A DNA stretch of 38,237 nucleotides from Candidatus Cloacimonadaceae bacterium (GTDB taxonomy: Bacteria; Cloacimonadota; Cloacimonadia; Cloacimonadales; Cloacimonadaceae). The notes under the pieces are model-generated. The model ran no database searches. It was not told where the DNA came from and saw nothing but the letters and a program-made list of their open reading frames with translations. The DNA lies in the NCBI GenBank assembly GCA_030693415.1, contig JAUYAR010000140.1:1-38237 (forward strand), read 5' to 3'. Numbering within the stretch: position 1 is the stretch's first letter; each line of letters opens with the position of its first letter. Made by a program: the position numbers and the translations under genes. Below, piece after piece: positions 1 through 38,237 of the stretch.

Positions 1-48
1 ACTCATAAATACTATGTAACTATATATTAGATAATACTCTAGCAATAC

Positions 49-137
49 TGGCTCTCAGTAGCGGAACGAGTGGCTCTATTTTTTGGAGGAGTGGCTCTCA
101 TCAAGCGGAATGGGTGGCTCAGTTACTCCGGAATATC
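49..137. mobile_element. Insertion-sequence end with repeated GGCTC motifs (IS21-like terminal repeats)
   Basis: Two imperfect direct repeats of about 28 bp occupy 49-77 and 92-120. Each has the pattern TGGCTCTCA, then GCGGAA, then GAGTGGCTC or GGGTGGCTC. The tract ends in TCCGGAATATCCA near 137. Multiple terminal repeats of this GGAAT..GGTGGCTC style are characteristic of ends of IS21-family elements; that assignment comes from recall of the motif style, not from a search. No transposase is visible, so only the extreme end would lie in the window, with the body further left. The tract immediately precedes a truncated helicase-like reading frame, so it probably marks an insertion or a deletion scar. 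Confidence 0.45.
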
Positions 138-272
138 CAATTGAACAGAGTTTATGATTCTAAGACTGAGGTCATCATCTATGATTATGTAGATCAGGAA
201 GTTCCGGTTTTGGCTGCTATGTACCAAAAGAGAATTAAAGGGTATTCTGGAATTGGATATTGTTTTAAGTAA
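138..272 (+). pseudogene. 3' remnant of a helicase-like gene
   Basis: A plus-strand frame ending at the TAA at 270-272 encodes about 40 residues after the insertion-sequence end. They include IIYDYVDQEVPVL and MYQKRIKGYSGIGY. The pattern YDYVD..VPVL..M..KR.KGY..IGY resembles the extreme C-terminus of large DEAD/DEAH-type helicases seen in bacterial conflict and restriction loci. That match is from memory and is not confirmed. No start codon or ribosome-binding site precedes it, and the frame upstream runs into the insertion-sequence repeats, so this looks like the surviving tail of a disrupted gene. The following 273-427 shows no convincing gene or RNA. Confidence 0.45.
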
Positions 273-427
273 CATTTTGTTTGAATTGAGCATCTTAACC
301 AACTAGTCGTGTATATTCAATAGACAACACAGGTTGTGACCCACGCTTTTTCTGCATTAGATCAGTTTGCCACAAATCGTGTTTTAAATTCGATTACAAA
401 AATATGGTGGAGTAGCTAAGTTCCTTA

Positions 428-1765
428 TTATTCAATAAATATTTCAATCTCCCAAAGTCCAAGTGTTTTCATTACTGAACTGTAGATACATGCAGAGTTT
501 TCATCTGAGTTCCTCTCCCAAGGGGTATTGGTGCAAACTTCAAGTAATCCACTATTTTCCTTTAGTAACTCACAAGCGCCTATTAATGGACATGATGACT
601 CAATAACATTCTTTGTGTCAGAAATGAAGGAAAAGAAATGTCGGAGTGTTGAGAAAAACCCCTTTGCAATAAAAAAGTATTCATTAAAGAACTTATCATT
701 ATTGTCACCATCAAACACGCCCATTTCGCTAATTGGGTTTTCAACTATGATTGGACATAATCGTTTGATAAACTGATAGAATTTCGCTTGATTAATTACT
801 AAATCACATAGTATATCCCTCTTTTTTTCTCTAATGTCAAAGAGTAATTTAGCAACTATCAAATATGCATCAATAGCCATAATTAGATGAGAATTGAGAT
901 TGTTAGCTTTCAAGTTTTTGTGTTTATCAAGGATATCTAAGTAGAACTCATGTTTGGTTTTTCCTATTGATGATTCTATGGCAAAAACGAATTCAACAAT
1001 TTCAGAATATTGTACAGAAATATCTATTCCTGTATCTTCGTATTTTTCAAGAAGTGCATATAACATTGAAACTGGGTAAAGAGTATCCAGCGCAATATCA
1101 AGAATAATAAACTTGCACTTGTCATCAGCTTTAACTTGTTTGAAATCAAATAGATAATCCACCATAAAGTATGGTAGTAATGGTGGAACCTTAACCACAT
1201 CTGGATGCCCTTTGTCTAATAAGATGCTTTCCGCAATTCTTTGAGCAATATAAGCTTGGCATTCTTGTAAATCACTAATACCGATAAAGTATCTACGTTC
1301 ACCTAAAAATGCTGAAAACTGGATATCTACATAATGCTCCTCAATATTTATAATCCCGATGTCATGAACATCAATTTGTTTATTATTGAGTATACCAGTT
1401 GATACGACTTTACAACTAAAACCTCTTTCTAATGGCGCTATAGCCTTGATTTGATCGATAAGTCGCCCATTATCGGGAGAGTCGAAATACAAAAAGAGGT
1501 TTCTATGCTTGTCATAATTATCTGATTTGATGATCGAAACTTGCCTATCAGTTATAATAGTATCTTTAACAAAGGAAAGTACATCATCGATAAAAGAGAG
1601 AAATCCCATTACTGACGAACAATAAGCGAAATCCTGGATAAAATGTATATATTCATGTAAAAAAACTGGATAATCTTGGTATGATAGCCTATCATCTTTA
1701 TCAAAGGCGATCTCAAAGAGGTGCATAGTGAAAGACAATGGTCTATATTGAGCTATGGTTGGCAT
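428..1765 (-). CDS. Unrecognised 445-aa protein with an HExxH metal-binding motif
   Basis: The protein is not assignable to a named family. The clearest landmark is HEYIH at residues 37-41, within FLHEYIHFIQ. This is an HExxH zinc-metallopeptidase-like motif in a hydrophobic helix near the N-terminus. A third zinc ligand could not be identified with confidence, so protease activity is only a possibility. There is no signal peptide or clear membrane segment, so it is probably cytoplasmic. The ATG start is supported by a GGAG seven bases upstream. It lies on the same strand as the RT-nitrilase gene and 258 bp downstream of it, so it may be a separately expressed or loosely linked member of the same defence cassette. 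Its AT-rich composition matches the neighbours. Confidence 0.8.
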   Translation of the reverse strand: MPTIAQYRPLSFTMHLFEIAFDKDDRLSYQDYPVFLHEYIHFIQDFAYCSSVMGFLSFIDDVLSFVKDTIITDRQVSIIKSDNYDKHRNLFLYFDSPDNGRLIDQIKAIAPLERGFSCKVVSTGILNNKQIDVHDIGIINIEEHYVDIQFSAFLGERRYFIGISDLQECQAYIAQRIAESILLDKGHPDVVKVPPLLPYFMVDYLFDFKQVKADDKCKFIILDIALDTLYPVSMLYALLEKYEDTGIDISVQYSEIVEFVFAIESSIGKTKHEFYLDILDKHKNLKANNLNSHLIMAIDAYLIVAKLLFDIREKKRDILCDLVINQAKFYQFIKRLCPIIVENPISEMGVFDGDNNDKFFNEYFFIAKGFFSTLRHFFSFISDTKNVIESSCPLIGACELLKENSGLLEVCTNTPWERNSDENSACIYSSVMKTLGLWEIEIFIE

Positions 1766-2023
1766 AATTTACTCCTACTAAGATTTCTAACCTATTCATA
1801 CAATCTTCTTACTATCTAATCATGCTCTGGATCATTTACGCTAAATGACCTAATGTAGGTTTCAAATCTGTCAATCATTTCCGACTTTGATTGGTTTAAT
1901 ACTGCTATCAAAAGTGCCATATTGATAGTCTTCTATATTAAGTACATTGCTAATGAATGCATTCATAAGATTTCAGTATTTTTTGAGGAATTCGAGTGTG
2001 ATTGCATGCCAATATTCACTACT
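1766..2023 (-). other. 258-bp gap downstream of the RT-nitrilase gene; possible micro-ORFs
   Basis: This is the longest gap inside the accessory minus-strand block. It contains a perfect 14-bp palindrome, ATGAATGCATTCAT (1953-1966). It also has two overlapping minus-strand micro-ORFs. The more gene-like one runs from ATG at 1920 to TAG at 1816-1818 and encodes 34 residues, beginning MALLIAVLNQ and ending NDPEHD. Neither has a strong ribosome-binding site. It could be decayed coding sequence, the leader of the HExxH gene, or an RNA connected with the reverse transcriptase. No rho-independent terminator was recognised. Confidence 0.3.
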
Positions 2024-5000
2024 TCATCTTGCAGGTGGGGTTTTCCAACTCATTCTATGTGGAGAAATCACAGGAGGTGGAGCATTCCACCGATTAAGGA
2101 AATCTCCGATATCATCAATTTCAAGAAAAGCAACCGATGCCTGTGGTTGACCATGTAGGTGAAATATCTCTTTGTTGTAATCTTCTCTAAATGGGGCATA
2201 TGCGCTACTCCCACCATAGCTGCCATTGTTTGCAACAATTACCATTTGATACATGTGATAGTGTAGAGCTAGTGCCATTTGGTCATAAGTCTTTACGTCT
2301 TGATTGAAAGAGGGAATTATATACACATCAGATTCCTCTCTTAGATCTGCTGCGAGTCGAATATCAGTTGCATCGTAGCAAATTGACGCAGTTAGTTTCA
2401 ATGGTTCTTCCCCTTCTTTCCACAAATAATGCACTATCCATTGACACGGTCTGAAAGGTCTGATATGAGTTTGAGTGCGATTGAACCTAATAATTTCATG
2501 AGGTGATAAGTTACCCTTACCTTGTCGTCTAATAACAACCTGAAGTCCTCCCTGTGGTGTCTGAGTTGGAATTATCCATAACGCAGAATTTACAAGTGGT
2601 TGATTGGGCTCTGTTTCAGTATAATTCATCCCAGCTAATATCACGGTTTTGCGGTCTCGTGCAAACGGAACAAGACTTTGAAATATATCCTGGGGATGAA
2701 TTGATAACTCTGGGAAAATCAGTAAGTCTAAACGTGAGCTACGACTGCGATGTGTCTCTCTCAAGTCTAATAATTTTTTCACAGCAGCAAGAGAAGCGAC
2801 TAAATGATTTCTATGACAACGGCGAACCATAGAATCAGAAAATGTTAAATCAATATTGTTAAAACAATCGCTATTCGGAATTACCTTTTGCACAATACAA
2901 GCTCGTAATGGCCGAGTTCCATCTTGTAAACTTCTGAAAGGTGGAGCGCTAACCGGCATCATAAGAACCGATGACTGATGGCCAAGCTTATCTTTAAGGT
3001 TTTTGAACCTTAAATCAATCTGATGTAGTGTTTCGGAGATACCTTTATTTATCCAAACATCAAATGAACTTTCATTACAACCAGGCCATTGTAATAGAGA
3101 GAAGAGTAATTTCTCTGTCCAATCAGATATCGGAAGCCAATCGGCTCCGAAAGCTGAAAAACCACTATATAACCCATGATCTCGTTGATACCAATGGCTC
3201 TCTGGGATACGATAGATAGGAAGATTTTCCTTCCAAGACAATCTCTTAACACTTCTTGAATAGTCATATTGTCTTGTTAGCAAAAAGCGGATAAGGTATG
3301 CAAGATTAAATCGCCATGAATCTTCAACTGTACACCAAAGGGGTGGTGTGTACATTGAATTGATGTCATGTGTTAAGTTTAAATCAACATCTATCTTTTC
3401 AAAGTACTCCGTATTGTCATTATTGAAAGCTATGTTGACTGCACCAGGTGAGATCACGTATTTTCTATTTGTCTCAAAGCTCATATACAAATTTAGAAAT
3501 AGAATGGAGAACTTTAGAATCGATAACTCATTAATGCACTTTATAGATTCAGAGTTATCTGAAACAAAGTTCATTAAGTTTGCATAACCTGGGGTGACAC
3601 TAACTTTATCATTTCGCAGCAAATCAGATGATCTTTTATTAAGAGTTAAATTTGCCCCGGGTTGTGATAGCAATTCTAATGCGAAAGAAGGATCTCTTTC
3701 GAGGATATGTTCAAATCTGTTCGTTGTAAGAAGTGGTGTAATTAACTCTCTGGCATCACCTTCATTAAGGTGTGATCTTCTGGCAAGTATTGCATACATT
3801 GCAAAATCACGATCAGACTTTCCAATGCTGTTCCCTTGAAGCAATAGAACCATTCTTTTATAGTGCTTTGTTTCTTTGGTTTTCCCTTCTCTACTTATGG
3901 GAACATCGTTTGGGGAAAACGCAAGTAAAAATAGAAGAATCTGTTGCTTTAAATACCATGGAATTGATTGGGTTGGTAAATTTAAAATACGAATTCCTTC
4001 TGTTTTTAGTGCTTCTCGATATTTTGATATGTCAATATTTTCAGGAAATGACTCTTGATTCTCAATAAATCCAGTTTCAGAAGCACCAGCTCTGAATATT
4101 TCTGATAGGCAATACCAAGCAACTCTACGTTTGCTCTTACGTCCACCACCTTTGAGTGTGTATTGACGAAGAAGATGGAGTACAGTATTCAAAATGGCCA
4201 CATCGGGACAAATATCTAGCCCCACTCTTAATAATCTAACATTTGAAGGGTCTTCAATCCAATTTTCTATCAAACCTAATGCGAATATTTTCGCTTCTTC
4301 ATCTAATTCCTGTCTTGTAAACCTAACAACGCTATCTTGATCATTAAGTTGTTCTTCACAGAAACCGCATTGTTCCACCTTATCAAAAAGCAAAAGTCGT
4401 AGTGAACGATAAGTGCTTCTATAACGATGAGCAGAAAAACGGGCAACAGTATCATCGTGCACATCTGGTACTGGTGCAAACTGAAAAGATTGATTATCTA
4501 GACGCCCATCGGAAAATCGAGATTGAGAACGAAGCAGTCCTTGTATAGCAGATAGAACCTCTAATCCCCCCTTTGAATCAAATCCTCCAGAAATCCCATG
4601 TTGAATTTGCTGCATTCGCTTACTTTGTCTTACTAATGGACGTTTGTCTCCGAAAACATCTATAACTTTAGTTTTGTCAGAAGATACCTTCAATCCTGAA
4701 GCATGTATGTTTAAACCATCCTCCAGCCAAGAAACGATATCAGCTTTAATACTATCTAGACTGGGGGTTTCTTCAACGGATAACACAATTCTGAGATCGT
4801 CAACATACCGGCATACATCTAAAACCTTTATGTCCGGTTTGATAAGAGTATTGAAAGATGCTCTAAGAAATTCATCAAAATCTTTGAGTATAACATTTGA
4901 TAAAAAACCGCTTGCAACAAGACCCTGAGGTAAGGCTATGTTTATAAATCCTTCTAATTCTGAGCATTTAATGTAATCCTCTACACATTGAATGTTTGAC

Positions 5001-5734
5001 TTCTCTTTATTCCATTCCCAGTTAAACACTCGCCTTATTAATGCTATGAATTGAGGATCAGCTTCGGCACCTAACAATCCGATTATTTTATTGTGAAGCA
5101 ATTCTGGACTCACTCGATCATAGAATTTTGAAAGATCTGATTGAACGATGTAGATTCTTCTATCCCCTTGATGCTCACTTGCGACAACATCAGATCTTTC
5201 AATGAATTTATTATAATCCTGGTAATAGGAACGGTAAAGCTTTGTAGAACCCCAATGATGAAGTAATTCGCCATTATCTCCAGTGCTACAATACAAGCGG
5301 TTTCCATAAGAAATTGTCTGCTTTCTTTCTTCAGACTTATCTAATGAGACTATTGGGCTTCCTTGTAATTGTTCCATTTGATCAGCCAAGCATAACATAA
5401 TGGCAGTTGCCAGAACTTGATCTTCGATGCAAACATGCGCTAAAGGCCTTAGTTTTGTTGAGATGTTACTTCTAGGCACCCACTTGTTATGCTCATTAAT
5501 ATGCCAACACTGGCTTTTGGGTGCAGGCACAATTTTTAGGGGTTCATTCCTCCAAGTAGGAATTCTATCAGATAACTGATTAATAAAATTAGGTAAGTCA
5601 ACCGATGCCAGATCAAGTTCCAATGAATCAGCATACCAATTGTGGTAGCGAATATATGAAGCTGTTTTCTTCCAGGCTTGAATGAGAAACTCAGGTCGTT
5701 TAAGGTAACTAATACTTGGGATTGGATGTTGCAC
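2024..5734 (-). CDS. Defence-associated reverse transcriptase fused to a nitrilase domain (DRT1/UG1-like)
   Basis: This 1236-residue fusion has an N-terminal reverse transcriptase. Motif A is SDLSKFYDRVS with catalytic D200, motif B is ALPQGLVASG at about 268-277, and motif C is YVDD at 310-313. A helical region of unknown role spans roughly 400-920. The C-terminus is a carbon-nitrogen hydrolase domain (about 940-1215) with all three catalytic positions: E1009 in FPE, K1073 in GKGNLSPHE and C1119 in SICYDATD. RT-nitrilase fusions of this size are known as class 1 UG reverse transcriptases, including DRT1, which act in phage defence. The nitrilase substrate is unknown. The start is GTG at 5732-5734, four bases after GGAGG. 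It lies 69 bp downstream of the 545-aa gene, in the same orientation as BREX. The exact UG subgroup cannot be set from the sequence alone. Confidence 0.88.
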   Translation of the reverse strand: MQHPIPSISYLKRPEFLIQAWKKTASYIRYHNWYADSLELDLASVDLPNFINQLSDRIPTWRNEPLKIVPAPKSQCWHINEHNKWVPRSNISTKLRPLAHVCIEDQVLATAIMLCLADQMEQLQGSPIVSLDKSEERKQTISYGNRLYCSTGDNGELLHHWGSTKLYRSYYQDYNKFIERSDVVASEHQGDRRIYIVQSDLSKFYDRVSPELLHNKIIGLLGAEADPQFIALIRRVFNWEWNKEKSNIQCVEDYIKCSELEGFINIALPQGLVASGFLSNVILKDFDEFLRASFNTLIKPDIKVLDVCRYVDDLRIVLSVEETPSLDSIKADIVSWLEDGLNIHASGLKVSSDKTKVIDVFGDKRPLVRQSKRMQQIQHGISGGFDSKGGLEVLSAIQGLLRSQSRFSDGRLDNQSFQFAPVPDVHDDTVARFSAHRYRSTYRSLRLLLFDKVEQCGFCEEQLNDQDSVVRFTRQELDEEAKIFALGLIENWIEDPSNVRLLRVGLDICPDVAILNTVLHLLRQYTLKGGGRKSKRRVAWYCLSEIFRAGASETGFIENQESFPENIDISKYREALKTEGIRILNLPTQSIPWYLKQQILLFLLAFSPNDVPISREGKTKETKHYKRMVLLLQGNSIGKSDRDFAMYAILARRSHLNEGDARELITPLLTTNRFEHILERDPSFALELLSQPGANLTLNKRSSDLLRNDKVSVTPGYANLMNFVSDNSESIKCINELSILKFSILFLNLYMSFETNRKYVISPGAVNIAFNNDNTEYFEKIDVDLNLTHDINSMYTPPLWCTVEDSWRFNLAYLIRFLLTRQYDYSRSVKRLSWKENLPIYRIPESHWYQRDHGLYSGFSAFGADWLPISDWTEKLLFSLLQWPGCNESSFDVWINKGISETLHQIDLRFKNLKDKLGHQSSVLMMPVSAPPFRSLQDGTRPLRACIVQKVIPNSDCFNNIDLTFSDSMVRRCHRNHLVASLAAVKKLLDLRETHRSRSSRLDLLIFPELSIHPQDIFQSLVPFARDRKTVILAGMNYTETEPNQPLVNSALWIIPTQTPQGGLQVVIRRQGKGNLSPHEIIRFNRTQTHIRPFRPCQWIVHYLWKEGEEPLKLTASICYDATDIRLAADLREESDVYIIPSFNQDVKTYDQMALALHYHMYQMVIVANNGSYGGSSAYAPFREDYNKEIFHLHGQPQASVAFLEIDDIGDFLNRWNAPPPVISPHRMSWKTPPAR

Positions 5735-5803
5735 ATAACCTCCAAAAATGCAATAAGATTTCTTTGCCCAAATGGAAATGTTTTAATCGTGAATTCGAGT
5801 AGT

Positions 5804-7441
5804 TCACTTTTTAATTGTTTCCCATCTTTCATAGGGCCAGACAGCTGTCTTATATTCTGAGAGCTTTGAATGAATATGTTCTGCAACTGTGCTATAGGTG
5901 GATTCAAACAATTTGCACAGATACAAGTTAATGAAGTACTTGGGTAATGTGATATAATTCATGTTGAATTCATATTCTGGATTCCATATATACTCTTCTT
6001 CTTCTGCAACAGCAATATATGGATATAGAACTGTATCAGTGATAGTACTTACAATATCTTTCCATCTTTCCAAATCTTTGTCTTCCAACCCAGTAATTCG
6101 AACAATTGATAAAAGGACAAGCAAGAAAAACTCAACAAATTCCGCAGCAACTCTTGATGCATCATAACCACAATAAAAATACTGCTTGTAATCAAAACAT
6201 AGACCTTGAAGTTTTTTTCTTGAAATCGAGTCATCTTTAAGCAATAGATAGCATAATACGGTTAACAAGTTCTGATATACTGAATCCAAAGTAAAGAAAT
6301 TGAATACAGTTGTGCTGTTTTTATTGATAATCAATTTCTGTATTAGGATTTCTGGTTTACTAATTGCATCAAAGGTACTATTGCAAAAGATTGACCTTAT
6401 GGGCAGTGGTATTAGATTCAAATCACATTTATCTCCATCAACTTTAGTAATCTCTAATACAAGGCTTGAGATAGTAATGTAATCTTCTGGGAATTCTAAT
6501 CCAGTAAGCCATTTTGATATGTTATCACTTGTGAGATGGTTGGCAAATGCATTGATGAAATCTAAGTATATGGGACTAAGATTTGAATGAGGATTGTTAC
6601 TCTGTGGCTTTGTTTTCTCAAGGATTATGCGATTAATAAGCTTCTTGCCACCATGGTTCCAATGAGTTAACAATAATGAATCAGCAACCTCAAAGTTAAA
6701 CCATTCTAATGCTTCAGGATGATATAGATTCTCAATTACATAGGCTATAATGAAAGCGATTTCTTTTTCGGATAAAGTATCCAATTCCTTTATGTCATCC
6801 TTATTTAAATGTATTTCCAAGCCATAGAAGTCAATTAGTATTGCAAGGATAACTGGAGGGATTTTGGGTACCCATCTAAAATCTAGTTTCATTTTCTGTG
6901 AAACAAGCATAATAATAGAGTTATATGATAATGCATGAGAGTCTAAATATGCTGTACTTCGAAACAACCGGCTCCATTCATCAACAGTTTTTGGGTTCTT
7001 ATCAATATTTGTATTTTGCTTATAGAGTACTTCTGAAAGAGAATTGATTAGAATAAGGAAAATGCTATTGCTTCTATCATTTCCAATTCTATCAACAAAC
7101 ATATTTACCATTTCGCTCTTATAATCACCTCTGTAACTACTCCTTAGGATTAATATGAATATGTTTCCAAGAGCAATATGGTTATCTATGAAATTATCAG
7201 TTAAGGCTAACAATATGTCAGAGTAATTTTTTAACACTAGTTCTGACTCATCATTTTCGTCTTCTAAACATATATACCCCAGATTGTAATCGAAAGGATA
7301 TCTGTAGGTCACCTTATCATGTATAGAAAACGAAATGTTGTTACTAATTGGCTTTTGAGATGCTAACTCAATTATGATATCCCATTTTAGCATTGTATTG
7401 TTAGCCAGATATTCGGATAGTACTCTATAAAGATTATCCAT
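5804..7441 (-). CDS. Unrecognised 545-aa, mostly helical protein of the RT cassette
   Basis: No catalytic motif or named domain was recognised. The protein is rich in Leu, Ile and Asn, predicted largely helical and without a signal peptide. Short hydrophobic stretches (for example FFLLVLLSIVRI) look like buried helices rather than clear transmembrane spans. It could be a scaffold or sensor subunit, but that is speculation. The ATG at 7439-7441 overlaps the end of the preceding gene by 8 bases, and GAGG lies seven bases upstream inside that gene. Translation is therefore probably coupled to the 208-aa gene. The RT-nitrilase gene follows 69 bp later. The conserved-looking tight order argues for joint function with the RT, though this rests on one locus. 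Confidence 0.75.
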   Translation of the reverse strand: MDNLYRVLSEYLANNTMLKWDIIIELASQKPISNNISFSIHDKVTYRYPFDYNLGYICLEDENDESELVLKNYSDILLALTDNFIDNHIALGNIFILILRSSYRGDYKSEMVNMFVDRIGNDRSNSIFLILINSLSEVLYKQNTNIDKNPKTVDEWSRLFRSTAYLDSHALSYNSIIMLVSQKMKLDFRWVPKIPPVILAILIDFYGLEIHLNKDDIKELDTLSEKEIAFIIAYVIENLYHPEALEWFNFEVADSLLLTHWNHGGKKLINRIILEKTKPQSNNPHSNLSPIYLDFINAFANHLTSDNISKWLTGLEFPEDYITISSLVLEITKVDGDKCDLNLIPLPIRSIFCNSTFDAISKPEILIQKLIINKNSTTVFNFFTLDSVYQNLLTVLCYLLLKDDSISRKKLQGLCFDYKQYFYCGYDASRVAAEFVEFFLLVLLSIVRITGLEDKDLERWKDIVSTITDTVLYPYIAVAEEEEYIWNPEYEFNMNYITLPKYFINLYLCKLFESTYSTVAEHIHSKLSEYKTAVWPYERWETIKK

Positions 7442-8060
7442 TCAAAACCTCATTAATGCTTTTTGCCCCACTTAACAGATTTATGTATTTGGAACAAATC
7501 ATTGCACATTGCAATTCATCATTTACAGGTACTATATCTACTTCTTTTATATTTCCGATACTATTCGTTACCACTATAGGTTTCAGCAGTGATGAAGATC
7601 CATCACTTGTATCTCGTGAAAAATAATATCTATTATGAAATTCATCATTTGAGGCAACGAAATCTACAAAATTTGGATACAACTTTTTGGGAGGCATAAT
7701 TCCATTCAAATATATCGGATACCTAGTGTATAAATCTTCCAGTTTAGTTAGAACACTGCTATTGTCTTTTATAATCTGAGTTTTTGCACGTTTCGGATAT
7801 CCGCATATCGTAAACTTTACAGTAAAGTCAGATTCAAATAGATATCTTCCTATCGCATTAATAAATGCCCTTTGATCCTCGAAAACCATACTTAGCGCAT
7901 TAGTAGCATCATGCTCTTGAATTGGTCCGATAAAATAAGGATCAAAAATAATTATATCAGGGCCAAGGAAATTGAATAAATCGTAGAAAATATCACTCAA
8001 TGCCATGTATGCATCATTATCAGAGAAATAGTTGCTTTTATACCATGTAATAGGTTTCAT
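7434..8060 (-). CDS. Unrecognised 208-aa protein, possibly PLD-like fold
   Basis: The N-terminal half contains a hydrophobic strand followed by acidic and aromatic residues (IIIFDPYFIG, about residues 36-45). The C-terminal half contains EFHNRYYFSRD. A DPYF strand followed later by F-H-[DN]-R-Y-x-[FIV] is reminiscent of compact phospholipase-D-like modules found in defence proteins. No full HxK motif is present, so this is only a suggestion and catalysis should not be assumed. The start lies 5 bp after the stop of the 291-aa gene, with a weak AAGG upstream. The 3' end overlaps the 545-aa gene by 8 bp. These couplings put it in the middle of a three-gene unit. Confidence 0.72.
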   Translation of the reverse strand: MKPITWYKSNYFSDNDAYMALSDIFYDLFNFLGPDIIIFDPYFIGPIQEHDATNALSMVFEDQRAFINAIGRYLFESDFTVKFTICGYPKRAKTQIIKDNSSVLTKLEDLYTRYPIYLNGIMPPKKLYPNFVDFVASNDEFHNRYYFSRDTSDGSSSLLKPIVVTNSIGNIKEVDIVPVNDELQCAMICSKYINLLSGAKSINEVLNG

Positions 8061-8065
8061 ACAAT

Positions 8066-8941
8066 TTATACCTTATTTGTTCTATGAAATGAACGACCAT
8101 ATGCATCAATCATTGTGTTAGAAATGATATTCATATTTAAAACAACATCTTGTATAAGAGTAAAAGAAATACATCTCTCAAGTTTTTCATTGATATAATA
8201 ATAGAGGTTTCCACTTGCAATAAAGTCATTTAAGTCCGCTATGAATAAACCTGAGCTTGTGTTTATTGCACCTTCTCCCTTGTACTCATCTTCATCATTA
8301 GTGATCTTAATTGTATACTTTTTATTGTTGTCAAAACTCTCTTGCACAAATCCGATTATCTGTTTGCTTCCTTGTCCCTTTACTGAAGCAGTGTGTACTC
8401 CTCTAAAGGAAATGTCCTTTTGTCTTTGGAGATTTATAGCGATTTGATTAGATTGGATGTAAGTTAGATATTGTAGAGGAGTAAGAATTCCGATTGGTTT
8501 GATGAAATCCGTATCTTCACTAGCGTAACCACACAACAAATTCCAATTCTCTTCAATCCGCAACTCAATAGGAAAATAATCCGAAACATCACAAAAATAA
8601 GATACGGAAGACAAAATAAGATTCGAATCTTGCATTTCTTTTCGAGTTACATTGGGTACTTGAAAAGTAACATCGTTTCCATTAATATCAACTGGAGTTT
8701 TATTGATAATAGAATAGAAAATAGCTTCAGCTTCCTTATCATTGCAAAATGCTACATGTTGATTAATACTCAATTGTCCTGATAATCTATGTGCTTTACC
8801 TTTCCAGAACCAATATACGTCGTCATTCTTACAAAAATCATTAATGGGTTTTCTATATAGGAAAATAAGTCTCTCTTCATTGGAACCTATTAATTCTTGT
8901 GTTAACAGGAGTATTACATTCATATTGGGTTCAGTTTTCAT
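8066..8941 (-). CDS. Unrecognised 291-aa protein, first gene after brxL
   Basis: No recognised domain. The sequence looks globular, mixed alpha/beta and soluble, with no signal peptide, membrane span or cysteine cluster. The ATG at 8939-8941 is preceded by GAGG about ten bases upstream. The gene begins 72 bp after the brxL stop, and no terminator-like hairpin with a T-run lies between them. Read-through from the BREX operon is therefore possible. Only 5 bp separate it from the next gene. It is visibly more AT-rich than pglX, pglZ and brxL. That fits a cassette acquired separately and appended to BREX. Confidence 0.75.
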   Translation of the reverse strand: MKTEPNMNVILLLTQELIGSNEERLIFLYRKPINDFCKNDDVYWFWKGKAHRLSGQLSINQHVAFCNDKEAEAIFYSIINKTPVDINGNDVTFQVPNVTRKEMQDSNLILSSVSYFCDVSDYFPIELRIEENWNLLCGYASEDTDFIKPIGILTPLQYLTYIQSNQIAINLQRQKDISFRGVHTASVKGQGSKQIIGFVQESFDNNKKYTIKITNDEDEYKGEGAINTSSGLFIADLNDFIASGNLYYYINEKLERCISFTLIQDVVLNMNIISNTMIDAYGRSFHRTNKV

Positions 8942-9013
8942 GACACATAACCTCGATTTAGTTCAGTGGTGTATCACCAAGTTTGTTAGTATTAGAAGGT
9001 ATTACAGAACTCA

Positions 9014-11068
9014 TTATGATACCTTCACGTACGTCACTTCAAAAGCCCGGCACAGTCTATACCGTTGATTTCTATTTGTAATCGCAAAGGCATCTTTATA
9101 GTCGTACTGCTGAAAGATGTCGAGACCTCGACCAAGGATTATCTTCCAGCCGGTATCGGTTTGGATATAGCGGTCATGAATGGATTCATCGTATTCATAA
9201 GTGAAGAGGATACCCATCGAGATACAGGACTCCTGGATTTGTTTCAGGAAAGAATCCTGCTGAGAATCATCAAAGTCACTGGGCTTGGTAAACAGATGCA
9301 CTTCCACCTCATCAGCATCAGATTTTCCGAGAGCGATAGTCTCCATCAGTTCCATCAGGTTCTTGGACTGATAGAAGGCACTGATGTAAGGGTCTTTGAT
9401 TTCCAGCTTAGCTGCTCCCTCCAGATACTTCCCGAAAAGCTTCTGATAAGAAATGCCACTTTGGTTTTCTTTGATGACGATATTCCCTGCTTTGAGAATA
9501 TGCGTTTCTGGCGCATCTTTCTGCTTGGGTTGAGTATTTTCACCAGATTCGGGCTTGGACGCCGTGTTGGGCACTAACTCGTCCTCTGTTTCGGGAATTT
9601 GAGCATTATAGTAAAGTGGATATTGAATCTCTTCCGTGGTTTTCACGAAATACAGCTTTTGCTCTTTATCAGAATAGGCAAAACGCACCGGCTCATAAGT
9701 AGCGTCAATTCGCATAAGCTGGTCTTTGACTCGTTTCCTGCCTTCCATCGAAAATTGCAGTAATTCTTCAATTTCTTCCTTTGAAGCTTTTTGATTGGGA
9801 TAGATTACCTTCATCAACCCGGAGAAGGTCTTTTGCACACCATCCCGATCACGGGTAGAGATATCTGAAACGAGGTCAAAGTGCTCTTTGTATAATTGCG
9901 AATAATCCGAATTACGAAAAGCTCTCAGTATCTCTGCCAGATAATCCACTACAAACCCATAGCCATTAGAGAACATCTCTCCTCTGATAATTGGCACTTC
10001 CCAGCCCGGAAGATAGCCATGTAGCCTATCCAGAAAAGCTGAGTCATAGTATTTTTCTGGTAGTTCGTCAAAAAGGTTTGAGTTCTTCAGCATATAAGCT
10101 ACATTATGCCGTGTATTGCCTACAAATGTCATAGAGGCTTCTGCACCCAATGTTTCAATGCCTCTGGAGAAAGTCTTATTTGCCATATAATTTTTCATGA
10201 TGTCCACCAAGGCTTTATCCACAGTCTTTTTCTTTCCGGCAAATTCATCAAAAGCAACTACATCCCAATAGCCTACCAGTCCGATTCTGCCATTGGAGTT
10301 ATTCACGAATAGCTTAGGAACAGACACTTCTCCACCTGAGATCAATATCCCATGAGGAGAGAACTCAGAATAGATATGTGATTTACCGGTACCCTTAGGT
10401 CCGAGCTCTATCAGATTATAGTTTCTTTCACAATACGGCACCAGGCGTGTGAGCTGCATTAGTTTCAATCTGCGGCTCATGGTTTCCGGGTTGAAGCCGA
10501 TACTCTGGATTAGCAGGTCTATCCACTCATCAGAAGTGAATTCCGTCCGCTTTTCCAAGAAGGTATCCATATCAAATTTGGATAGTTGCACTGGTTTAAT
10601 AGAACTCATTATCCAAGGAACGCTGTTTTTATCCTCAGTATAGACGTATTCAAGCTCTGAGATGCACCAGACACCACTCACTAAGAGTTTTGGATGTTTC
10701 TTTATAGTATCAGAATCGACCACTACTTTACTGATACCCAGGCTGGAAAATGAAGCCTCGTAACAGTCGTTTTTATCATTCAAGGATACGGAGATTTTAT
10801 CAATGACCTTATGCCTGCCCTTTTCCTTGATGATGGATTTGATCAGTCCGGCTTCGTTGCGATGCACATAATGCTTGGCAAGGATATCTTTGACTGTGTC
10901 GATACCAGCCAAAATGCTTGCTTCATCCGAAGTGGCACAATACTGACCCAGCAGATATTCCAGCACATAGGTTGGCACAATGGCATTACCCTTCACGGTC
11001 TTCACAAGGTCTTTCCGTACAACTAAGCCTGGAAAGTTGGCATTGATTTTGTCATCAAGTTTGCTCAT
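9014..11068 (-). CDS. brxL: BREX protein BrxL (Lon-related AAA+ core) with a C-terminal MIT_C-like domain
   Basis: BrxL is the AAA+ ATPase that distinguishes type 1 BREX; known homologues form ring-shaped DNA-binding assemblies needed for phage exclusion. Counting from the upstream ATG (11071), Walker A is GPKGTGKS at 224-231 and Walker B is VVAFDEF at 271-277. A polar linker rich in Glu, Pro and Thr spans about 490-525. The last ~150 residues hold IHDR (631-634) and GWKIILGRGLDIF (641-653). This is the signature of the PLD-like MIT_C domain of MITD1-type proteins, not a Lon peptidase. Tandem ATGs lie at 11071 and 11068. The second is preferred because AAGGAG then sits five bases away. The gene follows pglZ by 9 bp. 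The BrxL identity is firm; the MIT_C assignment is by motif. Confidence 0.9.
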   Translation of the reverse strand: MSKLDDKINANFPGLVVRKDLVKTVKGNAIVPTYVLEYLLGQYCATSDEASILAGIDTVKDILAKHYVHRNEAGLIKSIIKEKGRHKVIDKISVSLNDKNDCYEASFSSLGISKVVVDSDTIKKHPKLLVSGVWCISELEYVYTEDKNSVPWIMSSIKPVQLSKFDMDTFLEKRTEFTSDEWIDLLIQSIGFNPETMSRRLKLMQLTRLVPYCERNYNLIELGPKGTGKSHIYSEFSPHGILISGGEVSVPKLFVNNSNGRIGLVGYWDVVAFDEFAGKKKTVDKALVDIMKNYMANKTFSRGIETLGAEASMTFVGNTRHNVAYMLKNSNLFDELPEKYYDSAFLDRLHGYLPGWEVPIIRGEMFSNGYGFVVDYLAEILRAFRNSDYSQLYKEHFDLVSDISTRDRDGVQKTFSGLMKVIYPNQKASKEEIEELLQFSMEGRKRVKDQLMRIDATYEPVRFAYSDKEQKLYFVKTTEEIQYPLYYNAQIPETEDELVPNTASKPESGENTQPKQKDAPETHILKAGNIVIKENQSGISYQKLFGKYLEGAAKLEIKDPYISAFYQSKNLMELMETIALGKSDADEVEVHLFTKPSDFDDSQQDSFLKQIQESCISMGILFTYEYDESIHDRYIQTDTGWKIILGRGLDIFQQYDYKDAFAITNRNQRYRLCRAFEVTYVKVS

Positions 11069-11077
11069 CATAGCTCC

Positions 11078-13597
11078 TTAAAAGTCAGTTCCAAAGATAC
11101 GACTGATAGTGAATTTCTCGCATTTGTCTTTGTAGAGTTTGTATTTATTTGTCCCCGGGATTGGTTGCTCCAGCTTGAGCACAAGCTCATCATTAATACT
11201 TTCACCAGCCTTGCTGGAGAGCAAGAATCGGCATTCAATGTCTCGCTCCTTATCGTTCAAAGAAGTCGAATCAAACACCATTGTCTTTAGCTCGGACACT
11301 GGCTCATCTAACTGATTAAATAGACCGATTCTCAATGTCACAGCCTTCAGCTTGTCATCCACAGGCTTGGTTTGGTAAAGCCTGAACACAAGCACACCAG
11401 AGGTGATATTTCTACCCCCACTGGTACGGATTTCCACCTCTACCTCATTAGTGTCACTCACTCGTTTCTTGTTTATCTTGAGTAGGGGAATACAAATCTC
11501 CTGCAAGCTGGCTCCTCCATGCACATATCTGCTTCCAGAACCACTTTGTCTCATTCTCTGGTTTCCTCGGGGGATCGCCACTTCAATATCTCCATGCAGC
11601 CCAAGCTGTTCAGCCCTGAAGATCAGTACATTGGGGTTATCCTCAAATCCCTTTCCAATGATGCCTCTCCTGAATTTTGTAGATTTCGTTGGTAATGATA
11701 TCTCTTCATTCAAATAGCTGCTAACACTCAGTTCTTGCTGTTGATAGAGAAAACCATGATCGGCTGTAATGATTATATTGTTGGCATTGGCAGATGTGAG
11801 TTTTCTCACCAGGCTCACAAGGTCGTTCAAAGCTGTTTCTACTGCCTCAAAAACCTTCGCTTCACTCACCAGTTTATCCCCGGTGGCATCGATCACGTTA
11901 TGATAGACATAGATAACATCATAATCTCGATACAGTTTCTTGCCTTCATCGGAGTTTTTGCTCATAACCTCTTCAGTTCTGATGGCAAGTGCCTTACCCG
12001 GAAGATGCTTATCCAGTACTTTTGCTCTGTTTTCAGTACCGGAGCTACTCAATCCATCCACTGTTACGTTTCCTGATTCATCCAATTCAATAGTATGATG
12101 AGGTAAAAGAGCTGCCATGCCTACAGCCGTAATACTTGGCAATACTCCCTGCATGGCTGTCAGTTCCGCTTCATAACGGTCTTCCTGGCGTATTCTGCTC
12201 ATCAGTTCAGATGCAATCTCAAAACGTAAGGCATCAGAGATAATCACAAATATCTTCTTTCCGGTTTGGGTAATTGGAATCACATGCTTTTCCCAAAAAC
12301 TGGTTTGGGGATTTGGTAGAGCATTGATCCAGGTCTTCTGCTGGGCAAGAATAGCTGACCAGCCTGTGTTTAGCTTAAACAAATAGTGGTTCACATAGCT
12401 CTGCTCAACTTTCTGAGATAGCTCTTCAAAAAGAGTGTAATGAGAGAAGCGGTTGTAATACAGATTGAATTTCCGATACTGATAATCGATGTTAAACCAT
12501 TCTGTGCTATAATCGGCAAAGCCCTTGCTTAGGGAGTAGATATCGAGTTTTGCTGTATTTATGCCATTGAAATAGTCTGCGGCTGCCAAGAGGCAATTGT
12601 ATGCTGTTTCATACTTGTAATACCAATGGCTGTTCTTACGTTTTTGTATCGTATTGCTAAGAGCTCTGAGGTCACCAATTCCATTACTGACCTGCTGAGT
12701 TAGTTCGCTCAAGACCCTCTTTTCAATCACCTCAAACAGATCCAGATTCATCAAATCATCCAGGTTTTGCTTTGTCATCCAAGTTTCAATTCTCAGCCAA
12801 GTAACACACTTCTCAGAAATGGCTTCAAAAGCTTCACGATACTGAGGTAGGGTTTTGAATAGCTTAAGCAGATAGATTCCATCTTTATTGATTGTCTGCT
12901 TTTTATCAGCTTCAGAGTTTTGCAGGATATCTCCGGTAAGGTTTTTAACAGTCTCATTGAATAGATCAATTGCCAAGTCCCTAAAAGATGGGCTCTCTTG
13001 TGTGTAGCCTATCAGCATCTGGATTTGCTTCCAGAGAAATTCCTGTAGCTTGCATCTGGTGATTAGGTCGAGTTTGTCTTTGCTTCCCAGGGCATCTTCA
13101 GCTAACAAACTAAGGATTATTTCTTCTTTCCGCATATCTGATGAGGTGCATACTGAAACCATTTTCCACCTTATAGTGGTCAAGGATTCGTCTTCAGTTA
13201 ACAGCTTTTTAAGGTCTGCTATTCGCCTTGCTGCCGCAAAAAACTCTTTATGCTTCCTCGGTATCTCAATATAGTCGTTTCTGCTCAGACCCAATTCCTG
13301 CAACAATAGAGATGCTGGATCGATATGTAGTTCTTGGTTGGAAAGTAGCAAGTCCAAGAGCCAGTTTTCCGTGTCATGTGGTCGGGCAGAAGCAAAATAC
13401 AGCAGGAATTTCTTATCTGGTTCTTGCATCAGGATACGATACTTGATCCCGAATTCATCGTTTGAGACCTCAATCTTCTCTATTCCATCCGGCAGCTCTA
13501 ATGCCCAATATTCCTCTCTAAACTCATGCTGCTCGTCATACCAGAACAGAAGACGGTGAGTATCAAACTGTTGGGTTATTATGTTTTCGAGTTTCAT
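11078..13597 (-). CDS. pglZ: BREX alkaline-phosphatase-superfamily protein PglZ
   Basis: PglZ is a core component of every BREX and Pgl system. Its hydrolase domain belongs to the alkaline phosphatase superfamily and is required for defence. Metal-site motifs are visible in order: IISDALRFE (452-460, with D455), YHNVIDATGDK (565-575) and ITADHGFLY (610-618). The N-terminal ~440 residues are the helical PglZ-specific region, and a beta-rich C-terminal part follows residue 700. The length of 839 residues is usual for the type 1 form. The start lies 5 bp after the pglX stop with a short AGG upstream, so it is part of the same transcript. No disruption is seen. Confidence 0.93.
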   Translation of the reverse strand: MKLENIITQQFDTHRLLFWYDEQHEFREEYWALELPDGIEKIEVSNDEFGIKYRILMQEPDKKFLLYFASARPHDTENWLLDLLLSNQELHIDPASLLLQELGLSRNDYIEIPRKHKEFFAAARRIADLKKLLTEDESLTTIRWKMVSVCTSSDMRKEEIILSLLAEDALGSKDKLDLITRCKLQEFLWKQIQMLIGYTQESPSFRDLAIDLFNETVKNLTGDILQNSEADKKQTINKDGIYLLKLFKTLPQYREAFEAISEKCVTWLRIETWMTKQNLDDLMNLDLFEVIEKRVLSELTQQVSNGIGDLRALSNTIQKRKNSHWYYKYETAYNCLLAAADYFNGINTAKLDIYSLSKGFADYSTEWFNIDYQYRKFNLYYNRFSHYTLFEELSQKVEQSYVNHYLFKLNTGWSAILAQQKTWINALPNPQTSFWEKHVIPITQTGKKIFVIISDALRFEIASELMSRIRQEDRYEAELTAMQGVLPSITAVGMAALLPHHTIELDESGNVTVDGLSSSGTENRAKVLDKHLPGKALAIRTEEVMSKNSDEGKKLYRDYDVIYVYHNVIDATGDKLVSEAKVFEAVETALNDLVSLVRKLTSANANNIIITADHGFLYQQQELSVSSYLNEEISLPTKSTKFRRGIIGKGFEDNPNVLIFRAEQLGLHGDIEVAIPRGNQRMRQSGSGSRYVHGGASLQEICIPLLKINKKRVSDTNEVEVEIRTSGGRNITSGVLVFRLYQTKPVDDKLKAVTLRIGLFNQLDEPVSELKTMVFDSTSLNDKERDIECRFLLSSKAGESINDELVLKLEQPIPGTNKYKLYKDKCEKFTISRIFGTDF

Positions 13598-13602
13598 AAG
13601 AC

Positions 13603-16600
13603 CTAAAACCTAATCCCTTTCAAAGCCCCATCAAACATCGCATAATTCACTTTCACCCCATCATCCAGATCAATCTCAATCCGTTTCTCAGCCATTGGAA
13701 GCAGTACTTCGCTCTCCCAATCCTCCAGCTCTGTCAGCATAGCCGTGTAACGCACAATTTCCTTATTGGAAAGGATTTTGTCCCGTTCTGATAGTTCCGG
13801 ACTGGTTACCAGATGTTGTAACTGGGCTATCTTCGCTTTTACCTTTTCGAGATATTCCCGCAGATAACCATTTAGGATGATGGAAAGCGTATCCGGCGTA
13901 TAGCGGTGCATATAGATCAGAGCATTAAAGCTGCCTTTGGGGCTACTAAAAAGCCAGTAAATGGGACGTTTCTTATAACGCTTCAAGTGGTCATTGTAAA
14001 AGTCTTTGATAAAATAGGCACGGATGTCATTATCAATCGCATCTTCAATGAAGCGGAGGTTATCATTGAAGTTTTCCTCACCAAATGTGACCTTTAGGAA
14101 TACCTTAAACCTATCTACTATATCATCCGTGAACCACTCACTATCCAGTATGGGGATTACATTGTCCTTGTCAGGTAGGAAGCGGGACGGGTGTATCTTA
14201 GCAAGATAAGCATCCAGACTTTCTCCTTGATTGGCAAGAATCAAACCCGGTTTGTCTATTGAATATCTGCCAAACATACAACCCACAGCATAGGAGATAA
14301 GTTCCTTCATGGTATCAGCCAACAAACGCTGTTCCAGAATATTGTTCAGGGGAAATCTGCTGCTTCCTTCTTCATTTCCCTCATGATTCTCTCGTGATTC
14401 CCTCGTAATTCCCGGGTCGGACGAGGGAATCGCCTGGGAATTACCTGGGTTGTATAAGGCGTCAGAGTATGGAGATACAGCGTCCGCATTATAGCGGTAG
14501 TAAGGATTACAGGTAAGAGTGATCTCTTTTAAGGGAACTTCAGGGCTTAGTTCATCTTGCAATCCGTATGCCTCGATGAAAATCAGGTTGTTCTCTTCCT
14601 CCATTGTCTGTATCCTTAGTGCAGCTACTATCCACTTATCTCTCTGCATAGCATAACATTCCCTAACAGCTAGCCTCTCACCCCTTAACCCTAACAATGG
14701 CAATTGCTGAAAATCCCATGATGTTTCGTAGGAGTCCCAGTCATCTTTGACAACTTGGACACACTTTTCTACAATACAGTCTACCCTTGCGTAGCTCCCA
14801 GTGTGCATGTAAGGTAGTTTTGACAAAGGACCTTCATGAAAGTCTAAAGTCGGTGACAAGACTAATAGAAGATCACAAATCAAAACTGAGTTGAGAAATC
14901 CACCAACACTGTTAAATTCCTCAATCTCTTTGGGAAAACAAACAGAGCCTTTCGTCTCAAACATGAATCCTTTGGGGGAGAAACGAAAGGAAGCTTTACT
15001 TGAGGATATTGTTGACCAAGACCAGCCTTCAAGAAAGTAGTAATTTGGATTTCTAATCACTGAGCGGAGTTTTCCATTATCATATGTAAAATTCCTTAAC
15101 TCAAAACCGTCATTTTCCCAGTTGACTAAGTAATCGTTATTCCCATACCATCTGCGGAAGGAACCGCCTTTATTGCATGGAAACCACTTCTTTCCTGACT
15201 CTCGAGCTTCTTGTCTGGAATTCATGCTGAATCCAATTCTATTCAGAGAAGGTTCAAACCATTGCCTTAAGAATCTATCGTTGTCTGCTGTAGCTAATCC
15301 CTGTCTTGGTGAAGCAATATCCCCAAGGGGTTTAGAACTTACAAAGATCTCTTTTACCTTGGCACTAAGCCAATAAGCAATTGGAACTCCTGGTATCTTG
15401 GCAAAATCTGAGGTTGCACAGTGATAGAGCCACTCACAATCGGGATTGGTGATAGCTACCAGACAAGCCTGTCTTTTTTCTTCCTCCGAGTGGCCAGCGA
15501 TTAAGCGAAAAAATGTGCCTTTATCATTCCCCGGCTTCTTGTTTTGCAGCACAAAGGTAGTGGTGGAGACCACCTCACCGCTAATGGAATCAAATGCACG
15601 GGGTCCAAGATGCGCCATAGTAATAAACTCATAGTTCTTTACCAGATGTATTCTCAATTTCTCGTATGAGGACAGGAACATCCAGCTTTGCATATTGATC
15701 ATGGCAATATAACCCATGTCTTTTGTCATACTAAGGCAACGCTCCATAAACATGGCAAAGAAATCGGAGCGGGAATTAGGGTAACAGGTCTTGAAGAAGG
15801 TTTGAATGCTCTCGCTAAAGCCGCTGGTTCCTAAATAAGGAGGATTGGTGACTACTACCTGATACTTGCTGATGAGATAATCAGCCTGCTCCAGGATTTC
15901 CAGCACCTTGTCGTGAATAGGTGTAATAAATATGTCTTCACCAAGATTCTTTTGGGATAGGGTGTCATAAGTGGACTGGATATCTTGTTCTGCGGGTACT
16001 ATGAGAGAGCCAAGGGTATCTGCAGTTTCAAATTGATATAGAGTCTTTTCGAGGTTAAGGGTGAAAATATCTCGCCCACAACGCTCCATATAGGTCTCGA
16101 CTTCATTTGCTTGTAGCTTTACGTTGTGCAGCACACAGATTTTGGGTGCAATATCTTTCCTGGTAAACCACAGCTTGTCTTTACTGCGGGCTTTCATGGT
16201 AAGTGCAAAGGCTGCCAGTTCTCCTGCCCTTTCGTCTATCTCTATACCATACAGGTTTTTGTTTATTATCAACCGTGGAATTTCAATGGGGTCATAGCCC
16301 ATTTCGCTATATATCTCATACAGTAAATCAAAGGCATAAGTGAGTATATGCCCACTCCCGCTACAGGGGTCGCAGAGTTTAATCTCTTCAGGGCTCTTTA
16401 CTATCAGAGTGTCTTTCTCTGATTCGGTTTCATCTTTGACATAGAATTCCATTTTAGCCATGAGAGGAGACATAGGATGGCTATTGAGCCACAGCCTTCC
16501 CAACGAATTCTGAACCATGTATTTCACTATCCAGTGGGGGGTAAAGAGCTGAGTAACAGGTGGAATATCCGAACTCTGAACTTTCTTACCTGTTCTCAGG

Positions 16601-17274
16601 TCTGCAAAGACCTCATCTTTCTTTTCAGAAATATAGTATTGGTACAGCCAGCCGATTACTTCCACATCTTCGCAGGTTGATTCATCCATAGCATCACGTA
16701 TCTGAGCCAGGATAGAGTGCTCACTGAAGAGGTCATCAGGTATCAAGAGTAGTGTCCAGTCTGAGACATTGGGAAAGAGGAAGGGCATTATCTGGCTATA
16801 ATAGTTACATACAGAGATCAGGATTAGCTTGTAAGCCTCGCTTTGAGGATCAGTATTATGGAAAGTACTGCCCTCAGTACCTGAAAGCAGAGCTTGTATT
16901 CTTGTCCATCTATCGCCGCTAATCAGGCTGGGGTCTACATGTCCCAATCTGGCTTCTGCCAATATCTCTGGCTGAGTATTTCCGGGCAGAGGTGAGACTA
17001 TGCCAACCGGAGTAAAGTGGTTCATATCCATGAAACGCATGGCAGTGAAACGATTGAACCAGAGATAAGCTACCCGCTCTGTAAGCTCTCTATTACCAAA
17101 CTTTTTTAGCTCTCTTTCAAAAGCCTGGTATTGAGATTTGGTTGAGCTATAGGTGCTGGCATAGCTATCAGGAGTAAGGATTTCATTAAGCTTGATGCCT
17201 ACTTGGTTTATCAGGTAACGTCGGGCTTCCTGTGCAAAACGTTTGAGCCTGGCATTGGTCTGTTTATCTATCAT
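13603..17274 (-). CDS. pglX: BREX adenine-specific DNA methyltransferase PglX
   Basis: PglX methylates a non-palindromic adenine motif on host DNA, marking self in BREX. The SAM-binding motif DPCSGSGH is at residues 302-309 and the catalytic N6-adenine motif NPPY at 477-480. The C-terminal half (about 600-1223) would carry target recognition, so the recognised site cannot be predicted. The length of 1223 residues is normal for type 1. The ATG at 17272-17274 shares ATGA with the stop of the upstream nuclease gene, showing translational coupling. Inside the coding sequence, 14378-14431 carries three degenerate 11-bp repeats and an 11-bp inverted repeat. They encode a low-complexity RESRENHEGNEE stretch near residue 960. 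Confidence 0.94.
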   Translation of the reverse strand: MIDKQTNARLKRFAQEARRYLINQVGIKLNEILTPDSYASTYSSTKSQYQAFERELKKFGNRELTERVAYLWFNRFTAMRFMDMNHFTPVGIVSPLPGNTQPEILAEARLGHVDPSLISGDRWTRIQALLSGTEGSTFHNTDPQSEAYKLILISVCNYYSQIMPFLFPNVSDWTLLLIPDDLFSEHSILAQIRDAMDESTCEDVEVIGWLYQYYISEKKDEVFADLRTGKKVQSSDIPPVTQLFTPHWIVKYMVQNSLGRLWLNSHPMSPLMAKMEFYVKDETESEKDTLIVKSPEEIKLCDPCSGSGHILTYAFDLLYEIYSEMGYDPIEIPRLIINKNLYGIEIDERAGELAAFALTMKARSKDKLWFTRKDIAPKICVLHNVKLQANEVETYMERCGRDIFTLNLEKTLYQFETADTLGSLIVPAEQDIQSTYDTLSQKNLGEDIFITPIHDKVLEILEQADYLISKYQVVVTNPPYLGTSGFSESIQTFFKTCYPNSRSDFFAMFMERCLSMTKDMGYIAMINMQSWMFLSSYEKLRIHLVKNYEFITMAHLGPRAFDSISGEVVSTTTFVLQNKKPGNDKGTFFRLIAGHSEEEKRQACLVAITNPDCEWLYHCATSDFAKIPGVPIAYWLSAKVKEIFVSSKPLGDIASPRQGLATADNDRFLRQWFEPSLNRIGFSMNSRQEARESGKKWFPCNKGGSFRRWYGNNDYLVNWENDGFELRNFTYDNGKLRSVIRNPNYYFLEGWSWSTISSSKASFRFSPKGFMFETKGSVCFPKEIEEFNSVGGFLNSVLICDLLLVLSPTLDFHEGPLSKLPYMHTGSYARVDCIVEKCVQVVKDDWDSYETSWDFQQLPLLGLRGERLAVRECYAMQRDKWIVAALRIQTMEEENNLIFIEAYGLQDELSPEVPLKEITLTCNPYYRYNADAVSPYSDALYNPGNSQAIPSSDPGITRESRENHEGNEEGSSRFPLNNILEQRLLADTMKELISYAVGCMFGRYSIDKPGLILANQGESLDAYLAKIHPSRFLPDKDNVIPILDSEWFTDDIVDRFKVFLKVTFGEENFNDNLRFIEDAIDNDIRAYFIKDFYNDHLKRYKKRPIYWLFSSPKGSFNALIYMHRYTPDTLSIILNGYLREYLEKVKAKIAQLQHLVTSPELSERDKILSNKEIVRYTAMLTELEDWESEVLLPMAEKRIEIDLDDGVKVNYAMFDGALKGIRF

Positions 17275-18422
17275 GGTAAATCCTGATGCAATTGAGTTTC
17301 AAGGAATCTTTGCATATCTTCCTTGCTGGGTAGCTCCAGCAGATATTTTGAAACAAAGAGTTGGTTATCCATGCCAGCCAGAGCATACTCCACGAGAGTG
17401 GAATCTTTATCTGTACACAGCAAAATGCCAATGGGATCGCTATCACCCGGATGCATTTCATTCTTTCGGTACCAGCTTACGTAGGTGTTTAGTTGACCGA
17501 TGTTCTCGTGATTAAACTCGGCAAGCTTTAGTTCCACCAGAATATGGCATTTGAGGATGCGGTGGTAAAATACCAGATCAATATAGTATTGGGTTTCGCC
17601 AATTAGGATTCGCTTTTGTCTGGCTTCAAAGCAGAAACCATGCCCCAGTTCCAGAAGGAATTCCTGTAGTTTCTCGATGAGTTGATCTTCCAGATGGGAT
17701 TCGCTCATTACCTCTTTGGCTTTGAGCCCCAGAAATTCAAAAACATAGGGGTCTCTAATGGTGCGGGAGGGATCAAAGACTTCCACAGTATTATTGGTTT
17801 GCTCGACGAGTTTCTGTTTGTTTGTGGAAAGCCCGGTTCGCTCGTAGTAGAGAGATTTTATCTGACGCCTAAGCTGTCTTACTGACCAATTACCTATTAT
17901 ACACTCGTGTATATAAAACACTCTCATTGTATCATTATCAATATCCAATAGCTCAGAAATATGAGAAAATGATAAAAGGCTAACTAACTGCCTTGCCTCA
18001 ATCTGCAATTGTGGAGACGGTGTCTCCACAATCCTCGATTCATTGCCTACATCATGTTTCGTGTCAAAATCTACAAGATCTATAAGTGCTTTCCCCAAAA
18101 GCTGTTGTAATTGTGGATTCACTGTCTCCACAATCTGAGGGAACACTCTATAGAATTTGGCATATCGATAAAGCTCTCGTTTGTCAGTTCGTGGAACATC
18201 AAGTAAGAGTAGCTCTTCTGCTAAGCGTTCAAACAGCTTATCTCCATATTCAGCCCGGTCAGCTCCTCTCAGTTCGTATTCGCTGATGTAATATCCGATT
18301 AACCAATTCCTGATAGTAAGAGTGATATTGACAGACTGAGTCGCCTGACGGTTCAACTCCTGATGAACATTTTGAATCTGAGCAAGTAAGTCAGGAAAGC
18401 TAAGCGAGTCCTTCGTTATCAT
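17271..18422 (-). CDS. DUF1016/YhcG-family PDDEXK nuclease
   Basis: The family combines an N-terminal DUF1016 helical domain (about 10-200 here) with a C-terminal PDDEXK nuclease fold (about 225-360). Visible active-site residues are D282 in YYIDLVF and E297-L-K299 in VELKL. Members are commonly found in type I restriction and BREX loci, where their role is not settled. The 383-residue length is typical. The gene sits between brxC (9 bp gap) and pglX (4-base ATGA overlap), so it is expressed with them. Two copies of a palindromic sequence around GTGGAGAC/GTCTCCAC lie inside the gene (18008-18032 and 18110-18134). They encode similar VETVNPQLQ and VETPSPQLQ segments. Confidence 0.9.
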   Translation of the reverse strand: MITKDSLSFPDLLAQIQNVHQELNRQATQSVNITLTIRNWLIGYYISEYELRGADRAEYGDKLFERLAEELLLLDVPRTDKRELYRYAKFYRVFPQIVETVNPQLQQLLGKALIDLVDFDTKHDVGNESRIVETPSPQLQIEARQLVSLLSFSHISELLDIDNDTMRVFYIHECIIGNWSVRQLRRQIKSLYYERTGLSTNKQKLVEQTNNTVEVFDPSRTIRDPYVFEFLGLKAKEVMSESHLEDQLIEKLQEFLLELGHGFCFEARQKRILIGETQYYIDLVFYHRILKCHILVELKLAEFNHENIGQLNTYVSWYRKNEMHPGDSDPIGILLCTDKDSTLVEYALAGMDNQLFVSKYLLELPSKEDMQRFLETQLHQDLP

Positions 18423-18431
18423 TATACATCC

Positions 18432-21400
18432 CTACAGTTTGATTTTATTGCCCTTGTCGAGTTCGCGGAGAAGTGCTGTTTCCCAAGCTTCGAGATAGCT
18501 TTTCAAATCAGCTCTATCATTGATAATTCCTTTAGTATATAGAGGTTTGATACTTCGGCTGCTGATTATCCTGGGTTCTGCTCCGGGGCTATCGGTCTTG
18601 GTTTTGGAGTTGTGCAGAGTGTTTAGAATCTGTAGATACTCGTAATCTTCAAATCTGCTTAGAGTCGTCTGGATAACGGCAATCAGCTTAGCATTCTTTA
18701 TGGCATCACTAACATGTATGAATTTGGCTTCAATATTTTGGATGATTGGGGGTTCGGGATCAATACTCTCAATATCTGGCTTAAGGTTTTCTTTTAGAGT
18801 GGAAACTTTCTTTAAGGTTGCCTGAATTTCAGCATTCAATTTGAGCTTTAGCTGATCACTTAGCAAATCAAATTGGGTTTTGAGAGTTTGAATCTTGCCA
18901 CCCCGATAAACATCTGGATCGCTAATCCCTTCAGTAAGTGCCTTAACTGCTTCCTCATCCAAATAGCTCAGATTGGGCTCATTAAATTGCAAGAAGCTGC
19001 GAATTTGTTTATAAATATCTGCTTGGGGACTGGAGAAGAATCTCAGGACAGGGTCAATCATGTCAGTTTTAAGCTGCGTCAATTGGGTTTCCTGAGTCAG
19101 CAATTCGTTGTAATACCACTTAAAAGGTTTGTTTACAGCTTCTCTGATTTGAGTGATGGCAGGAAGAAGTATCGCTGCAAACGAGAAGACATCTCTTTGA
19201 TGATAGTAGATATCTAACTTATCTGCCAAGGCTTTTAACCCATCTGATAGTTCTTTGCTGATGCTCTTCGGATCATTTGAGGTATTTGGTGTATCAAGCA
19301 GTTCACTGAAGAGTTTTTTAAGCTTGCGTTCCTGATCTAAACTGATTTCTGTTTGGGTTTGCAGAATTAGATTGGGATACTTATCTTTCGATTTTAGCGT
19401 TTTCACTAATTCGGCTTTTTCCAGTGGTCTGCTTTGGTAATATATTTCCACCTTATTCAGGCTGTAAAGTCTGGCGATAAGGCAGATCGTGGCAGACTCA
19501 CTCCAGCCATAAGGTCTTTTACCAAATTTCTCGATGAGATTGTTCAGCGTGAGACACCTTGAGCTGCTTTGCGCTAAGCTGATTTCACTAAACACCCCCA
19601 GTTCTGCTTCGGACATTGGTATCTTTACATCCAGAGTCTCCTGCTCGTTTAATATCTGGCTTTCGATATCCTGATCAGTAACCCCAAGTCCTTTGAGCAT
19701 TTTGAGATTGGGGTAGATTCTGGATATCAGCCCTTGGCAGCCTTCATAGATACGGGAAGTAGCATCACCGGGATTAATCTCCAATAAGTCTCCTGATGCT
19801 ATAAGCTTAGCTTGGGATACTAATTCCATAAAACGTGCTCTGATCTGATTAGCCCGGTTGTTGTTCTGAAGTTGTTTATCAATCACTATTTTACGGGCAG
19901 ATTCACTTGTGGTAGTACTGCTGTTTTGTTGGCAGTACTTCTCCGTTCTTTTATACATCCACAAATCTTCCCAAAAACGGTTATCCGGAGGCATTACAAT
20001 AAGCAACTCCGGTTTACCCATGGAGTTTGCCAGAATCTGTTTATCGTCATCATAATAGCTGTAGCTTGGAGTGATTAACTGAAGTGTTATTTCCTGCACT
20101 TTACCAAAGGTTTGATTATCGATTTTTCGGGTAAATGGGAAATCCTGTTTATTGGCTTCATAGCGGATTTTATTAGACTTAATCAAGCTATAAGACGTAA
20201 ACATCAGCTTGTCCAGCTCATCTAAAATGATACTATCTTCTACTTGAGTGCTTTTAATCTGTTGTTCAACGTCTTTTTCCTCATTAGTTAGGTAAGAATA
20301 CTGCTCGCCATTTCGCTCAATATATACTTGCTGTTCCAAGAGGTTTACAGCTTGGGCAATTCTCTTTTCCAATACCGGTACATCATCATCAAATCCTTCC
20401 ATCATAAGTATTCGCAGGTTACGTACGGTTGCCTTGAAATCTCTAACGTATTTAACAACGAATAACACTTTAAGCACCCTCACAGCAAATTCATCATTGA
20501 GGTTTCCCTCAGCAGTATGAATTGTATGAAGAAGATGCGGTTTTATCATGGATTGGAATCCTTCATACATGAGATCAAAACTGGCTATTGTCCCTACTTC
20601 TTTGCTTCCGATAGCATTTACTACATGCTGATATATAGACAATAGACTTCTTGTGCCTACAGAAGTGTACTTGCCAGGGAAGGCATCATTTTCAGATAAA
20701 GAAATGAAAGCAGTCTGAAGCAGAAATGCCTGATAAGGGATAAACGGATAAGAGCGAGTAAAATCCTCCGAATCGACAAAACCACGATAGGTTTTTGCTC
20801 CATCTGCAAGATGGAATAGAACCTTGAAGCTATCTTTATATTTGTGATAGATTTTAAGCAATGGATCGATGCAATCTTCCTTCTTTTCCAATAGCCTCTT
20901 TTGGAGAACTTCCTCCACATTCGCACCGCTAAGATTCATCTTAATTGGAAACCGGGCAGTTATTCTCCCATATTCAGTGCTCTGTGCCTGCTTTATGTGC
21001 CCCAACATAGTCTGTAAGTCGGATTGGGAAGTAACAATAATCCAGGCCCTGCCTTTGCACAGGGAATAAAAGGTCTCTGAAATGGTCTGCAGATTAAGCA
21101 TTAAATTGGTGTTGTTGGCAATGTACTGTCCTACTTCATCCACACAAAAGATTAAACGGAAATTATCGCCTTGTTTCTTGATATACTCATTCACATCGTT
21201 GCTAAATTCTTCTATGGATACAGTATAGTCCTTTTGGTATTTATCCAATAGTCCCAACACACTACTTACATCTACGTTGGCTATAGCTGCATAAGCTTTG
21301 GCTATATTCTGATTTTCCAAAGCTGCAACGGCTCTGCCTATCTTCCATTCCTTTCCTGAGATTTCATGATACTTATCTTTGAAGCCATCAAACAACCCTC

Positions 21401-21908
21401 GCATGTCGAGATCACGTTCAAACTTGGCGATGTATCCATGCTTACCATAGTACCCACAGGTTTCGTTAAAGACTTTTACGAACACACTGAGGATAGCATC
21501 AGATTGCTCTTTGGATTTGATGTCTGCTTTCAAATCGATATTAAAGAGTATGCTTTTGGCAGGAATGGAGGCTGTTTTCTTCAGATTTCCACATAAAAAG
21601 GGTTCATCCTTGCATTTATCTAAGAACATATAGAGGATTGAAATACCATCGTGTTTCCATCCCTCGAGGAGTAAGGATATCATCTTCAATAGATGTGATT
21701 TTCCCGAGCCAAAGAAACCGGATATCCACACTCCGGGCATGCTATTGTTATTTGTATAAGCATCCAGAAAGGATTCAAGCTGGGACTTTATTTCTTTTGT
21801 AACTACGTATTCATCAATTTCCTGAAGCAAGTTTCTGGCATCATCAGCTTGAATTACACCTTCAATTTTACGATCAATCGGTTTGGCAAACAAGTCTTTT
21901 ATCGACAT
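18432..21908 (-). CDS. brxC: BREX P-loop ATPase BrxC
   Basis: BrxC is the large P-loop NTPase of BREX and is required for defence and host methylation in characterised systems. With the preferred ATG at 21906-21908 (GGAGG four bases upstream) the product has 1158 residues. Walker A is GFFGSGKSH at 64-72, following FLDAYTNNNSMPGVWIS, and the Walker B-like segment is IFCVDEVG at 253-260. An in-frame start 27 bases further upstream is possible but would overlap brxB and lacks a ribosome-binding site. Length and motif order match BrxC. It sits between brxB and the DUF1016 nuclease on one transcript. Confidence 0.93.
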   Translation of the reverse strand: MSIKDLFAKPIDRKIEGVIQADDARNLLQEIDEYVVTKEIKSQLESFLDAYTNNNSMPGVWISGFFGSGKSHLLKMISLLLEGWKHDGISILYMFLDKCKDEPFLCGNLKKTASIPAKSILFNIDLKADIKSKEQSDAILSVFVKVFNETCGYYGKHGYIAKFERDLDMRGLFDGFKDKYHEISGKEWKIGRAVAALENQNIAKAYAAIANVDVSSVLGLLDKYQKDYTVSIEEFSNDVNEYIKKQGDNFRLIFCVDEVGQYIANNTNLMLNLQTISETFYSLCKGRAWIIVTSQSDLQTMLGHIKQAQSTEYGRITARFPIKMNLSGANVEEVLQKRLLEKKEDCIDPLLKIYHKYKDSFKVLFHLADGAKTYRGFVDSEDFTRSYPFIPYQAFLLQTAFISLSENDAFPGKYTSVGTRSLLSIYQHVVNAIGSKEVGTIASFDLMYEGFQSMIKPHLLHTIHTAEGNLNDEFAVRVLKVLFVVKYVRDFKATVRNLRILMMEGFDDDVPVLEKRIAQAVNLLEQQVYIERNGEQYSYLTNEEKDVEQQIKSTQVEDSIILDELDKLMFTSYSLIKSNKIRYEANKQDFPFTRKIDNQTFGKVQEITLQLITPSYSYYDDDKQILANSMGKPELLIVMPPDNRFWEDLWMYKRTEKYCQQNSSTTTSESARKIVIDKQLQNNNRANQIRARFMELVSQAKLIASGDLLEINPGDATSRIYEGCQGLISRIYPNLKMLKGLGVTDQDIESQILNEQETLDVKIPMSEAELGVFSEISLAQSSSRCLTLNNLIEKFGKRPYGWSESATICLIARLYSLNKVEIYYQSRPLEKAELVKTLKSKDKYPNLILQTQTEISLDQERKLKKLFSELLDTPNTSNDPKSISKELSDGLKALADKLDIYYHQRDVFSFAAILLPAITQIREAVNKPFKWYYNELLTQETQLTQLKTDMIDPVLRFFSSPQADIYKQIRSFLQFNEPNLSYLDEEAVKALTEGISDPDVYRGGKIQTLKTQFDLLSDQLKLKLNAEIQATLKKVSTLKENLKPDIESIDPEPPIIQNIEAKFIHVSDAIKNAKLIAVIQTTLSRFEDYEYLQILNTLHNSKTKTDSPGAEPRIISSRSIKPLYTKGIINDRADLKSYLEAWETALLRELDKGNKIKL

Positions 21909-21922
21909 TACCCCTCCAATGG

Positions 21923-22531
21923 TTATAATTGGCATCTGAAAATGTTAAAAGCTCTATAGTATCTATCATCTAATCTTCCAAATAGAGTCAGATTAGAACC
22001 CTTCTCATTATCCGTATCATAGTTACCCGGGAAAAAGAGCACTACAGGTTTCTCAGTATATAAGACCTGAAGATTGGTGAGGACATTATGGGTGCGAATG
22101 TATGGAAAAACCTCTCCCACTCCAGTGATAAAGATGATTTTGAAATCAGCTTGTTTGATCTTTTCATAGATTATTGGGCAAATGAACTCTTCCGCATCTG
22201 TAATAGAACAAAGTGTGTTAAGCCGTTCAGCCCTTGATAGGCTGGATTCTTTTTCTATGATGCTATCTTTTTCTCCAACGTTTTCTAAATGTTCAATGAC
22301 TAACCGGTACAGATTAATCTCAAAAACACTTATCCCTTTTAGCTCCAACTGATTCTTCAGTTGAGTAATTCTTTGGTACATTTCTAAGGTATCTTCTACC
22401 TCGAATGGACAGATGTAATATGGCAGTTCATTGGCTAATCCTGTCATATTTACGAATTTGGAACTGCTCATTAAGTCCAATAGATGGTCGAACCGAGATT
22501 TGCTGTCAGTACTTTTATTCTTTGATATCAT
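21923..22531 (-). CDS. brxB: BREX protein BrxB (DUF1788)
   Basis: This small protein of about 200 residues has the DUF1788 hallmark near the C-terminus, ITGVGEVFPYIRTHNVL, followed by KPVVLFFPGNY. The biochemical role of BrxB is undefined, but the gene is essential in BREX systems tested. The ATG at 22529-22531 begins 2 bp after the brxA stop. An alternative TTG start at 22537 would overlap it. brxC starts 14 bp after the stop. No anomalies are visible. Confidence 0.92.
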   Translation of the reverse strand: MISKNKSTDSKSRFDHLLDLMSSSKFVNMTGLANELPYYICPFEVEDTLEMYQRITQLKNQLELKGISVFEINLYRLVIEHLENVGEKDSIIEKESSLSRAERLNTLCSITDAEEFICPIIYEKIKQADFKIIFITGVGEVFPYIRTHNVLTNLQVLYTEKPVVLFFPGNYDTDNEKGSNLTLFGRLDDRYYRAFNIFRCQL

Positions 22532-22533
22532 AG

Positions 22534-23130
22534 TCAAAATCCAATTATTGAAGGATAGATAGATAGTGGAATAGAGGCATCTGCAGTGATGATTCGTTTA
22601 ACTTGGGGAGATATCATCAGTAATTTGAGGTGCTGATTAGAATCCACTATCCCGGCACTCTGCATCATTTTGAATAGATTGGTTTGAAGCTTCTTTCTGG
22701 AGATTACAGAGATACTATTTAGTTTTTCGACCAGTTCGGCTTTTCTGCTAAAGAAGATATTGAAATCAGCTATGGTTATGATGTAATCCCTGCGGTTGAT
22801 TTTATCACTAAACACCTCTAAGGCAAAATCCCTTATAAAATCGTATTTCTTGCAGAGAGCATACCAGAGCAATTGGCATTGTTCATCCCGGTTACCATTT
22901 GCAATAAGTTCAATTGCTGGTTCAGATAGAGTCTTTAACCTGGTACAAGTCTCAGAGTAAATACGCTTTTGAGCTGACACGGTTCTGATTTGCAGTAAAT
23001 TATCTGCCAGAACCATTTCCCGAACCATATCCCAGCTCTTGGTCTCAAGATACAGCTTGGATAGAAGGACAGAATCTCTATATAAGAGAGCTCCTGCAGT
23101 AAAGCCAAAGCTAAATCTTGTCTCAGGCAT
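22534..23130 (-). CDS. brxA: BREX protein BrxA (DUF1819)
   Basis: This is a 198-residue DUF1819 protein beginning MPETRFSFGFTAGALL, the conserved N-terminus of BrxA. BrxA homologues are small helical DNA-binding proteins of the BREX core. The ATG at 23128-23130 is preferred because an AGAGGA lies about seven bases upstream. A longer form from 23151 would overlap the regulator gene by 29 bp. With the preferred start the overlap with the upstream HTH gene is 8 bp, indicating coupling. It is the first core BREX gene of the operon. Confidence 0.92.
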   Translation of the reverse strand: MPETRFSFGFTAGALLYRDSVLLSKLYLETKSWDMVREMVLADNLLQIRTVSAQKRIYSETCTRLKTLSEPAIELIANGNRDEQCQLLWYALCKKYDFIRDFALEVFSDKINRRDYIITIADFNIFFSRKAELVEKLNSISVISRKKLQTNLFKMMQSAGIVDSNQHLKLLMISPQVKRIITADASIPLSIYPSIIGF

Positions 23131-23323
23131 TATTTGAATCCTCTGAACCATCCTTTATAGAATGGGCTTTTACCCATAGATCAATGTCCTCTTTTTTGAA
23201 TTTCCACAGTCTTCCAATCTTGTGAGCTGGAAGCTTCTTTTCACTGAGCCATTTATAGACAGTGTCCCTTGTCACTCCGAGATATTGACTTATTTCCTCA
23301 ACGGATAACCATCTGTCTTCCAT
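23123..23323 (-). CDS. Small excisionase-type HTH regulator at the head of the BREX operon
   Basis: This is a 66-residue single-domain helix-turn-helix protein of the MerR/excisionase type. It shows the typical order LSVEEISQYLGV, TRDTVYKWLSEKKLPAHKIG and LWKFKKEDIDLWV. Such proteins bind short DNA sites. As the first gene of the operon it probably regulates BREX expression. The ATG at 23321-23323 is chosen because AAGGAG lies six to seven bases upstream; starts further upstream have no such site. The palindrome CTGATACATATCAG (23360-23373), some 37 bp upstream, is a natural candidate for its binding site. It resembles but is not the larger WYL-type BrxR regulator. Confidence 0.8.
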   Translation of the reverse strand: MEDRWLSVEEISQYLGVTRDTVYKWLSEKKLPAHKIGRLWKFKKEDIDLWVKAHSIKDGSEDSNNA

Positions 23324-23655
23324 TTGAGCTCCTTTCATAAATCGATTGGGTGTTAAATCCTGATACATATCAGAAACCAATAAACAAGGACAAAACTGAA
23401 TAAAGACACAATAATCAGGTACTGTTTTATGTCAAAGCATTTCTTCATTATGTGTAAAACGATGACCACAAGTTCGATTATCGTTCATTAGATCTCTTGC
23501 CCCGTTCTTAACATTAATACCAATTTTTGAAGCATTGTTCACAGTGATAAACATAGGACTTGCTGATGGCTTTGGCGATTGTACGACCCCTGTGTTGTTA
23601 TGGTAGAGTAATCTTTCAGTATGATAAGTGCCTCTTGATTTATTACTCAAGCTTT
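23324..23655 (-). promoter_or_regulatory. Probable BREX promoter region, palindromic operator candidate, weak ORF
   Basis: This 330-bp region separates the BREX operon from the transposition module. On the minus strand a TTGTCC box and a TATGTA box lie upstream of the regulator gene, near the 14-bp palindrome CTGATACATATCAG (23360-23373). The arrangement would fit a repressor site on a promoter. A minus-strand frame from about 23662 to 23432 could encode ~76 residues beginning MLESLSNKSRG. It has no ribosome-binding site, no recognisable domain and overlaps the preceding gene, so it is not called. No transposon end was recognised here. Confidence 0.4.
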
Positions 23656-24159
23656 CTAACATAGTAGTCTGTAACAACCAATCCTATTCAAACTCCGGAG
23701 TTGACCCAATATACCTTTCTGGACTTTTCTGCCGATTTTGGGCACGTTTTGACGGGAAATAACCACGTATGTGTACTGCCTTAGATCTACAACCTCTATC
23801 GATGCCAGTGCTTCCAGATAGATATAGACCCACTGTCTGGATTTGCCGATGACTTGAGCAATCTCTCGGATAGATTTATATCTACCTTGTTCCAGGATGT
23901 CTAACAGCTGATGGGCATCTGCTATGCTGAATGTCCAACCCTTGTAATGCTGATAACCAATCCTGGCTTGGTAGCGATTGGCTCGGACGTAAATGGGAGG
24001 ACTATCTTCTATCGGTTTGATCGCCTGGCTTTGGAGCAGTTCCGGCAATAGCTGATCTATTATGTCAGCTTCAATACTGGTCAACTGAGCTATTGTATCA
24101 GCATTAAACGGTCGATCATACTGATTGATGAAGTTGAGGATAAGTTCTTTGTCCGACAT
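23656..24159 (-). CDS. Winged-HTH protein downstream of the transposition ATPase
   Basis: The 167-residue protein seems to contain two DNA-binding folds. An N-terminal winged-helix-like region spans about 1-50. A classic helix-turn-helix sits at about 94-118 (YKSIREIAQVIGKSRQWVYIYL) and is followed by a wing-like VVDLRQYTYVVISR. It is probably a regulator or accessory factor of the transposable element. The gene begins 7 bp after the ATPase stop, with GAGG five bases before the ATG, so it belongs to the transposition operon. No named family was recognised. Confidence 0.72.
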   Translation of the reverse strand: MSDKELILNFINQYDRPFNADTIAQLTSIEADIIDQLLPELLQSQAIKPIEDSPPIYVRANRYQARIGYQHYKGWTFSIADAHQLLDILEQGRYKSIREIAQVIGKSRQWVYIYLEALASIEVVDLRQYTYVVISRQNVPKIGRKVQKGILGQLRSLNRIGCYRLLC

Positions 24160-24166
24160 ACTGTCC

Positions 24167-24877
24167 TCAATTATCCAGATCGGCTTGGGATACTACTTCA
24201 AGGTTCTTATATCTTCCGATCTCTTCCACTGAGCGGATAAGCTTCATGGCTTTGCGGACATTGCCGCAAGAGTGGAAGTGGACATACTCAACAATATCTG
24301 GGTGGAACTTGATCTCCAGTATCTCGCCGCATAACTGGGCGATGTCCTTCTTGGGTAGGTCTTGGAATTCATAGAAGAAATTGCATCTATCAAAGTAATA
24401 CTCATTGATCTGATTGAGCTTATCTTTCGCACTCTGCATCCCGACCAGGATTACTATCGCTGTGGTCTCATCCACGATATCCCTGATCGCACCTAAGAGC
24501 TGGGGATGCCGGAAGGCATAGTCTATCTCATCTACCACTATGATCGTATCACGATGGTCTTCCAGGAGCGATAAGCACAGCATAAAGAGGTCATTGGCTG
24601 TTCCGTATGGTACGTACTCTCCCATGCCAAATCTCTTGTATAAGGCTAAGAGTAGCTTGGAGGCAAACGCCTTGGGTGTGGTAGTGGCTTCCAGTCTGAG
24701 ATAGACATAGCCTTTACTAAAAGCGATCCGACTGGCATACGTGGTCTTTCCCAGTCCCGGCCTGCCATACAGCAACCCGAGTCCCACCATCTCCATCTTG
24801 GGTCGGTTTAGTAGGTATTCTATGCATTTATCTGCAGCGACTACGTTCTGAGTTCTGACAAGTTTTCCCTGTTTCAT
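24167..24877 (-). CDS. MuB-like AAA ATPase, transposition target-selection protein
   Basis: This is a 236-residue AAA ATPase with Walker A GRPGLGKTT at 38-46 and Walker B IIVVDEID at 112-119. Size and motif layout match MuB/IstB/TnsC-type transposition ATPases. These bind target DNA, activate the DDE transposase and confer target immunity. It follows the transposase gene by 9 bp and has a strong ribosome-binding site (AGGAGG) before its ATG. Its position next to a Mu-type transposase makes the MuB role likely. IS21 IstB is the alternative but is usually paired with a different transposase. Confidence 0.85.
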   Translation of the reverse strand: MKQGKLVRTQNVVAADKCIEYLLNRPKMEMVGLGLLYGRPGLGKTTYASRIAFSKGYVYLRLEATTTPKAFASKLLLALYKRFGMGEYVPYGTANDLFMLCLSLLEDHRDTIIVVDEIDYAFRHPQLLGAIRDIVDETTAIVILVGMQSAKDKLNQINEYYFDRCNFFYEFQDLPKKDIAQLCGEILEIKFHPDIVEYVHFHSCGNVRKAMKLIRSVEEIGRYKNLEVVSQADLDN

Positions 24878-24886
24878 GATTACCTC

Positions 24887-27499
24887 CTAATTGGTTATCC
24901 CGATTCGTTTGAGTAGTTCCGCTCTGGAGAGGTGTGCGAATGGTGCCGGCTCTTTCCCAACCTCAGCTATTATCTGATTGTTCACTTCTGGCAACTCAGT
25001 TGTTTTGGATATGGCATCGTTTTGATTATGCTCTTCTGCCGTGACTGTCGAGATATTACTATCCGATGTTACAATCGTGTCAGTCGGGCTTGGATTATCA
25101 GATGTCTCGCACTGATCAACCGAGCTTGTTTGTTGCGATTTGTAATACTCTCTTGCGGTCTTACTAAATGCGATTTTCATAGATATGGGCATTTCACCAT
25201 TGCTGTCATTATAATCGAGTCCTATCCTATCGAATGATTCTTTGATTTCCTGTTCTATTATGCGGTTTATCTCTAATTCTGCCAGTCTCTCTTTCTCCTT
25301 AGCATCAAGCTGTTCCCGCTCTTCAGGACTCAGCATATCCGGATGCTTCGGCAGGTTCAACATCGCCTTTCTGGTCATCTCATCGATGATCTCATCGCTA
25401 TCCTTGGGTGGTGCTTCCAGCATGGGAGGACTGCTGAAGATTGCTCTGGCACCCTGATCCTCAAGCTTCTCCTGCTTGGCTGTTGAATTGCTCAAGATTC
25501 TATCAACTGCTTTCTGGGAGTTCACAACCCACTTCTTAGCATTGCGTTCTTTCTCTCGTTTTAAGCCCTTGATCTCATTGTATTCTTTATTGAGTTCCTT
25601 ATGCGAGACTGCCTTATCCATCGAGACTTCAATGAAAGGATGCTGCGTCTTGCGGAGTGCTGCCTGGCAGATAAAGACATCGTTCTTATCATAGACCACT
25701 ATCCATCTGGCATCGCTGTAATCGAACCTGATGATACAAGGCTGCCCCACATGGTTCACCATGTCCCGATGCCAATAGACTTTCTTATCCAGTCTGATGC
25801 CTTCGCTACGGATATTCTTGCGCTCCATCGCCATCATTAAGAAGTTGAGCCTGGATATCTCCACTTGTCGATTCTCAGCTATTCTGGCGGCACTGAAGAC
25901 CTCATAAGGAGTCCGTCTGTTCAGTGAGGTATGTGGGGTCTCTCCATAGCAGAATCTCACATAGAAGGCTATCATCTGCATCGTCTCTTCAATGGTGGGC
26001 GGTTTACCGGTATAGAGCTTCTTTGCCCACTTCTCGTTGCGGTGTAGCACTGAGGGCTTATCGGCAATCGATGCTCCTCTGAAGGTGGTAATGAACCTCT
26101 CAAACTGTTCCTGGAAGGTCTTGAAGAAGCGTTCGATCACCTTGGCTTTGGCATTGTAACTCTCTGCGAATCTCACTCCGATATTAAGCCGGGGGAAGAT
26201 GCCTCCCAGTTCCTTGTTCAGGTCATGCTCTTCCCAGCTCTCATGAAAGAGCTTGGCTCGGAAGGCTTTGCCATTATCCAGATATACATACTCCGGTAGC
26301 ACTGCCATGATTCCACTATTATTATCTGCGATCTGCGAGCAGTTGATAAAGCCATTACGGAAGGCTGTGAGGATATGCTGACTATCTTCGGTAAAGGCAA
26401 GTGACGCTCCCACCGGATATCTGCTTGCCCAGTCCATCACCATGATCATGGTCATACGTTGCGCTCTTCCGGTCTGAGGATTGAGGATATCAAAGGAGAG
26501 GGTATGTCCATCAGCCACCCATACCTGTCCCACTGTCAGGCTGCTATCATCCCGCATAATGGTCTTGATGATCCTTTCAGATACGAACTTACTGCCATCC
26601 CTGGCTTGATGCCATTCTGCCGGATGCCTGGCTGCCCATTCTTCACACCAGCGTCTGAGCGTGCGTTCATTGGTCTCTGATTCTATTACTTTGTTTCTGC
26701 TCATCTGTTTGAGGTTGGTGATGGCAGAGCCGATCTTGATGCGATTGGGATTGAGCAGCAGATGCAGCAGATAGTGCTGTTCTTGAAAGGTGATCTTACG
26801 CTCTTTATACTTGCCCTTGCTCTTATGGATCAGGGCATACATATCAAGCTTGTTTTCAAGGTAGATATTGAGCCATTCTCGCAGTGCCCTCTCTTTTCTT
26901 GGTCCTTTGAGATTGTAGAGCTCCGGCACCAGTCTCTTGGTGTTATAGTCACTGGTGATGCGTTTCCAGGCTAATGTCCTGGAATCTACTCCATGTAATC
27001 TGCGGAACACCTCTTGGCAGAACCTCCCATAAAGCTGAGCTTCATCCTTGAATAGCAGCCTTTCCTCTTCCACCGGAGCCAGATCAAGGAATTCACTGGA
27101 GAAGTCGATCAACACATCATTATCTCGTGCTTCATGGATCAGAGTGAGTTTGCGTTCAAAGTCCAGATAATCTTCATAGGTCTCATAGACTGTCTCGGAC
27201 TCCAGATTGTCTTCTGAACTATCAGCTTTGGCATTATATTGCTGGCTGTAAGCTAGCATAAAGCTATTGTCGGCATCGTCAGCAGTGGCAGTGTTATTGC
27301 TATTACCTTTAACATTAACATCACTATTCCCACTTACCTTGCTTAATCCAGCTCTTACCTCCGGTACCACTATGCATCTGCCACCACTCTTGATCTCAAG
27401 CTTCAGTCCTTGGCTTTCCATCAGTTCTTGCAGTTCATTCAGCTTATTCCGATATTCTCTCAGGAACTCCTCGGTAGGTCTGCCACTATAAGGAAACAT
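24887..27499 (-). CDS. Mu-like DDE transposase (MuA-type)
   Basis: This 870-residue integrase-fold transposase has a catalytic DDE triad at D330 (WVADGH), D408 (VYLDNGKAF) and E456 (KVIERFF). It has a long N-terminal DNA-binding region, a beta-barrel-like segment after 540 and a charged C-terminal tail of ~180 residues that would contact the ATPase partner. It is longer than phage Mu transposase (663 residues), mainly through the low-complexity N-terminus and the tail. The ATG at 27497-27499 has GGAGG five bases upstream; a longer frame to 27571 lacks a good site. It overlaps the upstream HTH gene by 14 bp. It is apparently intact and would act at the repeated TGTCCAAGCG sites. Confidence 0.88.
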   Translation of the reverse strand: MFPYSGRPTEEFLREYRNKLNELQELMESQGLKLEIKSGGRCIVVPEVRAGLSKVSGNSDVNVKGNSNNTATADDADNSFMLAYSQQYNAKADSSEDNLESETVYETYEDYLDFERKLTLIHEARDNDVLIDFSSEFLDLAPVEEERLLFKDEAQLYGRFCQEVFRRLHGVDSRTLAWKRITSDYNTKRLVPELYNLKGPRKERALREWLNIYLENKLDMYALIHKSKGKYKERKITFQEQHYLLHLLLNPNRIKIGSAITNLKQMSRNKVIESETNERTLRRWCEEWAARHPAEWHQARDGSKFVSERIIKTIMRDDSSLTVGQVWVADGHTLSFDILNPQTGRAQRMTMIMVMDWASRYPVGASLAFTEDSQHILTAFRNGFINCSQIADNNSGIMAVLPEYVYLDNGKAFRAKLFHESWEEHDLNKELGGIFPRLNIGVRFAESYNAKAKVIERFFKTFQEQFERFITTFRGASIADKPSVLHRNEKWAKKLYTGKPPTIEETMQMIAFYVRFCYGETPHTSLNRRTPYEVFSAARIAENRQVEISRLNFLMMAMERKNIRSEGIRLDKKVYWHRDMVNHVGQPCIIRFDYSDARWIVVYDKNDVFICQAALRKTQHPFIEVSMDKAVSHKELNKEYNEIKGLKREKERNAKKWVVNSQKAVDRILSNSTAKQEKLEDQGARAIFSSPPMLEAPPKDSDEIIDEMTRKAMLNLPKHPDMLSPEEREQLDAKEKERLAELEINRIIEQEIKESFDRIGLDYNDSNGEMPISMKIAFSKTAREYYKSQQTSSVDQCETSDNPSPTDTIVTSDSNISTVTAEEHNQNDAISKTTELPEVNNQIIAEVGKEPAPFAHLSRAELLKRIGITN

Positions 27500-28058
27500 C
27501 TGAACCTCCTGCTTTCTCGCTACCAGTAGCAATCGAATCATCACCATGATCATAATAGACCAGGAAGACACTGGGATAGCTATGCTCGCCCAGATCGATC
27601 ACTTCCTCGAAGTAAAGCTCCGGCTTTCGTAGGCTATCTCTGAATCTGTCATACTCCGCCTGAATGATCTCTTCAGTTGCTAGAACAAAGGTCTTGATCG
27701 TGGCTCCGTTCTTGGTGGGTATCTGATGCTTTAGAGCGGTTAGCTTTCCGGCATCCGCCATTCTTCTGATCGTCTTCAGATTCTTGTTCAGCAGCATGGC
27801 TACTCTGTCTATAGGTAACCAGATCAAATCGACTTTCATGTCCATGTCCAAATCCTTCAAAAACTGTGACCCGCTTGGACATTTCAGTCGGGAATCTTGA
27901 AAAATGCGGTCAAGCGCTTGGACATTTTGGCTTCTCATCATAGTTATCAATGTGTTAAGCCTCATGCCTACCCCCGCTTGGACAGGGGTACCCGCTTGGA
28001 CATTGCTCTTACCAGCTCGTTTCTGCACTTCCGCATGGCGTTGTTTCTTGGTAGTCAT
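27486..28058 (-). CDS. HTH DNA-binding protein of the Mu-like element
   Basis: The 190-residue protein has a helix-turn-helix near residues 78-112 (LIWLPIDRVAMLLNKNLKTIRRM, then ADAGKLTAL). The basic N-terminus begins MTTKKQRHAEVQKRAGKS. It is the first gene of the transposition operon, divergent from the repressor. That is the place of an early regulator such as Ner, or of a separate DNA-binding subunit of the transposase. GAGAGG lies six bases before the ATG. Its 5' half carries four copies of a TGTCCAAGCG DNA motif, which produces the repeated VQAG peptide and so probably constrains this part of the protein. Confidence 0.78.
   Translation of the reverse strand: MTTKKQRHAEVQKRAGKSNVQAGTPVQAGVGMRLNTLITMMRSQNVQALDRIFQDSRLKCPSGSQFLKDLDMDMKVDLIWLPIDRVAMLLNKNLKTIRRMADAGKLTALKHQIPTKNGATIKTFVLATEEIIQAEYDRFRDSLRKPELYFEEVIDLGEHSYPSVFLVYYDHGDDSIATGSEKAGGSDVSL
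27872..28004. repeat. Four copies of CGCTTGGACA inside the HTH gene (binding-site cluster)
   Basis: The plus-strand sequence CGCTTGGACA occurs at 27872, 27915, 27975 and 27993. Three of the copies extend to CGCTTGGACATT. A fifth identical 12-mer lies outside any gene at 29160-29171. Three coding copies are read in one frame (VQA), while the copy at 27872 is read in another (KCPSG). This indicates conservation of the DNA rather than the peptide. The position, between the transposase genes and the divergent repressor, matches the operator/enhancer of phage Mu. Confidence 0.65.
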
Positions 28059-28299
28059 TCTACACCTCTCTTATGTATTAGTAGGGTGCTAACAACCACA
28101 AGCGCAGAACCTTGGGAAGTCCTTTCTGCGAGTTTGGCAGCTTTCTTACGCATTCTCCGGCAATACTTTATAATCCACCTGGGTCACAATATACACTTTA
28201 GTATTGACTCCAATCCGCTCTGCAGCAGAATGGCATCTGGAACTAATCTTGCAGCCATGCGGTTATAGTCAATGCTAAAGTTACTATATGGAGACCACG
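28059..28299. promoter_or_regulatory. Divergent control region with a 15-bp inverted repeat
   Basis: This region separates the repressor gene from the transposition operon and should hold both promoters. ACTTTAGTATTGACT (28195-28209) and AGTCAATGCTAAAGT (28267-28281) are inverted copies with one mismatch, 57 bp apart. A partial copy, CAATACTTTA, occurs at 28161-28170. These are good candidates for operators of the S24-type repressor. The downstream copy lies just before the repressor's own ribosome-binding site, which suggests autoregulation. Confidence 0.5.
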
Positions 28300-29055
28300 A
28301 TGAATAAACCGACTATCGGACAACGCCTTAGCTTGGTGATTAAGGCAATGCGACTCAAGGATTACCAGTTTGCCAATAAGTATGGCATCTCCCGTGCCTC
28401 GCTTTCCCGATACAAGCTAAACGAGAGATATCCCGATCCAGAGTTCTTGGAAGCCCTCTCCAAGGACAACATCAATATCCACTGGCTCTTTACCGGAAAG
28501 GGCTCTATGCATGCCAGAGACGAGTTTCAAGAGCTCATCCAATCCAATCAAGTCCCTACAAGCCCTAACAATCCAGATACCTCAAACCCTACCATCATCT
28601 CACCAATCCTGCATCCCATCAACAATCAAGACTTCGATCCCAATCGGTCTATCACCTTTCCCATAGTCGGTGAAATAGCTGCCGGACCTCCGATGGAGAT
28701 CAAGGACGAGTGGAGTCAGGTGGGTCAGATTCAGCTGCCAGTCTCATTCCTGCCCGGTAACCCCAAGCAATATACTGTCTTTCAAGTAAATGGCAGCAGT
28801 ATGGAACCTGTGATCCAGCATCAGGACATCGTGGTCATCAAGAGCGATCTGAGTTGGGAAAATGCTGATGGGAACATTGCAGTTGTAAGGACTGACGATG
28901 GTCTCACCATCAAGAAGGTGCAGATCGACCACCGCAGGCAACAGATTATCCTCCAACCATTTAATATAGACTACCCGGTTCTGGTTTTAGACTCAGATTG
29001 GAATTACGGAGCTTTCCTAATCGGCACAATCGCACTCCAATTGCGGTTTTTCTAA
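28300..29055 (+). CDS. LexA/CI-like repressor with S24 self-cleavage domain
   Basis: This is a phage-type repressor of 251 residues. An N-terminal helix-turn-helix is at about 20-42 (DYQFANKYGISRASLSRYK). A linker and an S24 peptidase domain follow, with a probable Ala-Gly cleavage site at 128-129 (EIAAGPP), nucleophile S167 in NGSSMEP and general base K205 in GLTIKKV. The dyad is complete, so the protein should self-cleave on a RecA/SOS signal and release the element's transposition genes. The ATG at 28300 has GGAG six bases upstream. The in-frame ATG at 28288 lies over that site and is less likely. It is divergent from the transposase operon, as in Mu-like elements. Confidence 0.88.
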   Translation: MNKPTIGQRLSLVIKAMRLKDYQFANKYGISRASLSRYKLNERYPDPEFLEALSKDNINIHWLFTGKGSMHARDEFQELIQSNQVPTSPNNPDTSNPTIISPILHPINNQDFDPNRSITFPIVGEIAAGPPMEIKDEWSQVGQIQLPVSFLPGNPKQYTVFQVNGSSMEPVIQHQDIVVIKSDLSWENADGNIAVVRTDDGLTIKKVQIDHRRQQIILQPFNIDYPVLVLDSDWNYGAFLIGTIALQLRFF

Positions 29056-29089
29056 TTTCAAAGTTCCGATTTCCCAACTGCTCTTTCCA

Positions 29090-29190
29090 AACCCTGTCCA
29101 AACGCTAGCCAAATTTGCAGTAAAACTGTCACAAACCAGTCCAAAACAGTCCAAACAAGCGCTTGGACATTTCCAAAACCAGTCCATCGC
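29090..29190. mobile_element. Probable repressor-side end of the Mu-like element (transposase-binding sites)
   Basis: Just beyond the repressor lies a cluster of related motifs in both orientations. They are TGTCCAAACG (29095), AGTCCAAA (29138 and 29148), CGCTTGGACATT (29160) and AGTCCA (29181). The 29160 copy is identical to sites near the transposase operon. Mu-family ends carry several transposase sites within ~200 bp of the terminus, so the element probably ends between here and the heptamer array starting at 29287. The exact terminal dinucleotide and target duplication could not be fixed. Confidence 0.45.
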
Positions 29191-29286
29191 AACTAACCAC
29201 CAATCAAAGCCTTATCCCCACTTTCCCCTTGTGTCACTTCTTGCAGCTTTGGGTGTCAGTTTATAACCATCCCACCAATTCCGTCC

Positions 29287-29505
29287 AATTCTCAATTTTC
29301 AATTAGTAGTAATTCTCAATTCTCAATTCTCAATTCTCAATTCTCAATTCTCAATTCTCAATTCTCAATTCTCAATTCTCAATTCTCAATTCTCAATTCT
29401 CAATTAGTAGTAATTCTCAATTCTCAATTCTCAATTCTCAATTCTCAATTAGTAGTAATTCTCAATTCTCAATTCTCAATTAGCCGTAATTCTCAATTCT
29501 CAATT
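29287..29505. repeat. Tandem 7-bp repeat array (TCTCAAT), interrupted
   Basis: The longest uninterrupted block has about 13 copies of TCTCAAT (around 29311-29405), followed by shorter blocks. Blocks are separated by a 10-bp spacer, AGTAGTAATT or the variant AGCCGTAATT. No reading frame or promoter is evident. The array lies exactly where AT-rich accessory DNA gives way to the housekeeping genes. The same 7-mer forms a perfect array at 38102-38237. Confidence 0.9.
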
Positions 29506-29538
29506 AACCCTGCTCAGCCTCAGTTTATCGAGAGGTAA

Positions 29539-30630
29539 TCATTTCCAGCGGTAACCCCCGAGCGTTCCTCTGACTGCATAGAATAGAAACTGCGCCGGAA
29601 AGAGCAAAAGCTGCAGGGGGTAGAGAACGCTGAGCTTGATATGCCTTATCTTGCTGAAATGCAGCAGGATAAGACAGATTTCAGCGATCGTTTTACTGAT
29701 CAAAGAATATGCCGCTAAAAACGTGAATCCGCCTAATAGCGATCTGATCACAAGAAGATAGAAGAGCAGAAAATAGAGGAAGATGAAGACTGAGAGCGCC
29801 TTCACCCACCATGGATGATGGAAGAATTTCGATGCCCGGCGAATGTTTGTCTGATGCCGTTTGGCAAGATCAGTTCCTTCGATGGAGACAACCTGCATCT
29901 CAGGCGAGGGATCGAAACATGCTTTTCGGATATACTTCATCATCTTCATCAGGAGCAGGTCATCGTCCCCGGATGCCAGGTGCCCGATGCCATTAAAGCC
30001 GCCCGCTTGGTCAAATAGGGACTTGCGATAGACCATGTTGCAAGCGCTGCTGGTGACCGGCAGGCGCCAATAGAGGCCTGCCGCCGCGAGGGCATAATAG
30101 ACGCCGCGTTCAAAATTGCGCAAACGCATGCTCCCGGCACCGGGATTTCGTTTCATGATCGAAAAGCCCAAGAGATAATCCGTTTCATTATCCATCGAGG
30201 AATTGATTCTGCTGAGCCAGCTTGGAGGAACGACGCAATCCGCATCCGTGAAAGCGAGGATATCATACCGGGCGGCATTGATGCCATTCATGATAGCGGC
30301 TTTCTTTCCGGTCAATCCCGGTAGCGAATCTTGAAAGTCGATGAGCCGGATATTGTGTTTGCCATTATACTCTGCAAGGATACGCATCGATGCGTCCGTG
30401 GAATGGTCGTTGATAATGATAATCTCATATAGGTTTTGGGGATAAACGAGTGCGGAGAGTGATTTTAGCAACCGGGGCAGATTGATCTCCTCGTTGCGAG
30501 CCGCGATGATGACCGATATGCCTTTCGAATCACCATCCCGCGGCACTTTTTGCTTCCACAAAGCCGCGCAGACGAGCAGGATGAATAACAGATAGAACGC
30601 GGTGCCAAAGGCAAAGATCGGGACAAGCAA
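29539..30630 (-). CDS. Family 2 glycosyltransferase, membrane-associated
   Basis: The 363-residue protein has an N-terminal membrane segment (about 5-25), a GT-A catalytic domain and two or three C-terminal membrane segments (about 275-350). The nucleotide-sugar region begins ISVIIAARNEEINLPRLL, the metal-binding motif is TDADC at 128-132, and an acidic GDDDLL follows near 217-222. Such proteins transfer sugars to lipid carriers or envelope glycans; donor and acceptor cannot be told. It is the second gene of a dnaX operon. The likely start is TTG at 30628-30630, two bases after the dnaX stop, without a good ribosome-binding site, so the true start may lie slightly upstream within dnaX. Confidence 0.82.
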   Translation of the reverse strand: MLVPIFAFGTAFYLLFILLVCAALWKQKVPRDGDSKGISVIIAARNEEINLPRLLKSLSALVYPQNLYEIIIINDHSTDASMRILAEYNGKHNIRLIDFQDSLPGLTGKKAAIMNGINAARYDILAFTDADCVVPPSWLSRINSSMDNETDYLLGFSIMKRNPGAGSMRLRNFERGVYYALAAAGLYWRLPVTSSACNMVYRKSLFDQAGGFNGIGHLASGDDDLLLMKMMKYIRKACFDPSPEMQVVSIEGTDLAKRHQTNIRRASKFFHHPWWVKALSVFIFLYFLLFYLLVIRSLLGGFTFLAAYSLISKTIAEICLILLHFSKIRHIKLSVLYPLQLLLFPAQFLFYAVRGTLGGYRWK

Positions 30631-30632
30631 GA

Positions 30633-32243
30633 TCAGGAACCGGAGCCCAGTTTGGAATCCGTGATTTCGATATATTTTGCCAGATTGGGATCGAGAGCTT
30701 TGAGGTCTTCGATGGTCTTGCGGTTGATCTGCACGCGGGCGGGAACTTCGGTTTCACGCAGTTCGACCTCGATTCGGATCGGTTCGTCGAAGATGTCACT
30801 AAGCTGCTTTTCGATCTCATCCTTGTTCTTGATCAAAGTGTTGTAGTGGGACAAGACCGCTACGCTGAATACTACCTTGCCTTTTTGGACTGCTTTTATG
30901 GTGGACTCCTTCAACGCCACTGAAGATGCTCCACTGGATTTGCGGATGCGGTTGACGATCTTTCCCCAGTATTTGTTGAGATTTTCGAGGTTGAAATCCA
31001 GCTTGAGTATCTCATGCTCCCCATGATGAATCGATGGTGCTTGGGATACCGCTTTCTCTTCGGCTTTTACTTGCGGACGCGGCATCTGAAGGGGTTTACC
31101 GACCGGTTGAGTGGCTGACGGCATCGCTGAAAAACGTGAGATCAATTGCGCGATATCATCCATTTCATCCATCTTGCAGAGCTTGATCATCACCACTTCG
31201 AGGATGAGATAGGGGTTGGCGCTGGTTTTCAGATCCACCTTGGTCTGCATCAAAAAACTCATCATATACAGCAGATTGTTTTGCATGAAGAGCCCCGCGA
31301 TCTCGTCGTAGAGTGGATATTCGTCCGTATTCACGTCCGTGGGTGAAAGCCCCAGCTTGCGAAGAATCACGATGCGTAAAAACTCCATCATATTGGTGAT
31401 CAGTTCCTGTAGATCGGTGCCGGATTCGAAGATCTGGTGCAATTGGGTGACCAGCCCGGCGCTGTCTTTGGCATGCACCATCTGCAAAAGACCGTTATAG
31501 ACCTGATTGGGAACGAGCCCAAAGATCTCGCGCACTTTATCGATCGTGACCTTGTTCATACAATAGGAGAGCACCTGATCCATCAGCGAAAGCGCGTCTC
31601 GCAATCCGCCATCCGCTTTGCGGGCGATCAGATAGAGGGATTCGCTGTCGATCTCGATGTTTTCCTCAATCATCAAGTCCTTGAGGCGCTTTACGATAGA
31701 ATCGATCGGGATGCGTTTGAAATCATAACGTTGACACCTTGAGATGATGGTGGGGATCACCTTGTGCGGCTCGGTAGTGGCAAAGATGAATAGCACGTTT
31801 TCCGGAGGTTCCTCAAGGGTCTTGAGCAGTGCGTTGAAGGCACTTTTGGAGAGCATGTGCACTTCGTCGATGATATATATTTTATATTTGCACTGACTCG
31901 GCGCGTAGAGCAGCTCGCGTTGAAGCTCGCGGATATCGTCCACGCCGGTGTTTGAGGCACCATCGATCTCGATCACGTCGGTGGATGTGCCGGATGTGAT
32001 CTCCACGCAATTGTGACATTTGTTGCAGGGCTCGGGCGTCGGTCCATGGATGCAATTCAGGCTTTTTGCCAGAATGCGTGCCATCGAGGTCTTCCCCACT
32101 CCACGCGGACCTGTGAACAGATATGCATGCGCGATGCGGTTGCCGTTGATCGCATTGTGCAAAATCTCGGTCACGTGTTCCTGGGCATAGACTTCGGCAA
32201 AGGTCTGGGGACGGTATTTTCGGGCTAATACGATGTAACTCAT
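30633..32243 (-). CDS. dnaX: DNA polymerase III subunit gamma/tau
   Basis: This clamp-loader ATPase loads the sliding clamp at the replication fork. Walker A is GPRGVGKT at 45-52. The zinc-binding cysteines are C64, C73, C76 and C79. Walker B is IIDEVH at 124-129, and the sensor/arginine-finger motif SRC is at 168-170. The AAA+ core is followed by the collar domain to about 365 and a shorter C-terminal part. The total of 536 residues resembles the undivided DnaX of many bacteria. No obvious slippery heptamer for a gamma frameshift was noticed. GGAGG lies four bases before the ATG. It is transcribed with the downstream glycosyltransferase and divergent from pfp. Confidence 0.95.
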   Translation of the reverse strand: MSYIVLARKYRPQTFAEVYAQEHVTEILHNAINGNRIAHAYLFTGPRGVGKTSMARILAKSLNCIHGPTPEPCNKCHNCVEITSGTSTDVIEIDGASNTGVDDIRELQRELLYAPSQCKYKIYIIDEVHMLSKSAFNALLKTLEEPPENVLFIFATTEPHKVIPTIISRCQRYDFKRIPIDSIVKRLKDLMIEENIEIDSESLYLIARKADGGLRDALSLMDQVLSYCMNKVTIDKVREIFGLVPNQVYNGLLQMVHAKDSAGLVTQLHQIFESGTDLQELITNMMEFLRIVILRKLGLSPTDVNTDEYPLYDEIAGLFMQNNLLYMMSFLMQTKVDLKTSANPYLILEVVMIKLCKMDEMDDIAQLISRFSAMPSATQPVGKPLQMPRPQVKAEEKAVSQAPSIHHGEHEILKLDFNLENLNKYWGKIVNRIRKSSGASSVALKESTIKAVQKGKVVFSVAVLSHYNTLIKNKDEIEKQLSDIFDEPIRIEVELRETEVPARVQINRKTIEDLKALDPNLAKYIEITDSKLGSGS

Positions 32244-32413
32244 TCCACCTCCATCACCATGGTTTTAAACCGCTTTTTTTTTGCAAGCATTTTCTGCTGG
32301 ACAAATAACGCGCATCCGATTTACATGAAAAAAACTGGTTTATTGAGGCGTTATTTCGCGTCAAAAGCCAGCTTTGCTCGAGATAAAAAAACATGAATAC
32401 ATGGAGGTTTGAA

Positions 32414-33637
32414 GTGAAGTTAGAAGGAAAAGTCGTGATCGCTCAAGGCGGAGGACCCACCGCGGTGATCAATCAATCCCTGGTGGGAGTAGCTCTCGAA
32501 TCGAGAAAGTTCTCTCAGGTGACCCGCGTCTATGGCGCTCTCTACGGAGTTCAGGGCATCGTCAATGAGGATTTTGTCGATCTCACTCAGGAAACCACCC
32601 ACAATCTGGAACAGGTTGCGGATACACCCTCTTCGGCGCTACTATCCACAAGGGACAAACCGGACGTGGCTTATTGCCGGGAAATCTTCAAAGTGCTCAA
32701 AGCTCACGACGTCCGCTATTTCTTTTACATCGGCGGAAACGACTCCGCGGACACTGTGCGCATCGTCAATGAGCAAGCCAATCTGGCGGATTATGAATTC
32801 CGCGCCATCCACATCCCCAAGACGATCGACAACGATCTTGTCCTGAACGATCATACCCCGGGCTATGGCTCTGCGGCTCGCTTTGTGGCGTCCGCCTTCA
32901 CGGGTGTCAATCTCGATAATCGTGCTTTGCCGGGAGTCTATATCGGCATCGTGATGGGACGCCATGCGGGATTCCTGACCGCTGCTTCGGCTTTGGCGCA
33001 AAAATATCCGGATGACGGACCTCATCTGATCTATATGCCGGAGCGTCCTTTCCACCGTGAAAACTTCCTCAAAGACGTACACCGCGTCTATAACCAGTAT
33101 GGCAGGTGCGTAATCGCGGTCTCCGAAGGAATCTTGGATGAGAAAGGCATTCCGATCATCTCCAAGCTTTCCAACCATGTGGAAAACGATGCCCACGGCA
33201 ACGTGCAGCTCTCCGGAACAGGCATGCTTGGAGACCTGCTTTGCGACCTCGTGAGACAGAAACTTAATATCAAACGCGTCCGCTCCGATACCTTTGGTTA
33301 TCTGCAACGCTCCTTCATGGGTTGCGTCTCAGATATCGACCAACGCGAAGCCCGCGAAGTGGGAGAACGCGCCGCCCACTATGCCATTTGGTACAATCTG
33401 GATGGATCCATATCCATCCAACGCACCGGGTTCTATAGCGTGAACTACCAATTGGAAAAGCTTTCGGATGTCGCCCGCAAAACCAGACACATGCCGGATG
33501 AATTTATAAATGCTAACGGAAATGGCATCACGGACGATTTTAAATTCTATCTGAGACCACTACTCGGATCGGGATTTCCTGTCGCTCACAGGCTGCGCGC
33601 CCCACGGGTCGGCAAACTCATGGACGGAAATACTTGA
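32414..33637 (+). CDS. pfp: Pyrophosphate-type 6-phosphofructokinase
   Basis: The enzyme interconverts fructose 6-phosphate and fructose 1,6-bisphosphate in glycolysis, using diphosphate rather than ATP as judged by signature residues. Numbered from the GTG start, GGNDS lies at 107-111 (Asp110 where ATP enzymes have Gly) and PKTIDND at 135-141 (Lys136 where ATP enzymes have Gly). The substrate motif MGRHAG is at 181-186 and QGGGPTAVIN is at the N-terminus. Asn109 replaces the Asp usual at that place. GGAGG lies six bases before GTG at 32414, making it a better start than ATG at 32393. The product has 407 residues. PPi dependence is inferred and could be tested by assay. Confidence 0.88.
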   Translation: MKLEGKVVIAQGGGPTAVINQSLVGVALESRKFSQVTRVYGALYGVQGIVNEDFVDLTQETTHNLEQVADTPSSALLSTRDKPDVAYCREIFKVLKAHDVRYFFYIGGNDSADTVRIVNEQANLADYEFRAIHIPKTIDNDLVLNDHTPGYGSAARFVASAFTGVNLDNRALPGVYIGIVMGRHAGFLTAASALAQKYPDDGPHLIYMPERPFHRENFLKDVHRVYNQYGRCVIAVSEGILDEKGIPIISKLSNHVENDAHGNVQLSGTGMLGDLLCDLVRQKLNIKRVRSDTFGYLQRSFMGCVSDIDQREAREVGERAAHYAIWYNLDGSISIQRTGFYSVNYQLEKLSDVARKTRHMPDEFINANGNGITDDFKFYLRPLLGSGFPVAHRLRAPRVGKLMDGNT

Positions 33638-33667
33638 CATTAAACGACCCCTTGTAATACTGGTCGT
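33634..33667 (+). promoter_or_regulatory. Candidate gdhA promoter with flanking dyad
   Basis: TTGACA (33634-33639), a 15-bp spacer and TAATAC (33655-33660) resemble a sigma-70-type promoter; the spacer is slightly short. The -35 box overlaps the pfp stop codon. ACGACC (33644-33649) and GGTCGT (33662-33667) form an inverted repeat around the -10, which could be an operator. Confidence 0.4.
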
Positions 33668-33697
33668 AAATATAAATAATACTTATGGAGGAAGGTC

Positions 33698-35035
33698 ATG
33701 ACCCTTCATGAATTCATGGCAAAAGTCTCAGCCAAGAACCCCGGCGAGCCCGAGTTTCTTCAGGCTGTCAAAGAAGTTGTCGAGACAGTATGGGATGTCT
33801 ATATCAGCAATCCCCGTTTCGTGAAAGCAAACATCATGGAACGCATCGTCGAACCCGAGCGCGTGATCATTTTCCGCGTTCCCTGGATGGACGACAAAAG
33901 CGAAGTGCACGTCAATCGTGGCTACCGTGTTCAATTCAACAGCGCCATCGGACCCTACAAGGGCGGCTTGCGTTTTCACCCCAGCGTGAATCTCTCCATC
34001 CTCAAGTTTCTGGGCTTCGAACAAATCTTCAAAAACAGCCTCACCACTCTTCCCATGGGCGGAGGCAAAGGCGGAAGCGATTTTGACGCAAAAGGCAAAT
34101 CCGAAGCTGAGATCATGCGTTTCTGTCAATCCTACATCGCCGAACTCTATCGTCACATCGGTCCAAATACGGACGTCCCCGCTGGAGACATCGGTGTCGG
34201 AGGCAGAGAAATCGGCTACCTTTTCGGCTATTACAAGAAGCTCGTCAACCAATTCACCGGCGTGCTCACCGGCAAAGGCATCAATTGGGGCGGAAGCCTG
34301 ATCAGACCTGAAGCCACCGGTTTTGGCTGTGTCTATTTCGCCGAAGAAATGCTCAAAACCCAAGGCAAGAGCTTCGCCGGTATGAAGGTCGCTCTCTCCG
34401 GCTTCGGAAACGTCGCCTGGGGCGCCGCGCAAAAGATCAACGATCTTGGCGGCAAGGTCGTGACCCTCTCCGGACCGGATGGATACATTTATGATGAAGA
34501 TGGCGTTTCCGGTGAAAAGATCGACTATCTGCTCGAGCTCCGCGCTTCAAATAATGACCGTGTCATCGATTATGCGGACGTCTTCCCCAATGCCAAGTTC
34601 TTCGCGAACAAGCGTCCCTGGGAAGTTCCGGTGGACGTTGCCATCCCTTGCGCCACTCAAAACGAACTGGATGTCGAGGATGCCAAAACCCTCGTCAAAA
34701 ACGGTTGCTTCTGCGTGACCGAAGCCGCCAACATGCCATGCACTCCCGGAGCGGTTGAAGTGTTCATCAACGCCAAGATCCTCTTTGCCCCCGGCAAAGC
34801 CGCAAACGCCGGCGGAGTGGCTACTTCCGGTCTCGAAATGACTCAGAACAGCATGCGCCTGAACTGGAACCGCGAAGAAGTGGACGAACGCCTCCACCAG
34901 ATCATGAAAAACATCCACGAAGCTTGCCACAAAAACGGACTCCAGGATGATGGATTCGTCAATTATGTCAAAGGCGCCAATATCGCCGGTTTCCTAAAGG
35001 TAGCCAATGCGATGTGTGACCTTGGACTGATCTAA
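33698..35035 (+). CDS. gdhA: Glutamate dehydrogenase, hexameric bacterial type
   Basis: The enzyme catalyses reversible oxidative deamination of glutamate to 2-oxoglutarate and ammonia, linking amino-acid fermentation or nitrogen assimilation to the NAD(P) pool. The 445-residue length fits the small hexameric family. Catalytic and substrate residues are K88 (GPYKGG), K112, K124 (GGGKGG) and D164 (PAGDIGVG). Their spacing equals that of the Clostridium symbiosum enzyme. The dinucleotide-binding motif GFGNVAWGAA is at 235-244. NADP versus NAD preference cannot be read safely. GGAGGAAGG lies just before the ATG. A rho-independent terminator follows the stop. Confidence 0.96.
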   Translation: MTLHEFMAKVSAKNPGEPEFLQAVKEVVETVWDVYISNPRFVKANIMERIVEPERVIIFRVPWMDDKSEVHVNRGYRVQFNSAIGPYKGGLRFHPSVNLSILKFLGFEQIFKNSLTTLPMGGGKGGSDFDAKGKSEAEIMRFCQSYIAELYRHIGPNTDVPAGDIGVGGREIGYLFGYYKKLVNQFTGVLTGKGINWGGSLIRPEATGFGCVYFAEEMLKTQGKSFAGMKVALSGFGNVAWGAAQKINDLGGKVVTLSGPDGYIYDEDGVSGEKIDYLLELRASNNDRVIDYADVFPNAKFFANKRPWEVPVDVAIPCATQNELDVEDAKTLVKNGCFCVTEAANMPCTPGAVEVFINAKILFAPGKAANAGGVATSGLEMTQNSMRLNWNREEVDERLHQIMKNIHEACHKNGLQDDGFVNYVKGANIAGFLKVANAMCDLGLI

Positions 35036-35061
35036 GCTAATATATATCTGTCATATACATG

Positions 35062-35091
35062 CCGGGTAACCTGATCGTTGCCCGGTTTTTT
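35062..35091 (+). terminator. Rho-independent terminator of gdhA
   Basis: A 9-bp stem CCGGGTAAC/GTTGCCCGG (one G-T wobble) with loop CTGATC is followed by six T residues. It lies 26 bp after the gdhA stop. Confidence 0.88.
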
Positions 35092-35256
35092 CTTGCCTGT
35101 CATCCACTTGGCAGTCTTTGGTTAGTCCCCCGCGCGAAGGGCAAGACTATTATTTCATAGCAATTCTTAGATTTTACCAAATATTTTCCTTTACTTCGGA
35201 ATCAAAATTGCATGTATATTCTTAGCAATAATGTATCTAAAACAAAGGGAGAAACC

Positions 35257-37146
35257 ATGAAGACAAGAATCTTGTTAATTATGGCACTGCTAATTTTAAT
35301 GTCAGCACTGACCGCTTTACAACGCAACCTTGTGGTGGTAGAAATCGCCACCGGAACCTGGTGCGTATATTGTCCGGGCTCCGCTATGGGCGCACACGAC
35401 CTTTTGACCAACGGACACGCAGTCGCGATTGTGAAAAACCACAACGGCGACAGCTATGCCAACACCTTCTCCAACGCTCGCAACTCTTATTACAACGTGA
35501 CCGGATACCCTTCAGCTTTTTTTGACGGCTTGAATGTCACCGCCGGCGGAAACGCCACCCAATCTATGTATAACAACTATCTTCCCAAGGTAAACGCCCG
35601 CCTTGCCATCCCTTCCAGATATACGATCGGCGCCGTGGGAAGCAGCACCGGAAACCAATATACCGTGATCGTCACGGTCACCAAGCCGGAAGCCGACACC
35701 AATACCAACGTCGTGCTGCACTCATCTTTGACCGAATCGAACATCCCGCAGGTGTGGTTCAATCAAACCACCGTGGAAAACGTCAACCGTTTGATGGCTC
35801 CCAGCCAAAACGGCACTCCGATCAACCTGGCAACCGGTGAGCAGACAACCGTAACCTTGACTTTCAATGTCGCGGCAAACTGGAACATCGCCAATTGCGA
35901 ACTTGTGCTCTGGCTGCAAAACACCGTCAGCAAAGAGACTCTGCAAGGCGCAAAATATTCGTTGGCAGCTTTGACCGGTGCCTATCCCGTTTCCCACGAA
36001 ACCATCCAGTTTCCAAACATGTATGTGAACGGCACTTCCACGATTCCGATCACGATCACTAATTTCAACAGCACGGCTGCCACTGGAACGATAAGCATCT
36101 CCAACCCCGTCTTTGCAGTCAGCACCACCACGATCAACATCCCCCCCACCCAATCCACGGTGGTCAACGTAACGTTCAGCCCCACCGCTGCGCAGAACTA
36201 TACCGGAAATTTGAATATCACCAGCAATCTCTATAATCATCCCAACATCAACATCCCGCTTTCCGGAACAGGATTTCTGAACGTTGCACCGGTGGCTACC
36301 AACGTCATCATATCAGGACCACCGGTCCTCTATCAAGCACAAACAGGAAACTATACTTTCAGCGATGCCGACGGCAACACGGAAGGCACCACGATCTATA
36401 AATGGTATCGGGTTGTAAACAACGTTCCCACTCTGATTACAGGCGCCAATACAAACACTTATAGCGCGGTAGAATTGGATCTGGGCTTCCCCCTTGCCTT
36501 TGAGGTTACTCCCGTCGATCAACATGGCATGCCAGGCACTCCGGTAATGAGCACTTACACGATCCCGATCGAAGTGCTACCCCCTCCCCAGAATTTCAAC
36601 GCCGTCTTTCAGACACCGCACGTCATCTTGACCTGGCAGCGTCCGGTTCATTTCGAAGGCAGAGGAATGGTGGGCTACCGCATCTTTCGCAACGGACTCA
36701 ATATCTCCACGATCACCAATCCGAATACACTGGCTTTCACCGATACCCATGTAGCCATCGGAATTCACGAGTATTGGATCTGCACCCTGTTCAACGATCC
36801 GATGATGCTCTCCGATCCATCCAATATCGTCACTGTAAATGTCGGTGTCAGCAATGACGACAACGTTGTCAGTCCGGTAGCGGTGAACGTCTATCCCAAT
36901 CCTTTCGTTGATAGCGCCATCATCGAATTCAGCACCAAGGCAAATCAATCCGTCCAAATCGGCATCTATAACCTGAAAGGTCAATTGGTCAAAACCTTTG
37001 ATCTGACCACTGATTCAGCCGGTCTGGGCAACATTCGCTGGGATGGCACAGACTCCAAAGGCAATGCCGTCAACAGCGGTGTCTATCACTACAGATTGAA
37101 GAGCGCCGAGATCAGCCGTCAGGGCAAGATCATCAAGATGAACTAA
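35257..37146 (+). CDS. Secreted Omp28-like protein with T9SS-type C-terminal sorting domain
   Basis: The 629-residue exported protein has a signal peptide, MKTRILLIMALLILMSALTA. A thioredoxin-fold/Omp28-related domain follows (about 22-240) with a CxxC motif at C36-C39 (TWCVYC). An ASH/Ig-like repeat spans about 255-345 (ITITNFNSTAATGT..PLSGTG), and further Ig/FN3-like modules cover 350-540. The last ~85 residues (VNVYPNPF, IYNLKGQLVKTF, DGTDSKGNAVNSGVYHYRL, then a basic tail) are a type A sorting-signal-like module. In FCB-group bacteria these direct proteins through type IX secretion to the cell surface. The ATG at 35257 is preferred over 35212 because GGGAG lies five bases before it and the signal peptide starts there. 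Two terminators follow. Substrate or redox role is unknown. Confidence 0.85.
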   Translation: MKTRILLIMALLILMSALTALQRNLVVVEIATGTWCVYCPGSAMGAHDLLTNGHAVAIVKNHNGDSYANTFSNARNSYYNVTGYPSAFFDGLNVTAGGNATQSMYNNYLPKVNARLAIPSRYTIGAVGSSTGNQYTVIVTVTKPEADTNTNVVLHSSLTESNIPQVWFNQTTVENVNRLMAPSQNGTPINLATGEQTTVTLTFNVAANWNIANCELVLWLQNTVSKETLQGAKYSLAALTGAYPVSHETIQFPNMYVNGTSTIPITITNFNSTAATGTISISNPVFAVSTTTINIPPTQSTVVNVTFSPTAAQNYTGNLNITSNLYNHPNINIPLSGTGFLNVAPVATNVIISGPPVLYQAQTGNYTFSDADGNTEGTTIYKWYRVVNNVPTLITGANTNTYSAVELDLGFPLAFEVTPVDQHGMPGTPVMSTYTIPIEVLPPPQNFNAVFQTPHVILTWQRPVHFEGRGMVGYRIFRNGLNISTITNPNTLAFTDTHVAIGIHEYWICTLFNDPMMLSDPSNIVTVNVGVSNDDNVVSPVAVNVYPNPFVDSAIIEFSTKANQSVQIGIYNLKGQLVKTFDLTTDSAGLGNIRWDGTDSKGNAVNSGVYHYRLKSAEISRQGKIIKMN

Positions 37147-37152
37147 TCCACC

Positions 37153-37218
37153 ATGCAGCTTTTTTGACAAAGCTGCATCAAGATAGTAAAACCCCGGAAA
37201 CAATCCGGGGTTTTCTTT
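37153..37218 (+). terminator. Two consecutive terminator hairpins
   Basis: The first is a perfect 10-bp stem, ATGCAGCTTT/AAAGCTGCAT, with a 6-base loop (37153-37178). The second is CCCCGGA/TCCGGGG (37192-37210), flanked by an A-tract upstream and TTTTCTTTT downstream. It can therefore work in both directions, between the secreted-protein gene and the convergent 86-aa gene. Confidence 0.85.
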
Positions 37219-37266
37219 TGGAGAAAGTTTTATTGGACAATCAGATAGTGGGATAAAGCTGGGGGC

Positions 37267-37527
37267 TTATGATGCTTCCGTTTCTGAAATTGCATGGACT
37301 TTGGCGACGATTTCCTCACGAATCAAGGAAAGTTTCTTCTTCACGTCCGCCCAATCGGAAAAGTGATATTTATCAACCACATCCACAGTCCTACCGCTTT
37401 TCATAAAGATACTGAACCCCAATCTGCTGTATCCGATAGTAGATGTATCCTGCCCCAAGTCCTTGACGCGGGAAACGCTTTCCACTTCCTCCAGTTTCAA
37501 TTGTCGTCCATTCGGCAGCTTGTACAT
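37267..37527 (-). CDS. Small conserved-looking hypothetical protein (86 aa)
   Basis: The product is small and soluble, beginning MYKLPNGRQLKLEEVESVSRV, with a beta-rich first half and a helical C-terminus (VKKKLSLIREEIVAKV). It has no signal peptide, cysteines or recognised domain; the layout suggests a compact PH-like or regulatory fold, but this is a guess. AGGGATG lies just before the ATG, supporting translation. It is convergent with the secreted-protein gene and shares its bidirectional terminator. Confidence 0.6.
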   Translation of the reverse strand: MYKLPNGRQLKLEEVESVSRVKDLGQDTSTIGYSRLGFSIFMKSGRTVDVVDKYHFSDWADVKKKLSLIREEIVAKVHAISETEAS

Positions 37528-37867
37528 TTTTCATCCCTTACTTATTGTAATTTTCAACATGACCATGTATTTTTGATCAAGAAATCTGGCAAGTGTTTTT
37601 TTTGCTTAGCCAAAAAAATACAGTGAATAGTGGGTCTGGCATCCTTTACGTTTCCGATTTACGTTTACTCTCCTCCGCAGCAATTCTCCAAGCAATTCCA
37701 ATACTGCGCTACACTGGATATTCACCTTGGCGGCAAGCCGCTCTCCCACTTGATTAACGCTTTGGATGTAGCGCAGCATGCCGATGCTGTGAAGACCTGA
37801 GACCTATTGGAGAGTCACCCTTTTAAGTATCCAGGCAAAACCCTGGAAAATAGTGAAGGAGAAAACG
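37528..37867. other. Intergenic region with nested inverted repeats
   Basis: CTGCGCTACA (37704-37713) is exactly complementary to TGTAGCGCAG (37767-37776). The 53-bp interval holds a smaller hairpin, GCGGCAAGCCGC (37730-37741). A further short hairpin, CCAGGCAAAACCCTGG (37830-37845), precedes the small gene at 37868. The region could be a structured leader or a remnant of a mobile element. No tRNA or known riboswitch was recognised. Confidence 0.4.
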
Positions 37868-38071
37868 ATGAGAGAGATGCTTAGCTTACGTGGCCGGTTG
37901 AGCCCAGCTTATGGAATAAAAGAAGTTGAGCTCTCGTCTAAAGAGTATCGGAAAGAATATCAGCATTCACCTGTTCCCTCGTTCACGGGGTTTGGCATTC
38001 GCAGCACCCGGAGCTATCTTGTGTCGCCCCTGATGGAACTGGCGCACCGGAACCGACGGGGACGTCGGTAA
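37868..38071 (+). CDS. Possible small basic protein (67 aa)
   Basis: The frame begins MREMLSLRGRLSPAYGIKEVEL and ends with the basic RNRRGRR. AAGGAG lies about seven bases before the ATG at 37868, which favours translation. No domain was recognised. The last codons overlap a hairpin (ACCGACG/CGTCGGT, about 38053-38070), and the heptamer array starts 31 bp later. The frame may be a real small gene, a relic of a larger mobile gene, or chance. Confidence 0.35.
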   Translation: MREMLSLRGRLSPAYGIKEVELSSKEYRKEYQHSPVPSFTGFGIRSTRSYLVSPLMELAHRNRRGRR

Positions 38072-38101
38072 TTCCATGTTCCGTTCACTTTTTTCAAAAC
38101 A

Positions 38102-38237
38102 TCTCAATTCTCAATTCTCAATTCTCAATTCTCAATTCTCAATTCTCAATTCTCAATTCTCAATTCTCAATTCTCAATTCTCAATTCTCAATTCTCAATT
38201 CTCAATTCTCAATTCTCAATTCTCAATTCTCAATTCT
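38102..38237. repeat. Perfect tandem 7-bp repeat array (TCTCAAT), runs off the window
   Basis: About 19 uninterrupted copies of TCTCAAT continue to the last base. The unit and orientation are the same as in the array at 29287-29505, but without the 10-bp spacers. The true length is unknown because the window ends inside it. Confidence 0.93.

Follow-up and report, generated by a model that had tools for sequence, protein, structure and literature searches.

Background

Tn7-like transposons carry and swap defence systems, BREX and defensive reverse transcriptases (RTs) included, according to the accessible text of PMC8649781, and the term "Mu-like" is absent from the main text of that study. 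Mu-like transposons are described in the accessible part of PMC11656645 as carriers of CRISPR-associated transposases. Among the open-access titles and abstracts listed, none was found that presents BREX, Ssp or restriction-modification (R-M) as cargo of Mu-like elements. DRT1, the UG1 RT-nitrilase (PDB 9yfd), is presented in the available part of PMC13275509 as a system that works stand-alone, and the portion of a survey of RT classes accessible to us makes no mention of BREX (PMC8934634). Here, these systems are compared with a window of 38,237 nucleotides from a Candidatus Cloacimonadaceae bacterium (contig JAUYAR010000140.1, hereafter C140), in which BREX, an undescribed gene trio and DRT1 stand in a row, apparently because all three are cargo of one Mu-like element. 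We put the probability at roughly 85% that a Mu-like transposon of about 34 kb carries the row as cargo, with independent defences layered on it and possibly co-transcribed.

Organization of the twelve-gene row

ORF calling yielded a run of twelve genes on the minus strand, from 23323 down to 2024, namely an HTH gene, a type 1 BREX operon with yhcG, the trio and DRT1, directly behind a Mu-like transposition module. Identities were assigned by PADLOC, Pfam and NCBIfam profile matches. The HTH gene and the BREX genes are as follows.

23123-23323, minus: HTH_17/MAD1-like small regulator, head of the BREX operon (ATG at 23323, stop at 23123; NF047737 82.6 bits, cutoff 80)
22534-23151, minus: brxA (Pfam BrxA 7.5e-47)
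21923-22537, minus: brxB (Pfam BrxB 9.5e-33)
18432-21935, minus: brxC (NF033441 1010 bits)
17271-18422, minus: YhcG/DUF1016 PD-(D/E)XK nuclease gene, lying within BREX between brxC and pglX (YhcG_C 6.6e-56; PDC-S02)
13603-17274, minus: pglX, BREX-1 adenine methyltransferase (NF033452, BREX_1_MTaseX, 1363 bits, cutoff 500)
11078-13597, minus: pglZ (Pfam PglZ 4.1e-60)
9014-11071, minus: brxL with an MIT_C PLD-like C-terminus (PADLOC BrxL 1100 bits; Pfam)

The locus shares with BREX type 1 the order brxA-brxB-brxC-pglX-pglZ-brxL on one strand and a PglX of the BREX-1 lineage, and differs from it in the yhcG gene between brxC and pglX, in its HTH_17/MAD1-like head gene and in being carried by a Mu-like transposon. 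A promoter-like site matching 10 of 12 positions (TTGACA-16-TATTGT, 23435-23408, minus strand) lies 5' of the HTH gene. Four other loci have a homologue of this gene, 60-80% identical, and in each it precedes a defence operon; the operons headed by these homologous genes are the BREX of the window, Ssp, type I R-M and a second BREX.

The widest gaps in the row measure 72 bp (8942-9013, between brxL and the first trio gene, U291) and 69 bp (5735-5803, between the last, U545, and DRT1), and several adjacent genes overlap. As to a promoter and terminator that might isolate the trio and DRT1 from BREX, a sequence scan found no minus-strand terminator-like site at either junction and a weak promoter-like site (9 of 12, 9042-9013, minus strand) just 5' of U291. 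Over positions 1-10000 the scan returned 5 terminator-like sites (4.9 in shuffled sequences) and 32 promoter-like sites (42.1 in shuffled sequences); it therefore performed at chance level and is no proof of read-through. GC content per gene takes a step at each junction, from 0.429 in brxL to 0.320-0.323 in the trio and 0.380 in DRT1, and divides the row into blocks. The nested yhcG, these GC steps and the Mu-like module and transposon uniting the row did not figure in the initial annotation of this DNA.

The DRT1 gene

The row ends in DRT1, which is followed 258 bp further 3' by a gene for a 445-aa protein.

2024-5734, minus: DRT1 RT-nitrilase, GTG start (PADLOC Drt1a 1193 bits over residues 6-1235; PDB 9yfd 1.2e-114)
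428-1765, minus: 445-aa gene with an HExxH-like motif, HEYIH (seen in the sequence)

Residues 6-1207 of the window protein align with residues 13-1204 of 9yfd, end to end and as a single polypeptide. The RT pair D312/D313 and the nitrilase residues E1009-K1073-C1119 are present; over 81 aligned DRT1 sequences D312, D313 and E1009 were each conserved in 81, K1073 in 80 and C1119 in 78, and the C-terminal K1231 and A1235 in 74 and 75, respectively. The candidate priming serine, S382, is invariant (81/81) and occupies the same column as a serine of locus L038, where the surrounding stretch resembles, by eye and without gaps, that of 9yfd around the published S402. The pairwise alignment with 9yfd places S382 two positions off S402, which argues against equating the two. 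As far as the accessible text of PMC13275509 describes that system, the window gene shares with DRT1 its full-length single gene, the RT DD pair, the nitrilase E-K-C set, the serine and the C-terminal K/A, and it differs in lying behind BREX and the trio. There is no drt1b-like gene beside it.

Three claims of the initial annotation were thereby borne out: twelve same-strand genes with gaps of at most about 72 bp and overlaps agree with the ORF calls, the BREX operon is complete in that all six type 1 core genes were found with PglX above the BREX-1 cutoff, and the RT-nitrilase is of the DRT1 type by its full-length match and catalytic residues.

The Drt1a model matched in 51 of 124 genomes. 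These were not taken as 51 DRT1s; among the matches listed outside the window gene, all were limited to the RT part and scored at most 49.5 bits. Viral contigs held only three distant DRT1 loci, and a single-sequence DRT1 query of viral contigs found none. For the 445-aa protein, one plasmid homologue was found, adjoining a UvrD-type helicase.

The three-gene module between BREX and DRT1

8066-8941, minus: U291, trio gene 1 (matches the N-terminal part of the protein at L305:10808-12394, E 2e-8)
7434-8060, minus: U208, trio gene 2 (aligned to the C-terminal part of the same L305 fusion, E 2e-11)
5804-7441, minus: U545, trio gene 3 (24% identical to L305:8603-10279, E 2.7e-12)

No credible match to the trio was obtained in Pfam, PADLOC, NCBIfam, PHROGs or PDB sequence searches, and an Rfam search returned nothing. 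U208 carries DPYF and HNRY motifs that presumably recall the MIT_C domain of BrxL; its identification as a PLD-like protein was confirmed by no library and was dropped. Viral contigs held no relatives of the trio proteins, plasmids had no match for U545, U291, U208 or two of the L305 homologues, and phages, queried with U545 and DRT1 only, matched neither. A second hit of the U545 search (78 residues with five stops) was treated as noise.

A divergent copy of the trio, with U291 and U208 fused, was found in one other genome (L305), where there is no BREX or DRT1. Its neighbours are a TIR-domain protein, identified by scanning, and genes whose sequences look recombinase- and helicase-like. That setting, together with weak matches of the L305 fusion and its neighbour to NF040700 (VPA1262_N_dom; 6.3e-5 and 0.0025), would fit a split VPA1262-type system and hence a third self-contained defence; VPA1262 itself sits on a Vibrio parahaemolyticus genomic island, as the accessible text of PMC1464126 has it. 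We hold this identification tentatively, at somewhat less than even odds: the two L305 matches reach 21.9 and 16.6 bits, far under the family cutoff of 80, the window proteins match nothing in NCBIfam at E values up to 1, and single-sequence AlphaFold models of U208 and U291 (pLDDT 33.5 and 30.4) were of no use. Judged from context, the trio is an independent module with a probably defensive function.

Recurrence of the arrangement around other DRT1 genes

The initial annotation had proposed that BREX, the trio and DRT1 form a composite system with shared regulation. The part of this proposal that stands is the continuous row without a terminator-like site at its joins, together with one further brxL-DRT1 junction among 78 DRT1 loci. 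In this locus, from Syntrophus (L052), pglX-pglZ-brxL is followed by DRT1 after 126 bp, with BrxL identified by BLAST. The recurrence of the trio did not stand: it was not found in the surroundings of DRT1 in any of 78 genome loci, Syntrophus included, and was rejected as a DRT1 partner. All three parts were nowhere found together among these loci (trio 0/78, BREX 1/78). A search for U545 in whole DRT1-holding genomes also found none (0/20, covering 20 of the 78), an empty result that shows little by itself.

A single co-regulated and cooperating defence is therefore unlikely, even though the one strand, the gaps of at most 72 bp, the joins and the Syntrophus adjacency speak for it, as does the 4-nt overlap of DRT1 with the stop of the preceding modification gene in L043, L076, L083 and L103. 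Besides the absence of the trio from DRT1 loci and its presence elsewhere without either partner, BREX was found in 1 of 86 DRT1 loci, some of which have short flanks. Of 32 brxL loci sampled independently of DRT1, 24 extended 1.4 kb or more past brxL and were kept, the 8 shorter ones being dropped; neither the trio nor DRT1 followed any of these 24 brxL genes, and on the basis of these loci the trio was set aside as a BREX partner. The Syntrophus BREX has diverged from that of the window, the two loci belonging to different BREX lineages and DRT1 branches, and in a quick DRT1 tree the Syntrophus DRT1 is sister to that of L087, which has no BREX match. With trio, DRT1 and BREX mostly apart elsewhere and GC steps at both joins, the blocks are, as far as sequence comparison tells, independent.

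DRT1 was also found beside other modification genes. The order hsdM-hsdS-DRT1-...-hsdR occurs in L076 and L092 and similarly in L083, hsdS-DRT1-yhcG-hsdR in L103 and drmMI-DRT1 in L043. Scanning 10 of 28 co-directional upstream neighbours of DRT1 with PADLOC gave four HsdS, one type IIG, two DrmMI, two LmuB-like (70 and 28 bits) and one without a match. ORFs in the locus scripts were called mechanically, for which reason some short neighbour genes are spurious. After 7 of the 78 loci had been dropped for short flanks, DRT1 lay in methylating operons in 15/71 loci against 19/362 control genes (Fisher p 6e-5) with queries that included DRT1-locus proteins, and in 6/71 against 12/369 (Fisher p 0.053) with queries from outside DRT1 loci; four of these six (L076, L083, L092, L103) fall in one clade of the DRT1 tree. 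The enrichment is suggestive only. The idea that modification acts first and the RT second, also put forward in the initial annotation, is a plausible architecture insofar as DRT1 is also the final or an internal gene of other operons that methylate DNA.

The Mu-like transposon and its ends

29252-29265, minus: left terminal sequence, TATAAACTGACACC on the minus strand, interior at lower coordinates; ATGGT just outside, at 29266-29270
28288-29055, plus: CI/LexA-like repressor (HTH + S24), divergent from the transposase genes (Pfam Peptidase_S24; PHROG 4 transcriptional repressor)
27486-28058, minus: 190-aa transposition-module gene, weak Cox-like match, conserved in related modules
24887-27571, minus: MuA-type DDE transposase (Mu-transpos_C 1e-13; PHROG 310 transposase 2.6e-72)
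24167-24877, minus: MuB-type AAA+ ATPase (PHROG 296 DNA transposition protein 2.2e-23; TniB 2.3e-6)
23656-24159, minus: winged-HTH gene, last of the transposition module, where shared homology stops and cargo starts
1-130 (approximate), no strand: IS21-type insertion-sequence end at the contig edge (49-109 match the IS21-type end on C46 at 82%)

The MuA-type transposase and MuB-type ATPase genes are adjacent (24167-27571), and in 15 aligned sequences MuA D354, D432 and E480 were invariant and were assigned as the DDE set by position. The ATPase also scores above the Pfam cutoff for TniB (27.6 bits vs 22.4), a family related to both MuB and TnsC. A Tn7-like identity was rejected: no TnsA- or TniQ-type match was found among the window genes scanned with Pfam, and the transposase matches PHROG 310 and Mu-transpos_C.

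At the left end, five loci of other genomes are homologous to the window as far as 29265-29269, past which their flanks are unrelated. The conserved right-end sequence (164-bp query) was matched in 23 of 121 genomes. The one strong match in the window genome lies on another contig, C46, with its tip at 522, and is flanked by ATGGT, the same five bases as outside the left end; such a match arises by chance about once in 1000 for one pair. The element, about 34 kb in size, is thus apparently split between C140 and C46 at an IS21-type element, whose transposase gene on C46 was scanned with Pfam. Spanning two contigs, the link rests on the target duplication, the fit of the insertion-sequence pieces and the sole strong right-end match on C46.

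Defence genes cluster in islands, and the window genome has six further, more distant MuA-like matches, so that a chance pile-up of a chromosomal defence island beside an unrelated, dead Mu-like prophage remnant has to be weighed. We regard it as very unlikely. Past the defence genes comes a right end flanked by the same 5-bp duplication, other elements likewise have defence cargo between conserved ends, and the window genes scanned include no phage structural gene and none for the head or tail of a phage Mu-like virus; on C46, the genes scanned were those for the TOTE-like protein and the IS transposase.

Related elements and their cargo

The transposon reading also draws on other genomes of the phylum, in which related modules (MuA 77-91% identical) are followed by different cargo. 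The complete element of G019 lies on one contig (31,758 bp, duplication CATAT) and carries SspB/C/D and a DndH/SspH-like gene. Elsewhere the cargo is HsdM/S/R of type I R-M (G013), Hma with a GajB-like gene (G037 and G044) or ZacC with type III R-M (G004). On contig C32 of G037, about 0.6 kb separate the end of a different BREX from a right end of this kind. G020 has no recognisable defence genes, as judged from translation starts only. For G004, ATCAC flanks both the right end on C19 and one left end on C25, and a second candidate left end (C14) has no matching duplication. Five elements could have their two ends paired, and no matching target duplication was seen in two of these, G020 and G044.

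Compared with Tn7-like defence transposons (accessible text of PMC8649781), the element likewise bears cargo and swaps defences, BREX and defensive RTs among them, but it has a MuA/MuB-type head, a CI-like repressor and 5-bp duplications. It is a cargo-carrying Mu-like element like those with CRISPR-associated transposases, as far as the available part of PMC11656645 describes them; it differs in that no CRISPR gene was found among the genes scanned and in its cargo of BREX and DRT1, with Ssp, R-M and Hma in its relatives.

Judging from this anatomy, the MuA/MuB-type module and the divergent CI-like repressor would move the element, presumably still today, and make the 5-bp target duplications. 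The module would be followed by a swappable load of HTH-headed type 1 BREX, trio, DRT1, HExxH-type gene, IS21-type element and TOTE-type primase-helicase, in which the blocks were probably acquired separately and stacked in one direction. With no terminators between the blocks, the BREX promoter may be common to all, which would give the cell several layers of protection. BREX would methylate host DNA, at a fixed non-palindromic site if it acts as BREX type 1 does, and block replication of unmodified phage DNA. DRT1, carrying a short DNA adduct primed on the protein, would be the fallback and bring about abortive infection by way of its nitrilase.

Conclusions

We consider it somewhat more likely than not that this phylum harbours a non-viral family of Mu-like transposons specialised in transporting exchangeable defences, based on DNA modification or related to such defences (BREX, Ssp, type I and III R-M, Hma). 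Several of these would sit behind one and the same module and under a homologous small HTH regulator, and the member in the window would have added an undescribed system of three genes, together with DRT1, downstream of BREX as a second line of defence. As a module, the trio is a candidate for a new kind of defence. With DRT1 occurring repeatedly in methylating operons, "restriction first, abortive infection second" becomes a testable idea, and the common HTH gene does the same for shared control of the defence operons. A Mu-like transposon with defined ends, duplications and exchangeable cargo would give a physical reason why large modification-based defences travel between genomes of this phylum.

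Gene order and identification of DRT1

The initial annotation had described twelve genes on one strand, running from a complete BREX operon through three unknown genes to an RT-nitrilase. ORF calls recovered all twelve on the minus strand (start 23323, final stop 2024) with gaps of at most 72 bp, and the BREX identity was firm. The order of the genes is:

small HTH gene
brxA, brxB and brxC
YhcG/DUF1016 nuclease gene
pglX, pglZ and brxL
U291, U208 and U545 (the trio)
RT-nitrilase gene (DRT1)

The RT-nitrilase was firmly identified as DRT1 (PADLOC Drt1a, residues 6-1235, 1193 bits), and it aligned with the solved DRT1 structure PDB 9yfd at 1.2e-114. Across 81 aligned DRT1 proteins, the RT aspartates and S382 of the window protein did not vary, while the nitrilase cysteine was conserved in 78, a C-terminal K in 74 and a C-terminal A in 75. 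According to the published account, the DNA priming site of DRT1 is serine S402 (PMC13275509). From the 81-protein alignment we take S382 as the putative counterpart of this residue, as its column contains a serine of the DRT1 at locus L038 whose surrounding stretch resembles 9yfd around S402; however, pairwise alignment with 9yfd set S382 two places off S402. In the 124 genomes from the phylum, which is probably Cloacimonadota to judge by gene content, no second full-length DRT1 was found, other matches covering the RT part only, at 49.5 bits or less. Downstream of DRT1, positions 428-1765 encode a 445-aa protein with an HEYIH motif, whose one plasmid homologue (Hymenobacter) adjoins a UvrD-type helicase gene.

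Whether a promoter and terminator isolate the cassette from BREX had been raised with the initial annotation. No minus-strand terminator-like site was present at either trio junction and a weak promoter-like site lay directly ahead of U291, both kinds of site being no commoner than in shuffled sequence. A 10-of-12 promoter-like site was also found ahead of the HTH gene. The blocks may be co-transcribed. The GC content per gene was 0.47 for MuA/MuB, 0.36-0.43 for BREX, 0.32 for the trio, 0.38 for DRT1, 0.33 for the HExxH gene and 0.51 for the chromosomal dnaX; these differences support separate origins of the blocks, as in a mosaic.

Co-occurrence of BREX, the trio and DRT1

DRT1 loci were taken from the best 80 of 240 relatives in a species-genome collection (78 distinct loci), from viral contigs (3) and from plasmids (5), and all 86 were searched with 16 BREX queries spanning several lineages. 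BREX was detected at a single locus, L052, from a Syntrophus MAG, where pglX, pglZ and brxL are followed after 126 bp by DRT1 and the trio is absent. This BREX has diverged from that of the window (BrxL 65%, PglZ 40% and PglX 48% identical), and a different gene pair lies between its pglX and pglZ (L052:3337-5276), which we take to be an AAA-ATPase gene and an RloB-like gene. A quick DRT1 tree placed the window and L052 in one five-member group (SH-aLRT 96), with L087, a locus without BREX match, as sister of L052. When 32 brxL loci were chosen regardless of DRT1, neither DRT1 nor the trio was found downstream in the 24 with at least 1.4 kb of downstream sequence (8 from the phylum of the window and 16 from that of L052). 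The trio genes were likewise absent from all 78 DRT1 genome loci. Among these loci, recurrence next to the RT-nitrilase was seen once for brxL and not at all for the trio, and the composite BREX-trio-DRT1 system proposed initially is unlikely. The best reading is that BREX, the trio and DRT1 are independent modules that have been stacked.

U291, U208 and U545 gave no credible library match, in agreement with their first description as unknowns. Profile comparison against 14,675 ORFs of the collected loci, seven from the window's own contig set apart, likewise found none, and U545 was not found in the remaining 123 genomes from the phylum, in 20 DRT1-holding genomes, or in plasmids, phages or viral contigs. 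A divergent copy of the trio was located at L305:8603-12394, in a genome belonging to the phylum of locus L069. Its U545 homologue is 558 aa long (24% identical, 2.7e-12); the copy further includes a 188-aa gene and a 528-aa protein whose N-terminal part matches U291 and whose C-terminal part matches U208. A TIR-domain protein, detected by scanning, adjoins this copy, as do a recombinase and a helicase-like gene judged from sequence; BREX and DRT1 were absent from the 20 kb read. Against NCBIfam NF040700 (VPA1262 N-terminal domain), both the fusion and the 188-aa protein gave weak matches that fell far short of the cutoff. Because this copy stands without BREX and DRT1, beside a TIR-domain protein and with weak NF040700 matches, the trio is probably a third defence module of its own.

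Elsewhere, DRT1 was found inside or closing methylating operons, for example at L076 (hsdM-hsdS-DRT1-...-hsdR, with 4-nt overlaps). With unbiased queries this applied to 6 of 71 DRT1 loci compared with 12 of 369 controls, an only borderline enrichment (p 0.053). Four loci (L076, L083, L092 and L103, around 4,700-20,400) carry DRT1 within type I R-M operons, L103 in the order hsdS-DRT1-yhcG-hsdR, and DRT1 and hsdS overlap by 4 nt in three of the four. At L041, L044, L045, L086 and L094 the gene directly after DRT1 either overlaps it or begins no more than tens of bases away. It encodes a large protein (complete copies about 1255 aa) starting with MNYPL(K/R)HISIRVPWHD or a close variant, which could be a DRT1 partner in some lineages.

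A probable Mu-like transposon around the defence genes

A Mu-like transposition head lies upstream of BREX in the window. Its genes are:

28288-29055, CI-like repressor
190-aa gene
MuA-type transposase (invariant D354-D432-E480 set)
MuB-type ATPase
winged-HTH gene

MuA homologues were present in 37 of the 124 genomes; among the closest relatives the module was much alike (MuA 77-91% identical) and the genes behind it differed. At the left end, the homology shared with five loci broke off at 29265-29269, beyond which the sequences were unrelated, and the common end reads TATAAACTGACACC. The right end was found by comparing two elements carrying the same cargo, and was matched in 23 of 121 genomes. 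The window's genome had one strong match, on contig C46, and the five bases outside it, ATGGT, are identical to those that flank the left end in the window. A TOTE-type primase-helicase is encoded on C46, together with an IS21-type element running off the contig; since a similar IS end lies at the window start, the two contigs were apparently broken there. The element would then appear to measure about 34.3 kb plus the missing piece of the IS.

A complete relative, in genome G019, spans 31,758 bp with the duplication CATAT. In G004, ATCAC is common to the right end on C19 and the left end on C25, and another left end of that genome (C14) does not fit. No target duplication was found in G020 and G044, whose elements have both ends visible. 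The window's genome also has a second left end of this family on contig C98 (about 15964-16122; L230), which is diverged and apparently a remnant. Arrays of AATTGAGAATT-type repeats were observed outside both transposon ends (window 29286-29510; C46 146-254) and over the last positions of the window (38102-38237).

Cargo of related elements
G019: SspB, SspC, SspD and a DndH/SspH-like protein
G013: type I R-M
G037:C78 and G044: Hma plus a GajB-like helicase (HmaA and the GajB-like protein from G037:C78, HmaC from the corresponding G044 element)
G004: ZacC and type III R-M
G037:C32: a different BREX operon, with a right end of this kind about 0.6 kb beyond it (right end only seen)
G020: ATPase and peroxiredoxin-like genes, going by their translations

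Homologues of the small HTH gene, 60-80% identical, precede Ssp in G019, type I R-M in G013 and the second BREX in G037:C32. A further homologue in this range heads a BREX in G037:C84 that may or may not lie in such an element. The positions of the small HTH genes are:

window, 23123-23323
L181, 13662-13865
L236, 4709-4551
L272, 892-1047
L187, 2741-2920

This recurrence suggests that the HTH gene may be a shared regulator of exchangeable defences.

Proposed function and significance

Judged from its anatomy, the element would move by MuA/MuB transposition under the CI-like repressor. BREX would modify host DNA and exclude unmodified phage, and DRT1 would provide an abortive fallback by way of DNA synthesis and its nitrilase, as established for both families. 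Defence-carrying transposons are already known among Tn7-like elements (PMC8649781), and CRISPR transposases as cargo of Mu-like elements (PMC11656645). Among the open-access papers listed, none was found that describes Mu-like elements carrying BREX, Ssp or R-M. The family of Mu-like defence transposons is the new point here, and the more interesting one.

What the first reader, a model, noticed from the sequence alone, without database searches (positions are those of the whole stretch)
5804..8941. Three coupled unknown genes between brxL and the RT-nitrilase
The 291-, 208- and 545-residue proteins match nothing I recognise. They are joined by a 5-bp gap and an 8-bp overlap, the hallmark of a complex or pathway. 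The 208-aa protein shows weak PLD-like features (DPYF strand, FHNRYYF). They look more AT-rich than the BREX genes, so they may have arrived with the RT. This trio is the best candidate for an undescribed defence module.
Basis: inference. Interest (0 to 1): 0.75.

Follow-up and report, generated by a model that had tools for sequence, protein, structure and literature searches.

The report
Orphan three-gene operon in BREX slot
Three tightly packed bacterial genes of no known family sit in a spot beside a BREX anti-phage system where related bacteria carry other virus-defence genes, so they are probably an undescribed defence module, but no relative, structure or experiment yet shows what they do.

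Summary
Three genes on the minus strand encode 291, 208 and 545 residues. They lie between brxL and a DRT1 (RT-nitrilase) gene and are joined by a 5-bp gap and an 8-bp overlap. They are AT-rich like the RT and unlike the BREX genes. No family in Pfam, NCBIfam, PADLOC or PHROGs, no PDB chain, and no plasmid, phage or same-phylum genome gave a credible relative of any of the three. Published work shows DRT1 defends as a single gene, and five DRT1 homologues on plasmids (one truncated) lack the trio, so the trio is probably not a DRT1 component. New evidence comes from BREX loci in relatives: the slot directly after brxL carries PsyrT-like, SIR2-HerA or Mokosh-like genes. The trio fills the same slot, so the best reading is an autonomous defence cargo module acting as one complex. 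The PLD-like hint for the 208-aa protein rests on a motif resembling BrxL's own C-terminal HRD domain. It is not significant by profile and could not be tested by structure, because single-sequence models were too poor. Mechanism is therefore inference. The genes are real orphans and a good experimental target, not a demonstrated system.

The parts
8066..8941 (-). first gene of the trio, 291-aa orphan, acidic (pI 5.1), no transmembrane segment
7434..8060 (-). second gene, 208-aa orphan; possible PLD/HKD-like half-domain (IIFDPYF, FHNRYYF, VVTNSIGN), unproven
5804..7441 (-). third gene, 545-aa orphan, strongly acidic, probably mainly helical; one hydrophobic stretch near residues 431-453
8061..8065 (-). 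5-bp gap between the 291- and 208-aa genes
9014..11071 (-). brxL with C-terminal PLD-like (MIT_C, HDRYIQTD) domain; its 3' side is the variable slot
2024..5734 (-). DRT1 RT-nitrilase, apparently intact (YVDD at residue 310; FPEL, GKGNL, CYD of the nitrilase part)
428..1765 (-). 445-aa protein with HExxH motif (HEYIH), same base composition as trio and RT; relation to either unknown

Best explanation
The trio is a self-contained anti-phage module carried as cargo in the variable slot directly downstream of brxL, separate from both BREX and DRT1. Its three products are most likely made together and act as one complex. Shown: three intact coupled orphan genes in a slot that holds defence genes in relatives. 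Inferred: that it defends, and that it does so as a complex. A guess on top (about 0.15-0.2): the 208-aa protein is a PLD-fold, HxR-type subunit that binds or cuts nucleic acid, while the 545-aa helical protein is scaffold or sensor and the 291-aa protein is a sensing or restraining partner. With no NTPase motif in any of the three, it would be switched by binding a phage product rather than by a motor.
For: Gene spacing and intact reading frames. In relatives of the same phylum the gene(s) right after brxL are: a PsyrT-like helicase (803 bits) with a PsyrA-like protein and DUF488 genes; a SIR2 plus HerA pair (423 and 545 bits); and a helicase with weak C-terminal PLD similarity matching Mokosh MkoA/MkoC, preceded by a MORN-repeat protein. 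Plasmid BREX loci also carry unrelated genes in or near this place. A survey of BREX loci describes many auxiliary and backup effectors beside the core genes (PMC12839542). DRT1 is a one-gene system and its plasmid homologues lack the trio (PMC13275509). No P-loop motif was found in the trio.
Against: No homologue of any of the three was found, so co-occurrence cannot be shown and position is a single case. Only three of the relatives' slots were informative. The PLD reading fails the profile test, and both structure models are unusable (mean pLDDT 33.5 and 40.1). Passenger genes without a defence role also land in such islands.
Confidence: 0.5

Rival explanations
1. The trio is an auxiliary part of this BREX system, reading through from brxL and reinforcing or regulating it (for example a second PLD-type subunit working with BrxL's own PLD domain).
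For: Same strand and only 72 bp after brxL, with no convincing promoter or terminator between; BREX loci often recruit auxiliary effectors (PMC12839542); the 208-aa motifs echo the BrxL C-terminal domain.
Against: Base composition and codon usage differ clearly from the BREX genes. None of the other BREX loci examined carries the trio. Type I BREX works with six core genes (literature).
Confidence: 0.2
2. The trio is functionally tied to DRT1, as sensor, regulator or partner of the RT-nitrilase.
For: Adjacent (69 bp), same strand, and third-position GC and codon usage match the RT and the 445-aa gene.
Against: DRT1 defends alone, and only about 18% of drt1 genes have a known partner, the membrane protein drt1b (PMC13275509). 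Five DRT1 homologues on plasmids lack the trio, including the closest at 43% identity (one of the five is a truncated match, 62% of the query). DRT1 was found in no other genome of the phylum, so co-occurrence is untestable here.
Confidence: 0.12
3. The trio are passenger genes of a mobile element (transfer, maintenance or decaying cargo) with no defence role.
For: A Mu/Tn-like transposase set lies upstream in the same island and many island genes are orphans. The proteins have no recognised domain.
Against: All three frames are intact and tightly packed, and the slot carries defence genes in relatives.
Confidence: 0.18

Closest known systems
Auxiliary effectors and defence cargo beside BREX core genes (PMC12839542); in this phylum PsyrTA-like, SIR2-HerA and Mokosh-like genes after brxL
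   Same: Position directly downstream of brxL on the same strand, compact gene set.
   Different: None of the three trio proteins is related to those effectors; no ATPase, helicase, SIR2 or recognised nuclease.
BrxL C-terminal HKD/HRD (MIT_C, PLD-like) domain
   Same: The 208-aa protein has a hydrophobic strand ending DPYF and later an H-x-R-aromatic strand, as BrxL has DPYI and HDRY.
   Different: Profile score within the range of shuffled sequence; acidic residue after H-x-R is displaced by one position; Pfam PLD models do not match.
DRT1 (RT-nitrilase; PADLOC Drt1a)
   Same: Adjacent gene of similar composition.
   Different: DRT1 is complete as one gene; trio absent from DRT1 relatives.
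Menshen (NsnABC), a three-gene defence system (named from memory and as a cited reference; the paper was not held)
   Same: Three genes.
   Different: No PADLOC model matched any trio protein. That Menshen's NsnC is an ATPase is memory; no P-loop was found in the trio.

Membership tests
PLD/HKD superfamily (208-aa protein) | Significant match to a PLD profile | tested here: not met
   No Pfam, NCBIfam, PADLOC or PHROGs match; BrxL-type profile score 0.1 bits, reached by 499 of 5000 shuffles
PLD/HKD superfamily (208-aa protein) | H-x-[KR]-x4-D motif followed by G/S-x-N | tested here: inconclusive
   HNRYYFSRD gives H-x-R but the Asp is one residue late; TNSIGN follows after an extra loop (sequence; HKD pattern scan empty)
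PLD/HKD superfamily (208-aa protein) | PLD fold | tested here: inconclusive
   AlphaFold2 single-sequence model mean pLDDT 33.5; PDB fold search gave no significant match
DRT1 system component | Recurrent linkage to drt1 | tested here: not met
   Absent beside DRT1 in Sphingobium, Sphingopyxis, Pseudoalteromonas, Vibrio and Photobacterium plasmids
Type I BREX core or known accessory | Match to BREX protein models | tested here: not met
   PADLOC and Pfam scans empty for the trio while brxA, brxB and brxL match strongly
Defence cargo in the brxL-downstream slot | Located immediately after brxL, where relatives hold defence genes | tested here: met
   Three of three informative same-phylum loci
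Defence cargo in the brxL-downstream slot | Protects against phage | not testable with these tools
   Needs a plaque assay
Menshen (NsnABC) | Homology to NsnA, NsnB or NsnC | tested here: inconclusive
   No PADLOC hit at E up to 1; presence of Nsn models in that library was not verified

The most novel reading that the evidence does not exclude
The trio is a previously undescribed three-protein, NTPase-free anti-phage system made of three new protein families, with a divergent PLD-fold subunit as effector, carried as interchangeable cargo behind brxL.
Probability: 0.3. Interest if true: 0.7.

Novelty: new member of a known kind. Interest (0 to 1): 0.42.

Why it matters
The slot after brxL looks like a plug-in site for defence modules in this phylum, so orphan genes found there are enriched candidates for unknown systems. 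If the trio protects, it adds a three-protein system without a recognisable motor or nuclease, and it would make the slot itself a practical hunting ground. If it does not, it warns against calling every orphan in a defence island a defence gene.

Tried and rejected
Homologue searches: tblastn against plasmids and phages, including a joined query, gave only chance matches such as BlaR1. Exact-peptide-seed scans of 85,000 genomes and of viral contigs found nothing; these find close relatives only. Whole-genome searches of the 123-125 held genomes of the phylum gave weak hits; those to the 208-aa protein that were inspected were chance matches, apparently to SelD- and NifS-like enzymes and a secreted repeat protein. 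A hidden link of the trio to other window proteins was rejected. The fold search on the 208-aa model was meaningless, as expected from its confidence, so none was run on the 545-aa model. Pattern DPY..H-x-R is rare (2 of 1951 ORFs, the other a BrxL) but was drawn from the protein itself, so it is not independent evidence. Rfam found no RNA in the window.

Full report
What is there. Three minus-strand genes lie between brxL and an RT-nitrilase gene: 291 aa (8066-8941), 208 aa (7434-8060) and 545 aa (5804-7441), in that reading order. The trio is separated from brxL by 72 bp and from the RT by 69 bp, so it forms a unit within a long co-directional run, although the BREX genes are packed just as tightly. 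No other frame of the region is open over a comparable length.

Composition. The trio has GC 0.32 and third-position GC 0.26-0.30. The RT and the 445-aa gene behind it share the third-position value (0.28). The BREX genes have 0.38-0.47 and the flanking chromosomal genes about 0.60-0.65. Codons of the 291- and 545-aa genes fit a model from RT plus the 445-aa gene better than a BREX model (z 2.8 and 3.6); the 208-aa gene is too short to decide (z 0.8). So the AT-rich half, 428-8941, may have come from a similar source. It does not show one event or one function.

Homology. Pfam, NCBIfam, PADLOC and PHROGs gave no credible match to the trio, nor did the PDB by sequence. Plasmid and phage records gave nothing, nor did seed scans of genomes and viral contigs, nor the held genomes of the same phylum. 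These searches are single-sequence and would miss remote relatives; the seed scans find only close ones. The three are therefore orphans within what could be searched, not proven to be unique.

DRT1. The downstream gene is a DRT1, with the RT motif YVDD and nitrilase motifs in place and a solved homologue, 9yfd. Neville and colleagues (PMC13275509) show DRT1 defends as one gene, with drt1b next to about 18% of copies. DRT1 homologues on Sphingobium, Sphingopyxis, Pseudoalteromonas, Vibrio and Photobacterium plasmids have other neighbours and no trio; the Sphingopyxis match is truncated, covering 62% of the query. DRT1 was not found in any other genome of the phylum. A DRT1 partner role is thus unlikely, though not excluded for this lineage.

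The slot. Searching the phylum for BrxL's C-terminal domain gave further BREX loci. Directly downstream of brxL, relative G038 has a PsyrT-like helicase, a PsyrA-like/DUF488 protein, a second DUF488 protein and a possible dual-OB protein. G094 has SIR2 and HerA genes, the first overlapping brxL by 4 bp. G051 has a MORN-repeat protein and a helicase matching Mokosh MkoA/MkoC with a weak C-terminal PLD match. Other relatives' contigs end too soon or carry no co-directional gene. Plasmid BREX loci likewise show unrelated genes in or near this place. This fits the published account of auxiliary and backup effectors beside BREX core genes (PMC12839542). Position therefore makes the trio a candidate defence module, by guilt by association from few cases.

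PLD hint. The 208-aa protein reads IIFDPYF, then FHNRYYFSRD, then VVTNSIGN and a final helix. That order resembles a PLD half-domain and, in particular, the BrxL C-terminus (DPYI, then HDRYIQTD), which the BREX survey calls an HRD variant of HKD nucleases (PMC12839542). A profile from 14 BrxL C-termini gives it 0.1 bits, equalled by 499 of 5000 shuffles. A first test with 8 sequences had looked slightly better (third among the 304 sequences scored), which did not hold. The AlphaFold2 model has mean pLDDT 33.5. The hint stays a hint.

Mechanism. The 545-aa protein is very acidic and predicted mainly helical in a poor model, and has one hydrophobic stretch whose meaning is unclear. No P-loop motif appears in any of the three. 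My preferred model is a three-protein complex, switched by a phage product, with the 208-aa protein as nucleic-acid-binding or cutting subunit. The complex is inferred from gene packing, and the roles are guesses.

Verdict. The genes are real and unassigned, in a place where defence genes are swapped. Evidence for function stops there, which keeps the score moderate.

Noticed in passing
window 428-1765: 445-aa protein with HExxH (LHEYIHFIQD) and a C-terminal Cys cluster; one 24%-identical relative on a Hymenobacter plasmid keeps HEYxH and the cysteines; none in the phylum.
   Followed up: partly
window 130-273, + strand: Short open fragment (NIQLNRVYDSKTEVIIYDYVDQEVPVLAAMYQKRIKGYSGIGY) that looks like the C-terminus of a restriction-type helicase, cut by the contig end or a remnant.
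   Followed up: no
window 61-120: Two similar copies of GAGCCACTCnTTCCGC at the left end, possibly a transposon end (16 of 100 shuffles have as many).
   Followed up: no
window 23656-29055: Mu/Tn-like set: transposase of 894 aa, AAA ATPase of 236 aa, two small genes and a LexA-like repressor, upstream of BREX; GGACA-type repeats at 27.9-29.2 kb may be transposase sites.
   Followed up: partly
window 17271-18422: YhcG/DUF1016 PD-(D/E)XK gene inserted between brxC and pglX, PADLOC candidate PDC-S02.
   Followed up: no
L055 2177-6766: PsyrT-like helicase plus two DUF488 proteins and a possible dual-OB protein in one operon after brxL: an enlarged PsyrTA-like cluster.
   Followed up: partly
L062 2690-8872: A 2060-aa protein with an MIT_C (PLD-like) match outside BREX.
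   Followed up: no
window 29290-29510: Tandem 7-bp repeats (TCTCAAT) interrupted by TAGTAG units, between the repressor and the glycosyltransferase gene.
   Followed up: no
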